Source: Mesorhizobium sp. AR10
GTDB taxonomy: Bacteria; Pseudomonadota; Alphaproteobacteria; Rhizobiales; Rhizobiaceae
Direction of reading: 5' to 3'
NCBI RefSeq assembly: GCF_024746795.1
Contig: NZ_CP080524.1
Span: forward strand, 372,001-436,000
DNA length: 64,000 nt
The notes under the pieces are model-generated. The model worked only from the letters and a program-made list of their open reading frames with translations. It was not told the DNA's origin and did no database searches. The stretch's first letter is position 1. The number at the start of each line of letters is the position of its first letter. Of this stretch, positions 1 to 64,000 are shown piece by piece. Position numbers and translations under genes: made by a program.

Positions 1-394
1 GCTGACGGCGACGCCGGAAAAATGCCTGCTTGGCCGCGGTCGGCATTTTGGGCCGGGCATGTATTCGGCGCTTGCCGGTTTCATCGAGCCGGGCGAGACG
101 ATCGAGGCGGCGGTGCGTCGCGAAACGCTGGAGGAGGCCGGCATCCGGCTTGGCCGCGTCGTCTACCACGCCAGTCAGCCCTGGCCGTTCCCCTATTCGC
201 TGATGATCGGCTGCTTCGGCGAGCCGCTCAACGACGACATCCAGGCCGACCTCAACGAGTTGGAGGACTGCCGCTGGTTTTTCCGAGACGAGGTGCGCTC
301 GATGCTGGATAGGACGCACCCGGATAATCTGGTCACGCCGCCGAAAGGGGCGATTGCCCATCACCTCATCCGCGCTTGGGTCGACAGCGTGTAA
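1..394 (+). CDS. nudC: NAD(H) diphosphatase NudC, C-terminal part
   Basis: This is the C-terminal 130 residues of a Nudix hydrolase of the NADH diphosphatase type; the start lies before the window, so the zinc-ribbon part of the family cannot be seen. The family cleaves NAD(H) to NMN(H) and AMP and removes NAD caps from RNA. The frame is open from base 2. The Nudix box (GX5EX7REXXEEXG) runs from about base 77 to 146, ending in RETLEEAGI, and is followed by SQPWPFPYSLM, the signature that separates NudC from other Nudix enzymes. The gene ends 19 bases before the next one, so the two may be co-transcribed. The family call is strong; the truncation is caused by the window edge. Confidence 0.9.
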   Translation, partial: LTATPEKCLLGRGRHFGPGMYSALAGFIEPGETIEAAVRRETLEEAGIRLGRVVYHASQPWPFPYSLMIGCFGEPLNDDIQADLNELEDCRWFFRDEVRSMLDRTHPDNLVTPPKGAIAHHLIRAWVDSV

Positions 395-413
395 CGACAC
401 AGGGAGAGAAAAA

Positions 414-710
414 ATGATCCGTCACACGGTGGTGTTCAGGTTGAAGCACAAGGAGAATTCGGCCGAGGAGAAAAAATTCCTCGCCGACGCAAAACGAATT
501 CTTGCGCCGATCCCCGGCGTCGAGAAATTCGAGCAATTGCGGCAGGTCAGCCCGAAGAATGATTATCGCTTCGGCTTCTCGTTCGAATTTGCCGATCAGG
601 CCGCCTACTCAGCCTACAACGACCATCCCGACCACGTCGCTTTCGTCCGCGACCGCTGGCTTCAAGAAGTCGAGACGTTTCTCGAAATCGACTACGTGCC
701 GCTGGGCTAG
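414..710 (+). CDS. Dabb-family (stress-responsive alpha/beta barrel) protein
   Basis: A 98-residue protein of the Dabb dimeric alpha/beta-barrel family. It starts MIRHTVVFRLK and contains the YxxxxxHPxHxxF segment (AYNDHPDHVAFV) near residues 67-78 that is typical of the family. The frame is open further upstream, but ATG at 414 is preferred because AGGGAGAG lies 5 bases upstream and the family begins with exactly this strand. The biochemical role of most Dabb proteins is unknown; some are ligand-binding or cyclase-like. It follows nudC closely and converges on pheA, with only 11 bases between stop codons. Confidence 0.85.
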   Translation: MIRHTVVFRLKHKENSAEEKKFLADAKRILAPIPGVEKFEQLRQVSPKNDYRFGFSFEFADQAAYSAYNDHPDHVAFVRDRWLQEVETFLEIDYVPLG

Positions 711-721
711 CGGGTTGTGCG

Positions 722-1585
722 CTAGTCAGCCACTTTCCACTCTTCACGCGAATTGGCGGCCGGATAGACGCCGAGAATCCGCATTTCGCGCGAGAAGAAG
801 CGAAGCTCCTCGAGCGCCAGCTTCACCAGCGGATCGTCGGGGTGGCCCTCGATATCGGCATAAAACAGCGTCGCCGTGAAGGCACCCAGCTGATAGCTCT
901 CCAGCTTGGTCATGTTGATGCCGTTGGTGGCGAAACCGCCCATCGCCTTGTAGAGCGCTGCCGGCACGTTGCGGACGCGAAAGATGAATGTCGTCATCAT
1001 CTTCGTGTCGGCCGACGGACGCTCTGCCCATTGCTTGTTCCGGGTCAGCACGACGAAGCGGGTGACGTTGCTGTCGGTGTCCTCGACATTCTCCTCGATG
1101 ATGTCGAGCCCGTAGAGCGTCGAGGCGAGCGCCGGCGCAAGTGCGGCCATGGTGCGGTCCTTCATGGCGGCAACCAGCTTGGCCGCACCCGCCGTGTCGC
1201 CGGCAACCGTCGCCTTCCAGCCGTTCTTGCGGATGTATTTGCGGCATTGGCCCAGCGCATGGATGTGGCTGTGCACGGTCTTGATCTCGTCGCGCTTCAC
1301 GCCCGGCAAGACCATCAGCTGGAAATGGATCGGCAGGAAATATTCGCCGACGATGTGCAGCTTCGATTCCGGCAACAAATGATGAATGTCGGCGACGCGC
1401 CCGGCGATCGTGTTCTCGATCGGAATCATGGCGAGGTCGGCCTTGCCGGTCTCGACCGCGTTGAAGGCATCCTCGAAGGTCGGGCACGGCAACGGCTCCA
1501 TGTCAGGAAACATGTTGCGGGAGGCGGTGTCGGAATTGGCGCCCGGCTCGCCCTGGAAGGATATTCTGTTGGTCTTTTCAGGCAT
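722..1585 (-). CDS. pheA: Prephenate dehydratase
   Basis: A 287-residue stand-alone prephenate dehydratase, which converts prephenate to phenylpyruvate in phenylalanine synthesis. The catalytic segment begins ISFQGEPGANSD near residue 8 and contains the diagnostic Ser-Asn-Val-Thr-Arg-Phe (TRF) motif near residues 172-177. A C-terminal ACT domain follows (FRVRNVPAALYKAMGGF), the likely site of phenylalanine feedback. The usual ESRP motif is replaced by ESYQ, as in many alphaproteobacterial forms. No chorismate mutase domain is fused. kdsB lies 10 bases upstream on the same strand, so the two probably form a kdsB-pheA operon. Confidence 0.95.
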   Translation of the reverse strand: MPEKTNRISFQGEPGANSDTASRNMFPDMEPLPCPTFEDAFNAVETGKADLAMIPIENTIAGRVADIHHLLPESKLHIVGEYFLPIHFQLMVLPGVKRDEIKTVHSHIHALGQCRKYIRKNGWKATVAGDTAGAAKLVAAMKDRTMAALAPALASTLYGLDIIEENVEDTDSNVTRFVVLTRNKQWAERPSADTKMMTTFIFRVRNVPAALYKAMGGFATNGINMTKLESYQLGAFTATLFYADIEGHPDDPLVKLALEELRFFSREMRILGVYPAANSREEWKVAD

Positions 1586-1595
1586 GCCAAATATC

Positions 1596-2324
1596 TCAGG
1601 TTGAAAGGATTGTTCGAGCGCGTTCGAGGTCTTCCGGCGTGTCGACGCCGAGCGGCACGGATTGGACGATTTCGGCGTCGATGCGCATGCCGGCTTCCAG
1701 CGCCCGCAACTGCTCCAGCCGCTCGCGCTGTTCCAGCGGCGACGGCTTCAGCGCGACGAAGCGCTCGAGCGCTTCGCGGCGATAGGCATAGAGGCCGATG
1801 TGGTGATAGAGCGGTCCCTCCCCCCAGGGTGCCGTGGCGCGGGTGAAATAGAGTGCCCTGAGCCGCGTCGCCGACATTGGCGAACCGACGATCTTGACGA
1901 CATTGGGATTGGTCTTTTCCTCGTCGCGGACGATCTCGACGCCGAGCGTGGCGATGTCCACCGCCGCGTCCTCGAAAGGTTTCAGCGCAGCATTGATGAT
2001 GCCGGGTTCGATGGTCGGCAGATCGCCTTGCACATTGACGATGGTTTCGACCTTGCTCCCAGGGTCGAGCGCGGTCAGCGCCTCGAAGATGCGGTCAGAG
2101 CCCGATTGGTGGTCGCTCCGCGTCATCAGCGCCTCGAAACCATGCGCGCGCACCGCTTGCGCCACGCTCTGCGCATCGGTGGCGACCACCACCCGGCCGA
2201 GCCCGGCCTCGGCGGCGCGGCGGGCGACATGGACAATCATCGGGACGCCGGCAATGTCGGCCAGCGGCTTGCCCGGCAGGCGGGTCGAGGCCATGCGGGC
2301 CGGGATGAGGATCAGCGTGGACAT
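1596..2324 (-). CDS. kdsB: 3-deoxy-manno-octulosonate cytidylyltransferase (CMP-Kdo synthetase)
   Basis: A 242-residue enzyme that activates Kdo with CTP for lipopolysaccharide inner-core synthesis. The N-terminal nucleotide-binding signature [17 protein letters not shown] at residues 5-21 is the family hallmark. Other markers are [13 protein letters not shown] near residues 74-86 and VQGDLP near residue 103. The frame is open for another 159 codons upstream, but that extension is low-complexity antisense of the cytochrome gene; ATG at 2324 gives the normal family length. It is divergent from cycM across a 193-bp gap that must hold both promoters. Confidence 0.95.
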
Positions 2325-2517
2325 CGGGACTGCGAAGCGTTGGAAAAGAGGATGGGGAAAGTGGCAAAAGGTCTCACTGGAAGCGCCCTTATAGGTGTTG
2401 CAACGCCCAAGCAAAAGACCTAGTTTCCGCCCGATTTGACCGGCTCCAAAGGGTGGGTCACGATACCGACGGACGGAGTGGACGGATCGGTCCGCCGGAA
2501 AAGGGAGCCTGGGGCGT

Positions 2518-3210
2518 ATGGACTCTTTCGAAATCAACAAGCTGATCGGCGGGCTGCTCGGAACCTGTTTCGTCGTCTTCTCGGTCGGCATTGTATCCGA
2601 TGCGCTGTTCGCCTCGCCCGCGCCGGAAAAGCCCGGCTTCGCCATCGAGGCAACCGAGCCCGCGGAAGGCGGCCCGGCCGCTCCCGCCGCCGAGGCCAAG
2701 CCGATCGCCGAGCTGCTGGCCACCGCCGATGCCGAAGCGGGTGCTGCCGTGTTCAAGAAATGCCAGGCCTGCCATTCCGGCGAAAAGGGCGGTCCGAACA
2801 AGGTCGGCCCTGACCTGTGGGACCTGATCGATCGTCCGGTGGCCGAGCATCAGGGCTTCGCCTATTCGGCCGGCATGAAGGAATTTTCCAAGGGCGGCAC
2901 CGAGAAGTGGACCTATGACAACCTCAACCACTTCATCGCCTCACCGAAGAAGCTCGTGAAGGGCACGGCGATGGGCTTCGCCGGCCTACCGAAGGACGAG
3001 GACCGCGCCAACGTCATCGCCTATCTGCGTACGCTGTCGGACAGCCCGAAGCCGCTGCCGACACCAGGTGCAGCAGCCGACGCAACGGCGCCGGCCAAGC
3101 CTGCAGAAGGTGCGGCAGCACCTGCGCCAGCCGCTCCGGCCAAGCCAGCCGAGGGTGCAGCGCCAGCGGCGCCCGCCCCTGCTGCGCCCGCTCCCGCGCC
3201 GGCCCAATGA
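2518..3210 (+). CDS. cycM: Membrane-anchored cytochrome c (CycM type)
   Basis: A 230-residue class I c-type cytochrome. The start [17 protein letters not shown] is an uncleaved membrane anchor (about residues 8-33) like that of Bradyrhizobium CycM, which passes electrons from the bc1 complex to the aa3 oxidase. Haem attachment is Cys-Gln-Ala-Cys-His near residue 82 and the axial methionine lies in GTAMGFAG near residue 156. The region up to about residue 180 is normal for the family. The last 50 residues are an added Ala/Pro/Lys tail built of repeats such as PAKPAEGAA; its role is unknown. A strong terminator follows. Confidence 0.92.
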
Positions 3211-3235
3211 CGAAATTGTAATGCACGTATCCTTG

Positions 3236-3264
3236 AAAAAGCCGGGTTCAGCCCGGCTTTTTTC
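3236..3264 (+). terminator. Rho-independent terminator after cycM
   Basis: The stem is AAAAAGCCGGG pairing with CCCGGCTTTTTT around a short TTCAG-type loop, followed directly by a run of T. It lies 26 bases after the cycM stop codon. Confidence 0.88.
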
Positions 3265-3368
3265 TTAGGAAAGATGCATATGCGGCGACAAAGCCGGTCT
3301 GCCGCGGTTTTCACCGCCGTCAAATGATCTAGATTGTCCGCTGACATGGATCGCAAAGAGGAAAGCGC

Positions 3369-5246
3369 ATGACGGTTGGCCGAACGATTCTTAGGTCGGT
3401 GCTGGTTGCGGCCGCTCTTGCCAGCGGCCTGCAGGCGGCCTGCGCGGACGAATGGCGCACCACCTCTTCGCTGATCGGCAAGTCCAAATACGGCGACAAT
3501 TTCCAGCACTACGACTATGTCAATCCGGACGCACCCAAGGGCGGCACGCTGAATTCGGTGGTGCTCGGCACGTTCGACAGCTTCAACCCCTATATCGTGC
3601 AGGGATCGCCGGCCTCGGGTCTGCTCCCGTTCACCGGCGGCCTGCTCTATGACACGCTGATGGAGCAGGCGACCGACGAGGGCAGCACCAGCCATCCGCT
3701 GATCGCCGACGCCTATAAATATCCGGCAGACTATTCCTCGGCGACCTACCGCCTCGATCCGCGCGCCAAATGGCATGACGGCCAGCCGATCACCACCGAC
3801 GACGTCATCTGGTCTTTCCAGGTGCTGAAGGCCAACAGTCCGCAATACAGCCGCTACTTCGAAAACGTCACCGATGCGGTTGCGGTGTCCGACCGCGAGG
3901 TCGAGTTTCATTTCAACCAGAAGGGCAACCGCGAACTGCCACAAATTCTCGGCGACCTCGTCGTGCTGCCGAAGCACTGGTGGGAAGGAACCGACGCCAA
4001 CGGCAAAAAGCGCGACGTCACCAGGCCGACGCTGGAGCCGCCGCTCGGCTCCGCCGCCTACAAGATCGCCAGCTTCAAACCGGGTTCGGAAATCATCTGG
4101 CAACGCGTGCCCGACTATTGGGCCGCCAAGCTGCCGGTGAAGATCGGCCGGGAGAATTTCGACACCCAGCGCTTTACCTATATTCTGGACGACAATGCCG
4201 CCTGGCAAGCTTTCACCAAGGGCGGACTTGACGATATCAAACCGGAAAACAGTTCGAAGCGTTGGAAGACATTCTATGATTTCCCGGCGATCCGGGCCGG
4301 CGACGTCATCAAAAAGGAATTCAAGACCACCTCGCCGGAGCCGATGCAGGCCTTCATGCTGAACCAGAGGCGCCCGCAATTCCAGGATCGGCTGGTACGC
4401 GCCGCGCTGACCTACCCGTTCGACTTCGAGACGATGAACCGCACGCTGTTCTATGGTTTCAACACCCGCACCAGCAGCTATTTCCAGGGCACGGAACTCG
4501 CTTCAAGCGGCCTGCCGCAAGGCAAGGAGCTGGAAATCCTGGAAAAGTATCGCGACAAGCTGCCACCCGAGCTGTTCACCCAGGAATTCAAGCTGCCGGT
4601 CTATGATTCACCGCAGGCGGAACGGAAGTATCTGAAGCAGGCCGTCGACCTCTTCGCCCAGGCCGGCTGGGTGATCAAGGGGGGCAAGATGGTGAACGCC
4701 AAAACGGGTGAGCCGTTCAGATTCGAAATCCTCGGCTGGAACGATACCGACCAGGTCATAGCCAGTCCCTATATCGCCAATCTCCGCAAGCTCGGCGTCG
4801 ATGCCACGCTGCGCATCATCGACCAGACCCAATATGTCAACCGCGTCAACAACTTCGACTACGACGTGATTATCGGGCAGCTCGGCCAGTCGGAATCGCC
4901 GGGGAATGAGCAGCGCGATTTCTGGAGTTCCAATGCGGCCGACAGGCCGGGCTCGCGCAACTACGCCGGTATCAAGAATCCGGTCGTGGATGCCTTGGTC
5001 GACCGCATCATCTTTGCTACCGACCGCGACGATCTGGTTGCCGCCACCCATGCGCTCGACCGTGTGCTGCTGTGGAACTATTACGTGGTGCCTCAATACT
5101 ACCGGGCGGTGGTCTGGCTGGCCTATTGGAACAAGTTCGCCATGCCCGCCAAGCAGCCGAGCTACAGGGGCGCCGATCTCGATTCCTGGTGGATCGATCC
5201 GGACAAGGAAAAAGCGCTGGCGGCAAAATACAAGGGCAGCAATTGA
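3369..5246 (+). CDS. yejA: Peptide ABC transporter substrate-binding protein YejA (first copy)
   Basis: A 625-residue family 5 extracellular solute-binding protein for the YejBEF importer. Residues 1-26 form a Sec signal peptide ending in CADA-like ACA-D. The mature protein opens with the YejA-type segment HYDYVNPDAPKGG (about residue 49) and contains FDSFNPYIVQG and YRLDPRAKWHDGQP, all found in the family. In enterobacteria YejABEF takes up microcin C; in Sinorhizobium the system handles host NCR peptides. It overlaps the next gene by one base (TGATG). This is the first gene of the five-gene operon; a promoter should lie in 3265-3368. Confidence 0.93.
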   Translation: MTVGRTILRSVLVAAALASGLQAACADEWRTTSSLIGKSKYGDNFQHYDYVNPDAPKGGTLNSVVLGTFDSFNPYIVQGSPASGLLPFTGGLLYDTLMEQATDEGSTSHPLIADAYKYPADYSSATYRLDPRAKWHDGQPITTDDVIWSFQVLKANSPQYSRYFENVTDAVAVSDREVEFHFNQKGNRELPQILGDLVVLPKHWWEGTDANGKKRDVTRPTLEPPLGSAAYKIASFKPGSEIIWQRVPDYWAAKLPVKIGRENFDTQRFTYILDDNAAWQAFTKGGLDDIKPENSSKRWKTFYDFPAIRAGDVIKKEFKTTSPEPMQAFMLNQRRPQFQDRLVRAALTYPFDFETMNRTLFYGFNTRTSSYFQGTELASSGLPQGKELEILEKYRDKLPPELFTQEFKLPVYDSPQAERKYLKQAVDLFAQAGWVIKGGKMVNAKTGEPFRFEILGWNDTDQVIASPYIANLRKLGVDATLRIIDQTQYVNRVNNFDYDVIIGQLGQSESPGNEQRDFWSSNAADRPGSRNYAGIKNPVVDALVDRIIFATDRDDLVAATHALDRVLLWNYYVVPQYYRAVVWLAYWNKFAMPAKQPSYRGADLDSWWIDPDKEKALAAKYKGSN

Positions 5247-7114
5247 TGCCGGCGCTGCCCCGCCGTGATTTCCTGGCCTTGGGCGGCGCGGCGGCAGCCG
5301 CCGCGCTGCTGCCGGGCCGAGCCTTCGCCGACATTCCGACCGGCGTGAAACTGCATGGACTGTCAGCTTTCGGCGACCTCAAATACAAGCCGGATTTCAC
5401 CCACTTCGACTATGTCAATCCGGACGCCCCCAAGGGCGGCCAGATGAATTTCGCACCACCGAACTCGACCTTGAATCAGAGCTTCCTGACTTTCAACACG
5501 TTGAATTCCCTGGTGTTGAAGGGGGATTCGCCGCCGCGCACCGAACTCTGTTTCGATTCGCTGATGACAAGCGCCCTCGATGAGCCGGATGCGGTCTATG
5601 GCCTGCTTGCAGAGTCCGTTACCTTATCGCAAGACCGCAACGGCTTCAGCTTCAGCCTGCGACCGCAAGCGCGCTTCCACGACGGCTCGCCACTGACCGC
5701 AGACGACGTTGCCTTCGCATTGAAGCTTTACAAAGATTTGGGCCATCCAAACCTTTCCAAGGCGTTGCGGCATATGACGGAAGCGGTTGCAGTCGATCCC
5801 GTCACCCTCAACCTCACCTTCAATGGCGAACAGTCGGCGCAGAACATCCTTTCGGTCGTCGCAATGCCGATCGTGTCCAAAGCCTTTTATGCCGTCAATG
5901 AGTTCGATGCCTCGACGATGAAACCGCCGCTCGGCTCGGGACCGTACAAGGTGGGACGCGTGGTCGCCGGGCAGACTGTCGAATATGATCGCGTCACCGA
6001 CTATTGGGGCCACGATCTCGCCGTGAACCGTGGCATGAACAATTTCGACCGCATCCGCATCGATTTCTACCTCGATCGCCAGGCAGCGTTTGAAGCCTTC
6101 AAGAAAGGCGACACGCATTTCCGCGAGGAGTTTACCTCGCGAGTATGGGCGACCGGTTATGACTTTCCGGCGTTGAAGGACGGCAAGGTCGTCAAGCGGG
6201 AATTTCCCGGCGAGAAATCGCCTTCCATGCAGGCTGTCGCGCTGAACCAGCGTCGTCCACAATTCAGGGATGTCCGCGTCAGACGGGCGATTGCCAATTG
6301 TTTCGATTTCGAATGGATCAAACGGGTTCTGTTCTTCGGCTCTTACGAACGTTCGCAATCGAATTTCGAACGGTCGGACTACAAGGCCGAAGGACTGCCC
6401 TCGCCCGGGGAGCTAGCGCTGCTGGAGCCGTTTCGAGCCGAATTGCCGCCAGAGGTCTTCGGCGAACCGGTGATGCAGCCTGCTTCGGACGGGTCGGGGC
6501 ATGATCGCAAGCTGCTGGGTGCGGCTTCCCGACTGCTTGCCGACGCCGGCTGGAAGCGAGCGGGCAATTTCGTCGTCAACGACAAGGGCGAGCGGCTGCA
6601 GGTGGAAATGCTTGCCGAGGACGATGGTCTCGTTCGCATTTTCACACCTTGGGCCGAGAACATGAAGGCGATCGGGATCGACGCCTCTATCCGGCAGGTG
6701 GATTCGACGCAGTATGAACGGCGGCAGAGCGATTTCGACTTCGACTTCAACATGCTCGCATGGTCGATCGGGGCGACGCCCACTTCCGACGGCCTTGAGA
6801 TACTTTACGACTCCCGGATGGCGAAAACGCCGGGGCAACGCAACTATCCCGGCACCGAAAGCCCAGCCATCGACGCGTTGATCGTGGCGGCAGGCAAGGC
6901 AACCAGTCGAAACGAACTCGTCACGGCGCTCCGAGCGCTCGACCGGGTCTTGCGCGCACGGCTCGATTGGATTCCTAGTTGGTATTTGGCGAATCACCGC
7001 GTCGCCTATTGGGACATGTTCGGCTTTCCCGAGCAGAAACCCGATTTCGGCTTTCCGGTCGAAGCGCTGTGGTGGTTCGACAAGGGCAAGGCGGCAAAAA
7101 TTGGCAAAGGCTGA
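5246..7114 (+). CDS. yejA: Peptide ABC transporter substrate-binding protein YejA (second copy)
   Basis: A 622-residue second YejA-type binding protein. ATG 5246 is chosen over the longer open frame because it makes a one-base overlap with the preceding stop and yields a clean signal sequence. That signal is of twin-arginine form (PRRDFLALGG, then an alanine-rich stretch ending AFA near residue 27), unlike the Sec signal of the first copy. The mature part shares the HFDYVNPDAPKGG opening and the FHDGSPLTADDVAFALKL segment. Two binding proteins for one importer suggest a broadened or partitioned peptide range. Confidence 0.9.
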   Translation: MPALPRRDFLALGGAAAAAALLPGRAFADIPTGVKLHGLSAFGDLKYKPDFTHFDYVNPDAPKGGQMNFAPPNSTLNQSFLTFNTLNSLVLKGDSPPRTELCFDSLMTSALDEPDAVYGLLAESVTLSQDRNGFSFSLRPQARFHDGSPLTADDVAFALKLYKDLGHPNLSKALRHMTEAVAVDPVTLNLTFNGEQSAQNILSVVAMPIVSKAFYAVNEFDASTMKPPLGSGPYKVGRVVAGQTVEYDRVTDYWGHDLAVNRGMNNFDRIRIDFYLDRQAAFEAFKKGDTHFREEFTSRVWATGYDFPALKDGKVVKREFPGEKSPSMQAVALNQRRPQFRDVRVRRAIANCFDFEWIKRVLFFGSYERSQSNFERSDYKAEGLPSPGELALLEPFRAELPPEVFGEPVMQPASDGSGHDRKLLGAASRLLADAGWKRAGNFVVNDKGERLQVEMLAEDDGLVRIFTPWAENMKAIGIDASIRQVDSTQYERRQSDFDFDFNMLAWSIGATPTSDGLEILYDSRMAKTPGQRNYPGTESPAIDALIVAAGKATSRNELVTALRALDRVLRARLDWIPSWYLANHRVAYWDMFGFPEQKPDFGFPVEALWWFDKGKAAKIGKG

Positions 7115-7144
7115 GATTTTCGCCCAACGAGGGCAGAGAGCCTG

Positions 7145-8239
7145 ATGGGCGCCTATATACTGCGCCGCATCCTGTTGATGATCCCGACCCTGTTCGGCAT
7201 CATGGCGGTGTCCTTCGCCGTCATCCAATTCGCCCCCGGCGGGCCGGTCGAGCAGGTCATTGCCAAGCTGACCAACCAGGGCGGCAGCGATCGTCTCGGC
7301 GGCGGCGGAGGCGATGCTGGCGGCGGCAATTTCGATGCAGCCGGAGACGTCAGTTCGAAATACCGCGGCGCGCAAGGGCTCGATCCCGAATTCATCAAAA
7401 AGCTGGAGAAGCAGTTCGGCTTCGACAAGCCGCCGCTCGAGCGCTTCGGCCTGATGCTGTGGAACTATGCCCGTTTCGATTTCGGCGATAGCTATTTCCG
7501 CGACATTTCGGTGCTCGACCTGATCCTGGAAAAGATGCCGGTATCGATCTCGATCGGGCTGTGGATCACGCTGCTGTCCTATTTGATTTCGATCCCGCTC
7601 GGCATCCGCAAGGCGGTCAAGGACGGCACGCCGTTCGATATCTGGACGAGCGGCGTGGTCATCGTCGGCTACGCCATTCCAGGCTTCCTGTTCGGCATAT
7701 TGCTGATGATCCTGTTTGCCGGCGGATCGTTCTACGACTGGTTTCCGCTGCGCGGGATCACCTCCGACAACTGGGAGCAGCTGTCCTGGCCGGCGCGGAT
7801 CCTCGACTATTTCTGGCACATGACCTTGCCACTGACGGCGCTGGTGCTGTCGGCCTTCGCCACCACCACGCTTTTGACCAAGAATTCGTTCCTCGAGGAA
7901 ATCCGCAAGCAATATGTGGTGACCGCGCGCGCCAAGGGCCTGTCGGAACGGCAGGTGCTTTATGGCCACGTCTTCCGCAACGCCATGCTGATCGTCATCG
8001 CCGGCTTCCCCGGCGCCTTCATCTCGGCCTTCTTCACCGGTTCGCTGCTGATCGAAAATATCTTCTCCCTCGATGGCCTCGGCCTGCTCGGCTTCAGGTC
8101 GGTGATCGAGCGCGACTATCCGGTGGTATTCGCCAATCTCTACATCTTTTCGCTGCTTGGCCTGTTTGTCGGGCTGCTGTCCGACCTGATCTACACCTGG
8201 GTCGACCCGCGCATCGACTTCGAGCGGAGAGACATCTGA
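7145..8239 (+). CDS. yejB: Peptide ABC transporter permease YejB
   Basis: A 364-residue inner-membrane permease very close in layout to E. coli YejB: MGAYILRRILLMIPTL at the start, GYAIPGFLFGILL in the middle, LTKNSFLEEIRKQYVVTA as the cytoplasmic EAA-like loop, and VDPRIDFERR at the end. A glycine-rich periplasmic insert (about residues 49-65) precedes KYRGAQGLDPEF, as in other YejB proteins. It starts 30 bases after the second yejA and overlaps yejE by one base, so it belongs to the same operon. Confidence 0.96.
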   Translation: MGAYILRRILLMIPTLFGIMAVSFAVIQFAPGGPVEQVIAKLTNQGGSDRLGGGGGDAGGGNFDAAGDVSSKYRGAQGLDPEFIKKLEKQFGFDKPPLERFGLMLWNYARFDFGDSYFRDISVLDLILEKMPVSISIGLWITLLSYLISIPLGIRKAVKDGTPFDIWTSGVVIVGYAIPGFLFGILLMILFAGGSFYDWFPLRGITSDNWEQLSWPARILDYFWHMTLPLTALVLSAFATTTLLTKNSFLEEIRKQYVVTARAKGLSERQVLYGHVFRNAMLIVIAGFPGAFISAFFTGSLLIENIFSLDGLGLLGFRSVIERDYPVVFANLYIFSLLGLFVGLLSDLIYTWVDPRIDFERRDI

Positions 8240-9378
8240 TGGCGCAGGCCGCCGCCGAAACGACGCCAGATCGGATCGCCCGGCCCTGGCTGTCGCCGCT
8301 CAACCACCGGCGCCTGCAGAATTTCAAGGCCAACCGGCGCGGCTACTGGTCTTTGTGGATCTTCCTCGTCCTGTTCGTGCTGTCGCTGGTTTCCGAATTG
8401 ATCGCCAACGACAGGCCGATCGTCGTCTCCTACAAGGGCGAGATCCTGTTTCCGGTGCTGGTCGCCTACCCGGAAGAAAAGTTCGGCGGTTTCTATGCAG
8501 TCACCGACTATCGCGACCCGGTCATCCAGGACGAGATCAATGCCAATGGCTGGATGATCTGGCCGCCGGTGCGCTACTCCTACCAGACCGTCAACAATGC
8601 CATTCCCGAAGCTGCCCCAACCAAGCCCTCCTGGCTCTATGACGCCAAGACACGCTGCAACCAGTATCCGAAAGGTGCCGACGACCCCAATTGCGTCGTC
8701 GGCAACTGGAACTGGCTGGGCACCGACGACCAGGCCCGCGACGTGCTGGCTCGCGTCATCTACGGCTTCAGAATCTCGGTTCTGTTCGGACTGATCCTGA
8801 CGCTGGGCTCGGCGCTGATCGGCGTGGCGGCCGGGGCGGTGCAAGGCTATTTCGGCGGCTGGACCGACCTTCTGTTCCAGCGCTTCATCGAGATCTGGTC
8901 GGCGATCCCGGTGCTCTATCTTCTGCTGATCGTCGCCGCCATCCTGCCGCCGGGTTTCTTCATCCTGCTCGGACTGATGCTGTTATTCTCCTGGGTGGCG
9001 CTGGTCGGCGTGGTGCGGGCCGAGTTCCTGCGCGCCCGAAACTTCGAATATGTCAACGCGGCGCGAGCGCTGGGTGTGCCCAACCTTACCATCATGTTCC
9101 GGCATCTCCTGCCCAACGCCATGGTGGCGACACTGACCTTCCTGCCCTTCCTGCTCAGCGGCTCGATCTCGACACTGACCTCGCTCGACTATCTCGGCTT
9201 CGGCCTGCCGCCCGGTGCGGCCTCGCTCGGCGAGTTGCTGAAGCAGGCCCAGCGCAACCTCAACGCGCCTTGGCTCGGCATTTCGGGCTTCGTCGTCATC
9301 TCCCTGATGCTGTCGCTGCTGGTCTTCGTCGGCGAAGCGACCCGCGATGCCTTCGATCCGCGCAAGACGTTCAGATGA
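8239..9378 (+). CDS. yejE: Peptide ABC transporter permease YejE
   Basis: A 379-residue permease partner of YejB. It contains KANRRGYWSLWIFLVLF followed by SELIAND, the N-terminal YejE signature, then NWLGTDDQARDVLARVIYG and the loop RNFEYVNAARALGVPN. The start ATG 8239 shares a base with the yejB stop. The open frame further upstream is a shadow of yejB. About six membrane helices are expected. It ends with an ATGA overlap into yejF. Confidence 0.96.
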   Translation: MAQAAAETTPDRIARPWLSPLNHRRLQNFKANRRGYWSLWIFLVLFVLSLVSELIANDRPIVVSYKGEILFPVLVAYPEEKFGGFYAVTDYRDPVIQDEINANGWMIWPPVRYSYQTVNNAIPEAAPTKPSWLYDAKTRCNQYPKGADDPNCVVGNWNWLGTDDQARDVLARVIYGFRISVLFGLILTLGSALIGVAAGAVQGYFGGWTDLLFQRFIEIWSAIPVLYLLLIVAAILPPGFFILLGLMLLFSWVALVGVVRAEFLRARNFEYVNAARALGVPNLTIMFRHLLPNAMVATLTFLPFLLSGSISTLTSLDYLGFGLPPGAASLGELLKQAQRNLNAPWLGISGFVVISLMLSLLVFVGEATRDAFDPRKTFR

Positions 9379-11003
9379 GCGAGATCCTCCTCTCCGTCCG
9401 CGACCTCAGTGTCGCCTTCGCGCAAGGCGGCAGCCAGTCGATGGCCGTCGACCACATTTCCTTCGACCTCGCCAAGGGCGAGACGGTGGCGCTGGTCGGC
9501 GAATCCGGCTCCGGCAAATCGGTCTCGGCCCTGTCGGTGTTGAAGCTCCTGCCCTATCCGACGGCCAGCCATCCGTCGGGAAAGATTCTATTCCAGGGCG
9601 CCGACCTGCTGGCCATGAACGAGAAGCAATTGCGCAGAGTGCGTGGCAACAAGGTCACCATGATCTTCCAGGAGCCGATGACCTCGCTCAATCCGCTGCA
9701 CACGATCGAGCAGCAGATCGTCGAAATCCTGAAGCTGCACCAGGGCCTCGGCGACCGCCAAGCCAAGGCGCGTACGCTGGAATTGCTCAACGAAGTCGGC
9801 ATCCGCGAGCCGCAGAAACGGCTCGACGCTTATCCGCATCAGCTTTCCGGCGGCCAGCGGCAACGCGTCATGATCGCCATGGCACTGGCCAACGAGCCGG
9901 AACTGCTGATTGCCGACGAACCGACGACGGCGCTCGACGTCACCGTGCAGGCGCAGATCCTCGAACTGCTCGCTGGGCTGAAGAGCCGCAAGGGCATGTC
10001 GATGCTGTTCATCACCCACGATCTCGGCATCGTCAGGAAGATCGCCGACCGGGTCTGCGTGATGACCAAAGGCAAGATCGTCGAGACCGGGCCGACCAAG
10101 GAGATCTTCGCCAATCCGCAGCACCCCTATACGCGGCATCTGCTGGCCGCCGAGCCCAAGGGCAAGCCGCCCGCCGCCAACGATGCCGCCAAACCGGTGA
10201 TGACGGGCCATGACATAAAGGTCTGGTTCCCGATCAAGAGGGGATTTTTCCGGCGCACGGTCGACAATGTGAAAGCGGTCGACGGCATCGACGTCACCGT
10301 GCGCGCCGGCCAGACGCTCGGCGTCGTCGGCGAATCCGGCTCGGGCAAGACGACGCTCGGCCTGGCGCTGGCCAGGATGATCTCGTCGACCGGAAGCATC
10401 CAATTCAACGGACGCGACATCAACCAGCTGACCTTCAACGCCATGCGGCCGCTGCGGCGCGAACTGCAGATCGTCTTCCAGGATCCGTTCGGGTCGCTCA
10501 GCCCGCGCATGTCGGTGTCGGAGATCATCGAGGAAGGGTTGAAGATCCACGAGCCGAAGCTGTCGCCCGACCAGCGCGACAAGCGGGTCGTCGATGTGCT
10601 CGGCGAAGTCGGCCTCGATGCCGCTACGCGCAATCGCTACCCGCACGAGTTCTCCGGCGGCCAGCGGCAGCGCGTCGCCATCGCGCGCGCCATGGTGCTC
10701 AATCCGCGCTTCGTCATGCTGGACGAGCCGACCTCGGCGCTCGACATGAGCGTGCAGGCGCAAGTGGTCGACCTGTTGCGCAGCCTGCAGGCAAAGCACG
10801 ATCTTGCCTATCTGTTCATCAGTCACGATCTGAAAGTCATCCGCGCACTTGCCAACGACGTCATCGTCATGCGCAATGGCAGGATCGTCGAAGCCGGCCC
10901 GTCCGAACAGATTTTCGAGCGGCCGCAGACCGACTATACCAAGGCGCTGATCTCGGCCGCCTTCAGGATCGAGACGGCGCCGGTCGGCATCGTCAGCGAG
11001 TAG
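9375..11003 (+). CDS. yejF: Peptide ABC transporter ATP-binding protein YejF (two ATPase domains)
   Basis: A 542-residue fused double ATPase that energises YejBE. The first domain has Walker A GESGSGKS near residue 41, signature LSGGQRQR near residue 157 and Walker [13 protein letters not shown]. The second repeats this with GESGSGKT near residue 317, [16 protein letters not shown] and [12 protein letters not shown]. Both domains therefore look catalytically complete. ATG 9375 is supported by the ATGA overlap with the yejE stop. The operon ends here; a reductase gene follows after 27 bases. Confidence 0.96.
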
Positions 11004-11030
11004 CCTGCTTAGAGGGAACAAAGAACCGCA

Positions 11031-11972
11031 ATGGAAAAAGGCCGCATCCTGCTTGCCCTGACCGGCATTCATCCGCAGCGCTGGCGCGAATTGCTGTCGG
11101 CGGAGCGCGAGGTGGTGCTCGAGCCGGACGGCGCCAGCGATCCGTCGATCACCTATGCAGTGGTGTGGAAGCAGAAGCCGAACCTTTTGTCGTCGCTGCC
11201 CAATCTGCGCGCCATCTTCTCGATCGGCGCCGGCGTCGACCACATCTTCGCCGACCCCGGCCTGCCCAAGGTGCCGATCGTGAAGGTGGTCGCCGACAAC
11301 CTCACCCAGTACATGACCGAATATGTCGTCTGGCGGGTGCTCGATCATCACCGCCAGGGCATGCTCTACCGGTCGCAGCAGCCGAAGAAGATCTGGCACG
11401 AGCCGCCGCAACGGCCGGCCGGCGACATCTCGGTCGGCATCATGGGGCTCGGCAATCTTGGCCGCGCGGCGGCGTCGGTGCTGTTGTCGCTCGGCTTTCC
11501 GGTCAATGGCTGGTCGCGCAGCGACCGGTCGATGAAAGGTGTTTCGACCTATTCGGGAGAGGCCGGGCTGATCCCGTTCCTCAACGCCACAGACATTCTG
11601 GTGGTGCTTCTGCCGCTCACACCCGACACACAAGGCATCATCAATCATGGCGTGCTGAAGGAGCTGAGGAAGCGCAACGGCCTTGGCGGCTCGGTGCTGA
11701 TCAATGCCGGGCGCGGCCGCCTGCAGAAGGATGCCGACATCTTGCGCGCGCTGGACGACGGCACGCTGAAGGAAGCGAGCCTCGACGTGTTCGAGGTCGA
11801 GCCGCTGCCGAAGACCAGTCCGCTATGGGGCCATCCAAAGGTTTTCGTGACGCCGCATGCGGCGGCAACCTCCGACCCCGTCCATCTGGTGCCGAGCATG
11901 CTTCGGCAGATGGCCGCCTTCGAGCGCGGCGAGAAGCTGGACAATCTGGTGGACCGCGACGCGGGGTACTGA
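11031..11972 (+). CDS. D-2-hydroxyacid dehydrogenase (GhrA-like glyoxylate/hydroxypyruvate reductase)
   Basis: A 313-residue NAD(P)-dependent 2-hydroxyacid dehydrogenase. The Rossmann motif GIMGLGNLGRAA lies near residues 137-148, and the catalytic Arg, Glu and His appear in INAGRGRLQ, DVFEVEPLP and TPHAAATS in the right order. Length and the GAGVDHIF segment fit the GhrA branch, which reduces glyoxylate and hydroxypyruvate. A good ribosome site (AGAGGGA) precedes ATG 11031. It may be transcribed with the yej operon, but a functional link is not evident. Confidence 0.88.
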   Translation: MEKGRILLALTGIHPQRWRELLSAEREVVLEPDGASDPSITYAVVWKQKPNLLSSLPNLRAIFSIGAGVDHIFADPGLPKVPIVKVVADNLTQYMTEYVVWRVLDHHRQGMLYRSQQPKKIWHEPPQRPAGDISVGIMGLGNLGRAAASVLLSLGFPVNGWSRSDRSMKGVSTYSGEAGLIPFLNATDILVVLLPLTPDTQGIINHGVLKELRKRNGLGGSVLINAGRGRLQKDADILRALDDGTLKEASLDVFEVEPLPKTSPLWGHPKVFVTPHAAATSDPVHLVPSMLRQMAAFERGEKLDNLVDRDAGY

Positions 11973-11986
11973 CGCAAAGAGACGGT

Positions 11987-12346
11987 TTAGCTCGGCAGAG
12001 CGAACTTGGTCTTCTTGGCCGGTTTGCCGCATTCGCGGCGGACAATCGACCGGTTCATGGCGTCGATCCGGCCGCTTGCCTGATCGATATCGCGCTGGGT
12101 CTTGGAGCGGACATCCGGCGTGAACGGACCAAAACCCATCGCCGGATTGGAGAAGGTCGGCTTGGCGTCGACCGAAAGCTTGTATTGCTGCGCCAGTCCG
12201 TTTCTTTGCGCCAGCAATTGATCGCAAGGGACGGTGTCGTACTGCAGCGAGGACTCGACATTCGCGTCCTGCCGTTCGGCCATCGATGAGCCCATGCAGC
12301 CAGTAATCGCCAGGCAAGATGCCAAGATCGTCATGTTCCAGCGCAT
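11987..12346 (-). CDS. Small hypothetical lipoprotein
   Basis: A 119-residue protein with a short basic N-terminus, a hydrophobic core and a lipobox-like Leu-Ala-Ile-Thr-Gly-Cys near residue 17, so a lipoprotein anchored in the envelope is likely. The mature part holds two more cysteines and a segment RDIDQASGRIDAMNRSIVRREC that could be helical. I do not recognise the family and assign no function. ATG 12346 gives a normal signal sequence; the longer open frame upstream is antisense of the neighbouring region. It converges on the dehydrogenase gene. Confidence 0.65.
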   Translation of the reverse strand: MRWNMTILASCLAITGCMGSSMAERQDANVESSLQYDTVPCDQLLAQRNGLAQQYKLSVDAKPTFSNPAMGFGPFTPDVRSKTQRDIDQASGRIDAMNRSIVRRECGKPAKKTKFALPS

Positions 12347-12467
12347 GGGGACGTGCTCCGTGTCGATGCCCTGCCTTAGCGAAACGAGATCATGGCATGC
12401 GAATCGGGCTTTTCGCAGCTTCAACGCGATTGATGCAGGCGTGAGTGGAAAAATCCTATTCACATTT

Positions 12468-13403
12468 TCAAACATTGAAGGCATCGGAAGGCAAAGTCGC
12501 CACCACCACCAACCCCTCGACCGGTTCACGGCGGTCCTGCCGGATGGTCTTCGTCTCCATCGATAGGACCGAAAACCCGTTGGCGGCCAGAACCCGCCGC
12601 ACATAGGCTTGCGAATGCGCGTAGCGGCGCGATGGCAGCAGCGCGAAATCGTCGAATGCATCTTCATTCGCCAGCTTCTCGACGGAAAATGCGAACAGGC
12701 CGTCGCCGGACAGCATCCCGGCAATCGTCTCCACCACGGCGTCCAGCGCGCCGACATAGATGAACACATCGGCCACTGTCACCAGCTCGGCCTTCCGGTC
12801 AGCATAGGCAAAATCCCGCAGGTCCGCCTTGCCGAGCAGATCGTAGACGCCTTTGGCCCGCGCCTGCTTCAACATGCTGGCCGAGATATCGTAGCCTTCC
12901 AGCCGATCGACGATCGGCCGCAGCCTTTGCCCCATCAGCCCGGTGCCACAGCCGAGATCGAGCACCAGCCCGAAGCGGCCCGGCCGTGCCGTTCGAATGG
13001 CCTGATCGAGAAATTCAGGCAAGCGGTAGCCGAGATTGTCGACCAGCGATTCATCGAAGCTCTTGGCATAGTGGTCGAACAGCGTCTCGACGAAGGCGCT
13101 GGGGAGTGCTGCGGTTTTCGGCGCCTTGCCCATCAATTGCAGGTTGAGCGCCGCACCCTGGCGATCCGCCGGATCCAGCTTCAACGACATTGCCCAAGCC
13201 TGCGCCGCCAGATTCGGCGCGCCCGCCGCCTGCTGCATCTCGCCGAGGCGGTACCAGCCCATCGTCCATTGCGGCGCCAGTTCCAGCGCGCCGAGCAGCA
13301 ATTCCGCTGCTGCCGCGTGATCGCCGGACGCGTGAAGCATCTCGGCATAGTCGGCGCGACGATCGGCGTTCAGGTCGCCGGACGAGGCTTGAAGCGGTTT
13401 CAT
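12468..13403 (-). CDS. TPR-containing class I SAM-dependent methyltransferase
   Basis: A 311-residue predicted methyltransferase. The first 90 residues look like tetratricopeptide repeats (YAEMLHASGDHAAAAELLLGALELAP and a second unit ending LKLDPADR). The methyltransferase domain follows: motif I VLDLGCGTGLMG near residue 151 and motif II VDRLEGYDISASML. Residues before the fold include HYAKSFDESLVDNLGYR, seen in the TPR-methyltransferase group of Rhizobiales. The substrate is unknown. ATG 13403 is preferred over an upstream TTG. The gap of 121 bases to the lipoprotein downstream argues for separate units. Confidence 0.8.
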   Translation of the reverse strand: MKPLQASSGDLNADRRADYAEMLHASGDHAAAAELLLGALELAPQWTMGWYRLGEMQQAAGAPNLAAQAWAMSLKLDPADRQGAALNLQLMGKAPKTAALPSAFVETLFDHYAKSFDESLVDNLGYRLPEFLDQAIRTARPGRFGLVLDLGCGTGLMGQRLRPIVDRLEGYDISASMLKQARAKGVYDLLGKADLRDFAYADRKAELVTVADVFIYVGALDAVVETIAGMLSGDGLFAFSVEKLANEDAFDDFALLPSRRYAHSQAYVRRVLAANGFSVLSMETKTIRQDRREPVEGLVVVATLPSDAFNV

Positions 13404-13510
13404 GGCGATGGGTCCCGCCGGCAACCGAAGCCGGCGTGTGCGTGTATGCTGGAGTCAGCAGTGACTTACAACAGGCTTCCCGCGCCGGAATTAGCGCCTA
13501 TCTTGGAGCC

Positions 13511-14518
13511 ATGCGCGCCAGTGACCTGCTTCATCCCCGGCCCGAAGGCCTTTATTGCCCGCCCGGCGATTTCTTCATCGACCCGGTGCGGCCGGTCAAC
13601 CGCGCTCTGATCACGCATGGCCATTCCGATCATGCGCGCTCCGGCCACCGCTCGGTGCTGGCGACCCAACAGACGCTCGATATTATGGGGCTGCGATACG
13701 GCGAGGGCTTTGCCGAGACTATGCAAGCGGCAGCGCTGGGCGAAGCGATGGCTCTGAACGGCGTCACCGTCACCTTTCATCCGGCCGGCCATGTGCTGGG
13801 CTCGGCGCAGATCGCGGTCGAACATCAGGGCACCCGCATTGTCGCGTCCGGCGACTACAAGCGCCAGAAGGACGCCACTTGCGAACCGTTCCAACCCATC
13901 AAGTGCGACGTCTTCATCACCGAGGCGACCTTCGGCCTGCCGGTGTTCCGCCACCCGCCCGATACCGAAGAGATCGCCCGGCTGCTGAAATCGACGGCGC
14001 AGTTCCCCGAACGCTCGCATCTGGTCGGCGCCTATGCGCTGGGCAAGGCACAGCGGGTGATGCGGCTGCTGCGCGATGCCGGCTATGACAGCCCGATCTA
14101 TATCCACGGTGCGCTGGCCAGGCTCAGCGACTACTACCAGAGCCAAGGCATTGACCTCGGGACGCTGGAGCCGGCAACCGTGGAGGGCGGCAAGGAGGAT
14201 TTCACCGGCGCCATCGTCATTGGCCCGCCATCGGCCTTCGCCGACCGCTGGGCGCGCCGCTTTCCCGATCCGATCTCCTGCTTTGCGTCTGGCTGGATGC
14301 GCATCCGCCAGCGCGCCAAACAAGGCGGCGTCGAACTGCCGCTGATCATATCCGACCATTCCGACTGGGACGAGCTGACCGCCACGATCAAGGAGACGGG
14401 CGCGGGCGAAATCTGGGTCACACACGGCCGCGAGGAAGCGCTGGTGCGCTGGTGCGAGCTGGAGGGCATCGCCGCCCGGCCACTGCACCTCGTCGGCTAT
14501 GAGGACGAGGGCGATTGA
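13511..14518 (+). CDS. Ligase-associated DNA exonuclease (MBL/beta-CASP fold)
   Basis: A 335-residue metallo-beta-lactamase-fold nuclease related to mRNA 3-prime processing factors. The metal site is visible as HGHSDHARSG near residue 37, with further histidines in HPAGHVLGSAQI and the late ISDHSDWDEL and WVTHGREEAL segments. In many bacteria this protein is encoded beside an ATP-dependent DNA ligase and is thought to trim ends for repair; here the ligase follows at 14754. ATG 13511 gives the family start (RASDLLHPRPEGLYCPPGD). The gap to the ligase is filled by a palindromic repeat. Confidence 0.87.
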   Translation: MRASDLLHPRPEGLYCPPGDFFIDPVRPVNRALITHGHSDHARSGHRSVLATQQTLDIMGLRYGEGFAETMQAAALGEAMALNGVTVTFHPAGHVLGSAQIAVEHQGTRIVASGDYKRQKDATCEPFQPIKCDVFITEATFGLPVFRHPPDTEEIARLLKSTAQFPERSHLVGAYALGKAQRVMRLLRDAGYDSPIYIHGALARLSDYYQSQGIDLGTLEPATVEGGKEDFTGAIVIGPPSAFADRWARRFPDPISCFASGWMRIRQRAKQGGVELPLIISDHSDWDELTATIKETGAGEIWVTHGREEALVRWCELEGIAARPLHLVGYEDEGD

Positions 14519-14553
14519 GCGTGACTGAGCTAATCCTCGATGTCGCGCTCTAC

Positions 14554-14714
14554 GGCGCCCCCCTCTGTCCTGCCGGATATCTCCCCCTCAAGGGGGGAGA
14601 TCGGATGTCGCACCGGCCTTCGCCAATCGCCGACGTTGCAGGATGGGCGGCAAGCGCGAAACTGCCAATCTCCCCCCTTGAGGGGGAGATGTCCGGCAGG
14701 ACAGAGGGGGGCGC
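14554..14714. repeat. Long palindromic intergenic element, copy 1
   Basis: Inverted arms of about 46 bases bound a spacer of about 70 bases. The left arm reads GCGCCCCCCTCTGTCCTGCC, then GGATATCTCCCCCTCAAGGG; the right arm is its near reverse complement. The spacer carries GGCCTTCGCCAATCGCC. A second full copy lies at 39388-39548 and a deletion remnant at 26884-26914. The element sits between the exonuclease and ligase genes and could fold into a large hairpin. Confidence 0.9.
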
Positions 14715-14753
14715 CACAGAACGCGACGCCTGCCTGTTGGCCCGACCCTCGCC

Positions 14754-16352
14754 ATGAACCGCTTCGCCGAGCTTCTCGACCGCCTGGTGCTGACGCCGTC
14801 GCGCAATGGCAAGCTGACGCTGCTGACCGACTATTTTCGCAGCGTCGAGGATCCGGACCGCGGCCTGGCGCTGGCCGCCATCACCGGCGATCTCTCGATC
14901 GCGGCGGTCAAGCCGGCGATGCTGCGCACGCTGGTCACCGAGCGCATGGACCCGGTGCTGTTCGGCTATTCCTACGACTATGTCGGCGACCTGGCGGAAA
15001 CCGTCTCGCTGGTCTGGCCGCAATCGCCGGTGGATATGCCGAACCGGGCGCCGACGCTCGCCGATGTCGTTGAAAAGCTGCAGGCGGCGAGCCGCTCCGA
15101 TGGACCGAAGGTGCTGGCCAGACTGCTCGACAGCGCCAGCATCTCGGCGCGCTTTGCCATCATAAAACTGGTCACCGGCGGCTTGCGCATCGGCGTCTCG
15201 GCGCGGCTGGCCAAACAGGCGCTGGCCGAATTCGGCAAGGTCGACGTCGCCGAGATAGAGGAACTGTGGCACGGGCTGACGCCGCCCTATGCCGGGCTGT
15301 TCGCCTGGCTGGAGGGCAAGGCTGAGAAACCGCAGAGGACGGCGCTGGCGCTGTTCCGGCCGGTCATGCTGTCGAACCCGGTCGGCGACGGCGATCTCGA
15401 TAAGCTCGATCCGGCCGACTATGCGGCCGAGTGGAAATGGGACGGCATCCGCGTCCAGGCAACTTGCGAAGGCGGCGTTCGCCGGCTCTATTCGCGCACC
15501 GGCGACGATGTTTCCGGTGCCTTTCCCGACCTCGCCGAAGCGATGCATTTCTCCGCCGTCCTCGACGGCGAGCTTCTGGTCGGCGAGCCCACGGCGACGG
15601 GCACGTTTTCGGACCTGCAGCAGCGGCTGAACCGTAAGAGCGTGACACCGAAGATGCAGCAGCAGTACCCGGCGTTCATGCGCTGCTACGATCTGCTGCA
15701 GATCGGCGACGAGGATTTGCGCGCCCTGTCGTTTCGCGAGCGGCGTGGACGTCTCGAAGCCTTCGTCAGGACGCTCGACCCAAGCCGCTTCGACCTTTCG
15801 CCGTTGGTCGACTTCGCCGACTGGCCGGCGCTGGAAGAATTGCGCCGGGCGCCGCCGCACCCGATCATCGAAGGCGTCATGCTGAAGCGCTGGGATTCGC
15901 CCTACCTCGCCGGCCGGCCGAAAGGCCCGTGGTTCAAATGGAAGCGCGATCCGCACACGGTCGACGCGGTGCTGATGTATGCCCAGCGCGGCCACGGCAA
16001 GCGTTCGAGTTTCTACTCAGACTATACGTTCGGCGTCTGGTCGGGACCGGAAGGATCCGAGGAACTGGTGCCGGTCGGCAAGGCCTATTTCGGCTTCACC
16101 GACGAGGAACTGAAGCAGATCGACAAATATGTCCGCGACAACACGGTCGAGCGCTTCGGCCCGGTCCGCTCGGTACGGGCCGACCGCAAGAACGGGCTGG
16201 TGCTGGAGGTGGCGTTCGAAGGGCTCAACCGCTCGACGCGCCACAAATCCGGCGTCGCCATGCGCTTCCCGCGCATTTCGCGGCTGCGCTGGGACAAGCC
16301 GACCGCCGAAGCCGACCGCATCGAGACGCTGCAGGCACTTCTCGATCGCTAG
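14754..16352 (+). CDS. ATP-dependent DNA ligase (exonuclease-associated type)
   Basis: A 532-residue ATP-dependent DNA ligase. The N-terminal 200 residues resemble the DNA-binding domain (MNRFAELLDRLVLTPSRNGK). The nucleotidyltransferase domain carries motif I EWKWDGIRVQ near residue 224, whose Lys takes the AMP, then RLYSRTGDDVS (motif Ia/III region), DGELLVG and EGVMLKRWDSPY (motif IV region), and WFKWKRDP (motif V). The OB-fold part follows. It pairs with the exonuclease gene upstream, which defines the ligase-associated repair module; the Lhr-type helicase and phosphoesterase often found with it are not in this window. Confidence 0.93.
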   Translation: MNRFAELLDRLVLTPSRNGKLTLLTDYFRSVEDPDRGLALAAITGDLSIAAVKPAMLRTLVTERMDPVLFGYSYDYVGDLAETVSLVWPQSPVDMPNRAPTLADVVEKLQAASRSDGPKVLARLLDSASISARFAIIKLVTGGLRIGVSARLAKQALAEFGKVDVAEIEELWHGLTPPYAGLFAWLEGKAEKPQRTALALFRPVMLSNPVGDGDLDKLDPADYAAEWKWDGIRVQATCEGGVRRLYSRTGDDVSGAFPDLAEAMHFSAVLDGELLVGEPTATGTFSDLQQRLNRKSVTPKMQQQYPAFMRCYDLLQIGDEDLRALSFRERRGRLEAFVRTLDPSRFDLSPLVDFADWPALEELRRAPPHPIIEGVMLKRWDSPYLAGRPKGPWFKWKRDPHTVDAVLMYAQRGHGKRSSFYSDYTFGVWSGPEGSEELVPVGKAYFGFTDEELKQIDKYVRDNTVERFGPVRSVRADRKNGLVLEVAFEGLNRSTRHKSGVAMRFPRISRLRWDKPTAEADRIETLQALLDR

Positions 16353-16384
16353 ACCGTAATCCCGAACCGGTCCTAAGCTCGGAG

Positions 16385-17590
16385 CTACGGCGCGATCGAG
16401 ACGCGGATCTCGTAGATGTCGACCGCCTTGCCCTGCTTGTCGAAGTCGGAATTGATGGCGATGGTGCCGGCGGCACCCGGCTTCTTGTCCGGAAACTGCA
16501 CGTCGAACAGATATTCGTTCTGCTGCTGGCCGACCGCGTAGCGCTTGCGGCCGCAATCGCCGAGGTCGCCGAAATTGCAATCGATCGAGATCTGGGTCTC
16601 CTTGCCCTCTTCGGAGCGGGCGACGATATCGAACACGGCATGCTTGCCGGCGAGTTTTTCCAGCACGCCTTGCCCGACATCGAAGCTGACGGCCGAGCCG
16701 GAGGCGCCGGAGCGGATGCGCAGGTAGGAACCAGTGTCGTCCTGCATGACATCGGCCTTGGCGTCCGACGGCGTGCTGACATGCGTCGGGTCCGTCGGCG
16801 AAAACACATTGATCCAGTCGCGTGCCTGTTCCGCATCCGCTGGTTTTTGCGGCGCGGCCTGATCGGCCGGCGGCGTGAAATCGTCATCGTCGACCGTCGG
16901 TGGCGCCTCGGGCGGGGCCGTGTCGAGTTGGGCCGGTGTCTTGAAAACGCCGGTCTGCACGGCGAAATAGAGGCCGATGCCGACCGCGGCAAGCAGCGTG
17001 ACGCCGAGGAAAATCGCGGTAAGGGGTAGCCGGGGGCCCCTTACCCGCCTTTCGTCGCGGTCGGGCGCCACCTCTGCTGCGGCTTCCGTCGGAGCGGAGG
17101 TGAACATGTCGATCTCCGGCGCGCCGGAAAGAACCTCGTCGGGCATGATATCGGGGACGACCGGCAAAACACGCGATTGCGGCGCGTCGGATGCCGAGGG
17201 CTGCACCGGCGCGTCAACAACGATTGCCGGTGACGGCGCGGGTTCGACGGCTTCGGCGACTTCGACGGCTTCGACCGTGCCTTCGGCGTTCGTCGGAAGT
17301 TCCACCGCAGGCGCTGTCGCCGCACTTTCCGCCTGCGAGGTGACATCGGGAACCGCCGGCAGGAATTCGGATTCGATCTCGGTGATCTTGGCCTGCACCG
17401 ACTTGCGGCGCTTGATAGCAGCTTCCACCGTCACGCCGGGATTGGCCTGGAGGACGCGGTCAAGCGCGGCGAAGGCCGATCGATAGACCTTCTCGCGAAA
17501 CGCCCGGTCCTCGGCATTGCCCTTTTCGAAGGCGTTGCGGATCGCTTTTTCGATCGCGTCCAAGCGAATTCCCTCTACACGTTCGCTCAC
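16385..17590 (-). CDS. Hypothetical single-pass membrane protein with Ala/Pro-rich linker
   Basis: A protein of about 401 residues without a recognised function. The first 70 residues are charged and helical (EKAIRNAFEKGN to ITEIESEFL). A low-complexity Ala/Glu/Pro/Val linker follows, then one membrane helix at about residues 187-211 (LPLTAIFLGVTLLAAVGIG). The outer part (about residues 240-401) looks like a globular beta domain with a cysteine pair in DCNFGDLGDCGRKR. The start is uncertain: GTG 17590 is chosen because it opens the conserved-looking helical part; TTG 17674 is possible. It converges on the ligase gene. Confidence 0.7.
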   Translation of the reverse strand: MSERVEGIRLDAIEKAIRNAFEKGNAEDRAFREKVYRSAFAALDRVLQANPGVTVEAAIKRRKSVQAKITEIESEFLPAVPDVTSQAESAATAPAVELPTNAEGTVEAVEVAEAVEPAPSPAIVVDAPVQPSASDAPQSRVLPVVPDIMPDEVLSGAPEIDMFTSAPTEAAAEVAPDRDERRVRGPRLPLTAIFLGVTLLAAVGIGLYFAVQTGVFKTPAQLDTAPPEAPPTVDDDDFTPPADQAAPQKPADAEQARDWINVFSPTDPTHVSTPSDAKADVMQDDTGSYLRIRSGASGSAVSFDVGQGVLEKLAGKHAVFDIVARSEEGKETQISIDCNFGDLGDCGRKRYAVGQQQNEYLFDVQFPDKKPGAAGTIAINSDFDKQGKAVDIYEIRVSIAP

Positions 17591-17850
17591 ATTGCCATGA
17601 TCGTTAGCCGCAGGCGACCAATCAATCAACGGGCGAGCGGCCGCATTCTGTCTTTCAGACGCGTCCAAAGCCAATTTCGGGGGTTTTCGGCAAAGAAATC
17701 AACATATTTTGCCAATTTTCCCGCTGCGATCACGAGCGATGGGGCCAGCCACCGCCGCGCAGCCAGACTGCGAACCGGTGGCGCTGCCATTCGAACCCTG
17801 CACGGAACGCCGACAGGAATTGCCAAGTCCTGTCTTGAATTCGCGGCCGG

Positions 17851-17880
17851 TTGACGCTATCACCCAGCGCATCTTGGAGG
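17851..17880 (+). promoter_or_regulatory. Possible promoter for tRNA-Thr
   Basis: TTGACG at 17851-17856 is a good -35 box at the right distance from the tRNA. The -10 region expected near 17873-17879 (CTTGGAG) is poor, so this is a weak call based mainly on position. Upstream, 17591-17850 holds no gene I can support. Confidence 0.3.
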
Positions 17881-17894
17881 CCTTGGCTTCCTGG

Positions 17895-17970
17895 GCCGCT
17901 TTAGCTCAGTTGGTAGAGCACATCATTCGTAATGATGGGGTCAGGTGTTCGAGTCACCTAAGCGGCACCA
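17895..17970 (+). tRNA. tRNA-Thr (anticodon CGU)
   Basis: The 76-base gene folds as a full cloverleaf with encoded CCA. The acceptor stem GCCGCTT pairs with AAGCGGC, the D arm contains GCTCAGTTGGTAGAGC, the anticodon stem CATCA/TGATG encloses loop TTCGTAA with CGT at 17928-17930, and the T arm is AGGTGTTCGAGTCACCT. It marks the left edge of a less GC-rich mini-island, as tRNA 3-prime ends often do, but no integrase or second copy of the tRNA end was found. Confidence 0.96.
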
Positions 17971-18222
17971 AAAATTCCCAATGTTTAGAATCGTTTGCGC
18001 TGCGTTCACCCGCAGAACCTTATTTGGGTTTGGCATCCAAATAAGGAAAGTCGCCCGGCGCTTGACTCCATATAGCATCGGAGGTTCACTGGCGACCAGT
18101 TCTCCAGCCACCTCAAGCTGGCGCACCCATGCACGGGTGCACTTGGATAAGCGCGGACCTGCATGCGGTTCGTCGCGGAAGCGCCCTTCGTTCCAGAGAG
18201 GCGCAGCAAGGAGAACGACAAC

Positions 18223-18555
18223 ATGACACTTGATCCGAAATATCATGCGAACCCGAACGAGCCGCTGGCCGATGACATCGGCAATATCCGCGTCTTTCCT
18301 ACCCCCGTTCCGGTCAGGAAGATGTCGAAGACGGAACAGATCTACGATTTGTTGCGGAAGGGGCCGTTTGGAGTGGCAAACCTCGCCTACGCGTTCGGCT
18401 GTAGCCAAGCAGCTATCAAGGCGATAGTCCAGGACATCAGACGGAAGGGCGGCTTCGTCCTAAGTGCTCGCAGTGGCAAGCATCAGTACTACGCCATCGC
18501 CTCCGGCCCTCGTACGTACGCCAAGCTACTACGGGACCGCAGACAACATCGCTAG
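18223..18555 (+). CDS. Small winged-helix DNA-binding protein
   Basis: A 110-residue protein with a predicted winged helix at about residues 45-100: KTEQIYDLLRKG, a helix-turn-helix (LAYAFGCSQAAIKAIVQDIRRKG) and a wing ending YYAIA. The same pattern occurs in the 20087-20392 protein at the other end of the mini-island, so the two look like distant paralogues. AAGGAGA lies 8 bases before ATG 18223, which decides the start. The 250 bases after the tRNA hold only a small hairpin (GCACCC/GGGTGC, 18123-18140). Function is probably local gene control; the target is unknown. Confidence 0.65.
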   Translation: MTLDPKYHANPNEPLADDIGNIRVFPTPVPVRKMSKTEQIYDLLRKGPFGVANLAYAFGCSQAAIKAIVQDIRRKGGFVLSARSGKHQYYAIASGPRTYAKLLRDRRQHR

Positions 18556-18591
18556 GTCGGCCAAAGCCGCCGCCTACAGCCCTTGAGCCGT

Positions 18592-18626
18592 GCGCGCCGC
18601 CCCAAGTGTCCGGGCGGCGCGCTTTG
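18592..18626 (+). terminator. Hairpin terminator after the winged-helix gene
   Basis: Perfect 11-base arms GCGCGCCGCCC (18592-18602) and GGGCGGCGCGC (18612-18622) with a 9-base loop, followed by TTTG. The T run is short, so efficiency is uncertain. Confidence 0.6.
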
Positions 18627-18695
18627 CTGGGGCGGGAGCGACGTTTGTTGATGCCCTAGCTGCTGATATGCTGATCGCCTTTTGGGGGGAGAATC

Positions 18696-19160
18696 ATGCT
18701 TGCTTGGCTCAAAAAGTTCTTCTCGGGACACCGCTTAAGCTTTATGCAGCTGCCCGAGGAGCAACGGCAGGGTGCGCTTGATGCAGAGTTAAAGGATGTT
18801 TTCAATCAATCGAAAATGTTCTCGGACTTTCTGGCGATGATTTTAAGATTGTCATTCTCGTTTTTGGCATTTGTATATTTCATCAGCAAAGCTTTCTTAT
18901 CAACAGAACTCAGCCACACTATAGTATTCGCGATATGCACCTGCTTTAGTATGGCGGCGTCAAGCGTAATGGCGTTCTACATTATGAAAATTGTTACACT
19001 CTGGGCATCTGATATGTTTATACATCTTCAGGGTCTCATTCTGCGAACTGCAGCCGTCGTGCTCGTGGCGGCGGGAACCATCGTGCTTATTATCGGTATA
19101 ATTTCACTCATTGGCGATATTGCACAGAGTAGTTCGATCCTGGCTCACGCCGCTCCCTGA
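18696..19160 (+). CDS. Hypothetical three-helix membrane protein
   Basis: A 154-residue protein of unknown family. After a basic start (MLAWLKKFFSGHRLS) come three hydrophobic segments at about residues 45-68, 74-98 and 115-140, the last rich in Val, Ile and Gly. A GGGGGGA stretch 5-10 bases before ATG 18696 can serve as ribosome site. The coding sequence is clearly less GC-rich than the flanking genes, with A/T in many third positions, a sign of transfer. It converges on the HEPN-like gene with a 12-base gap. The membrane topology and the neighbour suggest, without proving, a defence or stress role. Confidence 0.6.
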   Translation: MLAWLKKFFSGHRLSFMQLPEEQRQGALDAELKDVFNQSKMFSDFLAMILRLSFSFLAFVYFISKAFLSTELSHTIVFAICTCFSMAASSVMAFYIMKIVTLWASDMFIHLQGLILRTAAVVLVAAGTIVLIIGIISLIGDIAQSSSILAHAAP

Positions 19161-19172
19161 CCTGCCCTTTCG

Positions 19173-19760
19173 CTATGGGAAGTAGGTATCCCAGGGCAGC
19201 TCAAACGCGGCTGTGTAGGTGTTCTCTGGACGAGAATATTTGTCCTCTAAGGTTAGTATCACCCACTCCAACGCTCGCTCAGACAAAATCAATCGATCCT
19301 CGCTGAATGCCTTGTGATCGTCAGCCTCAAAGTCGTTCTTCTCATTCTGGATGTGCATCCGATTTCGGATGCGTCGCAGTTGGTCGAGGTCGTCGTAGAA
19401 GGTCGATCCGGCTGTTCCAAACAGATCATGCTTTTTTGAACTGGCAATGAGCGTTTCAAGTTTATCGATCTGCTTTCGGCGGATGTAGTCAATGACTACC
19501 ATGGGCAGTCCAGCAACACCCTCTCGCGTGTTCCACTTTATGCGTTTGTGAAAGTCGTACAGCAATGCCTCGATCATTGAGACATTGAAGACAATGAGGG
19601 GCTTCTGCAAAAATCGCCTCCGGCCTTCGTCCCCGTCGTCGCGGTGTTTGCGCAATATCTTCATGATCGAAATGTTGAATGTAATGTTCTTGTGCAGCTT
19701 GAAATCAGACATGAAGCTGCTGCTGAGCTTTGTGACCACGCTTGCGCTCCCTTGCGTCAA
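19173..19760 (-). CDS. HEPN-like hypothetical protein
   Basis: A 195-residue all-helical-looking protein. Near residue 130 it has LRRIRNRMHIQNEKN, which resembles the R-N-x-x-H core of HEPN domains, many of which are RNases in toxin-antitoxin and phage-defence systems. Exact spacing differs from the classic RX4-6H form depending on which Arg is taken, so the assignment is tentative. The start is TTG 19760, whose TTGA overlaps the stop of the 26-codon membrane peptide upstream; ATG 19712 is the alternative (179 residues). Base composition is less GC-rich than the core genes. Confidence 0.5.
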   Translation of the reverse strand: MTQGSASVVTKLSSSFMSDFKLHKNITFNISIMKILRKHRDDGDEGRRRFLQKPLIVFNVSMIEALLYDFHKRIKWNTREGVAGLPMVVIDYIRRKQIDKLETLIASSKKHDLFGTAGSTFYDDLDQLRRIRNRMHIQNEKNDFEADDHKAFSEDRLILSERALEWVILTLEDKYSRPENTYTAAFELPWDTYFP

Positions 19761-19837
19761 TGCATCGTGCCAAGTGCCACAACGGCAGCGAGGTAAGATA
19801 GAGCGATCATGATGTAGGCGATCTGGAGAGATGTCAT
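19757..19837 (-). CDS. 26-residue single-pass membrane peptide
   Basis: A very short gene, MTSLQIAYIMIALSYLAAVV plus six residues, almost entirely one membrane helix. AAGGA lies about 10 bases before ATG 19837. Its TGA stop overlaps the TTG start of the HEPN-like gene by four bases in the TTGA arrangement used for translational coupling, which is the main reason to believe it. Upstream (19838-20086) is A/T-rich promoter DNA for both directions. Confidence 0.45.
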   Translation of the reverse strand: MTSLQIAYIMIALSYLAAVVALGTMH

Positions 19838-20086
19838 CTTGGAGCGAATCCTTGGTTGAAGATGACCCCCCTTATATACCTCTGATCGGTGATTTCTGCC
19901 CCCAACATATAGTGTTAACGCCAAATCGACATCGATACCCACAATTCACAGGCAAAGGAAAACCTGTGGACGAATCGCCGTTGACACGTGCTGCGAAGCA
20001 GACAACTACCAGTCGCTCTACCACATAGGAATGATGTCCTAAGCCTGTTTTCGTCCATCAAGGACGTCAGACAGGAGAACATTCAC

Positions 20087-20392
20087 ATGCGTAAGAGCAA
20101 GATTGAAGTCAAAGCCGGGACCCCCGTCGCCCTTCGGCAGACCAAGAAATCCCAGGTGTTGGAAATGCTGAATGGCGGTGGCGTCAGCGTCGTAGCAATT
20201 GCCGACGCACTTTCGATCAGCAAGCAGGCCGCCTATTCGCTAATCGGCGACGTGAAGCGGAGCGGTGTCGTTATCAGCGGTGCCGTGAAAGACGGTGCGA
20301 TGCACTACAGCGTCGTCCAGAAAAAGAAAGCCAAGGCCAAGACGCTTGCCTTTGGCAAGGGTGCGAGCGTCAGTGACGCCCCCTCCCATTGA
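20087..20392 (+). CDS. Small winged-helix DNA-binding protein
   Basis: A 101-residue protein with a basic N-terminus and a winged-helix core: KKSQVLEMLNGGG, then IADALSISKQAAYSLIGDVK, then a wing ending MHYSVV. The fold and order match the 18223-18555 protein. The last 20 residues are Lys/Ala-rich. ACAGGAGA lies 9 bases before ATG 20087. A strong terminator follows at once, so this is a single-gene unit. Confidence 0.65.
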   Translation: MRKSKIEVKAGTPVALRQTKKSQVLEMLNGGGVSVVAIADALSISKQAAYSLIGDVKRSGVVISGAVKDGAMHYSVVQKKKAKAKTLAFGKGASVSDAPSH

Positions 20393-20400
20393 TGCCAGCA

Positions 20401-20440
20401 AAGGGAGCGGATCGGCTATCGCGCCACACCGCTCCCTTTT
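20401..20440 (+). terminator. Rho-independent terminator
   Basis: Ten-base perfect arms AAGGGAGCGG (20401-20410) and CCGCTCCCTT (20429-20438) around an 18-base loop, with TTTT at the end. It begins 8 bases after the winged-helix stop codon. Confidence 0.8.
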
Positions 20441-20469
20441 CGCCGTCCACCAGTTGCATAGCGAGCCTG

Positions 20470-20554
20470 TGAGTGCTGCTTCGCGCAGGCGCCTGATCCA
20501 GCCTGCCGCCGTTCGGCTCAGCGGCCGGCTTCAGTCGCCTGCGCAGGGCAGCAC
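20470..20554. repeat. Hairpin element sharing 32 bases with the iorB 3-prime end
   Basis: Bases 20470-20501 are identical to 21080-21111 inside iorB, in the same orientation. The unit also forms an imperfect hairpin: GTGCTGCTTCGCGCAGGCG (20473-20491) pairs at 16 of 19 positions with 20536-20554. It lies between two convergent genes and may stop transcription from both sides. The GYD gene sits between the two direct copies. Confidence 0.75.
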
Positions 20555-20562
20555 AGTGGCGC

Positions 20563-20856
20563 TCAGGCCATCTTTGCCAGGATCTTGGCCATATCTGCCG
20601 TGTCGAACGCCCTCAATGTCTGGGTTCTGATGTTACCCAGCGATGCGATTGACAAGCCCAGGGCGGTCGCAGCAATCTCGTCGTCGGCTTCTGCAATCGC
20701 CACGACGTCATACTGACCAAGCGTCCACAACAGCGTGTGAACCTTGACGCCGCTCTTGCTGGCCATCGCCTTGAAAGCCTCGGCACGTTTCTGCGTGTCC
20801 TTGATGCTCTTGATACCTTGATCTGTGAAATTCGACAGCAATACGAAGTAAGCCAT
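20563..20856 (-). CDS. GYD-domain protein
   Basis: A 97-residue GYD-domain protein (alpha/beta ferredoxin-like fold, unknown function). It begins MAYFVLLSNFTDQGIKSIKD and carries the LGQYDVVAIAEADDE segment near residue 45, where the family has its G-x-Y-D motif. Met at 20856 is preferred over the longer frame. AGGAACC-like purine DNA just upstream gives a modest ribosome site. It lies downstream of iorB on the same strand with 167 bases between; a 32-base direct repeat brackets it. Confidence 0.83.
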   Translation of the reverse strand: MAYFVLLSNFTDQGIKSIKDTQKRAEAFKAMASKSGVKVHTLLWTLGQYDVVAIAEADDEIAATALGLSIASLGNIRTQTLRAFDTADMAKILAKMA

Positions 20857-21023
20857 TGGTTCCTCCCACAATGGGGAGCGTACGGGCGCTCACGGCGCGT
20901 CCGCCGTCTCCCAGAATTACGATAGCACGAGCCGGGCGCGCGAACCACAAGCGGCAAGGAAGGCACGCGCGGCTGCGGCAACAGTTATTTCACCGATCAG
21001 TTGCAGGAAGCGGGATCCGTTCG

Positions 21024-22583
21024 CTACAGCGACGCCACGGTCTTCAGCGCGCCATCGAGCATGTCACCCTTCTCGTCCTTGAGTGCTGCTTCGCGCAGGC
21101 GCCTGATCCAGTCGGCGGCATCAGGGCGGCCCTTGACCAGATCCAGCGCCGACAGCACCCGGTCGAATTTCGACTGGGCGCGGACATGGGTGTCGCTGTA
21201 GCCCTTGATCAGCCGGCGACAATTGAGGATCTCCGTGCCAAGCGCATAGTCTTCCCGAGCATGGCCGAGCGCCAGCGCATACCAGCGTTCCAGATGCGCC
21301 GTCTCGATCGCGTGGCGCAGCAGGCGACGGCGCCAGCGGCGCAAGCCGCCGATGAACCACAAAGCGGCAAAGCCGGCGAAACTGTCGGTGCGGATGCGCC
21401 GGCCGTGGTTGATGCGGCGGTCGAGGAAGGCGGCAAGCTTCGGACGCGCCTCGATGTAGCTGCCCAGGCCGGCCGGCAGCGTGCCGCAGAATTCCTCGAT
21501 GCGCGGATGGAAATATTCGGTCACCTGCAGGATCGACCCCTCCTTGAGGCCAACCTCGCGGCGCACGCGCTTGTCTCTGGTCGAGCGCGTCTTCAGATCG
21601 GCAACGCGGATCATGTCGTCGTAGCACATGGCGTTGGCCAGATGCTTGGCGGCGGCGATCGACAGCGCATAGGCATGTCCGGCACTATCCTGCGCGACCG
21701 CCCGATCCAGACGGTCGAGATACTCGCCGCCATAGGCAATGTCCTGATAGTCGACGACCTTCCTCAGGCCGCGCAGCGCCATGTCGCGCAGCGGCTCCGG
21801 CAGCTCGCCGACACGACCCGCCAGTTCCTGCCAGCCTTTCAGCAGGCTTTCCGGACCGCTGACCTTCCCCGCCGCATCTAGGCTAGGCTTAACAACCGTA
21901 GGCTCCGCAACCTGTGGCGCAGCCGCGCCGGTGCCGCGCGCGCGGTCGAAGGAAGCGCCGAAGGCAGCAAGGCTTGCCTTCACGCCCCGGCCGCCGGCGC
22001 CAATCGCCTGCTCATAGCTTTCGCGGGTGAACGGCAGCGCGTCGGACCCGGCCAGCGCGCCGAGCAGACTGGCCGAGATCATCGAACCGTTGTCGGCGGC
22101 GATCTTCTCCATGTCGAAGGCGATGAAGCGCTTGGCCGCGGTCTCCGCCGTTGCGTGCACCTTCGGCGACGAGGCCCGGCCATCACCGGGTTCGATCTTT
22201 TCCGACACGGCGGCGATGCGGTGCGACGAGGCGATCAACGTTGTGCGCTCGGGTGTGACGAAGCCGCGGATGATGGCCCGGCCGGCTTCCATCAATTCGG
22301 CCGCGATCAAAATGTCGACATCGCCTTGTGACGGCGACAGCGCAAACACCGGCAAGCGGCCGGTGTCGCGGCACATTTCGACATAGTAGATGGTGGCGCC
22401 GGTGCGCTGGGCGACGCCGGCAACCGAGGTCGACTGCGCCAGATAGCCGTTGCGCTCGGCGACGTCGGTGATCCAGTCGGCCAGCACGCCGCCGCCCTGC
22501 CCGCCCACCGCCAGCACGGCAAGCTTGATGACGCGCTCATCGTGCTGGACGTCTGCTCTTGGGTGCAAATGAGGCTCAAGCAT
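21024..22583 (-). CDS. iorB: Indolepyruvate:ferredoxin oxidoreductase beta subunit (IorB, long form)
   Basis: A 519-residue IorB-type subunit. The first 190 residues are the pyruvate/ketoisovalerate oxidoreductase gamma domain (AVLAVGGQGGGVLADW; GVAQRTGATIYYVEM). The remaining 300 residues form the extra domain seen in the long IOR beta subunits of proteobacteria, ending WIRRLREAALKDEKGDMLDG. With IorA it oxidatively decarboxylates aryl-pyruvates to aryl-acetyl-CoA, passing electrons to ferredoxin. The first 8 bases overlap the end of iorA. The C-terminal WIRRLREAAL codons are duplicated downstream at 20470-20501. Confidence 0.9.
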   Translation of the reverse strand: MLEPHLHPRADVQHDERVIKLAVLAVGGQGGGVLADWITDVAERNGYLAQSTSVAGVAQRTGATIYYVEMCRDTGRLPVFALSPSQGDVDILIAAELMEAGRAIIRGFVTPERTTLIASSHRIAAVSEKIEPGDGRASSPKVHATAETAAKRFIAFDMEKIAADNGSMISASLLGALAGSDALPFTRESYEQAIGAGGRGVKASLAAFGASFDRARGTGAAAPQVAEPTVVKPSLDAAGKVSGPESLLKGWQELAGRVGELPEPLRDMALRGLRKVVDYQDIAYGGEYLDRLDRAVAQDSAGHAYALSIAAAKHLANAMCYDDMIRVADLKTRSTRDKRVRREVGLKEGSILQVTEYFHPRIEEFCGTLPAGLGSYIEARPKLAAFLDRRINHGRRIRTDSFAGFAALWFIGGLRRWRRRLLRHAIETAHLERWYALALGHAREDYALGTEILNCRRLIKGYSDTHVRAQSKFDRVLSALDLVKGRPDAADWIRRLREAALKDEKGDMLDGALKTVASL

Positions 22584-24729
22584 CGGCGAATGTCAGGCGC
22601 CGGCTTTCGCGGCGCCGCTGCAGCAGGCCGATCGTGGCGCGGCGCGCCATTTCGAGGAAGCGGTCCCGGCGGCCGGGATTGTGCACCACGTCGGCGCGGT
22701 AGAAGGACGGGCACAGCACCGCCGCATCGGCGACCTCGCCGCAATTGCCGCAGCCGACGCAGCTCTGGTCGATATGCGCGACCGGATCGTCGCGCAGCGG
22801 ATCGTCCAGCGACTTCACCGATAGCGACGGGCAGCCGGAGAGCCGCATACAGGCGTGGTCGCCGGTGCAGATGTCCTCGTCGACGCCGAATTTCGGCTTG
22901 ACGACACGCGTCCCACCCTTGATCGCCTTGTCGACCAGCGGCTTTTCGCGACGCTGCCGGTTGAGCATGCATTCGGACGAGGCGACGATGACTTTTGGTC
23001 CTTTCTCGTCCGTCGTCAGCGCCTCGCGCAGCGTGTCCTGCATCTTGGTCACATCATAGGTGCGGTCGATATGGCGCAGCCATTTGACGCCCATGCCTTT
23101 CACCGCCTCGGTGATCGGATGCTTGGTCGATTTCGTCTTGTTGCCCGCGCGCGACGACAAGATGTCCTGGCCGCCGGTGGCGGCGGAGTAAAAATTGTCG
23201 ACGATGACGATGACACCGTCATTCTTGTTGAACACGGCATTGCCGATCGAGGAGGTCAGGCCGTTGTGCCAGAAGCCGCCGTCGCCGACGAAGGAGATCG
23301 AGCGGCGCTTGGCGTCGGGCGAATTGAACGCCGAGGCCGAGGCCGGCCCCAGCCCGTACCCCATGGTGGTGGCGCCGAGCTCGAAAGGCGGCATGATCGA
23401 GAACAGATGGCAGCCGATGTCGGAGGCGATGTGGTGCTTGCCGAGCTCCTGTTCGACCAGCTTGGTGGCGGCAAAGATCGGCCGTTCCGGACAGCCAACG
23501 CAGAAGCCGGGCGGGCGCCCCGGCACGACGTTGATCAGGTCGGCAATGTCGACACCGTCGCCGATCTTGTTTGGCGCACGCACCTCGCCCGACAGCAGAT
23601 GCGGTGCGGTGGCGCGCAGGAAGGCGCCGATGCCGTCGAGCATGACCTGGCCGGTGTATTCGCCGGCCATCGGCAGATACTCCTTGCCGACGAGTTTCGT
23701 GCCGCGCTCGGCCTTATGCAGCATCGAGGCGAACGCCTGCTCGATGTAATTGGGCTGGCCCTCCTCGACGACGAGTACGGATCCCTTGCCCTCGCAGAAG
23801 GACAGGAACTCGTCGTCGACCAGGGGATAGACGACATTCAAGACATAGAGCGGCACGTCGGTACCGCCAAAGGTGTCGGCGAGGCCGAGGCGCTGCAGCG
23901 CGCGGATGACCGAATTGTACATGCCGCCCTGCATGACGATGCCGACCGAGCCGTGGTCCGGTCCGAAGATCTCGTTGATCTTGTTTTTGCGGATGAAATC
24001 GACCGCCGCCGGCCAGCGTTTCTGCACCTTTTCCTTCTCGTGCAGGAAGGAGGCGGGCGGCAGGACGATGCGGCCGGTATCGCGGCGTGGCGCGTCGAGC
24101 GCGTCGGCCACCGTCATCGCCGGCCGCTTGTTGTCCTTGGCGATGAAATGGCCGTGGACGTGGCAGCAGCGGATGCGGACCTGCAGCATGACCGGCGTGT
24201 TGGAAACCTCGGAAAGTTCGAAGCCATCCTCCACCGCCTTGACGATCGATGGCAGGTTCGGCCGCGGATCGAGCAGCCAGACCTGGCTTTTCATGGCGAA
24301 GGCATGGCTGCGCTCCTGCATGATCGAGGAACCCTCGCCATAGTCCTCGCCGACAATGATCAGTGCGCCGCCGGTGACGCCGCCGGAAGCGAGATTGGCC
24401 AGCGCATCGGAGGCGACATTGGTGCCGACGGTCGACTTGAATGTAGCGGCACCGCGGATCGGATAATGCACGGATGCCGCCAGCATGGCGGTGGCGGTCG
24501 CTTCCGAGGCGCTGGCCTCGAAATGCACGCCGAGTTCGCCCAGAATATCCTGCGCGTCGGCCAGCACGTCCATGAGATGGCTGATCGGCGCGCCCTGATA
24601 GCCGCCGACATAGCCGACGCCGCATTGCAGCAGCGCCTTGGTGATGGCGAGGATTCCTTCGCCCGCGAACTCCTCGCCGGCGCCGAGCCTAAGCTTCTCG
24701 ACTTCCTTGGCAAAAGACCGTTCGGCCAT
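22576..24729 (-). CDS. iorA: Indolepyruvate:ferredoxin oxidoreductase alpha subunit (IorA)
   Basis: A 717-residue thiamine-diphosphate enzyme. The pyrimidine-binding part opens the protein (GEGILAITKALLQCGV; YQGAPISHLMDVL). The cofactor-binding part has GDGGFWHNGLTSSIGN near residue 470, and a cysteine pair FCVGCPERP lies near residue 405. The C-terminus is ferredoxin-like, with CTGDHACMRLSGCP and CVGCGNCGEVADAAVLCP; the first cluster has unusual cysteine spacing, as in aerobic proteobacterial IORs. Substrates in the family are indole-, phenyl- and 4-hydroxyphenylpyruvate. It leads an iorA-iorB unit; a MarR gene ends 44 bases upstream. Confidence 0.92.
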   Translation of the reverse strand: MAERSFAKEVEKLRLGAGEEFAGEGILAITKALLQCGVGYVGGYQGAPISHLMDVLADAQDILGELGVHFEASASEATATAMLAASVHYPIRGAATFKSTVGTNVASDALANLASGGVTGGALIIVGEDYGEGSSIMQERSHAFAMKSQVWLLDPRPNLPSIVKAVEDGFELSEVSNTPVMLQVRIRCCHVHGHFIAKDNKRPAMTVADALDAPRRDTGRIVLPPASFLHEKEKVQKRWPAAVDFIRKNKINEIFGPDHGSVGIVMQGGMYNSVIRALQRLGLADTFGGTDVPLYVLNVVYPLVDDEFLSFCEGKGSVLVVEEGQPNYIEQAFASMLHKAERGTKLVGKEYLPMAGEYTGQVMLDGIGAFLRATAPHLLSGEVRAPNKIGDGVDIADLINVVPGRPPGFCVGCPERPIFAATKLVEQELGKHHIASDIGCHLFSIMPPFELGATTMGYGLGPASASAFNSPDAKRRSISFVGDGGFWHNGLTSSIGNAVFNKNDGVIVIVDNFYSAATGGQDILSSRAGNKTKSTKHPITEAVKGMGVKWLRHIDRTYDVTKMQDTLREALTTDEKGPKVIVASSECMLNRQRREKPLVDKAIKGGTRVVKPKFGVDEDICTGDHACMRLSGCPSLSVKSLDDPLRDDPVAHIDQSCVGCGNCGEVADAAVLCPSFYRADVVHNPGRRDRFLEMARRATIGLLQRRRESRRLTFADA

Positions 24730-24773
24730 TTTTTACTCCTTCCGTTACCGCCGGGCGTTGGCGGCGCGTAGGT

Positions 24774-25256
24774 CTAGATGTCGTGCTTGCGAATGTTCTT
24801 CAGCATCTTCAGCAGCGTTGCGATCAGCGCCGCATATTCGGCATCGTCGACATCGTCGAACATTGCCTCAAACGCGTCATGCATGGCCGGCCAGGCGCGG
24901 GTGAACTCGGCGCGACCATCGTCGGTCAGGAACACATGTCGGATGCGGCTGTCGGTGACTCCCTGCTCACGCCGCACAAAGCCCTGCCCTTCCAACGTGT
25001 CGAGCGTCCGGCTCAGCGTCGACTGCTCGATCACAGTATAGACCGAGAGGTCGTTGACGGTGACGCCGTCGGTGACCGACAGCACGGCCAGCGTCCGCAC
25101 CTGCGGAATGGTCAGGCCCTGCTTGCGGAAATCGTCGCGCAAGGTGGCGTTGTAGCGGCCCATGATGCGGTTCATCAGATAGGGCGCGAACTGCTGCAGG
25201 CCAATCTCGCCCAGTGTGGAGATGCGCTGGCGTTTTTCCGGGAGCTTCTGTTCCAT
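24774..25256 (-). CDS. MarR-family transcriptional regulator
   Basis: A 160-residue winged-helix regulator. The core reads LTIPQVRTLAVLSVTDG, then DLSVYTVIEQSTLSRTLDTL (recognition region) and GFVRREQGVTDSRIRHVFLT with the wing Asp-x-Arg. ATG 25256 is used because GGGAGG lies 6 bases upstream and the codon overlaps the preceding flavoprotein stop by one base. It lies between a flavin oxidoreductase and iorAB on the same strand, so it probably controls this group in response to an aromatic ligand. The ligand is not known. Confidence 0.88.
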   Translation of the reverse strand: MEQKLPEKRQRISTLGEIGLQQFAPYLMNRIMGRYNATLRDDFRKQGLTIPQVRTLAVLSVTDGVTVNDLSVYTVIEQSTLSRTLDTLEGQGFVRREQGVTDSRIRHVFLTDDGRAEFTRAWPAMHDAFEAMFDDVDDAEYAALIATLLKMLKNIRKHDI

Positions 25257-26827
25257 CACAACCTCCCTGCCAGGAGAAAGCCGGATCCGCCGCCCAAGCC
25301 CGCGCCGGGATGGGTCGAGGCGCCGATATGGTAGAGGCCCTTGATACCGGTGTCATGGTTGCGGCTCGCCTTGAACGGCCGCCACAGGAACGATTGATCG
25401 ATGGTCGACGAGCCGCCATAGGGGTCGCCGCCGACCAGATTGATGTTCATCGCTTCCAGGTCTGCCGGCGAATAGGCGCGGCGCACTATGATGCTCTTTT
25501 TGAAGCCGTCGATATGGCTGGCGAGGATGGCCTCGACGCGATCGGCATAGGCTTCGCGCAGCGCGTCGGTCCAGCGGCCGTCCGCCGGTGTCTGCAGCTT
25601 GCCAGCCGCATCGCCCTTGATAAGCCGAGGCGCCTCGGGCAGTTGCAGCCACAGGATCGCCTGGCCATCCGGACAGCGCGACGGGTCGAGCGCGTGCGGC
25701 TGGCCGACGCAGACGGTCGGCACCGCCGGCAGCATACCGCGCGTGGCCTCGTTACAGGCCTTGGATACGCCGTCGAGCCCCGGCGTCAGATGCAGCAGGG
25801 CAACCTTGTCCAGGCCCTCGCCGCGCCATGCCGGCGGCTTGTTCAGCGCATAGTGAATCTGGAAGTTGCCCTTCCCGTAGCGGTATTTCTGAGTCGCGTC
25901 GACCGCAGCCGCCGGCGCATCCTTTCCAAGCAAGCGGCCGTAAAGCTGGGTCGGGGTGACTGAGCAGATGATGCTCTTTTTCGCCGCGATCGTCTCGCCG
26001 GATACCAGCCGCACAGCAGAGGCCAGGCCGCCGCTCTGGACGATCCCGGCTACGTCGGCTCCAGTACGGATTTCACCGCCGCGTTCCCTGATCAAGCCTT
26101 CGAACGCCAAGAGCAGGTTCTTCGCCCCACCCTTGACGATAGGTGCGCCAGCGGCCTCCAGCGCGAAGGCGATGACCTTGGCGATCTGACCGGAAAAGGC
26201 ATCTTCCGGCCCAAGGCCGGCATGCAGTACCCAGGGCGCCCATAGCGCGCGGATGGTTTCCGATTGATAGGTGCTCTCCAGCCAGCTGCGCGCCGGCACC
26301 AGCGCCTCGCCGAGAAAGGCGGCAAGAGCGCGCGGGCCACGCCGCCAGGCTTCGCCCGCCATAAGCTTGGTCGTCGGATAAGACCACACGCTGCCGCCGA
26401 GCATTCCGAACAAAAGGCCGGCATTGCGCTCGATGCTTCCGACATCGCTTCCGTGCTGGTCGCCGTCACCTGCCGACACGGCATTGATCGCCGCGATGTT
26501 GGCGGCGCGATCGGTGCGCAGGATGGCGTGGCTGCCGTCCGGCCGCAGCACGCCGGTGGGCGTGCCGGTGTGGCAGAATTCCAGCCCATGCCGCGCCAGG
26601 TCCTTGCCAAGTGCGGCATAGGCCGGCGACGTGATGAACAGGACGAAGGTCGTCGCCATCACATCATGGATGAAGCCGGGCGCGGTGATCTCCTCAGTGC
26701 GCATACAGCCGCCGATGCGGTCGTTGCGCTCCAGGACGAGCACCTTCGCGCCCTTGCCGCCGAGCATCGCCGCGCAGACCAGCGCGTTGATGCCGCTGCC
26801 GACGATGATGTGATCCGGCGCGCTCAT
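25256..26827 (-). CDS. FAD-dependent oxidoreductase, phytoene-dehydrogenase-like
   Basis: A 523-residue flavoprotein. It starts with the dinucleotide-binding fold DHIIVGSGINALVCAAMLGG and an acidic end LVLERNDRIGGCMRT. The C-terminus has GLYHIGASTHPGAGLGGGSG, the second FAD contact typical of the CrtI/amine-oxidase group. It resembles the 27911-29494 protein over its whole length, so the two look like paralogues. The substrate is unknown, but the neighbours point to an aromatic or indolic intermediate. ATG 26827 is preferred over a TTG two codons upstream. It is translationally coupled to the MarR gene. Confidence 0.85.
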   Translation of the reverse strand: MSAPDHIIVGSGINALVCAAMLGGKGAKVLVLERNDRIGGCMRTEEITAPGFIHDVMATTFVLFITSPAYAALGKDLARHGLEFCHTGTPTGVLRPDGSHAILRTDRAANIAAINAVSAGDGDQHGSDVGSIERNAGLLFGMLGGSVWSYPTTKLMAGEAWRRGPRALAAFLGEALVPARSWLESTYQSETIRALWAPWVLHAGLGPEDAFSGQIAKVIAFALEAAGAPIVKGGAKNLLLAFEGLIRERGGEIRTGADVAGIVQSGGLASAVRLVSGETIAAKKSIICSVTPTQLYGRLLGKDAPAAAVDATQKYRYGKGNFQIHYALNKPPAWRGEGLDKVALLHLTPGLDGVSKACNEATRGMLPAVPTVCVGQPHALDPSRCPDGQAILWLQLPEAPRLIKGDAAGKLQTPADGRWTDALREAYADRVEAILASHIDGFKKSIIVRRAYSPADLEAMNINLVGGDPYGGSSTIDQSFLWRPFKASRNHDTGIKGLYHIGASTHPGAGLGGGSGFLLAGRL

Positions 26828-26883
26828 CGGCAATTGCTCTCCGTGAGCGGATGGGGTTCAGTTGCGCAGGATAGTGTTCCTTC

Positions 26884-26914
26884 AGGCCCCCCTCTGTCCT
26901 GCCGGAGGGGGCGC
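26884..26914. repeat. Deletion remnant of the palindromic element
   Basis: The outer left end GCCCCCCTCTGTCCTGCCGG is joined directly to the outer right end GAGGGGGCGCC, so almost the whole interior of the element seen at 14554 and 39388 is missing. It lies in the gap between the flavoprotein start and the cyclase stop (26828-27007), which otherwise shows no gene. Confidence 0.75.
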
Positions 26915-27007
26915 CGTGGAGCTGCAGCGTTGCAAGGCCGCCGCTCCCAAATCGTCGTTACTGCGTTGCCCGCAAGCATGATCTTCTCCCGAAGACCGCC
27001 GCCTCGC

Positions 27008-27799
27008 CTATTTGCCCGACACGAGCGCCAGGGCGCGGATCGGGCTGCCGGTGCCGTGCTCGATCTTCAGCGGCGCCGCGATCAGGATGGCGCCCTTCGG
27101 CGGCAGCTGGTCGAGGTTGCAGAGACTGGCGAGACCGTAGCGGTTGGCCTTGTGCATCAATGTGTGCGCCGGGAATGGCGGCTCCATTCCCCCTGCTTTG
27201 CCAGCATCCGTCCCGATCGTCTCGCTGCCCCAGCCCTTGATGTCCTTGCTGATCAGGAACTGGATGGCTTCGGCCGTCGGCCCGGGCGTATGCGGGCCGG
27301 TCTCGTTGGCGTTGAGGAACTCGGCTTCCGAACCGTTGCGCTTGTACCAGTCGGTGCGCATCACCACCCACTCGCCGGCATTGATGGCACCATGCTTGGC
27401 TTCCCATGCCTTGATGTGGTCGACGGTGAGCAGGAAGTCATGGTCGGCGGCGGCTTCCTTCGAGCAGTCGATGACATTGACCGGGCCGACGAAGTTCTGC
27501 GCCGGAATGGTGTCGGTGGCGCCGTCCGGATAATCCTTGCCGGTGATCCAATGCTGCGGCGCGTCGAAATGCGTGCCCGAATGCTCGCCGAGCTTCAGCC
27601 AGTTCCAGGCCCACCACGGGCCGTTCTTGTCATAACGGGAGATCGAGTGGATCTCGACCTTCGGCGTGTCCACCGCCAGCTCGGGCGGCAGCTTGATCAG
27701 CGGGGTGTCGGGTCCGAGCGGTGCCGACAGGTCGATCACCTGAATGGCGCCTGAAAGAAGCTGGCCGGCGACTTCACCGAGGAGTTTTTGGGTGTCCAT
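27008..27799 (-). CDS. Cyclase-family metal-dependent hydrolase (isatin hydrolase / kynurenine formamidase-like)
   Basis: A 263-residue member of the cyclase/kynurenine-formamidase superfamily, whose enzymes open cyclic or formyl amides with Mn or Zn. The metal-binding motif HSGTHFDAPQHW is present near residue 85 and the domain opens IQVIDLSAPLGPDTP. Known members include isatin hydrolase and kynurenine formamidase; either would give an anthranilate-type product, which fits the 2-aminobenzoyl-CoA-type enzyme encoded at 35016. The choice between them cannot be made from sequence. GAGGGA precedes ATG 27799. It is divergent from the flavoprotein at 27911, with a palindromic operator between. 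Confidence 0.82.
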   Translation of the reverse strand: MDTQKLLGEVAGQLLSGAIQVIDLSAPLGPDTPLIKLPPELAVDTPKVEIHSISRYDKNGPWWAWNWLKLGEHSGTHFDAPQHWITGKDYPDGATDTIPAQNFVGPVNVIDCSKEAAADHDFLLTVDHIKAWEAKHGAINAGEWVVMRTDWYKRNGSEAEFLNANETGPHTPGPTAEAIQFLISKDIKGWGSETIGTDAGKAGGMEPPFPAHTLMHKANRYGLASLCNLDQLPPKGAILIAAPLKIEHGTGSPIRALALVSGK

Positions 27800-27888
27800 G
27801 GTCTCTGTTCCCTCTTTCAAAGTGATGATCAAGGCTCGTCTCGGCCCTTAATATCCTACTAGACGAAAACATATGCATCTGCAATTAT

Positions 27889-27902
27889 CTTTAAGCATAA
27901 AG
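27889..27902. promoter_or_regulatory. Putative MarR operator, site A
   Basis: CTTTAAGCATAAAG, a dyad with arms CTTTA/TAAAG, lies in the divergent gap between the cyclase gene and the 27911 flavoprotein gene, just before the ribosome site of the latter. It fits TTYAAGCNTRAAR, shared with sites at 34948, 42394 and 43289. Confidence 0.55.
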
Positions 27903-27910
27903 GAAATGGG

Positions 27911-29494
27911 TTGGCGGGCGTGAGCGAGTTTGACGCCATATTCGTGGGGGCAGGCCACAACAGTCTGGCATGCGCCGCGCATCTAGCGCTCAAGGGGTGG
28001 AAAACAGCGATTTTCGAGCGCAGTGCAGCAATCGGCGGCGCCGTCCAGACCCAGGAATACACCCTTCCCGGCTTCCGCCACGATTTCGGCGCGATGAATC
28101 TGAGCCTGTTCGCCGGCTCGGCCTTCCACCGGAAATATGCAAATGAATTGAAAACCCACGGACTGGAATTCTCAGCCGTCGCCGACTGCTTCGCCAGCGC
28201 CTTCCCCGACGGTCGCTGGTTTGGCGTCAGCAACGATCTGGAAAAGACCGCCTCGCGGATGGCTGCCTTCTCGGCAGCCGACGCCGCCACATGGCGCAAG
28301 CTCGTCGCGGCTTTCCCTGCCGAGGCCGAGCATCTGTTTCGCCTGCTTGGCTCGCCGATGAGCGGCCGCGCGCTGGCCGGCACCGCCTGGAACCTTTGGC
28401 GCAAGAAGGGTTTTTCCGGCGCGCTCGACACCGGCCGGTTATTGCTTTCCTCACCCCGCGCCTGGCTCGAGGAGACTTTCGAGTCGCCGCATGTCAGGGC
28501 GGCGCTCGCCACCTGGGGCATGCATCTCGACTTCGCACCCGACATCGCCGGCGGTGCGGTGTTCCCCTATCTGGAATCGATGGTCAACCAGTGTTTCGGC
28601 ATGGTGCTCGGCAAGGGCGGCGCCGACACCATCATCCGCGCCCTGTCCGGCATGGTCACAGCTGCCGGCGGCAAGATCGCCACCGGGGCCGAAGTGGCCG
28701 AGATCACGGTTTCCGGCGGCAGGGCGACCGGCGTGCGGCTCGCTTCCGGGGATTTCCATATTGCCAGCAAGGCGGTCATCGCCGGCGTCGCGCCCAGGGC
28801 GCTCGCCGGCAGGCTGCTGCCCGAAGGGTCGGGCGATGCCGGCTTCGATGCGGCGATGAAAGGATTTCGATACGCACCGGGCACGATGATGATCCACCTG
28901 GCGCTGGACGATCTTCCGGATTGGAGCGCCGGACCTGAGCTCAGGCAATTCGCCTATGTGCATCTTTCGCCTTCGCTCGACGCCATGTCGCGTACCTATC
29001 AGCAGGCGATGGCAGGCATGCTGCCGGACGAACCGGTGCTGGTCGTCGGCCAGCCGACGGCTATCGATCCCTCGCGGGCGCCCGAGGGCAAGCATGTGCT
29101 GTGGGTGCAGGTGCGCATGCTGCCGGCGGAGATCCTTGGCGACGCTGCCGGCAAGATCGCACCCGATCGCTGGGACGAGGTGAAGAAGGCCTATGCCGAC
29201 CGTGTTCTCGATATCATCGAAACCTACGCGCCCGGCCTTCGCCGAAAAATCCTCGGACGCGCCGTGTTCTCGCCTGTCGATCTCGAGCGGGAGAACCCCA
29301 ACCTCGTCGGTGGCGACCAGGTCTGCGGCAGCCACCATCTGGCGCAAAATTTCCTGTTTCGCCCGGCGCGCGGATACGCCGGATGGAACACGCCCGTCGC
29401 CAATCTGCATCTCACAGGTGCCGCGACATGGCCGGGCGCCGGCGTCGGCGCGGCCTCGGGCTACATGCTCGCGCAATTGCTTGGCGGGAGGTAG
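27911..29494 (+). CDS. FAD-dependent oxidoreductase, phytoene-dehydrogenase-like
   Basis: A 527-residue flavoprotein parallel in design to the 25256-26827 protein: VGAGHNSLACAAHLALKG at the start, then TAIFERSAAIGGAVQT, and LHLTGAATWPGAGVGAASG near the end. The two proteins also share PGFRHDF/PGFIHDV-like N-terminal and EGKHVLWVQ/DGQAILWLQ central segments. TTG 27911 is favoured because AGGA lies 6 bases upstream; GTG 27920 is the alternative. It is the first gene after operator site A. It may introduce a double bond or oxidise a ring in the same pathway. Confidence 0.83.
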   Translation: MAGVSEFDAIFVGAGHNSLACAAHLALKGWKTAIFERSAAIGGAVQTQEYTLPGFRHDFGAMNLSLFAGSAFHRKYANELKTHGLEFSAVADCFASAFPDGRWFGVSNDLEKTASRMAAFSAADAATWRKLVAAFPAEAEHLFRLLGSPMSGRALAGTAWNLWRKKGFSGALDTGRLLLSSPRAWLEETFESPHVRAALATWGMHLDFAPDIAGGAVFPYLESMVNQCFGMVLGKGGADTIIRALSGMVTAAGGKIATGAEVAEITVSGGRATGVRLASGDFHIASKAVIAGVAPRALAGRLLPEGSGDAGFDAAMKGFRYAPGTMMIHLALDDLPDWSAGPELRQFAYVHLSPSLDAMSRTYQQAMAGMLPDEPVLVVGQPTAIDPSRAPEGKHVLWVQVRMLPAEILGDAAGKIAPDRWDEVKKAYADRVLDIIETYAPGLRRKILGRAVFSPVDLERENPNLVGGDQVCGSHHLAQNFLFRPARGYAGWNTPVANLHLTGAATWPGAGVGAASGYMLAQLLGGR

Positions 29495-29602
29495 CAGCCG
29501 AACATTTTTGGGGTGAAGGAGGACAAGGCGCGGTTGCCCAAGGAGCCTGAACCCACTGATTAGACAGAAACGCCGCGCACAGACAATAAACCAAGGGGAA
29601 CG

Positions 29603-31135
29603 ATGATGACCATGAACAGACGCGAATTGCTCGGATACAGCGCTGCCGCACTTGGTGCGGCGGCGATCGGCCTGCCGCAGATCGCCAGGGCTGCGGCCGG
29701 CGAACTGACCATCGCCTACAACGTCAACCTGCCGTCCTGGGACCCGACCACCGGACCGTCGGCGGTCAACCCGACCATCCAGGGTCTTTACCAGTCGGTG
29801 TTCGACCAGTTCATCCCGCAGAAGCCGGACCTGTCCTTCGCACCCGGCCTGCTCACAGAATGGGGCTGGAACGAAGACCGCACCAAGATCACGATGACGG
29901 TGCGCGAAGGTGTCACCTGGCACGACGGCTCGCCGTTCACGGCCGAGGACGTGGTCTGGTCGCTGCAGCGGGCGGGCGACGAGAAGACCGGCAACCCGAT
30001 CCAGTTCGTCTGGAAGAACGTCAACAACTTCAAGATCGACGGCAACAAGATCACCGGCGACGTCGTGCAGTTCGACCCGGTGTATTTCAAGTGGATGTCG
30101 TTCCTGACCGGCTACATCATGCCAAAAGCCTATTACGAGAAGGTCGGCGCCGAGGGTTTCGAAAAAGCGCCGATCGGCACCGGCCCCTACATGGTCGACA
30201 AGTTCGAGCGCAACGCCTTCCTGCGGCTGAAGGCCAACCCGAACTATTGGGGCGACAAGCCGGCCTTCGAGAACGTCACCATCAAGTTCGTCACCGATGC
30301 GGCGAGCCGTGTCGCCGAGATCGAGTCCGGCTCCTCGCAGGTGACGCTCGAAGTCCCCTATGAGGAGTATGACCGGCTGATCGCCAAGGACGGCTTGGCC
30401 GGCTCCTGCAAGAACGTGTCCGACATCGGCATGATCTTCTTCAACGACATCGAGGCGATGCTGGACAAGAACGTGCGCCAGGCAGCGGTGATGTCGATCG
30501 ACAAGAAGCTGCTGGTCGACCGGCTGCTGCACGGCTATGGCCTGCCAATCGATACGCTGGAGACGCCGGAATATGCGGCCTTCGATGCGTCGATCAAGGT
30601 CGAGCACAATCCGGACAAGGCCAAGGAGTTGCTGGCCGCCTCCGGTTATTCGCCGGAAAAGCCGGTCAAGTTCACGATACAGACGACCAAGGGCTTCAAG
30701 CCCAAGGATTATGAGATGATCCAGGCGATCGTCGGCATGTGGCGCAAGGTCGGCATCGAGGCGACGATCGAGGTTTATGAGATCGCCAAGCATTACGAAC
30801 TGCGCGCCGCCGACAAGCTGGCGCCGGCGGCCTTCTACAATTGGGGCAACGCCATCGGCGATCCGACGACGTCGACCGGCTTTGCCATGTATGGCCCGAG
30901 CCCGCATTCGGTGTGGGACAGCCAGGACCTGATCGACATGATCAATCCGCTGTGGGGCGAAAAGGACGAGGCCAAGCGCATCGCCGGCTGGAAGGCCGTC
31001 GACAAGTACATCGCCGAGCAGGCCTATGTGCTGCCGCTGATCCAGTATGCGCAGCCGATCGTGCATGCCAAGGGCGTCAATGTGGTACAGCATGTGTCCG
31101 GCGCGCTGTTGCCGGCGCTGATGACCCCGGCCTGA
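29603..31135 (+). CDS. Peptide/opine-type ABC transporter substrate-binding protein
   Basis: A 510-residue family 5 solute-binding protein. It carries a twin-arginine-type signal (MNRRELLGYSAAALGAAAIG, cut near residue 32), the VREGVTWHDGSPFTAEDVV segment, and APIGTGPYMVDKF. The family imports peptides, nickel, opines or small glycosides; the catabolic setting suggests uptake of the pathway substrate or a conjugate. AAGGGG lies 5 bases before ATG 29603. It is followed by permeases and ATPases that complete an importer, separated by a hairpin and a palindromic repeat. Confidence 0.88.
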   Translation: MMTMNRRELLGYSAAALGAAAIGLPQIARAAAGELTIAYNVNLPSWDPTTGPSAVNPTIQGLYQSVFDQFIPQKPDLSFAPGLLTEWGWNEDRTKITMTVREGVTWHDGSPFTAEDVVWSLQRAGDEKTGNPIQFVWKNVNNFKIDGNKITGDVVQFDPVYFKWMSFLTGYIMPKAYYEKVGAEGFEKAPIGTGPYMVDKFERNAFLRLKANPNYWGDKPAFENVTIKFVTDAASRVAEIESGSSQVTLEVPYEEYDRLIAKDGLAGSCKNVSDIGMIFFNDIEAMLDKNVRQAAVMSIDKKLLVDRLLHGYGLPIDTLETPEYAAFDASIKVEHNPDKAKELLAASGYSPEKPVKFTIQTTKGFKPKDYEMIQAIVGMWRKVGIEATIEVYEIAKHYELRAADKLAPAAFYNWGNAIGDPTTSTGFAMYGPSPHSVWDSQDLIDMINPLWGEKDEAKRIAGWKAVDKYIAEQAYVLPLIQYAQPIVHAKGVNVVQHVSGALLPALMTPA

Positions 31136-31150
31136 TACAAGTGAAGAGGC

Positions 31151-31170
31151 ACGCTGTCGCGAGACGGCGT
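31151..31170 (+). terminator. Stem-loop after the binding-protein gene
   Basis: ACGCTGTC and GACGGCGT pair over 8 bases (one G-T) around a GCGA tetraloop. It is followed by GTCTTCTC rather than a clean T run. It may attenuate transcription or stabilise the upstream mRNA, so that more binding protein than permease is made. Confidence 0.45.
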
Positions 31171-31188
31171 GTCTTCTCAACTACGCAG

Positions 31189-31310
31189 ACCCCCTCATCC
31201 GGCCCTTCGGGCCACCTTCTCCCCGCCGGGGAGAAGAGATTGGCTGAGCCGTCGGCGCCCTCTTCTCCCCTCGGGGAGAAGGTGGCCGCGAAGCGGCCGG
31301 ATGAGGGGGC
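31189..31310. repeat. Palindromic intergenic element, second family
   Basis: Outer arms ACCCCCTCATCCGGCC and GGCCGGATGAGGGGGC are near-complementary, and inner arms CCACCTTCTCCCC and GGGGAGAAGGTGG pair as well. It lies between the binding-protein and permease genes of one transporter. The sequence is unrelated to the 14554/39388 family. Confidence 0.85.
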
Positions 31311-31352
31311 TTCGTTCCATCAGCCGCTCAAACGCACTAGGCTTATGCCGGC

Positions 31353-32360
31353 ATGCTTCTGCAAAGATTTCTGATCCGTCTTGTGACGATGGCGATCACG
31401 CTGTTCGGCGTGGCCGTCGTCGTCTTCGTCGTCATCCGCGTCGCGCCCGGCGACCCGATTGCGATGATGCTGCCGCCAGGCGCGACCGATGCCGACATTG
31501 CCCGGCTGCGCGCGCTGTACGGGTTAGACAAGACCATCGTGCAACAGTTCTTCATCTGGCTGTCGGGCGTTGTCAGGGGCGACTTCGGCACCTCGATTTC
31601 GCTGCGGCAAGACGTGCTGGGGCTGGTGTTCAACCGGCTGCCGGCGACGCTGGAGCTTGCCATCGTCGCGCTGGTGATGGCGGTGGCGATCGGCGGCACG
31701 ACGGCAATCCTCGGCGCGCGCGAGCGCGGTACAGTGGTCGAGGCCGGCATCGACATCGCCAGCGGTGCAGCACTCTCCATTCCTGACTTCCTCTGGGGCC
31801 TGGTGCTGATCCTTTTGTTCGGCGTGCTGGTGCCGGTGTTCGACATTTCCGGGCGGGTGTCGCCGCAGCTCGACCTGCCCTTCGTCACCCAGTTTTATCT
31901 CGCCGAAAGCATCGTGCGGCTGCGCCTCGACCTGACCAGGGATCTTCTGGCGCATATGCTGATGCCGGCCGTGGCGCTGGCGCTGCCGCTGGCGGCGATC
32001 ATCTCGCAGCTCCTAAAACAGTCGCTGAAGGAAGTGCTCGACCTCGACTATGTCGTGCTTGCGCGGGTCAAGGGTTTTTCGGAAACGCAGGTCATCCTGC
32101 GCGAGGCACTGAAGAATGCCGCCCTGCCGACGCTCACCCTGGTCGGTGTGCAGTTCACCTTCCTCATCGGCGGCACGGTCATCGTGGAGCGGCTGTTCTC
32201 CTATGAGGGTCTCGGCAACATGGCCATCGACGCCGTCATCAACCGCGACCTGCCGCTGATCCAGGGCATCGTGCTGGTCTTCGCGCTGCTGTTCGTGCTG
32301 ATCAATCTTGCCGTCGACATGATGTATGCGCTGCTCAATCCGAGGCTGCGCCATGGATGA
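31353..32360 (+). CDS. ABC transporter permease (DppB type)
   Basis: A 335-residue permease of the dipeptide/opine family. It starts MLLQRFLIRLVTMAITLFGV and continues IRVAPGDPIAMMLPPGA, the DppB-type first helix and loop. The cytoplasmic loop is DLDYVVLARVKGFSETQVI (EAA motif) and the end is DMMYALLNPRLRHG. Six helices are expected. It overlaps the next permease gene by 8 bases. Confidence 0.92.
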   Translation: MLLQRFLIRLVTMAITLFGVAVVVFVVIRVAPGDPIAMMLPPGATDADIARLRALYGLDKTIVQQFFIWLSGVVRGDFGTSISLRQDVLGLVFNRLPATLELAIVALVMAVAIGGTTAILGARERGTVVEAGIDIASGAALSIPDFLWGLVLILLFGVLVPVFDISGRVSPQLDLPFVTQFYLAESIVRLRLDLTRDLLAHMLMPAVALALPLAAIISQLLKQSLKEVLDLDYVVLARVKGFSETQVILREALKNAALPTLTLVGVQFTFLIGGTVIVERLFSYEGLGNMAIDAVINRDLPLIQGIVLVFALLFVLINLAVDMMYALLNPRLRHG

Positions 32361-33201
32361 CGGCCGCATTTCAAGACACGGCTCGGGCGCAAAGCTATGG
32401 CTGGCCGGCGGCTGGCTGCTGCTGGCGCTGCTGGCAGCGATCTTCGCGCCGCTGGTGGCGCCACAGGACCCGCTGGCACAGGATCTGATGCTGGAGCGGC
32501 TGCCGCCGTTCTGGATGAGCGGCGCCGAGCATGGCTTCTGGCTCGGCACCGACAGCCTCGGCCGCGATCTCTTGTCACGGCTGATCTTCGGTGGCCGCAT
32601 CGCCTTCATCGTCGCTTTCGCCGCGGCCATCGCCGCGTGCCTGGTCGGCTCGACGCTTGGGCTGATCGCCGGTTATTTCGGCGGCTGGGCCGACCGCATC
32701 ATCTCGCGCATCGTCGACGTCTGGATGGCGTTTCCGCCGGTGCTGTTCGCCATCCTTCTGGTCGCCGTGCTCGGCACCGGCTTGAACTCCGTCATCATCG
32801 CCATCGCCGTCATCGACTGGACGCGTTTCTGCCGGGTGATCCGTGCCGAGACGATGGGCCAAGCGCGCATGGACTATGTCGAGAATGCCCGCATCGCCGG
32901 CTATGGCCGCATCGGCATCATGCTGCGCGAAGTTCTGCCCAATGTGGTGCCGTCGATCGTGGCACTGCTGTCCTTGGAGATGGGCATCGCCGTCATCGTC
33001 GAGGCGATCCTGTCCTTCGTCAACCTGTCGATCTCGACCGACGATCCAACCTGGGGCGGCATCATCGCGGAAGGGCGGCTGTCGATCCATCAGGCCTGGT
33101 GGGTGCTGGTGTTCCCGCTGATCACGCTGATCCTGACCGTGCTGTCGTTCAGCCAGTTCGGCGAGGGCCTGAGGGCGCGTTTCGATCCGGTGCTGCGATG
33201 A
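32353..33201 (+). CDS. ABC transporter permease (DppC type)
   Basis: A 282-residue permease. HGFWLGTDSLGRDLLSRLIFGG is the family signature after the first helix and periplasmic loop; MDYVENARIAGYGRIGIMLR is the EAA loop; the end is [17 protein letters not shown] 32353 lies inside the end of the DppB-type gene and is the natural start. The ATPase gene follows by an ATGA overlap. Confidence 0.92.
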   Translation: MDDGRISRHGSGAKLWLAGGWLLLALLAAIFAPLVAPQDPLAQDLMLERLPPFWMSGAEHGFWLGTDSLGRDLLSRLIFGGRIAFIVAFAAAIAACLVGSTLGLIAGYFGGWADRIISRIVDVWMAFPPVLFAILLVAVLGTGLNSVIIAIAVIDWTRFCRVIRAETMGQARMDYVENARIAGYGRIGIMLREVLPNVVPSIVALLSLEMGIAVIVEAILSFVNLSISTDDPTWGGIIAEGRLSIHQAWWVLVFPLITLILTVLSFSQFGEGLRARFDPVLR

Positions 33202-34073
33202 GCGCCTGCCTCGACATCAGGGATTTAAGCGCCGTGCTGCCCAACGGCCAGCGCGTGCTGCGCTCGGTGTCGCTCTCCGTGCAGCCCGGCGAAGTGCGCG
33301 CGCTGGTCGGCGAGAGCGGCGCCGGCAAGACGATGATCGGCAAGGCGGTGCTCGGCGTGCTGCCGCTCAGCGTGCGCATTGTCGACGGCGACATGTTGTT
33401 GGAAGGCGAGGACCTCGGCAAGTTGCAGCCAAAGGCGCGGCGCACGCTGATCGGCGCACGCACCGCACTGATCCCGCAGGACCCGCTGACCGCGCTCAAC
33501 CCGTCGCGCCGCATCGGCCCGCAGATGACCGACCGGCTGGTGCGCATTCTCGGTTGGAGCGGTGAGAGAGCCGACCAACGCATCCGGCAATTGCTGGACC
33601 AGGTGCAGATCCGCGATCCCGACCGTGTGCTCAAATGCTATCCGCACGAGCTGTCCGGCGGCATGCGCCAGCGTGTGCTGATCGCCGCCGCCTTTGCCGC
33701 CGAGCCCCGGCTGATCGTCGCCGACGAGCCGACCACGGCGCTCGATGTCACCGTGCAGAAGCAAATCCTGCGGCTGATCGCTGAGTTGCAGCGCGAGCAC
33801 GGCACCGCAATCCTGTTCGTCACCCACGATCTCGGCGTCGTCGCCAAGATCAGCCAAAAAGTCTCGGTGCTCTATGCCGGCAAGGTGGTGGAGGAGGCCG
33901 AGACGGCCGCTCTCTTCGCCGCCCCAAAGCATCCCTACACGCGGGCGCTGATGCAAGCCACGCCGCGCTACACCGACCCGCTCGCCTCGCTGAAGCCGGT
34001 GGACGATGCTGTGCTGGCCGGGCTCGCCGCCGAGATCAGCGCTGCCGACCAGGCGTGGAGGCGGCATGGCTGA
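33198..34073 (+). CDS. ABC transporter ATP-binding protein (DppD type)
   Basis: A 291-residue ATPase. Walker A is GESGAGKT near residue 38, the signature is [16 protein letters not shown] and Walker B is [12 protein letters not shown]. The end contains [12 protein letters not shown], typical of oligopeptide-type ATPases. It follows the permease by ATGA and overlaps its partner ATPase by 8 bases. Confidence 0.93.
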
Positions 34074-34902
34074 GCCGCTCATCTGCGTGCGTGGACTGAA
34101 GGTCGCGCTGCCCGACATGACGCGCAAGCCGCTGATTGGCCGCGCGCCGCTGGCCGAGATCCTGAAAGGTCTCGACTTCGACCTGCCCAGGGGATCGGTG
34201 ACCGGCATCGTCGGCGAATCCGGATCCGGCAAATCGACGCTCGGCCGCGCCCTCGTGCGCCTGCTGGAGCCAAGCGCCGGCTCGATCAGCTTCGATGGCC
34301 GCGACATCACCCACCTGCCGGAGGCGGAGCTTCGGCCGCTGCGCCGCAATCTGCAGATGATCTTCCAGGATCCGATGTCGTCGCTCAATCCGCGCCGCAC
34401 CATCTTCAGCATCATCGCAGCCCCGCTCAAGCAGAACGGCCTTGGTGACAATCTAAAGACCCGAGTCGCCGAAGCCTTGCAGCGCGTCGGCCTGCCGCAA
34501 AGTTTTACCAGCCGCTACCGCCACGAACTGTCGGGCGGCCAGCGGCAACGCGTCGGCATTGCCCGCGCGCTGGCGCTATCGCCGAAGTTCGTACTCGCCG
34601 ACGAGATCGTCTCCGGCCTCGATGTCTCGACCCAGGCGCAGATCCTGACGCTGCTGGAAAAGCTCGCGGCCGAGATGGGCCTGACCGTCGCCTTCATCAG
34701 CCACGATCTGTCGGTGATCCGGCGGCTGTGCCAGCAAGTGATCGTCATGCGCGAAGGCGCGATCATCGAAGCCAGCGCCACCGACGCCTTGTTCGACAAC
34801 CCGCGGCAGGCCTACACGCGCGACCTCATCGCAGCCATCCCACTGCCCGAGATCGACGCAGGCTGGCTGGACGTCCATCCTACGGCAAAGGTAGCGACAT
34901 GA
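34066..34902 (+). CDS. ABC transporter ATP-binding protein (DppF type)
   Basis: A 278-residue ATPase with Walker A GESGSGKS near residue 49, Q-loop MIFQDPMSSLNPRRT, signature [16 protein letters not shown] and a Walker B in which LADEIVSGLD replaces the usual DEPTSALD. The Glu is kept, so activity is likely. It is the last gene of the importer; 113 bases later begins the aminobenzoyl-CoA-type operon, after a palindromic operator. Confidence 0.92.
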   Translation: MAEPLICVRGLKVALPDMTRKPLIGRAPLAEILKGLDFDLPRGSVTGIVGESGSGKSTLGRALVRLLEPSAGSISFDGRDITHLPEAELRPLRRNLQMIFQDPMSSLNPRRTIFSIIAAPLKQNGLGDNLKTRVAEALQRVGLPQSFTSRYRHELSGGQRQRVGIARALALSPKFVLADEIVSGLDVSTQAQILTLLEKLAAEMGLTVAFISHDLSVIRRLCQQVIVMREGAIIEASATDALFDNPRQAYTRDLIAAIPLPEIDAGWLDVHPTAKVAT

Positions 34903-34947
34903 AATCATTCGCCACCAAACGTAGGCAGGAATCATTGCAATATGAAA

Positions 34948-34962
34948 CTTTAAGCTTGAAAT
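34948..34962. promoter_or_regulatory. Putative MarR operator, site B
   Basis: CTTTAAGCTTGAAAT in an A/T-rich promoter stretch 54 bases before the 35016 gene. It fits TTYAAGCNTRAAR. The downstream operon contains a MarR gene (38074), so autoregulation is plausible. Confidence 0.6.
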
Positions 34963-35015
34963 AATTTATCTGCGGCGCGATACTCAAACCAGAAAGCGAA
35001 GAGGAGATCGCAGGC

Positions 35016-37310
35016 ATGAAGGTTGCGGTTCTCGGCGGTGGACCAGCCGGCCTCTATTTTGCCATCTCGATGAAGCTCAGGGACGCCGCGCACGAGGTGA
35101 CGGTGTTCGAGCGTAACCGCGCCGACGACACATTCGGCTGGGGCGTCGTGCTTTCGGCCGAGACGCTGGAGAACCTGACCAGGAACGATCCGGTCAGCGC
35201 CGTCTGGATCCGGAAACATTTCGCCTATTGGGACGACATCGCCGTCATCCATGACGGCGTGCGCACGGTTTCGACCGGCCATGGCTTCTGCGGCATCGGT
35301 CGCAAGCGGCTGCTTGTCCTGCTGCAACGGCGGGCGCGCGAACTCGGCGTCAAGCTGATGTTCGAGACGGATATCCCCGATCCCAAACCTTACATGGAAA
35401 CGCACGACCTGGTGGTCGCCGCCGATGGGCTGAACTCAAGAGCGCGGAACACCTTCGTCGACGTGTTCAAGCCCGACATCGACACCCGCAAATGCAAGTT
35501 CGTGTGGCTCGGCACGCAACAGAAATTCGATGACGCCTTCACCTTCATCTTCGAGAAAACGGAGCATGGCTGGGTGTGGGCGCACGCCTACCAGTTCGAC
35601 AGCGACACGGCGACCTTCATCGTCGAATGCAGCGAACAGACATGGGAGGGTTTCGGCTTCGGCGCTATGTCGCAGCAGGAATCGATCGCCGTCTGCGAAC
35701 GGATCTTTGCCAGGCATCTTGGCGGCCACGCACTGATGACCAACGCCAACCACATCAGGGGTTCGGCCTGGATCAATTTCCCGCGCGTGCTGTGCGAGCG
35801 CTGGTCATACAAGAATCTCGCGCTGATGGGCGACGCCGCGGCATCAGCGCATTTCTCCATCGGTTCCGGCACCAAGCTGGCGTTGGAAAGCGCGGTGGCG
35901 CTGGCAGACTATGTCGAATCCGAACCAGATCTCGAGGCGGCGTTCCGCAAATATGAGGACGCGCGCCGCACCGAGGTGCTGAAGCTGCAGTCGGCGGCGC
36001 GCAATTCGCTCGAATGGTTCGAGGAGGTGGAGCGCTATCTCGGCCTCGATCCGGTACAGTTCAACTATTCGCTTTTGACCCGGTCGCAGCGCATCAGCCA
36101 CGAGAATCTCAGGCTGCGCGATGCCGAATGGCTTGCCGGCGCGGAGGAATGGTTCCAGCGCCAGGCCGGCGCCGGTGGCAACAGCTTGCGCCGGGCGCCG
36201 ATGTTCGCGCCGTTCCGGCTGCGCGACATGGCGCTGCAGAACCGCATCGTCGTCTCGCCGATGGCGCAGTACAAGGCCGTCGACGGCTGTCCGACCGACT
36301 GGCATTTCGCCCATTATGCCGAGCGGGCCAAGGGCGGCGCCGGCCTGCTCTACATCGAGATGACCTGCGTCAGCCCTGAGGGCCGCATCACGCCCGGCTG
36401 CCCCGGTTTCTACGCGCCCGAACACGAGGTGGCGTGGAAGCGGCTGGTCGATTTCGTCCATACCGAGACCGAGGCGAAGATCTGCGCGCAGATCGGCCAT
36501 TCCGGCGCCAAGGGTTCGACCCGGCTCGGCTGGCAAGGCACCGATGTGCCGCTAACCTCGGGCAACTGGCCGGTGATGGCGGCGTCGGCTGTCGCGTGGT
36601 CGCCTGAGAATCAGGTGCCAAAGGCGATGGACCGCGCTGACATGAACAGCGTGCGCGACGAGTTCGTGGCCTCGGCCGAGATGGCTGATCGTTGCGGCTT
36701 CGACATGCTGGAGATCCATGCCGCGCACGGCTATCTCCTGTCGTCCTTCATCACGCCGATCACCAACCGGCGCACCGACGCCTATGGCGGTTCGATGGAA
36801 AACCGCATGCGCTATCCGCTCGAAGTATTCCGCGCCGTGCGGGCGGCATGGCCGGCGGAAAAACCGATCTCGATGCGCATCTCGGCCAATGACTGGTTCG
36901 GCATCGAAGGCGTGACGCCGGCCGACGCGGTCAAGATCGCCAAGCTGTTGCACGAGGCCGGTGTCGACATCTGCGACGTCTCCGCCGGGCAGACCTCGGC
37001 CGGGGCAAAACCCGTCTATGGCCGCATGTTCCAGACGCCGTTTTCCGACCGCATCCGCAACGAGGTTGGCATGGCGACGATGGCGGTCGGCAACATCTAT
37101 GAGCCTGACCATGTCAATTCGATCCTGATGGCCGGCCGCGCCGATCTGGTCGCCCTGGCACGGCCGCATCTCGCCGACCCCTACTGGACGCTGCATGCCG
37201 CAGTGACCCTTGGCGATCGCGGCGTCAAATGGCCGGATCCCTATCTGCCGGGACGCGACCAGATCTATCGGCTGGCTGAGCGCGATGCGGCCGCGGGGCT
37301 GAAAGTATGA
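35016..37310 (+). CDS. Fused flavin monooxygenase / Old Yellow Enzyme (2-aminobenzoyl-CoA monooxygenase-reductase or salicylyl-CoA hydroxylase type)
   Basis: A 764-residue two-domain flavoprotein. Residues 1-385 are a class A FAD monooxygenase with [13 protein letters not shown] near residue 6, the second FAD motif [19 protein letters not shown] and ADGLNSRAR. From about residue 393 an Old-Yellow-Enzyme reductase follows ([49 protein letters not shown]). This exact architecture is known for 2-aminobenzoyl-CoA monooxygenase/reductase of Azoarcus evansii, which dearomatises anthraniloyl-CoA; databases also use the salicylyl-CoA 5-hydroxylase name. It leads a coupled operon. No aryl-CoA ligase of the benzoate type is in the window. 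Confidence 0.88.
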
Positions 37311-38080
37311 GTGGCGGCGCAACGATCACCGCAAAGCATGCGCTGGTCACTGGCGGCGGCTCCGGTGTCGGAAGGGCCATCGCGCTGGCGCTGGCCGGTG
37401 CCGGCATCAATGTGACGATCTGCGGCCGGCGCGAGGCAGCGCTTGCCGAGGTCGCCAAGGAGAACGACCGTATTTTCGGTATCACTGCCGACGTCACCGA
37501 CGAAGCCTCGATGGCTTCCTTGTACAGCCAGGCGGAGGCGGCACGCGGGCCTATCGACATCGTCGTCGCCAATGCCGGCATGTCCGGCAGCGCACCGGCG
37601 CACAGAACCGCCCTCACCGACTGGCAGCGCACGCTCGACGTCAACCTCACCGGTGCGTTCCTGACAGCGAAACCGGCACTGGCCGGCATGGTCGCGCGGA
37701 AGACAGGCCGGATCGTCTTCGTCGCTTCGACGGCCGGCCTGAAAGGCTATCCCTATGTCGCGGCTTACGTCGCCGCCAAGCACGGTGTCGTCGGGTTGAT
37801 GCGGGCGCTTGCCGCCGAGACCGCCAAATCCGGCGTGACCGTCAATGCCGTCTGCCCCGGCTTCGTCGAGACCGAAATGCTGGAAACATCCATCCAGCGC
37901 ATCGTCGAAAAAACCGGCCGCTCGGTCGAGGACGCGCGAACCAGCCTCTCTTCGACAAATCCGCAGGGACGCTTCATCCAGCCGGAGGAAGTCGCAGCCA
38001 CGGTGCTGTGGGTGTGCAGCGACGCCGCCGGATCGATCACCGGACAGACCATCTCAATTTCAGGAGGCGAGACATGGTAG
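37307..38080 (+). CDS. Short-chain dehydrogenase/reductase
   Basis: A 257-residue SDR with cofactor motif TGGGSGVG near residues 15-22, NAG in VVANAGMS, catalytic Ser in VFVASTAG and Tyr/Lys in YVAAKHG. The C-terminal ISISGGETW is usual for classical SDRs. In an aryl-CoA pathway such an enzyme would oxidise a 3-hydroxyacyl-CoA-like ring alcohol. It overlaps the preceding stop by ATGA and the following MarR start by 7 bases, so it is firmly in the operon. Confidence 0.92.
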
Positions 38081-38544
38081 CCGGCCCTCTGCCCGCGCCG
38101 TCCGGACCCGGCAAGGACCGGCTGCGTCTGTGGATACGTCTGCTGCGGGCGTCCCGCACCATCGAGGCCGAGCTGCGCGAGCGCCTGAAAAAAGAATTCA
38201 ACACGACGCTGCCGCGCTTCGACGTGATGGCGGCGCTCTATCGTGTGCCGGAAGGCATGCTGATGAGCGATCTGTCGCGCTTCCTCCTGGTGTCCAACGG
38301 CAATGTCACGGGCATTGTCGACCGGCTCGTGTCAGAGGGACTCGTCGCCCGTGCCCGGCGCAACGGCGACCGCCGCACTTCGATGGTTCGGCTGACGGAA
38401 GAAGGCTCGAAGGCCTTCGCCGTGATCGCCGCCGCGCATGAAGGCTGGGTCGGCGAGTTGCTGGGCACTGTGAGCGAGGACGAAGCGCACCGGCTGACCG
38501 GCATGCTGACCTCGTTCCGCAGCAATTGGGAGGGCAGGGAATGA
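38074..38544 (+). CDS. MarR-family transcriptional regulator
   Basis: A 156-residue regulator embedded in the catabolic operon. The winged helix reads [16 protein letters not shown], then [23 protein letters not shown], then [18 protein letters not shown] with the conserved wing Asp-Arg-Arg. AGGAGG lies 8 bases before ATG 38074. Its position suggests autoregulation through operator site B and perhaps control of sites A, C and D. An acyl-CoA intermediate is a likely ligand by analogy with other aromatic-CoA MarR proteins; this is inference. Confidence 0.9.
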
Positions 38545-39353
38545 CCGAGATGGCTGGCCGCGAGCCGAAGCATTTCCTCTGGCAGGTCGAGGGCAAGGTT
38601 GCAAAAGTCCGGCTCGACCGGCCGGAGCGCAAGAACCCGTTGACCTTCGAGAGCTATGCCGAATTGCGCGATATTTTTCGCGACCTCGTCTATGCCGACG
38701 ATGTCGATGCGGTGGTGTTCCTGTCCAATGGCGGCAATTTCTGCTCCGGCGGCGATGTTCACGACATTATCGGCCCGCTGGTCAAGATGGACATGAAGCA
38801 ACTTCTCGCCTTCACCCGCATGACCGGCGATTTCGTCAAGGCGATGCTGAATTGCGGCAAGCCGATCATTTCGGCGGTCGACGGCGTGGCGGTCGGCGCC
38901 GGTGCTATCATCGCCATGGCCTCGGACATCCGCATCGCCACGCCGGAAGCCAAGACGGCCTTCCTGTTCACTCGCGTCGGCCTCGCCGGTTGCGACATGG
39001 GCGCCTGCGCGATCCTGCCGCGCATCATCGGCCAGGGCCGCGCCGCCGAACTGCTCTACACCGGCCGCACGATGACGGCGGCCGAAGGCGAGCGCTGGGG
39101 CTTCTACAACCGGCTGGTCGATGCCACAGCCCTTGAGACCGAGGCGCTCGACATGGTGGCGCGCATCGTTTCCGGGCCGACCTTCGCACACGGCATCACC
39201 AAGACGCAGCTGAACCAGGAATGGTCGATGGGCCTCGACCAGGCGATCGAGGCGGAGGCTCAGGCGCAGGCGATCTGCATGCAGACGGGCGATTTCGAGC
39301 GCGCCTACAAGGCATTCGTCGCCAAGGGAAAACCGGTGTTCGAGGGCAATTGA
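38541..39353 (+). CDS. Enoyl-CoA hydratase/isomerase-family protein
   Basis: A 270-residue crotonase-fold enzyme. The oxyanion-hole segments are [14 protein letters not shown] near residue 62 and [20 protein letters not shown] near residue 113. The charged pair of classical hydratases is not obvious in [14 protein letters not shown], so ring hydrolysis or isomerisation is as possible as hydration. It joins the MarR gene by an ATGA overlap. The palindromic element follows and separates it from the dehydrogenase gene. Confidence 0.9.
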
Positions 39354-39387
39354 GGATGTTCCTTTCTATCGAGACATTGGCGGGACA

Positions 39388-39548
39388 GCGCCCCCCTCTG
39401 GCCTGCCGGCCATCTCCCCCTCTAGGGGGGAGATGGCCTCTCGTCTCGGCCTTCGCCAATCGCCAGCGCCGCAAAATGGGGACCGGCGCCAAAGCAGCCA
39501 ATCTCCCCCCTAGAGGGGGAGATGTCCGGCAGGACAGAGGGGGGCGCC
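39388..39548. repeat. Long palindromic intergenic element, copy 2
   Basis: Same family as 14554-14714: the outer arm is GCGCCCCCCTCTGGCCTGCC and the inner arm is CATCTCCCCCTCTAGGG, with the right arm complementary to both. The spacer again contains CGGCCTTCGCCAATCGCC. It lies inside the catabolic operon, between the hydratase and dehydrogenase genes, where a hairpin could reduce downstream expression. Confidence 0.9.
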
Positions 39549-39584
39549 GTAGAGCGCAAGGCTTGGGGAACAACGGAGGCATCT

Positions 39585-40733
39585 ATGCCTGACCGCTCCT
39601 TCCTCAACTGGCCCTTCTTCGAGGACCGACACCGCGTGCTCTCCGAAAAGCTGGACGCCTGGTGCGCGAAAAACCTGCCGGTCGATCATCATGACGTCGA
39701 CGCCGCCTGTCGCGAGCTGGTGGCGAGACTGGGCAAGGACGGCTGGCTGAAGCCGACAGCGCTCGATGTGGACAATCCGGGACCACTCGACGTGCGCACG
39801 CTGTGCATCACCCGCGAGACGCTGGCCCGGCATGACGGGCTGGCCGACTTCGCCTTCGCCATGCAAGGGCTCGGCACCGGCGCGCTCAGCCTGTTCGGCA
39901 CGCCGCAGCAACAGAAATGGTTGGCGAAGACCCGCGTCGGCAAAGCGATTTCTGCCTTTGCCTTGTCGGAACCACGCTCGGGGTCGGATGTCGCCAATAT
40001 GGAGATGGCAGCGGCCCGTGACGGCGACGACTATGTTCTGTCCGGCGAAAAGACCTGGATCTCCAATGGCGGCATCGCCGACCTCTATGTCGTCTTCGCC
40101 CGCACCGGCGAGGCGCCGGGCGCCAAAGGTCTTTCGGCGTTCATCGTACCCGCGCAGACCAAGGGCCTGACCATCGCCGAGCGGCTGGAGGTGATCGCGC
40201 CACATCCGCTGGCGCGCCTGTCGTTCGACCAGGTCCGCATTCCGGCCTCGTCGCTGATCGGCAGACCGGGCGACGGTTTCCACATCGCCATGTCGGTGCT
40301 CGACGTGTTCCGCTCTACCGTCGGCGCGGCAGCACTCGGCTTTGCCCGGCGCGCACTGGATGAAAGCATCAAAAGAGTGGCCGAGCGCAAACTGTTCGGC
40401 GCGCCGATGGCCGAGTTGCAGATGGTGCAGGGCCACATCGCCGACATGGCGCTCGACGTCGATGCTGCAGCACTTCTCGTCTATCGCGCTGCCTGGACCA
40501 AGGACATGGGTGCTGCCCGTGTCACCCGCGAAGCGGCGATGGCTAAACTGTTTGCCACCGACAAAGCGCAAGAGGTGATCGACAAGGCTGTGCAGTTGCA
40601 TGGCGGCGACGGCGTCCGAAAAGGCCACATCGTTGAAAGCCTCTACCGCGAGATCCGCGCGCTGCGCATCTACGAGGGTGCTTCGGACGTGCAGAAGGTG
40701 GTGATTGCGCGGCAGGTCATGGGCGCGGCCTGA
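39585..40733 (+). CDS. Acyl-CoA dehydrogenase
   Basis: A 382-residue FAD enzyme. The FAD-contact segment [15 protein letters not shown] lies near residue 125, WISNGG near residue 160, and the C-terminal signature [20 protein letters not shown] closes the protein. In the operon it would oxidise a cyclic acyl-CoA. GGAGG lies 5 bases before ATG 39585; the longer frame runs back into the palindromic element and is not used. Confidence 0.92.
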
Positions 40734-40815
40734 AGTTCGCGCGGGGAAATTGCAGATTGAACTGTTTTCGAACGTCGACATTGCGAACCGAGTTTTAGGA
40801 ATCGGGAGGTTTTGA

Positions 40816-41211
40816 ATGCACACCATCCTGCAGCCGGAAGGCTGGGCGAAACCCAAAGGCTACGCCAATGGCGTCGCGGCGCGCGGGCGACTGGTCTTCG
40901 TTGGCGGGCAGGTCGGCTGGAGCGGGCAATGCCAGTTCGAGACCGATGATTTTGTCGGCCAGGTGCGGCAGACATTGGCCAACATCGTCGCCATTGTGGC
41001 CGAGGCCGGCGGCAAGCCTGAGCATATCACCTCGATGACCTGGTATTTTACTGACAAGGCCGAATATCTGGCCAATCTCAGGGGTATCGGCGAGGCCTAT
41101 CGCGAGGTGATCGGGCGGCACTATCCGGCCATGGCCGCCATGCAGGTGATGGCGCTGGTCGAGGATCGCGCCAAGGTCGAGATCCAGGCTACGGCGGTCA
41201 TACCTGAGTGA
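40816..41211 (+). CDS. Rid-family (YjgF/YER057c/UK114) protein, atypical
   Basis: A 131-residue Rid-fold protein (FVGGQVGWSGQ; QTLANIVAIVAEAGGKPEHITSMTWY; VEIQATAVIPE). RidA itself hydrolyses reactive enamines and imines through a conserved Arg just before the last strand. In my alignment that position is Leu (MALVEDRAKVEIQ), so this is probably a different Rid subfamily with another activity. Placement in an aminobenzoyl-CoA-type operon makes enamine or imine handling attractive all the same. AGGAATCGGGAGG-like purines precede ATG 40816. Confidence 0.87.
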   Translation: MHTILQPEGWAKPKGYANGVAARGRLVFVGGQVGWSGQCQFETDDFVGQVRQTLANIVAIVAEAGGKPEHITSMTWYFTDKAEYLANLRGIGEAYREVIGRHYPAMAAMQVMALVEDRAKVEIQATAVIPE

Positions 41212-41254
41212 CCTTTGGTTATCCCGGAGTAGCCGTTGGCTATCCCGGAGTGAG

Positions 41255-42346
41255 TTACCCGCGAAGGCCCGCCTGTCTCAGAAGGGGCAGCACGCGGCCG
41301 CAGAAATAGGGCAGCTCCTGCGTGTAGTTTACGAAGGACAGCGCGATCCCCTGATAGCCTTGCTCGGCGATGGCGACCATATCAGCGGCGATGGTTTCCG
41401 GCGTCCCGATCAGCGGATAGGTCCCGGCGCCGCCAGCGAAGCGCTGCCGGTAGCGGTCATAGGCATGCGGGTCGTGGGACTGCGAGAATTCCTTCTTGCT
41501 CGCCATGTGGGCATCGACCGCATTATGATCGGCCATATCAACGGCATAGCGCGAGTAGTAGGCCTGCGCCTCCTCCATCGTCTCGCGGCAGACGACATGC
41601 GCCACCGTATAGACGCCGACATCGCGCCCATGCTTGTCGGTGCGCTCGCGTATGTCGGCGACGTGCTTTCCGGCATCAGCCATTTCGGAAAAAGTCGTGA
41701 ACAGGTAGTCGCATTTGGCGGCGGCGAAATCCCGGCCCGGCCCGCCGAAAGCGGCGTTCATGGTCACCGGCCGCGGAAGCTGCAGGCTGGCCGGCCGGCT
41801 CACCGCCTCCCTGAGGCGATAATAGGTGCCTTCGTAGTCGAGCGGCTGGTCCGAGGTGTAAAGCTTTTCCAGGATTTCGATCCATTCGGCTGCCTGGTCG
41901 TAGCCCTTCTCGACCAGGGGCGTGCCGAACATGCCGAATTCCTTGGGATTCCAGCCGCAGACGATGTTGAGCCCCGCGCGACCCTGGCTGATGTGGTCGA
42001 CTGTCGCCAGTGCCTTGGCGGCATAGAGCGGATGCACGAGCGGCACGTGTACGGTCATGAACAGGCCGATCTGCTCGGTGGCCACGGCAAGTGCCGCCGC
42101 CCAGGTGAAGGTCTCGAACGACCACTCCCGCACCTTGTTGCGGCCACCGAAGCCGCGCCAGCGCGCGATCGGCAGCATGAATTCCAGCCCCGCGCGATCG
42201 GCGATCCGGGCAGCCGTCAGATTGTCCTGCCAGCTCGCCGTCCAGCGTTCCGGCACATCGGTAATCGCAAGCCCGCCATCGGCGTTGGTCGAAAAGATGC
42301 CGAGCTTCAACCTGTTCGGGCCATGCAGGGGATGGGCTTTGATCAT
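41255..42346 (-). CDS. LLM-class flavin-dependent monooxygenase (RutA-like)
   Basis: A 363-residue luciferase-like FMN monooxygenase. Typical segments are FMLPIARWRGFGG, TEQIGLFMTVHVPLVHP, HISQGRAGLNIVCGWNPKEF and the late GTPETIAADMVAIAEQG. The branch includes RutA, which opens the pyrimidine ring, and dimethylsulfone or alkanesulfonate enzymes. The target here is unknown; ring or amide cleavage is possible. It needs reduced FMN from a separate reductase, not seen nearby. It converges on the Rid gene and is divergent from the HpaI-type gene across operator site C. Confidence 0.87.
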   Translation of the reverse strand: MIKAHPLHGPNRLKLGIFSTNADGGLAITDVPERWTASWQDNLTAARIADRAGLEFMLPIARWRGFGGRNKVREWSFETFTWAAALAVATEQIGLFMTVHVPLVHPLYAAKALATVDHISQGRAGLNIVCGWNPKEFGMFGTPLVEKGYDQAAEWIEILEKLYTSDQPLDYEGTYYRLREAVSRPASLQLPRPVTMNAAFGGPGRDFAAAKCDYLFTTFSEMADAGKHVADIRERTDKHGRDVGVYTVAHVVCRETMEEAQAYYSRYAVDMADHNAVDAHMASKKEFSQSHDPHAYDRYRQRFAGGAGTYPLIGTPETIAADMVAIAEQGYQGIALSFVNYTQELPYFCGRVLPLLRQAGLRG

Positions 42347-42393
42347 GTCTGAAAACTCTCGGCGGGAGACGGCAGGCTACGGTTCCAGGAAAA

Positions 42394-42411
42394 TATTTCA
42401 AGCCTGAAATA
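42394..42411. promoter_or_regulatory. Putative MarR operator, site C
   Basis: TATTTCAAGCCTGAAATA, a dyad with perfect 7-base arms (TATTTCA/TGAAATA), in the 124-bp divergent gap between the LLM monooxygenase and HpaI-type aldolase genes. It fits TTYAAGCNTRAAR. Confidence 0.62.
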
Positions 42412-42470
42412 GCTTCGCTCGACCGTCGTTTGCGGATATGGATTTGGACAGGATCAGGAAAGGGATGGGC

Positions 42471-43274
42471 ATGAGTGAATTCCGCCAGAAATCCATCGGC
42501 AAGAAGAACCTCGTCGGCTCGTTCGCCGCCATACCGCATGCGGTTGCGGTGGAGGTGATGGCGCAGTCCGGTCTCGATTTCCTCTGCATCGATTGGGAGC
42601 ATGCCCAGATATCCAGGGGCACGATCGAAAACATGGTACGGGCGGCCGACATTCATCGGGTGCCCGTCATGGTGCGCGTCCCAGGCCACCAGCCGGAGGC
42701 GATCGCCAACGCGTTGGACAGCGGCGCGCAAGGCGTTCTTATCCCGCGTATCTCGACCGCCGCCCAGGCTCAGGCGGCTGTGAAGGCCTCGCGCTATCCG
42801 CCGATGGGCGAGCGCGGCGTCGGCCCCGGCCGGGCCGCCGGTTATGGCTACCGCATCCCTGAATATCTCACCGAGGCCAATGCCAGAACCGTTGTCGCGG
42901 TGCAGGTAGAGACCGCCGAAGGGCTCGCCAATATCGAAGAGATTGCCGCCGTGGACGGCGTCGACGTGATCTTCGTCGGCCCCGGTGACCTTTCGGTGTC
43001 GATCGATGCGCTTGGCCCGAAAGGCGCCGGCAAGCTCGATGCGGCGATCCACACGATCATTGGCGCGACGATCGCGCACGACAAGGCCGCCGGCATATTT
43101 TGCGCCAGCCCGCAGCCGGTCGGCCAATGGGCGGCCATCGGCGCCAGCTTCTTCATCCTGGCCAGCGACACGATGTTTCTCGGCGCCGGCGCTGCAGCCA
43201 ACTATGCCGCCGCCCGCGCCGAATTGGCGCCAGACGGGGGGCCGGTAACGGGTCTGGGCGTGTATTCGCGGTGA
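42471..43274 (+). CDS. HpcH/HpaI-family aldolase
   Basis: A 267-residue metal-dependent class II aldolase of the HpaI type. Key segments are LCIDWEHAQISRGTIE, VMVRVPGHQPE (active-site Arg), PPMGERGVGPGRAAGYGY, VAVQVETAEGLANIEEI (metal Glu) and VIFVGPGDLSVSID (metal Asp). The family splits 4-hydroxy-2-oxo acids to pyruvate and an aldehyde, as in meta-cleavage pathways. AGGAAAGG lies 7 bases before ATG 42471, which is preferred over ATG 42465 and 42438. Confidence 0.9.
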   Translation: MSEFRQKSIGKKNLVGSFAAIPHAVAVEVMAQSGLDFLCIDWEHAQISRGTIENMVRAADIHRVPVMVRVPGHQPEAIANALDSGAQGVLIPRISTAAQAQAAVKASRYPPMGERGVGPGRAAGYGYRIPEYLTEANARTVVAVQVETAEGLANIEEIAAVDGVDVIFVGPGDLSVSIDALGPKGAGKLDAAIHTIIGATIAHDKAAGIFCASPQPVGQWAAIGASFFILASDTMFLGAGAAANYAAARAELAPDGGPVTGLGVYSR

Positions 43275-43288
43275 CAAAGCGAAAAACT

Positions 43289-43302
43289 TTTTAAGCTTAA
43301 AA
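43289..43302. promoter_or_regulatory. Putative MarR operator, site D
   Basis: TTTTAAGCTTAAAA is a perfect 14-base palindrome, 15 bases after the aldolase stop and 126 bases before the aminotransferase start. It fits TTYAAGCNTRAAR. Confidence 0.6.
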
Positions 43303-43427
43303 CTTTTTCCTTGAAAAGTCCGGGGCTTTGGATAAGCATTCAATATCGACCGTTACTGCCGTGCCGGACGGGCTTGCCGGCAGTCCTGTCGAGGCGTTCA
43401 GGGTGCGAGGTTCAGTCCTTGTCGTTC

Positions 43428-44624
43428 ATGCTGCCCCAGTCATCGTCTCTGGCCAGCGCGCGTTACGCTTTCGATGGCGTGCGCGCACAAATTCGCGATC
43501 TGCACACCGAAAACATCGCCAACCTTGCCGTGCGCGCCCGCGAACTGGGCGACGTGATCGCGCTCTGGTATGGCGAAGGCGACATGGTAACGCCGGCCTT
43601 CATCCGCGACGCGGCCAAGGCGGCGTTCGATGAAGGCCTGACCTTCTACGTTCCCAACATGCGCGGCCATGGGCCGTTGAATGACGCGTTGTCGGAATAC
43701 CAGTCGCGCATCCACGGCCGGCCGATACCGATCGCGCGCACCACCGTCACGCCGGGCGGCATGCAGGCTCTGTATCTGGCGCTGGAACTGCTAGTCGATA
43801 CCGGCACCAATGTCGTCTACGTCGCGCCGCAATGGCCCAACATCCACAATGCCATCCACCTGATCGGCGGCGAGCCGCGGCCGTTTTCACTCGATTTCAA
43901 AGGCGACTGGAAGCTCGACCTCGACCGGCTGTTTGCCACCTGCGACGCGCGCACGCGCGCGATCTTCCTGTCGACGCCTTCGAACCCGACGGGCTGGACC
44001 GCGTCGCGCGAGGAGATGCAGGCGCTGCTCGAGTTCAGCCGGCGCACCGGCATCTGGATCATCTCCGACGAGGTCTATGGCCGGCTCTATTTCAACGGCG
44101 TGGTGGCGCCCTCGGTGCTGCAGATCGCCGAGGACGGAGACAGGGTGCTGTCGGTCAACAGCTTCTCGAAAGCCTGGGCGATGACCGGCTGGCGGGTCGG
44201 CTGGCTGACGCATCCGTCTGGCGTCGCCGACCAGCTCGGCGCCATGAGCCAATATATCAACAGCGGCACGGCGGCCCCGATCCAGGCCGGCGCGGTCGCG
44301 GCGATCCGCCAGGGTGAGCCGCTGGTCGAGGAGATCCGGCAGCGGATCAAGACCGGCCTTGACCTTGCCTATGACAGGCTGGCGCAGATTCCCGGCATCG
44401 TGCTGCCCAAAAAGCCGCGCGGCGGCATGTATGCGTTCTTTGCAATGGAAGGCGAAAGCGACGCCCGTCGCGCCTGCGCCAGGATCCTGGAAACGGCGCG
44501 CGTCGGGTTGGCGCCCGGCCATCTGTTCGGAAGTTCGGCAACGCCCTTCCTGCGCATGTGTGTCTGTCGCGACCGCGACCAGATTGCGACCGCGCTCGAT
44601 CGCATGGCCGCTGCAATGAATTGA
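43428..44624 (+). CDS. Class I/II PLP-dependent aminotransferase
   Basis: A 398-residue fold-type I aminotransferase. The cofactor lysine is in SVNSFSKAWAMTGWRVGW near residue 247, preceded by STPSNPTGW near residue 184 and ISDEVYGRLYF near residue 213; the C-terminal Arg for the carboxylate is in FLRMCVCRD. It could form or remove an amino group on an aromatic amino acid, for example giving the aryl-pyruvate used by IorAB; this link is inference. ATG 43428 is chosen from family length; the longer frame has no support. Confidence 0.88.
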   Translation: MLPQSSSLASARYAFDGVRAQIRDLHTENIANLAVRARELGDVIALWYGEGDMVTPAFIRDAAKAAFDEGLTFYVPNMRGHGPLNDALSEYQSRIHGRPIPIARTTVTPGGMQALYLALELLVDTGTNVVYVAPQWPNIHNAIHLIGGEPRPFSLDFKGDWKLDLDRLFATCDARTRAIFLSTPSNPTGWTASREEMQALLEFSRRTGIWIISDEVYGRLYFNGVVAPSVLQIAEDGDRVLSVNSFSKAWAMTGWRVGWLTHPSGVADQLGAMSQYINSGTAAPIQAGAVAAIRQGEPLVEEIRQRIKTGLDLAYDRLAQIPGIVLPKKPRGGMYAFFAMEGESDARRACARILETARVGLAPGHLFGSSATPFLRMCVCRDRDQIATALDRMAAAMN

Positions 44625-44698
44625 CGCTCCGCCAGAAGCGAGGCGGCAAATAACCGTGCGGGGCCAAACCCGCCCGATCAACAACAGAGGGAACAAAA

Positions 44699-45496
44699 AT
44701 GAGCTTCACTCGTCGTAACCTGCTTCTTCTCGCTGCCACCATCGGCATCGCCGCCGGCCCGGCCACCGCCTATGCCGCCGATGTGCTCAACGTCGGCGCC
44801 TATCCGACCAATCCGCCCTTCGAATACAAGAACGAGAGCGGCACCTTCGAGGGTTTCGAAGTCGACATCGTCAACGAGGCGGCTAAGCGCGCCGGCATGA
44901 CCACGGAAATCGCCGACCTCGGGTTTCAGGCGCTGTTCGCCGCCACCACCTCGAAGCGTATCGATGTCGCTATCTCGTCGATCACCATCACGCCGGAGCG
45001 GCTGAAGTCGCAATCGTTCACCCAGCCCTACTATGACTCCGACATGGGCATCGCCACCAAGACCGACAGCGCGATCAAGACCGAGGCCGACCTGAAGGGC
45101 AAGATCGTCGGCGTGCTGTCCGGCTCGACCGGTGAAACCTGGGTCAAGGAACACCAGGAGGCCGGGGGGTTCAGCGAGGTGAAGGGCTATGATACGCAGC
45201 AGAACCTGCTGCTCGATCTCAGCGCCGGCCGCGTCGACGCCGCGGTCAGCGACATTCCGGGCATGGAGTATTCCTTCACCAAGATGAAGGATTTGACCGT
45301 CAAGGAGCGCATCAAGACCGGCGAACAATACGGGCTGATGATGACCAAGGACCACCCGCTGCTCGGCAAGCTGAACGACACACTGACCGCGATGAAGAAG
45401 GACGGCACGCTGGCCTCGATCCACAAGAAGTGGTTCGGCAGCGACGCACCGGCCGATTCTTCGACCGTCAAGGAAATGCCGTTGCCGAAGGGCTGA
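44699..45496 (+). CDS. Amino-acid-type ABC transporter substrate-binding protein
   Basis: A 265-residue family 3 periplasmic binding protein. The signal peptide (MSFTRRNLLLLAATIGIAAG, cut after AYA near residue 27) precedes LNVGAYPTNPPFEYKNESG, the usual ligand-entry segment, and ISSITITPERLKSQSFTQPYY. Ligands of the family are polar amino acids, opines and their derivatives. AGAGGGAAC precedes ATG 44699. A permease gene follows after 155 bases, but no matching ATPase is present. Confidence 0.9.
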   Translation: MSFTRRNLLLLAATIGIAAGPATAYAADVLNVGAYPTNPPFEYKNESGTFEGFEVDIVNEAAKRAGMTTEIADLGFQALFAATTSKRIDVAISSITITPERLKSQSFTQPYYDSDMGIATKTDSAIKTEADLKGKIVGVLSGSTGETWVKEHQEAGGFSEVKGYDTQQNLLLDLSAGRVDAAVSDIPGMEYSFTKMKDLTVKERIKTGEQYGLMMTKDHPLLGKLNDTLTAMKKDGTLASIHKKWFGSDAPADSSTVKEMPLPKG

Positions 45497-45567
45497 GCGG
45501 CGATTTGCGCTGAAATCGCGCCGGCTTCCCGTGCCGGCACGATCTCATGACGTCCTTCGATTTTCGC

Positions 45568-45611
45568 GCATGACCCTTCCCGGAAACCGATTTCGGTTTC
45601 CGGGATCATGC
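45568..45611. repeat. Short palindrome between binding-protein and permease genes
   Basis: Arms CCCGGAAACCGA and TCGGTTTCCGGG pair perfectly around TT, with outer GCATGA/TCATGC. The form resembles small palindromes scattered in Rhizobiales genomes. It may stabilise the binding-protein transcript or end part of the transcription. Confidence 0.8.
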
Positions 45612-45651
45612 TTTAGCGTCGCGGGACGCCAACCGTTTCGGGAATGCTCCC

Positions 45652-46326
45652 ATGTCGCTGCTGGACACCTTCTTCAACGCCGATGTCATGCTCTCCAGCC
45701 TGCCGGCGCTGCTGCGCGGCTTCCTGAACACGCTGCTGCTCGGGATCCTGAGCATCGGCATCGGCATCCCCGTCGGCCTGGGGATCAGCCTTGTGCGGCT
45801 CTATGCGCCGAAGCCGCTGCGGTGGCTTGCGGTCGGCTACATCGACATCTTCCGGGCGATGCCGGTGCTGGTGGTGCTGATCCTGATCTACTATGCGCTG
45901 CCGTTCCTCGGTATACGGCTGTCGTCCTGGACCTCCGCGGTGACGGCGTTCGCCATCATCATGGCGGCCTATTCGGCCGAGGTGTTCCGCTCCGGCATAG
46001 AAAGCATTCCGCGCGGCCAGTTCGAGGCGGCGCAGGCGCTCGGCCTGCCGTTCCTGCTAACCTTGCGAAAGGTGGTGCTGCCGCAGGCGATCCGCGTGGT
46101 CATTCCGCCAATGACCAGCAACTGCGTTTCGATGTTCAAGGACACTTCGCTCGCCTCCACCGTGGCGCTGCCCGAACTGCTGAAGGAAGCGACCAACGCC
46201 CAGTCGCTGTACGCCAATCCCTCGCCGCTAATCGGCGCCGCGCTGGTCTATCTCATCTTCCTCTGGCCGATGGTGCGTCTCGTCAGCCTGCTTGAACGCC
46301 GCTTCAAAACCGAAAAAACCCGCTGA
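45652..46326 (+). CDS. Amino-acid-type ABC transporter permease
   Basis: A 224-residue permease of the His/Glu/Gln/Arg/opine family. It has [57 protein letters not shown] (EAA loop start) and [20 protein letters not shown]. It may homodimerise, since only one permease is encoded. The ATPase would have to come from elsewhere in the genome. It ends 47 bases before the class V PLP enzyme gene. Confidence 0.9.
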
Positions 46327-46373
46327 CCCTGGCCAACAATTTCCAACTGCAAAGCACTCCGCAGGAGACGACC

Positions 46374-47654
46374 TTGAACAAGCATCAGACCGACAACGCG
46401 ACCAACGCCGCCGGCCCGTTCCCCGTCGAAACAATCCGCGCCATGTTTCCCGCCTTGCAGCGGGCCGGCGACTTCATCTTTTTGGACAATGCTGCCGGCG
46501 CGCAGATCCCGCAGAGCGTGCTCGACGCGGTGACCAACCATCTGGTCTCGCACAATGTGCAGCGCGGCGGCCGCTATGGCCGTAGCGTCACCGTCGACCA
46601 ATCGGTCGCCGACGCGCGCGAAAGCGTAGCGCTGCTGATCAACGCCTATAGTCCGTCGGAAATCTGCTTCGGCATGAACGCCACTTCGTTCATCCGCCTG
46701 GTCAGCCTCGGCATCGGCCAGATGCTTCAGGAGCGCGACGAAATCGTCATCACCGACATGGACCATGACGCCAACATCGCGACGTGGCTGGCGCTGGAAT
46801 CTGCTGGCGCCAAGTTCAAATGGTGGCGTATGCGCGAGGACGGCAATCTACATGTCGACGACCTGCGCCCGCTGGTCTCCGATCGCACAAGGCTCGTCGC
46901 CTGCACCGCTACGGCGCATTCGATCGGCTCGATCGTCGATGTCGCTTCGGTGGCGAAGATTGCCCATGCTGCAGGCGCCGAAGTGTTCCTCGACGGCGTG
47001 CATTACGGGCCGCACGGCCTGATCGACGTGCAGGCCTGGGACTGCGACTACCTCGTCTGCTCCGGCTACAAGAATTTCTCGCCGCATATGGGCTTCCTCT
47101 GGGGCCGCTTCGAGACGCTGAAGCGGCTGCCGACCTTCCGCGAGGACTTTATCCCCGACGAGCCGCCCTACAAGGTCGAGGCCGGCACCTTCATCTACGA
47201 GAACGTCTCCGGCATGGATGCCGCGGTGCGCTATCTCGAATCGATCGGCCGCAACTTTGCGCCTGCGAACAACCGCTCGCGCCGCGACAACATCGTCGCC
47301 GGCATGAATGCCATCCGCGACTACGAACTGGTGCTGGCGCGCGAAATGCTGGCCGTGCTCAAGGATTGCGGCGCGACCATCTACGGCGTTGCCGACGAGG
47401 ACCGCATCACGGAACGCGTGCCGACCTTCTGTTTCAACATCGGCACGCTGTCGCCGCAAGCGATCGTCGAGGGGATGGCCGAGATGCAGATCGGCATCCG
47501 CGACGGCCACATGTACGCGCCGCGGCTGATGAAGCGTCTCAATCTCAGCATGGACAGCGGCGCCATCCGCGCCTCGCTGGTGCATTACAATACGATCGAG
47601 GAAGTGCGCCGCTTCGGCGAAGCGCTGCGCGCCATCATCGCCCGGCTGTCCTGA
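46374..47654 (+). CDS. Cysteine-desulfurase-like class V PLP enzyme
   Basis: A 426-residue PLP enzyme of the SufS-like class V group. The cofactor lysine is in [13 protein letters not shown] near residue 233, and upstream are [22 protein letters not shown] and [11 protein letters not shown]. No conserved active-site cysteine loop of a true desulfurase is evident, so lyase, desulfurase or aminotransferase activity is open. TTG 46374 is supported by AGGAGA 5 bases upstream; the first downstream ATG would remove conserved sequence. It follows the uptake genes and may process the imported compound. Confidence 0.82.
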
Positions 47655-47672
47655 TCGGGTCGAACGACTGGT

Positions 47673-48503
47673 TCAGGCGGCCTTCTTCTTCGCCAGTCGC
47701 GCCTTGATAGAGGCGACGTCGGCGCGCGGCGTCGCCGCAAACAGCGTCCTGGTGTAGCTGTGCTTGGGGTCGGCAAAGACCTCGTCACGCGAGCCGTATT
47801 CGACCGCTTCGCCGAAATACATCACCATCACGTCGTCGGCGATGTAGCGCACCACAGACAGATCGTGGCTGATGAAGACATAGGTCAGCTGGAATTCGTC
47901 CTGCAGGTCGGCGAGCAGGTTGAGCACTTGCGCCTGCACCGACAGATCGAGCGCCGACACCGGCTCGTCCAGCACCAAAAGGCTCGGGTTGAGCATCAAT
48001 GCGCGGGCAATGGCGATGCGCTGGCGCTGGCCGCCCGAGAACATGTGCGGATAGCGGTTGTAGTGCTCCGTGCCGAGGCCGACCTTCTTCAGCATCTTCA
48101 TGGCGAGGTCGCGCCGTTCGTCGGCCGGCTTGTCGGTGTTGATGACCAGCGGCTCGCCCAGCACATCGCCGATCTTCTGGCGCGGATTGAGCGAACCATA
48201 GGGGTTCTGGAAGACGATCTGCACCTTGCGGCGCATCTCCTTGGTCAGGCCGTTCTTGGCAATGTCGACCTTGTTGCCATCGATGAAAAGTTCGCCCGCC
48301 GTTGCCGGATCGATCAGCGTGATGATGCGGGCGAGCGTGGACTTGCCGCAACCGCTTTCGCCGACGATGGCCAGCGTCTTGCCCTTCTGCACGCTGAAGG
48401 AAACGCCTTTGACCGCGTGCACGGTGCGGGCGGGACGGAAAAGCCCACCTCCGACATGATAGTCGCGCACAATGTTCTTGCCTTCGAGAACCGTCAAACT
48501 CAT
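47673..48503 (-). CDS. Dipeptide-type ABC transporter ATP-binding protein (DppF type)
   Basis: A 276-residue ATPase: Walker A GESGCGKS near residue 44, Q-loop IVFQNPYGSLNPRQK, signature [16 protein letters not shown], Walker B LLVLDEPVSALD. It is the last gene of a five-gene importer on the minus strand and overlaps its partner ATPase gene by 4 bases. Confidence 0.93.
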   Translation of the reverse strand: MSLTVLEGKNIVRDYHVGGGLFRPARTVHAVKGVSFSVQKGKTLAIVGESGCGKSTLARIITLIDPATAGELFIDGNKVDIAKNGLTKEMRRKVQIVFQNPYGSLNPRQKIGDVLGEPLVINTDKPADERRDLAMKMLKKVGLGTEHYNRYPHMFSGGQRQRIAIARALMLNPSLLVLDEPVSALDLSVQAQVLNLLADLQDEFQLTYVFISHDLSVVRYIADDVMVMYFGEAVEYGSRDEVFADPKHSYTRTLFAATPRADVASIKARLAKKKAA

Positions 48504-49357
48504 GAGGCGGCTCCCGCGGCAGATGGCGCCGGCTCGAACAGCATGTCGGACACGGTCGGCAGTCGGTCGCCGACGGCGTTTTCCGGCAGCGCCGACAGCA
48601 GTGCGCGCGTGTAGTTGCTCTGCGGCTTCTCGAACAGCGACAAAACGTCGGCCTCTTCCATCTTGCGGCCCTTGTACTGGACGATGACGCGATCGGCGGT
48701 CTCGGCCACGACGCCCATATTGTGGGTGATCATGATCAGGCCCATGCCGTATTTGGCCTGCAGGCCGACCAGCAGGTCGAGGATCTGCTTCTGGATGGTG
48801 ACATCAAGTGCCGTCGTCGGCTCGTCAGCGATCAGCAGCTTCGGATTGCAGGCGATGGCGATGGCGATCATGACGCGCTGGCACTGGCCGCCCGACATCT
48901 GGTGCGGGAATGAGTTCAGCCGTTCTTCCGGATCGGCAATGCCGACCAGCGTCATCAACTCGATGGCGCGCGCCCGGCGCTCGGCGCGGTCCATGCCCAT
49001 ATGGAAGCGCAGCACCTCCTCGATCTGGAAGCCGGCGGTGAAGCATGGATTGAGGCTGGCCACCGGCTCCTGGAAGATCATCGAGATGTCCTTGCCGACG
49101 ATCTTGCGGCGCTCGGACGGGCTGAGCTCCAACAGGTCGGTTCCGTCGAAGGCCATGCGGTCGGCCTTCACCGTCGCCGTGTTGGGCAAAAGCCCCATCA
49201 CCGCCAGCATCGCCACCGATTTGCCGGAGCCGGATTCGCCGACGATCGCCAACACCTCGCGCGGCTCGACCGACAGGTCGATGCCTTGCACGGCCATGAA
49301 CGGTCCGGCCGCGGTATCGAAGGAAACGGTGAGGTTCCTGATCTCGAGAAGAGGCAT
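48500..49357 (-). CDS. Dipeptide-type ABC transporter ATP-binding protein (DppD type)
   Basis: A 285-residue ATPase: Walker A GESGSGKS near residue 39, Q-loop MIFQEPVASLNPCFT, Walker [13 protein letters not shown]. The signature is MSGGQCQRVMIAIAIA, with Cys where most homologues have Arg; activity is still likely. Met at 49357 is chosen from the MPLLEIRNLTVSF start; the longer frame is antisense of the permease gene. Confidence 0.92.
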   Translation of the reverse strand: MPLLEIRNLTVSFDTAAGPFMAVQGIDLSVEPREVLAIVGESGSGKSVAMLAVMGLLPNTATVKADRMAFDGTDLLELSPSERRKIVGKDISMIFQEPVASLNPCFTAGFQIEEVLRFHMGMDRAERRARAIELMTLVGIADPEERLNSFPHQMSGGQCQRVMIAIAIACNPKLLIADEPTTALDVTIQKQILDLLVGLQAKYGMGLIMITHNMGVVAETADRVIVQYKGRKMEEADVLSLFEKPQSNYTRALLSALPENAVGDRLPTVSDMLFEPAPSAAGAAS

Positions 49358-49359
49358 GG

Positions 49360-50277
49360 TCAGGACCTCTTCAGCTTGGGGTCGAAGGCGTCGCGCAGGC
49401 CGTCGCCGATCAGGTTGATGGCAAGCACCGTGATCAGGATGGCGAGACCTGGGAAAGTCACCACCCAGGGCGCGCGCAGGATGAACTCGCGCGCCGAGGC
49501 GAGCATGGTGCCCCATTCCGGTGTCGGTGGTTGCGCGCCGACGCCGAGGAAGCCGAGCGCAGCGGCTTCGAGGATGGCATTGGAGAAGGACAATGTCGCC
49601 TGCACGATCAGCGGCGCCACGCAATTCGGCAAGATCGTCACCAGCATCAGCCGCAGGTGACTCGCACCGGCCACCTTGGCGGAGACTACATATTCGCGGT
49701 TCTTCTCGGCCATCACGGCGGCGCGGGTGAGCCGGGCGAAGTGCGGCTGCAGCACCAGCGCGATCGCCAGCATGGCGTTGAACAGGCCAGGGCCGAGGAT
49801 CGCCACCAGCACCAGCGCCAGGAGCAGCGACGGGAAGGCCAGGATGATGTCCATGATGCGCATGATCAGCGTATCGACCCAGCCGCGGAAATAACCGGCG
49901 AGCACGCCAAGCACGATGCCGCTGGTCAGCGAGAAAACGACGACCACCAGACCGATGAACAGCGAGAAACGCGCCCCGAAGATCAACCGCGAAAGCATGT
50001 CGCGGCCAACCGCGTCGGTGCCCAGCAGGAACATCCAATTGCCGCCCTCCTGCCAGACCGGAGGCGCCAAGAGTGCGTCGCGAAATTGTTCGTCGGGCGA
50101 ATGCGGTGCCACCAGCGGCGCGAAAATTGCCACCAGCACCAGCGCCGAGAACACGAACAGGCCGATGACGGCGCCGGTGTTCATCGAAAAATAGTGCCAG
50201 AATTCAGCGAAGGCGCGTTGCCTGCCGCCGGGTTGAACGGATGCAGCAGTGGCTTCGGCGCCGGACTGGTCGGTCAT
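49360..50277 (-). CDS. Dipeptide-type ABC transporter permease (DppC type)
   Basis: A 305-residue permease with an N-terminal cytoplasmic stretch of about 35 residues, LLGTDAVGRDMLSRLIFGAR after the first periplasmic loop, the EAA loop KNREYVVSAKVAGASHLRLM and the end GDGLRDAFDPKLKRS. It lies 1 base from the DppB-type gene stop, in one operon with its partner genes. Confidence 0.93.
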   Translation of the reverse strand: MTDQSGAEATAASVQPGGRQRAFAEFWHYFSMNTGAVIGLFVFSALVLVAIFAPLVAPHSPDEQFRDALLAPPVWQEGGNWMFLLGTDAVGRDMLSRLIFGARFSLFIGLVVVVFSLTSGIVLGVLAGYFRGWVDTLIMRIMDIILAFPSLLLALVLVAILGPGLFNAMLAIALVLQPHFARLTRAAVMAEKNREYVVSAKVAGASHLRLMLVTILPNCVAPLIVQATLSFSNAILEAAALGFLGVGAQPPTPEWGTMLASAREFILRAPWVVTFPGLAILITVLAINLIGDGLRDAFDPKLKRS

Positions 50278-50278
50278 C

Positions 50279-51286
50279 TTACTGCACCCGGATTCGTGGG
50301 TTGATGACGGCGTAGAGCACGTCGACGATCAGGTTCACCGCCATGACGATCAGCGCGATGATCAGCAGGCCGCTCTGAACGACGACATAGTCGCGCTTGC
50401 CGATCGCGTCGATCATCCACTTGCCGATACCGGGCCAGGAAAAGATCGTTTCGGTCAGGATGGCGCCGGCCATCAGCGTGCCGACCTGCAGGCCGATGGT
50501 GGTGACGACCGGGATCAGAGCGTTGCGGAAGGCGTGCAGCCCGATGACGCGGCGCGGCGCCAGGCCCTTGGCACGCGCGGTACGGACATAGTCCTCGCCC
50601 AGCACTTCGAGCATCGCCGACCGTGTCTGCCGCGCGATGACGGCAAGCGGAATCGTCGCCAGCACGATCGACGGCAGGATCAGGTGACTGGCGGCAGACC
50701 TGAACGCGCCGCTCTTTCCGGAGATCAGGCTGTCTATCAGCATGAACCCCGTCGTCGGCTTGAAGAAATACTGCAGGCCGATGCGGCCGGAAACAGGCGT
50801 CCAGCCGAGATAGCCGGAGAAGAAAATGATGAGCAGCAGGCCCCACCAGAAGATTGGCATCGAGTAGCCGGTCAGTGCCACGCCCATCGTCGCCTGGTCG
50901 AACCATGATCCGCGCTTGACCGCGGCGAAGATGCCGGCGGGAATGCCGATGACGACGGCGATGATCAAGGCGATCGTGGCCAATTCCATCGTGGCGGGAA
51001 ACAGCGCCTGGAATTCACCAAGAACCGGTCGCTTGGTGGCGATCGATATGCCGAAGTCGCCGGTCAGAACCCTGCCGATATAGTCCAGATACTGGATGAC
51101 ATAAGGCCGGTTGTAGCCGAATTGCTCGATAAGTTCGGCGTAGCGCTCGGGGCTGACGCCGCGCTCTCCGGCGAGCGCCAGGATCGGGTCGCCCGGAAGA
51201 AGCCGAACGAAAGCAAACGCCGCCAGCGAGATGCCGAACACGGTCGGAACGATCAGGGCGAGCTTATGGAGGAGATAACGAAGCAT
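50279..51286 (-). CDS. Dipeptide-type ABC transporter permease (DppB type)
   Basis: A 335-residue permease. It starts MLRYLLHKLALIVPTVFGIS, has FVRLLPGDPILALAGERGVS, the EAA loop LGEDYVRTARAKGLAPRRVI and ends DVLYAVINPRIRVQ. The layout is standard for DppB/OppB. The binding-protein gene lies 57 bases upstream. Confidence 0.93.
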   Translation of the reverse strand: MLRYLLHKLALIVPTVFGISLAAFAFVRLLPGDPILALAGERGVSPERYAELIEQFGYNRPYVIQYLDYIGRVLTGDFGISIATKRPVLGEFQALFPATMELATIALIIAVVIGIPAGIFAAVKRGSWFDQATMGVALTGYSMPIFWWGLLLIIFFSGYLGWTPVSGRIGLQYFFKPTTGFMLIDSLISGKSGAFRSAASHLILPSIVLATIPLAVIARQTRSAMLEVLGEDYVRTARAKGLAPRRVIGLHAFRNALIPVVTTIGLQVGTLMAGAILTETIFSWPGIGKWMIDAIGKRDYVVVQSGLLIIALIVMAVNLIVDVLYAVINPRIRVQ

Positions 51287-51343
51287 CTTACTTCATAGAA
51301 CGGCGGCGCTGGAAGTCCAGCGCCGCCGTCCAATTTCGCTGAC

Positions 51344-52936
51344 TTATTCGGCGACGTCGACGCCGTCAAACCGATGAATGCCAAGCGGGTCCATGACGAA
51401 GCCCGAGACTTTCTTGTTCATCGGCATGAAGACCTTGGAGTGGGCGATGGTCAGCCACGGGGCCTCACGCTTGAACACAACCTGGGCTTCCTCGTAGATC
51501 TTGGTGCGTTCGGCGACGTCCGTGGTTGCCTTGCCCTTCTTCAGCAGGTCCTCGAACTCCTTGTTGCACCAGATCGCGTAGTTGGACTGGCCAATGGCGT
51601 CGCAACCGAGCAGGAATAGGAAGTTATCCGGATCACCATTGTCACCGGTCCAGCCCAGTTGGAAGGCGCCGTCGCGGTCCTTGGCCTTGCCGCGGGTGCG
51701 GTACTCGGTCCATTCGTAGCTGACGATCTCGGCCTTGACGCCGACGGCGGCGTAGTCGGCCTGAATCAACTCGGCCACGCGCTGGGCGTTCGGGTTGTAG
51801 GGACGGCTGACGGGCATGGCCCAGATCTTCATCGACAGATCCTTGACGCCCGCGTCGGCCAGCATCTTCTTGGCCGCTTCGGGATCGTAGGGATCGTCCT
51901 TGATGTCCTTGTTGTAGGACCACATGGTCGGCGGGATCGGATTGACGGCCGCCTGGCCGGCACCCTGATAGACCGCGTCGATGATCGCCTTCTTGTTGAC
52001 CGCCATGTTGAGGGCCTTGCGGACCTCGACCTTGTCGAAGGGCGGCAGCGTCGTGTTGTAGGCGAGGTAGCCGATGTTCAGGCCTTCCTGCTCGTCGACC
52101 TTGAGGTTCGCATCAGCCTGCAGGCCGGCAATGTCGGCCGGGGCCGGGTACGACATGATATCGCACTCGCCTGCCTTGAGCTTCTGCGCCCGCACGGCCG
52201 GATCGGGCGTGATGGCGAAGATCAGGTCGTCGATCTTCTGACGGCCGCCAAAGTAGCCGTCCCATGCCGCATAGCGGATGACCGCGTCGACCTGGTAATC
52301 GACGAACTGGAACGGACCGGTGCCGATCGGCTTCTGGGTGAACTGCTGCCTGGTACCGGCCTTGTCGAGCTGGTCGGCATATTCCTTGGAGACGATCGAA
52401 GCGAAATCCATGCCGAGATCCGGCAGGAAGGCGACTTCAGGCTTGTTGAGCACGAACTTCACCGTCAGGTCGTCGACCTTGACGATTTCCTTCAAGAGAT
52501 CCGGGAAGCCCATGCCGGCAAAATATTCCCAGCCGGTGCCTTCCAGGTAGCTGAACCACGGGCTTTCCTTCTTCCACTGACGTTCGAAGGAGAAGATCAC
52601 GTCGTCGGCATTGAGGTCGCGCGTCGGCGTAAAATAGTCGGTGGTCTGGAATTTGACGCCCGGCCGAAGCTTGAACGTATATTCGAGACCGTCGTCGGAA
52701 ACCGTCCAGCTCTCGGCGAGGCCGGGCGAGATGGTGGTCTTGCCATGCTCGAACTCGACCAGGCGCGAATAAATGGTGCGCGACGACGCGTCGAAATCGT
52801 TGCCGCCGCTCCACGGCGACGGGTCGAAGCCGGCCGGTGATGCCTCGGAGCAGTAGACCAGCTGTTTAGCATTGGCCATGCCGCCGATGACGCTTGCAGC
52901 CAGCAACGCGGCTGCAAAAGTCAGTTTCTTTTTCAT
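51344..52936 (-). CDS. Dipeptide-type ABC transporter substrate-binding protein (DppA type)
   Basis: A 530-residue family 5 binding protein. A Sec signal peptide (MKKKLTFAAALLAASVIGG, cut after ANA near residue 23) is followed by QLVYCSEASPAGFDPSPWS, very close to the start of DppA. Other markers are FKLRPGVKFQTTDYFTP, KPIGTGPFQFVDYQ and the late WTGDNGDPDNFLFLLGCDA, typical of dipeptide and haem-binding DppA. AGGGAG precedes ATG 52936. It opens the operon 52936-47673. Confidence 0.93.
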   Translation of the reverse strand: MKKKLTFAAALLAASVIGGMANAKQLVYCSEASPAGFDPSPWSGGNDFDASSRTIYSRLVEFEHGKTTISPGLAESWTVSDDGLEYTFKLRPGVKFQTTDYFTPTRDLNADDVIFSFERQWKKESPWFSYLEGTGWEYFAGMGFPDLLKEIVKVDDLTVKFVLNKPEVAFLPDLGMDFASIVSKEYADQLDKAGTRQQFTQKPIGTGPFQFVDYQVDAVIRYAAWDGYFGGRQKIDDLIFAITPDPAVRAQKLKAGECDIMSYPAPADIAGLQADANLKVDEQEGLNIGYLAYNTTLPPFDKVEVRKALNMAVNKKAIIDAVYQGAGQAAVNPIPPTMWSYNKDIKDDPYDPEAAKKMLADAGVKDLSMKIWAMPVSRPYNPNAQRVAELIQADYAAVGVKAEIVSYEWTEYRTRGKAKDRDGAFQLGWTGDNGDPDNFLFLLGCDAIGQSNYAIWCNKEFEDLLKKGKATTDVAERTKIYEEAQVVFKREAPWLTIAHSKVFMPMNKKVSGFVMDPLGIHRFDGVDVAE

Positions 52937-53412
52937 TGAGGACTCCCTGATGTTCTTCCAAGCCCCTCTATCAGGCTCGCGAAGCGCGCATATAAGCACC
53001 GTTTTTCTGGCTTTGGAACACCTCGTTTGCCTACCCCACGGGAAGCAGAAAAAGAATCCGGACTTCCGGCAAATGGAAGAAAATATTGGCGATTTTGACT
53101 GATCACGATATTGTTAACGACCGAATTTTTTTATTGATCGGCAATGTGGCCAATAGTGACGAGCCGCGGACTTGACGCCGCCTGTCGCGTTGAAAGATGC
53201 CGGTCCGGGTCAAGTCGTCGCCGAAAAGATTTCGACGGCAAATCTTTCCCGTTCTGCCGCAAGGGCAAGACTTGCACGGCCGCTGCTAGTCGCAATACAT
53301 AGACGGCATGCCGGATCTGCTAGGATCCAGCATGCAGCCAGTAGCGGAGGACGTCTCTGTCATTCAGAGTCGAGCGCGGCACGAAGCATAAGAACGACCG
53401 AGGGAGGCACAG
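52937..53412. other. Intergenic region between divergent dppA-type and acyl-CoA ligase genes
   Basis: This 476-base gap carries no gene I can support. The part 53070-53150 is A/T-rich (GATATTGTTAACGACC, a run of seven T) and is the likely promoter zone. A purine-rich ribosome site (GAGGGAGG) lies just before the ligase start. Confidence 0.6.
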
Positions 53413-55395
53413 ATGGCAAAAACAGCAAAGACAACGGCCCCTAAAGCCAAGGCCAAGGCGGCTCCTAAAGCGGCTGCCGCCACGGCCAAGCCAAAAGCGC
53501 CATCCGTCAAAGCCGCGGCCACTACCAAGCCAAAGGCCGCTGCCGTGCCCGCGAAGGCAAGCCCAAAGCCCGCGGCGAAAACCGCGGCCAAGCCGTCGGC
53601 TGGAAAGGCAGCGCCCGCGGCAAAACCCGCCATTGCCAAGCCAGCAGCGAAGGCCGCGGCGACAAAGCCAGCGCCAGCTCCGGCCAGGAGATTGCCGAAG
53701 GCGCTCACGGCGCTTGCCGCCGGTCTGCCGGAAAAGCCTTGGCTCACAAGCTATCCGAAAAACGTTCCGGCCGAGATCGGCACCCTGCCCCATAGCTCCA
53801 TTGGTGATCTGCTGGTTGCCGCCTGCACGCAGTTTGCCGGCCAGCCGGCCTTCATCTGCATGGGCAAGGCCATCACCTATGCAGAGCTCGAGCGGCAATC
53901 GGCCGCCTTCGGCGCCTATCTGCAATCGAAGGGGCTGCAGAAAGGCGCGCGCGTCGCGCTGATGATGCCGAACGTGCTGCAATATCCGGTGGCGATGATG
54001 GCCATCTTGCGCGCCGGCTATATCGTGGTGAACATCAACCCGCTCTATACGCCGCGCGAACTCGAGCACCAGCTCAAGGATTCCGGCGCGCAAGCCATCG
54101 TCATCCTCGAAAATTTCGCCAACACCTTGCAAGCGGTGATCGCCAAGACCGCGGTCAAGCATGTCGTGGTCGCCGCGATGGGCGACATGCTTGGCGGCCT
54201 GAAAGGAATGGTCGTCAATCTCGTCGTGCGCCGCGTGAAGAAGATGGTGCCGGCCTGGTCGCTGCCCGGCCGCGTCAAGTTCAACGCGGCACTGAAGGCC
54301 GGCGCCGGTGTGGCCTTCAAGCCTGCGAAGGTGGCTGCCGACGATGTCGCCTTCCTGCAATATACCGGTGGCACCACGGGTGTTTCGAAGGGCGCGACGC
54401 TGCTGCACAGCAACGTATTGGCCAATGTGGCGCAGAATGCCCTGTGGCTGGAGGATGCCTATTCGATCAGGCCGAAACCGGCGCATTCCAACTTTGTCTG
54501 CGCATTGCCGCTGTACCATATCTTCGCGTTGACGGTGAACGCGCTGATGGGCATGCAGCAAGGCGCCCAAAACGTGCTCATTCCCAACCCGCGTGACATT
54601 CCGGGCTTCGTCAAGGAATTGCAGAAATACCCGATCCACATTTTTCCGGGCCTCAACACGCTGTTCAACGCGCTGCTCAACAATGAGGATTTCCGCAAGC
54701 TCGACTTCAAGCCGCTGATCCTGACGCTGGGCGGTGGCATGGCGGTACAGAAAGGTGTCGCCGAGCGCTGGAAGGCGCTGACCGGCTGCCCGATCTCCGA
54801 GGGTTACGGGCTTTCCGAGACCTCACCGGTGGCCACTGCCAACAAATTCAGCGACAGCCATTTCACCGGCACGATCGGCTTGCCGCTGCCCTCGACCGAG
54901 ATCGCCATCCGTGACGACGACGGCAACAACTTGCCGCTCGGCGAAATCGGCGAGATCTGCATCAAGGGACCACAAGTGATGGCCGGCTACTGGAACCGGG
55001 CGGACGAGACCGCCAAGGTGATGACCAAGGACGGCTTCTTCAAGTCGGGCGACATGGGCTTCATGGATGAGCGCGGCTACACCAAGATCGTCGACCGCAA
55101 GAAGGACATGATCCTTGTTTCCGGCTTCAACGTCTATCCGAACGAACTCGAGGAAGTCGTGGCCCAGCATCCGGGCGTGCTCGAAGTGGCGGCGATCGGC
55201 GTGCCGGACGAGCATTCAGGCGAGGTGCCGAAGCTGTTCGTCGTCAGGAAGGACCCGACGCTGACCATTGAGGCGCTGACCGCCTATTGCCGCGAGAACC
55301 TGACCGGCTACAAGCGGCCAAGATACATCGAGTTCCGGACCGAGCTGCCGAAGACGCCGGTGGGCAAGATCCTGCGGCGGGCGTTGCGAGGATAA
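53413..55395 (+). CDS. Long-chain fatty acid-CoA ligase with histone-H1-like N-terminal tail
   Basis: A 660-residue protein. From about residue 93 it is a FadD-type acyl-CoA synthetase: the P-loop YTGGTTGVSKGATLLH at about residue 317, SEGYGLSETSPVA, and the hinge and FACS region GWF-like DGFFKSGDMGFMDERGY, then KDMILVSGFNVYPNE and the catalytic Lys in TPVGKILRR. Residues 1-92 are an Ala/Lys/Pro repeat tail (KPKAAA, AKPAAK units) like bacterial H1 proteins. The tail may bind DNA, polyanions or membranes. It may have arisen by repeat expansion or fusion; the ligase itself is complete. Confidence 0.9.
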   Translation: MAKTAKTTAPKAKAKAAPKAAAATAKPKAPSVKAAATTKPKAAAVPAKASPKPAAKTAAKPSAGKAAPAAKPAIAKPAAKAAATKPAPAPARRLPKALTALAAGLPEKPWLTSYPKNVPAEIGTLPHSSIGDLLVAACTQFAGQPAFICMGKAITYAELERQSAAFGAYLQSKGLQKGARVALMMPNVLQYPVAMMAILRAGYIVVNINPLYTPRELEHQLKDSGAQAIVILENFANTLQAVIAKTAVKHVVVAAMGDMLGGLKGMVVNLVVRRVKKMVPAWSLPGRVKFNAALKAGAGVAFKPAKVAADDVAFLQYTGGTTGVSKGATLLHSNVLANVAQNALWLEDAYSIRPKPAHSNFVCALPLYHIFALTVNALMGMQQGAQNVLIPNPRDIPGFVKELQKYPIHIFPGLNTLFNALLNNEDFRKLDFKPLILTLGGGMAVQKGVAERWKALTGCPISEGYGLSETSPVATANKFSDSHFTGTIGLPLPSTEIAIRDDDGNNLPLGEIGEICIKGPQVMAGYWNRADETAKVMTKDGFFKSGDMGFMDERGYTKIVDRKKDMILVSGFNVYPNELEEVVAQHPGVLEVAAIGVPDEHSGEVPKLFVVRKDPTLTIEALTAYCRENLTGYKRPRYIEFRTELPKTPVGKILRRALRG

Positions 55396-55403
55396 TTACA
55401 ATC

Positions 55404-56165
55404 TTGGGCGTTGCTGTCGACGACGTGGTGGACGCGCGTTCCCGTCCCGACCCGGTAGAGTTCATCGAGGCGAACATGCGCATCGCCCCGGTGCCATCGC
55501 TTCCCGAAATCCGGCTTTACATGACCCATCCCGGGAGTGGTCTAAGGCGACTTGTGGAGTGGGAAGTGCACGGAGCCGAGTGGGAAGAACACGGGGCTGA
55601 GCCGGAGGACGGAGCCGAGGCTGACGAGGACAGGCCTGAGCCGCAGCCACCCTATTGGGCCTATCCCTGGGCCGGCGGCGCCGTGCTTGCCCGCTACATA
55701 ATCGACCGGCCGGAGACGGTAGCAGGTCTGCGCGTGCTCGACCTGGGCGCCGGTTCAGGGCTGGTCGGCATCGCCGCGGCAAAGGCCGGAGCCCGGGTGG
55801 TGATGGCGGCCGAGATCGATAGCAATGGGGTCGCTGCCCTTGGCCTCAATGCCGCGGCGAACGGCGTCGCGATCACGGTGATCGGCAAGGACATCACCCA
55901 CGGCCCGCCGCCTGCGGTCGATCTGGTGGTAGTGGGCGACCTGTTTTATGCGGACGACCTCGCCGAACGGGTCGTCCCTTTCCTCGATCGTTGCCTGGCC
56001 GTCGGCATCAGCGTGCTCATCGGCGATCCTGGCCGCGCCTATCTGCCGTTGTCGCGGCTTCGCCTGCTGGCCGAATACAACGTGCCGGATGTCGGCGAGG
56101 CAAAAGACGCCGCGGTGAAGCCAAGCGGCGTCTTCTCGTTCGAGCCAGTCAGATCGTCTCCTTGA
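55404..56165 (+). CDS. Class I methyltransferase (family 16 / ETF-beta lysine methyltransferase-like)
   Basis: A protein of about 253 residues. It contains FIEANMRIAPVPSLPEIRLYM, then WAYPWAGGAVLARYI, motif I VLDLGAGSGLVGIAAAKAGA near residue 112, and VVVGDLFYADDLAE near residue 175, the D-x-F-Y motif of the ETF-beta methyltransferase and nicotinamide-methylase-like group. An acidic low-complexity insert (about residues 52-76, with GAEWEEHGAE) is unusual. The start is uncertain: TTG 55404 (GAGGA 11 bases upstream), GTG 55425 and ATG 55476 are all possible. Its end overlaps the convergent HAD gene by 17 bases. Confidence 0.78.
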   Translation: MGVAVDDVVDARSRPDPVEFIEANMRIAPVPSLPEIRLYMTHPGSGLRRLVEWEVHGAEWEEHGAEPEDGAEADEDRPEPQPPYWAYPWAGGAVLARYIIDRPETVAGLRVLDLGAGSGLVGIAAAKAGARVVMAAEIDSNGVAALGLNAAANGVAITVIGKDITHGPPPAVDLVVVGDLFYADDLAERVVPFLDRCLAVGISVLIGDPGRAYLPLSRLRLLAEYNVPDVGEAKDAAVKPSGVFSFEPVRSSP

Positions 56166-56880
56166 CCCTTGCCGAAAGAAACTCCGGCAGATCGGCGACC
56201 GAATCGAGAATGACATCGGCGATCTGCGACAGCGATTCACGCGTGCCGGTGCCGGAGAGCACGCCGACCGCCAGACCGCAGCCACCGGCCCGCGCCATCT
56301 CCAGATCGTGGCGGTTGTCACCGACCATGGCGACTGCGGCCGGCCTCAGGCCGGTCAGGTCGCAGAAGGCGAGGATCGTGTCCGGCGCCGGTTTCGGATT
56401 GGCTACGGCGTCATAGCCATAGGCAGCGTCGAAAAGCTGGGCAACGCCCAGCGTCAGCAACGTCTTCTCCGCTCCGCTGGTCGAATCGTTGGTGGCGACG
56501 CCGAGCCGGTAGGGTTTCTGGTGCAACGCCGTCAGTGCCTCGACGATACCCGGCAGCGCGACCGCTAATGCCGAGCCTTGCATGGAGGTGATCTCGTTGA
56601 AGCGGGCGACGGCCAGCATCTGGTCTTCGTCGGACAGTCGCGGAAACCACAATTCGACGACATCCATATTGGTGCCGGACGCAAAGATCGAATCGGGCCT
56701 GAAGCGCTTGTTGACGAAATCGAAGCCCGCCGCCGCAAGCAACCTGTCGGCCTTCCAGCGATCACCTTCGGCCGCATCCATGGCCATGAAATCGGCGATG
56801 CCGAGCCATGTCGCATTGAAGTCGACAAGCGTGCCGTCCTTGTCGAACAATATTCCCTTGATATCGGCCAAATTTTTCAC
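56149..56880 (-). CDS. HAD-superfamily hydrolase (phosphoglycolate phosphatase-like)
   Basis: A 243-residue HAD phosphatase. Motif I is [11 protein letters not shown] near residue 11, motif [11 protein letters not shown] near residue 120, motif III Lys in NPKPAPDT, motif [15 protein letters not shown] near residue 177. Phosphoglycolate phosphatase is the closest simple label, but the true sugar phosphate is unknown. GTG 56880 shares GTGA with the pgi stop, which fixes the start and suggests translational coupling with sugar-phosphate metabolism. Confidence 0.87.
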
Positions 56881-58520
56881 TCCGAGCCTCGCAAGTGGTG
56901 GATGTGTCCCACCAGACCGGCAGTCGAAGCGTCGCGCTTTGCGGCATTCTCCTTGCCTTCCACGACGGGCAGCAGCCCGGTCGCCAGTTCCTTGCCCAGT
57001 TCCACACCCCACTGGTCGAAGGAATTGATGTTGAACAGCGTGCCTTCGACGAAGACGCGATGCTCATAGAGTGCGATCAGCCGGCCGAACGTGCGCGCGT
57101 CGAGTTTCCTGTAGAGGATCGTCACCGAAGGACGATTGCCGGAGAAGACACGGTGCGGGGCGATCTTGTCGACCTCGGCCGGTTTCATGCCTTTTGCCAG
57201 CATCTGCGCGCGGGCTTCCTCCAGCGTGCGGCCCTTCATGAAGGCTTCCGACTGCGCCAGGCAGTTGGCGAGCAACAAATCATGGTGATGCTTGAGGTCC
57301 GGTTCGTGGCCGATGGCCGCTGCGAGGAATTCGACCGGGATGAAGTCGGTGCCCTGGTGCAGCAGCTGGAAGAAGGCGTGCTGGCCGTTGGTGCCGGGCT
57401 CGCCCCAGACCAGCGGCCCGGTCGGTGTCGTCACGGCGCCGCCGTCAAGCGTCACACTCTTGCCGTTCGATTCCATGTCGAGCTGCTGCAGATAGGCCGG
57501 CAGCCTGGACAGGCGCTGGTCATAGGGGATGACAGCGCGGGCCGGGTAGTTGCAGATCACCCGGTGCCACCAGCCGATCAGCCCCATCAGCGCCGGCAGG
57601 TTCTTGCCCAGCGGCGCGGTACGGAAGTGCTCGTCCATCTCATGGGCGCCATCGAGAAAGGCACGAAAATTCCTTGGGCCAACGGCGATCATCACCGGCA
57701 GGCCGATCGCACCCCAGACCGAGTAGCGGCCGCCGACCCAGTCCCAGAAGCCGAACACGCGGTCGGCCGCGATGCCGAATTTCGCCACCAGGTCGAGCGC
57801 GGTCGAGACGGCGGCGAAATGCTTGCCGACGGCTTCCTTGCCGAGCGCCTTCTGCACCCATTTGCGCGCCGTCTCGGCGTTGGTCATCGTCTCGATCGTG
57901 GTGAACGTCTTCGAGGCGATGATGAACAAAGTGGTTTCGGCGGAAAGGCCCTTCAGCGTGTCGTGAATATGGGCGCCGTCGATGTTGGACACGTAATGCG
58001 CGCGCGGCCCGTCGTGATAGGGCGCAAGCGCCAACGTCGCCATTGCCGGCCCGAGGTCGGAGCCGCCGATGCCAATGTTGACGATGTCGGTGATCTTCTT
58101 GCCGGTGGCACCGGCCGCCTTGCCGGAGCGCACGGCGTCGGCGAAGGCGCCCATTGCGTCGAGCACGGCGACGACCTCCGCCTTCACGTCCTGGCCGTCG
58201 AGCGTGATGCCCTTGCCGGTCAGGTTGCGCAGCGCTGTGTGCAGCACGGCGCGGTCTTCGGTGACGTTGATCTTCTTGCCCGAGAACATCGCGGCGCGGC
58301 GGCCTTCGAGGTCGGCGGCCCCGGCCAGCTTCTCCAGCAGGTCCATCGTGTGCGCATCGACCGCGCATTTCGACCAGTCGAGCAGCAGGTCGCCGTCGGT
58401 GGCAGAGAACTTCTCAAACCGCTTGGGATCGGCGGTGAAAGCCTCGCGCATGGTGCCGGATGCCGCCGCGCGGTGTTCGCGCAAGGCGGCAACCTGTTTG
58501 TCGAAGGATGGATGATCCAC
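56877..58520 (-). CDS. pgi: Glucose-6-phosphate isomerase
   Basis: A 547-residue PGI that interconverts glucose-6-phosphate and fructose-6-phosphate. The first signature [15 protein letters not shown] lies near residue 258, with [13 protein letters not shown] near residue 141, [15 protein letters not shown] near residue 360 and the second signature [11 protein letters not shown] near the end. GTG 58520 is chosen because AGGAG lies 7 bases upstream; the longer frame starts at another GTG without such a site. It is transcribed away from the mocR-type gene and is coupled to the HAD gene. Confidence 0.95.
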
Positions 58521-58621
58521 TGGCGGGCTCCTGACGTTTTTCAACACATCTTATCAGACCGGATGTTTCCGGCGCGTGTCGTCGCGCCATTCTATTGAGC
58601 CGAATTCCAATCGTTTCAATG

Positions 58622-58760
58622 CGAAGCGATGACGCACTGCATCACAACAGCGGGATGACGCGAGCGTCACGGCGCGATTACGCACCACGTCACGCAACGA
58701 TGACGCACAACGTCACGCAGCGATGACGCTGTGCAGCGCAGCACAACGCGTGACGCGATG
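58622..58760. repeat. Tandem 23-bp dyad units with TGACG boxes
   Basis: Three tandem 23-base units start at 58665, 58688 and 58711; each has CGTCA at its left and TGACG or its variant 8 bases later, so each unit is a small dyad. Extra TGACGC boxes flank them at 58630, 58656 and 58751. In all, TGACG occurs five times and CGTCA three times in 127 bases. The array lies in the 405-base gap between pgi and the MocR gene; the rest of that gap shows no gene. Confidence 0.8.
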
Positions 58761-58925
58761 CATCACGCGGGGCCAATGCCGCGCGACGACGCTACGCGTC
58801 GCGCGATGGATCACTGGCATAAATCCCAGAGATCAGAAAAATTGATTGGCGCAACACCTTGTGCCACGGTTACATTCGACTGGTCCAGCCAAGCAAAAAA
58901 GGCTGGCCATCGAGGAACATCCTTC

Positions 58926-60419
58926 ATGCCACAGCGTAATGACACGGCCATATGGTCCGGCCTGTTCCGGATTTCGGCGGAATCCGGCCAGACCCTGCAG
59001 GCGCAGATCCGTCAGGCGATCGTCGCCGCCATCCTCGACCGGCAGATAGCCGCTTCGATGCCGCTTCCCTCTTGTCGGATTCTGGCCGAGAAACTCGGCG
59101 TTGCCCGCGGCACCGTGGTGCTGGCTTTCCAGCAGCTGGTCGACCAGGGTTTCCTGGTGGCGCGCGAAAGGCGCGGCCATTTCGTCAATCCCGACGTGCT
59201 GGCGACGCCGGCCAAGCCGCATCAGAAGGCGCCCGACCAGGCCAATGAGATCGACTGGAAGGCGCGTCGGCAGATCGCCGCCAGCGACATGCCGCCGCCG
59301 GCCAAGCACGACAACTGGATCAAGTCATCCTACCCCTTCGTCTACGGCCAGTTCGATCCGGCACTGTTCCCGACCGCCGAATGGCGCGAGTGTAATCGCA
59401 TGGCGCTCGCCGTGCTCGAAATCCGCAACTGGGCGTCCGACATGGTCGACCGCGACGATCCACTATTGATCGAGCAGATCCAGGCGCGGCTGTTGCCTCG
59501 GCGCGGCATCTTCGCCAACCCGGACGAGATCATCGTGACGCTGGGCGCGCAGAATGCGCTCTATATGCTGGCCACGCTGTTGATGACCAAGGGCTCCAAG
59601 GTGGCGATGGAGGATCCCGGCTACCCCGACGCACGCTCGATCTTCCGGCTGGCGGGCGCCGACATCCAGCCGGTTCCGGTCGATCAGTCTGGCATCGTAA
59701 CCTCGTCCATTGCCAATGATTCCGGCTTCGTCTTCGTGACGCCGAGCCACCATTGCCCGACCATGGTGCCACTGTCGGCAGAGCGGCGGCAGGACCTGTT
59801 GGCGCGCGCCAATCGCCACAACCAGATCATCATCGAGGACGGCTATGACAGCCAGCTTCTCGACGAAGCGCCGCAGCAGGCGCTGAAGAGCCTCGATCGT
59901 TCAGGCCGCGTCGTCTATGTCGGCTCTATGTCGAAGACGCTGGCTCCGGGCCTGCGGCTTGGCTACATCGTCGCCTCCGCCGGGCTGATCGCCGAGCTGC
60001 GCGCGCTGCGCCGCTTCATGCTGCGCCATCCGCCGGCCAACAACCAGCGTGCGGTCGCCCTGTTCCTGTCGCTCGGCCATCACGAGGCGCTGGTGCGGCG
60101 GCTGTCGACAGCGTTCGACGAACGGCGCAAGCGCCTGGTCCATGCGATTTCCGCCTTCCTGCCGGAATGGCGCTCGACCGATTCTGCCGGCGGCACGTCG
60201 CTCTGGCTCGAGGGGCCGCGCGGCACCGATTCACGAGGTCTGGCGGAGGCCGCCGCCTCGCGCAGCGTCATCATCGAGCCCGGCGACCGCTTCTTCGACC
60301 GCAACGAAAAACCATCGCGCTTCATGCGCTTGGGCATTTCCTCGATCGCGCTGCAGCACATCGAGCCCGGCATCCGCGAATTGGCGACAGCGGCGGGGCG
60401 GCGACCGGCGGCAGCCTGA
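58926..60419 (+). CDS. MocR-type (GntR-aminotransferase fusion) transcriptional regulator
   Basis: A 497-residue regulator. Residues 20-90 form a GntR winged helix (LQAQIRQAIVAAILDRQI; LAEKLGVARGTVVLAFQQLV). After a linker, residues 125-490 form an aminotransferase-like domain with GAQNALYMLATLLMTKG, DPGYPDARSIF and the PLP lysine in YVGSMSKTLAPGLRLGY. Such proteins sense PLP or an amino compound. GAGGAA lies 9 bases before ATG 58926. The dyad array upstream is a good candidate for its own operator. A terminator follows, then the MttB-family gene. Confidence 0.92.
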   Translation: MPQRNDTAIWSGLFRISAESGQTLQAQIRQAIVAAILDRQIAASMPLPSCRILAEKLGVARGTVVLAFQQLVDQGFLVARERRGHFVNPDVLATPAKPHQKAPDQANEIDWKARRQIAASDMPPPAKHDNWIKSSYPFVYGQFDPALFPTAEWRECNRMALAVLEIRNWASDMVDRDDPLLIEQIQARLLPRRGIFANPDEIIVTLGAQNALYMLATLLMTKGSKVAMEDPGYPDARSIFRLAGADIQPVPVDQSGIVTSSIANDSGFVFVTPSHHCPTMVPLSAERRQDLLARANRHNQIIIEDGYDSQLLDEAPQQALKSLDRSGRVVYVGSMSKTLAPGLRLGYIVASAGLIAELRALRRFMLRHPPANNQRAVALFLSLGHHEALVRRLSTAFDERRKRLVHAISAFLPEWRSTDSAGGTSLWLEGPRGTDSRGLAEAAASRSVIIEPGDRFFDRNEKPSRFMRLGISSIALQHIEPGIRELATAAGRRPAAA

Positions 60420-60433
60420 ACGACTATGCAGAG

Positions 60434-60462
60434 CGGGGCCGCAAGCGGCCCCGTTTTCTTTT
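60434..60462 (+). terminator. Rho-independent terminator after the MocR gene
   Basis: Nine-base perfect arms CGGGGCCGC and GCGGCCCCG around AA, followed by TTTTCTTTT. Confidence 0.9.
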
Positions 60463-60606
60463 GCACTCTGGCATAAGCGACGGAGCATGCTGGCCCATAT
60501 GCTGTGCCAATGCCGGCGGCATAGTCGGAGGTATAAAGGGGACGAAGCAGGCCGATGGTGGACCAACCGCCGCCTCCCGCTTCGAAGTTAAAGGTGGAGT
60601 GCCTCC

Positions 60607-62196
60607 ATGTCAGTGGCTCTTGAGAAGCAGGACTCGTCGACGGACCAACGTTCGCGACGATCCGGCGGGCGCGAAGCGCGCCGCGCCATGCGGGCCGCGC
60701 CGCTGGCCGACGACATCAGGCCGGTGCGCGCCGGCCTCGAAGGTGGCAGCTACGGACCGCTGACCGAAAACGATCGCGAGCGCATCCACGAAGCGGTGCT
60801 GACCCTGCTGGAGACGGTCGGCTTCGCCAATGCCATTCCCTCCTGTATCGAAGCCCTGACCAAGGCGGGCGCTACCCTGGGCGACGATGGCCGCCTGCGT
60901 TTCCCGCGCGGCCTCGTCCTCGACACGATCAAGAAGGCGGCTAGGCATTTCACGCTGCACGGCCAGGATCCCAGGCACGACATGCTGATCAAGGGCAAGC
61001 GCGTGCATTACGGTACGGCGGGTGCGGCGGTGCATCTGGTCGATGTCGAGAAACGCGAATACCGCGAGTCGCTGCTGCAGGACATCTATGACGCCGCCCG
61101 CATCGTCGACGGGCTCGACAACATCCATTTCTTCCAGCGGCCGATGGTGCCGCGCGACATTCCCGATCCGCTCGATATGGATTTCAACACGCTCTACGCC
61201 TGCGTGATGGGCACCTCCAAGCATGTCGGTACCTCGTTCACGGTGCGCGAGAACGTGCAGCCGGCATTGGACATGCTCTACGCGATCGCCGGCGGCGAGG
61301 AGAATTTCCGCGCCCGGCCATTCGTGTCGAACTCGAACTGCTTCGTCGTGCCGCCGATGAAATTCGCCGAGGACGCCTGCGGCGTGCTCGAAGCCTGCGT
61401 GGAAGGCGGCATACCGATCCTGCTGCTGTCGGCCGGCCAGGCCGGTGCTACAGCGCCGGCGGCGATTGCCGGTGCCGTGGTGCAAGCGGTGGCCGAGGTG
61501 TTGGTCGGCCTCGTCTATGTCAACGCCATCAAGCCAGGCCATCCGGCAATCTTCGGCACCTGGCCATTCGTCTCGGACCTCAGGACCGGCGCCATGTCCG
61601 GCGGGTCGGCCGAGCAGGCGGTGCTGACCGCTGCCTGCGCGCAGATGGCGCAATTCTATGACCTGCCGGGCGGTTCGGCCGCCGGCATGACGGATTCGAA
61701 ACTGCCCGACATCCAGTCCGGCTACGAAAAGGGCATCACCGATGTGATGGCCGGTCTTGCCGGGCTCAACCTCGTCTATGAATCGGCAGGGATGCATGCC
61801 TCACTGCTCGGCTTCTGCCTGGAAAGCCTGATCATCGACAACGACATGCTCGGCCACTGCCTGCGCTGCGTGCGCGGCATCGAGGTGACGGACGAGGCGC
61901 TGTCGATCGACACCATCGCCGATGTCTGCCTGAAGGGACCGGGCCACTATCTCGGCAACGAGCAGACGCTGCGGCTGATGCAGACCGAATATTTCTATCC
62001 GGCCGTTGGCGACCGCTTTTCGCCGAAGGAATGGAACGAGAAAGGCAGGCCCGATATCCTGCAGCGCGCGATCATCGAGAAGAAACGCATTCTCGCCGAG
62101 CGCTTTCCGCGCCATGTGCCGAAGCCGATCGACGACAAATTGCGCGCCCGCTTCGGCGAGATGATCAAGCTGCCACGCAGCAGCATGGGCGGCTAG
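60607..62196 (+). CDS. MttB-family (trimethylamine methyltransferase-like) protein without pyrrolysine
   Basis: A 529-residue TIM-barrel methyltransferase of the MttB family. It opens with a basic tail, then LTENDRERIHEAVLTLLETV and VGFANAIPSC. Central segments are VGTSFTVRENVQPALDML, SNSNCFVVPPMKF and GGSAEQAVLTAACAQMAQFY. The reading frame is unbroken, with no in-frame TAG, so it is the non-pyrrolysine type, whose known members demethylate glycine betaine and other quaternary amines onto a corrinoid protein. No corrinoid protein is encoded here. The MocR gene upstream may regulate it. Confidence 0.88.
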   Translation: MSVALEKQDSSTDQRSRRSGGREARRAMRAAPLADDIRPVRAGLEGGSYGPLTENDRERIHEAVLTLLETVGFANAIPSCIEALTKAGATLGDDGRLRFPRGLVLDTIKKAARHFTLHGQDPRHDMLIKGKRVHYGTAGAAVHLVDVEKREYRESLLQDIYDAARIVDGLDNIHFFQRPMVPRDIPDPLDMDFNTLYACVMGTSKHVGTSFTVRENVQPALDMLYAIAGGEENFRARPFVSNSNCFVVPPMKFAEDACGVLEACVEGGIPILLLSAGQAGATAPAAIAGAVVQAVAEVLVGLVYVNAIKPGHPAIFGTWPFVSDLRTGAMSGGSAEQAVLTAACAQMAQFYDLPGGSAAGMTDSKLPDIQSGYEKGITDVMAGLAGLNLVYESAGMHASLLGFCLESLIIDNDMLGHCLRCVRGIEVTDEALSIDTIADVCLKGPGHYLGNEQTLRLMQTEYFYPAVGDRFSPKEWNEKGRPDILQRAIIEKKRILAERFPRHVPKPIDDKLRARFGEMIKLPRSSMGG

Positions 62197-62208
62197 GCCT
62201 CCGGTCGA

Positions 62209-62607
62209 TCATTCAGCACTCAGCCCGTAGCGCTCGACCACCTCGGCGCTGATCAGGCTGGCATGCAGCGCCATCAGCACGATTTGCGCATCGAAGCTGT
62301 CGCCGGCTACGAGTGCTGCCTCGATCCGGCGCTCCGCGTCCAGCCTGTGCTCACGGCCATTGGCGCGTTCGAACGCTTCCGGCCCGGCGATACAATAGCC
62401 GAACAGCTGTGCCACGGACGGATAGGCCTGTGGCGGCGGCTCGTCGGGCCAGTGATCCTTCATCAGATTGACAATGGTGAGTTTTACGCCCTCCGGCACA
62501 AGGGCGGGATGAAGGTCAGCGCCGCGCAATGCGGCGTCGAGCTGCCTAAGGTCGCCTGAGCGGCCGAACATTCCGAGGAAGCCTAGAGAAGAGCGCCGTT
62601 TCGCCAT
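62209..62607 (-). CDS. Conserved hypothetical protein
   Basis: A 132-residue helical protein starting MAKRRSSLGFLGMFGRSGDL. It contains PEGVKLTIVNLMKDHWP and an Asp-Ala-Gln-Ile-Val-Leu-Met-Ala-Leu-His segment near residue 107. I do not recognise a characterised family. The coding bias is normal for the genome. It converges with the MttB gene at a gap of 12 bases and is preceded by a 144-base gap with a terminator. Confidence 0.7.
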   Translation of the reverse strand: MAKRRSSLGFLGMFGRSGDLRQLDAALRGADLHPALVPEGVKLTIVNLMKDHWPDEPPPQAYPSVAQLFGYCIAGPEAFERANGREHRLDAERRIEAALVAGDSFDAQIVLMALHASLISAEVVERYGLSAE

Positions 62608-62691
62608 GATGGTCTCATCCCCTTATGTAGGCCCAGAGGTCATGCATATCTGTAGGTGCCGCCCTGACGAAACAAGGGCGCGCCACCATGA

Positions 62692-62727
62692 CAAAAGGCG
62701 GCCTGCTTTCCAGCGGGCCGCCTTTTG
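62692..62727 (-). terminator. Terminator after the dehydratase gene
   Basis: Twelve-base perfect arms CAAAAGGCGGCC and GGCCGCCTTTTG with a 12-base loop. On the minus strand it follows the dehydratase stop by about 25 bases and carries the T run on its 3-prime arm. Confidence 0.8.
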
Positions 62728-62751
62728 ATTCCGCCGAGCCAGATGCGCCGC

Positions 62752-64000
62752 TCAGTGATTGTCCCTCGGCACGCCGCTGGTGTGCGCCACATCCTGGTAT
62801 TTCACCGCCGGCTTCAACACCATTCCGGCCGAAAACTGGTCGACCATGCCACGCTGGATCTCCTGCCACGGCGTCTGGTGCTTGGGGTAGTGATAGCCGC
62901 CATTGTTCTGCAGTTCGGCGCGGCGGCGCGTGATCTCGTCGTCGGTGACGAGGATGTCGGCGGTGCCCTTCCTGAGATCGATGCGAACGCGGTCACCGGT
63001 TTTCAACAGCGCCAGCCCGCCGCCGATCGCCGCTTCCGGCGAGGCGTTGAGGATCGAGGGTGAACCCGACGTGCCTGACTGGCGGCCGTCGCCGATGCAG
63101 GCCAGCGCGTGGATGCCCTTCTTGATGAGATAGGCCGGCGGCTGCATGTTGACGACTTCGGCCCCGCCGGGATAGCCGATCGGGCCGGCGCCGCGCATGA
63201 ACAGGATGGTGTGTTCGTCGATGCCTTGCGCCGGATCGTCGATGCGGGCGTGGTAGTCCTCCGGACCGTCGAAGACCATGGCATTGCCCTCGAACGCCTC
63301 GGGATCCTTCGGGTTGGACAGATAGCGCTCGCGGAACTCAGGCGAGATGCCGCTGGTCTTCATGATCGCCGAATCGAACAGATTGCCCCTGAGATTGATG
63401 AAGCCGGCATTGGTCTTTAGCGGCTTGGCGACGGTGCGGATGACGTCCGGGTTTTCGTTGACGACACCCTCGCTATTCTCACCGATCGACTTGCCGTTGA
63501 CGGTGCGCGCGCCGGGATGCGGCAACAGCCCGCCCTTGATCAGTTCGGCGACGACGGCCGGCACGCCGCCGGCGTGATGGTAGTCCTCGCCGAGATACTC
63601 GCCCGACGGCTGCAGATTGACGATGAGCGGTATCTTGTGGCCGATCGTCTGCCAGTCGTCATTGTCGAGCTTGACGCCGAGATGACGAGCGATGGCGTTG
63701 AGATGGATCGGCGCGTTGGTGGAGCCGCCAATGGCCGAATTGACGACGACGGCGTTCTCGAAAGCCTCTCTGGTCATGATGTCGGACGGTTTCAGATCCT
63801 CATGCACCATCTCGACGATGCGTTTTCCCGTCTCGTAGGAAATCTGGCCGCGCTCGCGGTAGGGCGCGGGGATGGCGGCGGAGCCGGGCAGCTGCATGCC
63901 GAGCGCCTCGGCCAGCGAATTCATGGTGGTGGCGGTGCCCATGGTGTTGCAATAGCCGGTGGACGGCGCCGAGGAAGCGACGATGTCCATGAACTCGTCA
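62752..64000 (-). CDS. IlvD/Edd-family sugar-acid dehydratase, C-terminal part
   Basis: The visible 416 residues are the C-terminal part of a dihydroxyacid or pentonate dehydratase; the start lies beyond the window. These enzymes remove water from dihydroxyacids with an iron-sulfur cluster and Mg. A cluster cysteine is in [21 protein letters not shown], and later segments are [20 protein letters not shown] and [16 protein letters not shown], with [20 protein letters not shown]. The sequence favours the arabinonate/xylonate dehydratase branch over IlvD, which would feed pentose oxidation. The edge truncation is due to the window. Confidence 0.88.

Follow-up and report, generated by a model that had tools for sequence, protein, structure and literature searches.

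The 64,000-nt stretch of DNA analysed here, referred to as the window, comes from a Mesorhizobium-like rhizobium and carries a gene cluster that we believe, with a probability of about two in three, to form a hub of catabolism centred on isatin, with breakdown continuing via CoA thioesters and IorAB taking the place of a ligase. In the proposed scheme, feeder modules (FAD1/FAD2 with a Dpp-type importer; LLM/HpaI/AT1 with an SBP3 importer) would deliver isatin from an indole or oxindole compound, and isatin hydrolase would open it to isatinate. IorAB would convert isatinate and CoA to 2-aminobenzoyl-CoA, CO2 and reduced acceptor, replacing an ATP-dependent ligase. The fused flavoprotein ACMR would hydroxylate and reduce the ring of 2-aminobenzoyl-CoA, and SDR, ECH, ACAD and Rid would take its product on through deamination and β-oxidation-like steps. 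The set may be governed through one palindrome by a MarR protein, with MarR2 the likeliest candidate.

Composition and conservation of the locus

Profile searches of the window found every gene class listed by an earlier sequence-only reading, from iorAB to the PLP enzymes, in its place. Five genes lie on the minus strand: IorB (IadB-like; 21024..22583), a POR + DUF6537 protein scoring 713.9 bits with NF006179 (cut-off 348); IorA (IadA-like; 22576..24729), a TPP 2-oxoacid:acceptor oxidoreductase subunit; MarR1 (24774..25259), whose best solved relatives include 3cjn (2.8e-42) and 7kym, a B. japonicum MarR (1.4e-22); FAD1 (25256..26833), a CrtI/CrtO-like flavoprotein by its profile matches; and isatin hydrolase (IH; 27008..27832), of the PF04199 cyclase family. 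On the plus strand are FAD2 (27911..29494), CrtO-like by profile matches, and the importer, which consists of an SBP family 5 binding protein (29603..31135; PF00496, 249 bits), two Dpp-type permeases (31353..32360 and 32326..33201; profile matches) and two ABC ATPases, DppF-like (34006..34902; PF00005) and DppD-like (33198..34073), the latter conserved across loci and named from position and sequence reading without a Pfam scan.

An isatin-hydrolase scan gave 80 loci, nearly all with Mesorhizobium titles. After exclusion of 13 shorter loci, the run IorB-IorA-MarR-FAD1-IH-FAD2-SBP5-DppBCDF was kept in all 67 loci longer than 20 kb, and ACMR was also present in 66 of these 67. The locus is thus conserved and is not a chance assembly of genes.

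Isatin hydrolase, the ACMR module and the CoA step

The cyclase had been placed among enzymes that include isatin hydrolase and kynurenine formamidase. Compared with solved structures, it matched isatin hydrolase B (LaIHB, 4j0n) with E = 3.6e-128 and the best formamidase with 1.5e-06, so the first identity held and the second was ruled out. By sequence the cyclase is an isatin hydrolase, predicted to convert isatin to isatinate. The metal motif HxG[T/A]HxDxPxH is satisfied by HSGTHFDAPQH starting at residue 84, and H84, H88, D90, H94, D209 and H223 are invariant in 30 of 30 aligned rows (29 distinct). Residues were matched by position to those of LaIHA named in the consulted parts of PMC6117287, by which His79, Asp193 and His207 of LaIHA equal H94, D209 and H223. 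The motif and the His/Asp catalytic residues are common to LaIHA, LaIHB, RsIHA and the window enzyme; the latter sits in a defined cluster, whereas those parts of PMC6117287 give no neighbourhood for the other three genes.

All genes of the ACMR module are on the plus strand. ACMR itself (35016..37310) is a full-length fusion of a flavin monooxygenase and an old-yellow-enzyme reductase and exceeds the cut-off of PRK08255 (1261.3 versus 1078 bits), a model named salicylyl-CoA 5-hydroxylase. The accompanying genes are SDR (37307..38080; profile match), the regulator MarR2 (38008..38544; true start probably later), enoyl-CoA hydratase (ECH; 38526..39353; PRK08258, 476.2 bits, cut-off 330), acyl-CoA dehydrogenase (ACAD; 39522..40733; profile match) and a Rid family protein (40816..41211; PF01042), which may hydrolyze an enamine or imine of a ring intermediate. 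This gene module upheld the assignment of the fused enzyme to the 2-aminobenzoyl-CoA monooxygenase/reductase type, and by sequence the module is of the 2-aminobenzoyl-CoA type. If instead the fused enzyme were a salicylyl-CoA 5-hydroxylase and the cyclase acted on another substrate, the PRK08255 name would be accounted for, and the cupin and FAA-hydrolase genes of relatives could serve a gentisate-like branch. We consider such a salicylate-type locus very improbable and do not favour it, given the identity of the cyclase as isatin hydrolase and the fact that several relatives carry a kynureninase next to the module.

Isatinate is 2-aminophenylglyoxylate, a 2-oxo acid. IorA aligns along most of TIGR03336 and scores 275.4 against a curated cut-off of 650.9; at that threshold it is not recovered as an indolepyruvate ferredoxin oxidoreductase alpha subunit. 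All 21 clade members compared share its GDG..N motif and 13 of its 15 cysteines. We examined co-occurrence in one draw of 398 genomes, used for all three proteins (IH in 25, window-clade IorA in 25, ACMR in 69). Window-clade IorA was found in 23 of 25 genomes with IH compared with 2 of 373 without it (Fisher 7e-33), and ACMR in 24 of 25 compared with 45 of 373 (Fisher 2.6e-19); these Fisher values are too small because the genomes are related. The exceptions are G589, with IH and no IorAB, and G528 and G303, with IorA and no IH; ACMR in G528 is ligase-linked. In G492 and G560 IorAB lies 0.5-0.6 kb from ACMR, with IH on a separate contig.

An ortholog of aminobenzoate-CoA ligase, defined as having at least 47% identity (a limit chosen after the data were seen), was present in 40 of 46 ACMR loci of genomes lacking IH, and IorAB in none of these 46 stretches. 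Where IorAB lay within about 15 kb of ACMR, the ligase was found in only one of nine loci (Fisher 2e-5 versus 40/46, again too small a value because of relatedness). The nine exclude G649 and G384, in which ACMR and IorAB are about 27 and 32 kb apart; in G649 the module next to IorAB includes a ligase ortholog (59%) and G384 has none, giving 2/11 when both are included. Among ten ACMR stretches without IorAB from genomes with IH, six had the ligase (G581, G584, G636, G484, G589 and the second copy of G492) and four did not (G608, G154, G384 and G468, the last cut at 4.2 kb). Counting against the proposed scheme, IorAB, IH, ACMR and the ligase ortholog occur all together in G593 and Alloyangia. 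So does the finding that kynureninase adjoins a ligase-less module in G465 and G462, and G465 also has tryptophan dioxygenase there. A plasmid survey, covering 6 of 50 records, showed in Azospirillum thermophilum the run IorAB, reductase, Rieske oxygenase, ligase, SDR, ACMR, SDR and ECH, in a stretch without IH, and in Caballeronia SBC1 IorAB, a thioesterase and ACMR, with the cyclase further along.

No aminobenzoate-CoA ligase was found within 10 kb of the window ACMR. The gene pattern suggests that IorAB converts isatinate and CoA to 2-aminobenzoyl-CoA, in which case the route could bypass free anthranilate. The aryl-acetyl-CoA product suggested for IorAB by the sequence-only reading is probably not made; its broader proposal, ring opening of an indolic compound and breakdown of the product via CoA thioesters, is supported, with an aminobenzoyl compound in place of the aminobenzoate. 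We had expected the ligase to be wholly missing from the host genome. This was disproved by an ortholog at C2:4193117, 3.8 Mb from the cluster and beside kynureninase, which is 85% identical to the G593 ligase and has the palindrome core upstream, so activation of free anthranilate could still take place.

Isatinate might accordingly be converted to free anthranilate by another route and activated by the distant ligase, with IorAB in an accessory role on a different 2-oxo acid, for example indolepyruvate. The palindrome core before the host ligase, the six IH-bearing genomes with ligase-linked ACMR and no IorAB beside it, and the very name of TIGR03336 (indolepyruvate ferredoxin oxidoreductase) speak for this route, as does anthranilate being the end product reported for iad loci in the portions of PMC9613470 and PMC12633357 covered. 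Against it, window-clade IorA tracks IH and the ligase is absent from eight of nine ACMR loci with IorAB close by; IorA also scores below the TIGR03336 cut-off, and those portions do not list indolepyruvate as an intermediate of iad degradation. We regard this route as a minority possibility, though one that deserves some weight, and favour direct formation of 2-aminobenzoyl-CoA by IorAB.

Shared palindromes and putative feeder modules

One palindrome, operator-like and without strand, occurs at four window sites: in the IH-FAD2 gap (CTTTAAGCATAAAG, 27889..27902), upstream of ACMR (CTTTAAGCTTGAAA, 34948..34961), in the LLM-HpaI gap (42396..42409) and upstream of AT1-SBP3-permease (TTTTAAGCTTAAAA, 43289..43302). 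None was found in 100 shuffles; the pattern was fixed after the data were seen, and its wider version was derived from these four sites. A first pattern, TTTMAAGCNTRAAA, was too narrow, giving one match in the window and one in the genome, where the backwards control also gave one. Outside the window the palindrome precedes ACMR in 24 of 65 loci by the strict pattern and 40 of 65 by the relaxed one, and it is kept within the genus. Among the nine loci with IorAB close to ACMR, the ACMR palindrome is absent in G531, G633, G202, G492 and G560. The part of PMC11630574 consulted names 7kym, a relative of MarR1, as a template for IacR/IadR. We infer that a MarR, most likely MarR2, controls the set via this one palindrome.

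In the right-hand part lie the putative feeder genes for an LLM-class flavin monooxygenase (41255..42346, minus strand; profile match) and an HpcH/HpaI-type aldolase (42438..43274; PF03328). The latter and the following genes are on the plus strand: a class I/II aminotransferase (AT1; 43311..44624), a polar-amino-acid type binding protein (SBP3; 44699..45496), found too in G649 and G531, an amino-acid type ABC permease (45652..46326; profile match) and a cysteine-desulfurase-like PLP protein (46374..47654; TIGR01976, 590.6, cut-off 352.35). This part is kept in five of five further same-genus loci (L252-L256), except that AT1 is absent from L256; a sixth, L251, was too short to judge. The PLP protein is syntenic in the genus and absent among the matches in the other compared loci, and is a weak candidate for cluster membership. 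The LLM-to-AT5 part was at first taken for an unrelated neighbour, on the basis of loci not reaching that far. This view was changed because of related loci, same-genus synteny, the shared palindromes and the LLM carrier pattern, in which 12 of 13 carriers among the 398 genomes have IH.

The region could also be read as two or three separate neighbouring loci: one operon with isatin, IorAB and importer genes, one for anthranilate, and the LLM-to-AT5 part as a third. Consistent with this, the IorB-to-DppF run recurs in two distant alphaproteobacteria (L112 and L115) whose fetched stretch is without ACMR, and feeder modules come and go independently among the compared loci. We think it improbable, since the same palindrome stands before IH/FAD2, ACMR, LLM/HpaI and AT1 and is kept in the genus, and IorAB adjoins ACMR in G492, G560 and Caballeronia.

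Within a single hub, FAD1/FAD2 and the LLM/aldolase set look like alternative feeders. The FAD1 clade (100/100) includes proteins adjoining StyA-StyB-SDR-IH, and FAD1 may oxidize dioxindole to isatin. The iad Rieske oxygenase (iadDE) had no match in the window and its best genome match was 35% over residues 18-163 of 437; with only this partial match, no Rieske oxygenase for IAA entry was found in the host. A StyA-like oxygenase gave no match in the genome, in a search that lacked a positive control and whose empty answer proves little. Very tentatively, isatin might be a shared junction supplied by interchangeable modules: iad for auxin, a StyA-type for indole, a CrtI-type pair with FAD1 converting dioxindole into isatin, and finally an LLM/aminotransferase/HpaI module that cleaves oxidised tryptophan (dioxindolyl-pyruvate) in a retro-aldol reaction to isatin plus pyruvate. 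IorAB (= IadAB) would then be an isatinate:acceptor oxidoreductase making 2-aminobenzoyl-CoA. We consider this extended picture doubtful as a whole. The hub reading itself suggests, if true, that bacteria hold several exchangeable routes into isatin.

Comparison with known pathways

The iad loci, which degrade auxin, have been linked to plant-root protection (PMC9613470, in part). According to the parts of PMC9613470 and PMC12633357 consulted, on Variovorax, Bradyrhizobium and Achromobacter, the IorA and IorB families are exclusive iad markers, and isatin and isatinic acid are intermediates. Both families are present here, with an IadR-like MarR nearby, and from their sequences IorA and IorB correspond to iadA and iadB at the family level. 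Relatives with 65-74% identical IorA carry it beside Rieske oxygenase genes, in a comparison that did not extend to the Variovorax CL14 proteins. The window locus is not an iad locus, because it has no Rieske oxygenase or iad thiolase; also without an OB-fold protein and a cluster-borne ligase, it has instead two CrtI/CrtO-like flavoproteins, the Dpp importer and the ACMR module. In partial views of other sources, iorA of R. pomeroyi carries the label 'Signaling - auxin' (PMC10041152) and the names iadA/iadB apparently belong to an iac-like set (PMC8383072). Within the literature searched, seen in part and with the original Achromobacter iad naming paper outside its scope, we found neither a role given to IadAB nor a step leading from isatin to aminobenzoyl-CoA. 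Our reading, if true, assigns a job to these auxin-degradation markers, for which that literature holds no reaction, and offers a reason for the build-up of a compound with the isatinate formula in constructs without iadAB. Against it stands the restoration of anthranilic acid by iadC-K2 without iadAB, as reported in the portion of PMC12633357 covered.

The 2-aminobenzoyl-CoA pathway of Azoarcus evansii and Arthrobacter Rue61a, as described in parts of PMC4539516 and PMC3534580, shares with the window an ACMR-type fused flavoprotein and β-oxidation-like enzymes. The window cluster is without the ligase usual in such modules (40/46) and has IorAB and IH instead. If our reading is true, this ligase-free entry to 2-aminobenzoyl-CoA joins two known pathways at one defined enzyme. 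Phenylglyoxylate:acceptor oxidoreductase of anaerobic bacteria differs from IorAB in subunit make-up, yet IorAB would work alike, converting an aryl-glyoxylate and CoA to an aroyl-CoA and CO2.

Isatin hydrolase and the proposed IorAB step

The cyclase-family protein, for which the sequence-only reading had considered both isatin hydrolase and kynurenine formamidase, matched isatin hydrolase B (4j0n) at 3.6e-128 among PDB sequences and other isatin hydrolases at 3.5e-93 to 1.9e-89. Kynurenine formamidase was rejected, since PDB formamidases matched at 1.5e-06 or worse. Residues named for LaIHA in PMC6117287 (His69, His73, Asp75, His79, Asp193 and His207) were paired by position and motif with H84, H88, D90, H94, D209 and H223 of the window's isatin hydrolase (IH). 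None of these varies across the 30 aligned rows, 29 of them distinct because the window was entered twice. Proteins from named Mesorhizobium species reach 98% identity with this IH, which places the host in Mesorhizobium or close to it.

As 2-aminophenylglyoxylate, isatinate belongs to the 2-oxo acids, and its turnover by a CoA-dependent oxidoreductase for such acids would produce 2-aminobenzoyl-CoA and CO2 in a single step. From its enzyme class, we propose that IorAB would carry out this reaction with isatinate and CoA. The fused 2-aminobenzoyl-CoA monooxygenase/reductase-type flavoprotein (ACMR) would then have two entries, one from kynurenine through anthranilate by a ligase and one from isatin through isatinate by IorAB. 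Judged from sequence, we give a probability of about 0.66 to an isatin-centred hub in which IorAB, instead of a ligase, forms 2-aminobenzoyl-CoA. Isatinic acid is given as C8H7NO3 in PMC8383072; we read C7H7NO as 2-aminobenzaldehyde.

IorAB is provisionally equated with IadAB from its family (PMC9613470) and from neighbor genes (G202, G636, L250, L259, L260 and Azospirillum). The GDG..N motif of IorA is unchanged across all 21 clade members, as are 13 of its 15 cysteines, and the window clade separates from distant IorA with support of 100/100 in a 24-row tree.

IH occurs in 9/289 genomes of the class (E ≤ 1e-40) and 25/398 of the phylum (E ≤ 1e-60). In the 398-genome draw, window-clade IorA (at least 65% identity, three partial matches included, four genomes with only distant IorA of 53-57% left out) had 25 carriers: 23 among the 25 genomes with IH (exceptions G589 and G504) and 2 among the 373 without it (G528 and G303). 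ACMR was found in 24/25 and 45/373, respectively. Fisher values for these co-occurrences are too small, the genomes being related. Neither IH nor ACMR was found in three loci with distant-group IorA (L262-L264). G589, which lacks window-clade IorA, carries an IH homolog with one in-frame TAG (G589:C1:473410-474204).

In Caballeronia, Shinella, Ruegeria and G560 a thioesterase-family gene comes after IorB, as one would anticipate near an enzyme that makes acyl-CoA. At L246 (5611-10508), L276, L277 and L278, IorAB and then the thioesterase have a cupin and an FAA hydrolase close by, to which the three plasmids add a carbon-nitrogen hydrolase together with an Asp/Glu racemase. This arrangement looks like an alternative lower branch via 5-hydroxyanthranilate or gentisate and maleamate, not β-oxidation.

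Linkage of ACMR to ligase or IorAB

Using a profile made from 13 host ORFs, we found an ORF for an AMP-binding protein no farther than 10 kb from ACMR in 41 of the 46 loci from 45 genomes without IH. An ORF reaching the 47% identity limit against the host's aminobenzoate-CoA-ligase type protein was present in 40/46, that limit having been chosen after the values were known; two of the misses (L214 and L226) end at contig ends. IorAB was found in none of these 46 stretches. IorAB lies no more than about 15 kb from ACMR in nine loci (the window, G593, G465, G462, G531, G633, G202, G492 and G560), and of these only G593 holds a ligase ortholog. Not counted here were two loci whose IorAB shares a contig with ACMR at a greater distance, G649 (about 27 kb, with the ortholog) and G384 (about 32 kb, without it); counting both gives 2/11. 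The ortholog was not found next to ACMR in five same-genus loci closely related to the window (L252-L256). ACMR and IorAB share 3 of 6 plasmid records examined, one of which (Alloyangia) has the ortholog. Ten ACMR stretches without IorAB in IH-containing genomes have the ortholog in six cases and lack it in four, one cut short. The exclusion is thus a linkage tendency and no law, and genomes with IH often keep the ligase elsewhere.

The host's own benzoate-family CoA ligase lies at 4.19 Mb in the 6.88-Mb genome, 3.8 Mb from the window (at 9633-12513 of L271, the stretch C2:4183500-4203400). It adjoins a kynureninase (TIGR01814, 355.8 bits versus a cut-off of 246.4). Alternatively, isatinate may give free anthranilate that this distant ligase activates, with IorAB an accessory acting on another 2-oxo acid. 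We consider this unlikely. Because G649 and the ligase-linked ACMR copies of IH-containing genomes were weighed in, it gained slightly, while formation of 2-aminobenzoyl-CoA by IorAB was lowered from 0.70. Tryptophan 2,3-dioxygenase and kynureninase stand beside a ligase-less ACMR module at L159 (18062-18898) and at the ends of the G465 and G462 stretches.

Cluster conservation and a shared palindrome

All gene classes named in the sequence-only reading were recovered in place with Pfam and NCBIfam; the first importer ATPase (33198-34073) comes from reading of the sequence. Genome contigs were scanned with the window's IH and the best 80 of 233 relatives kept. In all 67 of these loci longer than 20 kb, IorB, IorA, the adjoining MarR1, the CrtI/CrtO-like flavoproteins FAD1 and FAD2, IH, and the binding protein SBP5 with DppBCDF are retained, and ACMR in 66/67.

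Short upstream regions share a palindrome, YTTYAAGCNTRAAR, at 27889 (IH/FAD2), 34948 (ACMR), 42396 (between the putative feeder genes LLM and HpaI) and 43289 (AT1, also a putative feeder gene), four sites in the 64-kb window versus none in 100 shuffles. Since the pattern was drawn from the window's own sites, other genomes serve as the test. Within 250 bp upstream of ACMR it occurred in 25/66 loci (strict; 0.35 expected from density) or 41/66 (relaxed; 0.63 expected), the window included and many loci being related. Of the nine loci with linked IorAB, five (G531, G633, G202, G492 and G560) showed no site at ACMR. All 66 scan loci with a length of 20.5 kb or more carry the palindrome at the IH/FAD2 position and 62 of them also on the ACMR side; none has it elsewhere. 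Upstream of the distant ligase, at 83 bp, the relaxed core is matched exactly; with one mismatch allowed, the match count there was within chance (reached by 78/200 shuffles). MarR2 is the likely regulator, being within the ACMR module.

A C-rich stretch, CCCCCCTCTGTCCTGCC, in two intergenic regions (26887 and about 39530, opposite strands) is probably a dispersed repeat. A tRNA-Thr(CGT) adjoins a lower-G+C stretch (52% versus about 63%) at 17895-20000, a possible island edge. A long-chain fatty-acid CoA ligase (53413-55395) and a MocR-like PdxR regulator (58731-60419) lie outside the cluster. Rfam PYLIS_3, the mttB pyrrolysine insertion sequence, scored above the gathering threshold at 61687-61786 within an open 529-aa frame (60607-62196), possibly a non-pyrrolysine MttB homolog.

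Flavoproteins and partners of isatin hydrolase

FAD1 and FAD2 form two clades (support 100/100, 16-row tree) and occur together with the Dpp importer in the window, G593, G465, G462, G649, G001, G154 and Alloyangia. Across 27 stitched IH loci we distinguished three kinds of partner; at one locus, the first copy of G462, none of the queried partners was seen. G649 and G531 again have LLM, HpaI, the polar-amino-acid type binding protein SBP3 and a permease. LLM occurs in 13/398 genomes (E ≤ 1e-110), 12 of them with IH, and those 12 are every IH-containing genome of the host's family in that draw (12/12).

G492 and G560 combine StyA-like and flavin-reductase proteins, an SDR, IH and a flavoprotein that groups within the FAD1 clade. 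Indole oxidation there would yield dioxindole, and FAD1 is the sole further redox enzyme noticed beside IH; we therefore propose that FAD1 converts dioxindole to isatin. In G001 a StyA-like protein, a flavin reductase and an SDR adjoin IorAB. StyA is the oxygenase's sole NCBIfam match (205 bits, below the cut-off of 550), and the reductase matches several flavin reductases including StyB, every one below cut-off.

In the remaining kind (13/27 loci), IH shows 48-62% identity to that of the window and is accompanied by a thiolase and by an OB-fold protein, and the stretches of G202, G636 and G581 also hold a ligase and a Rieske oxygenase. These loci resemble the gene set of the iad auxin loci.
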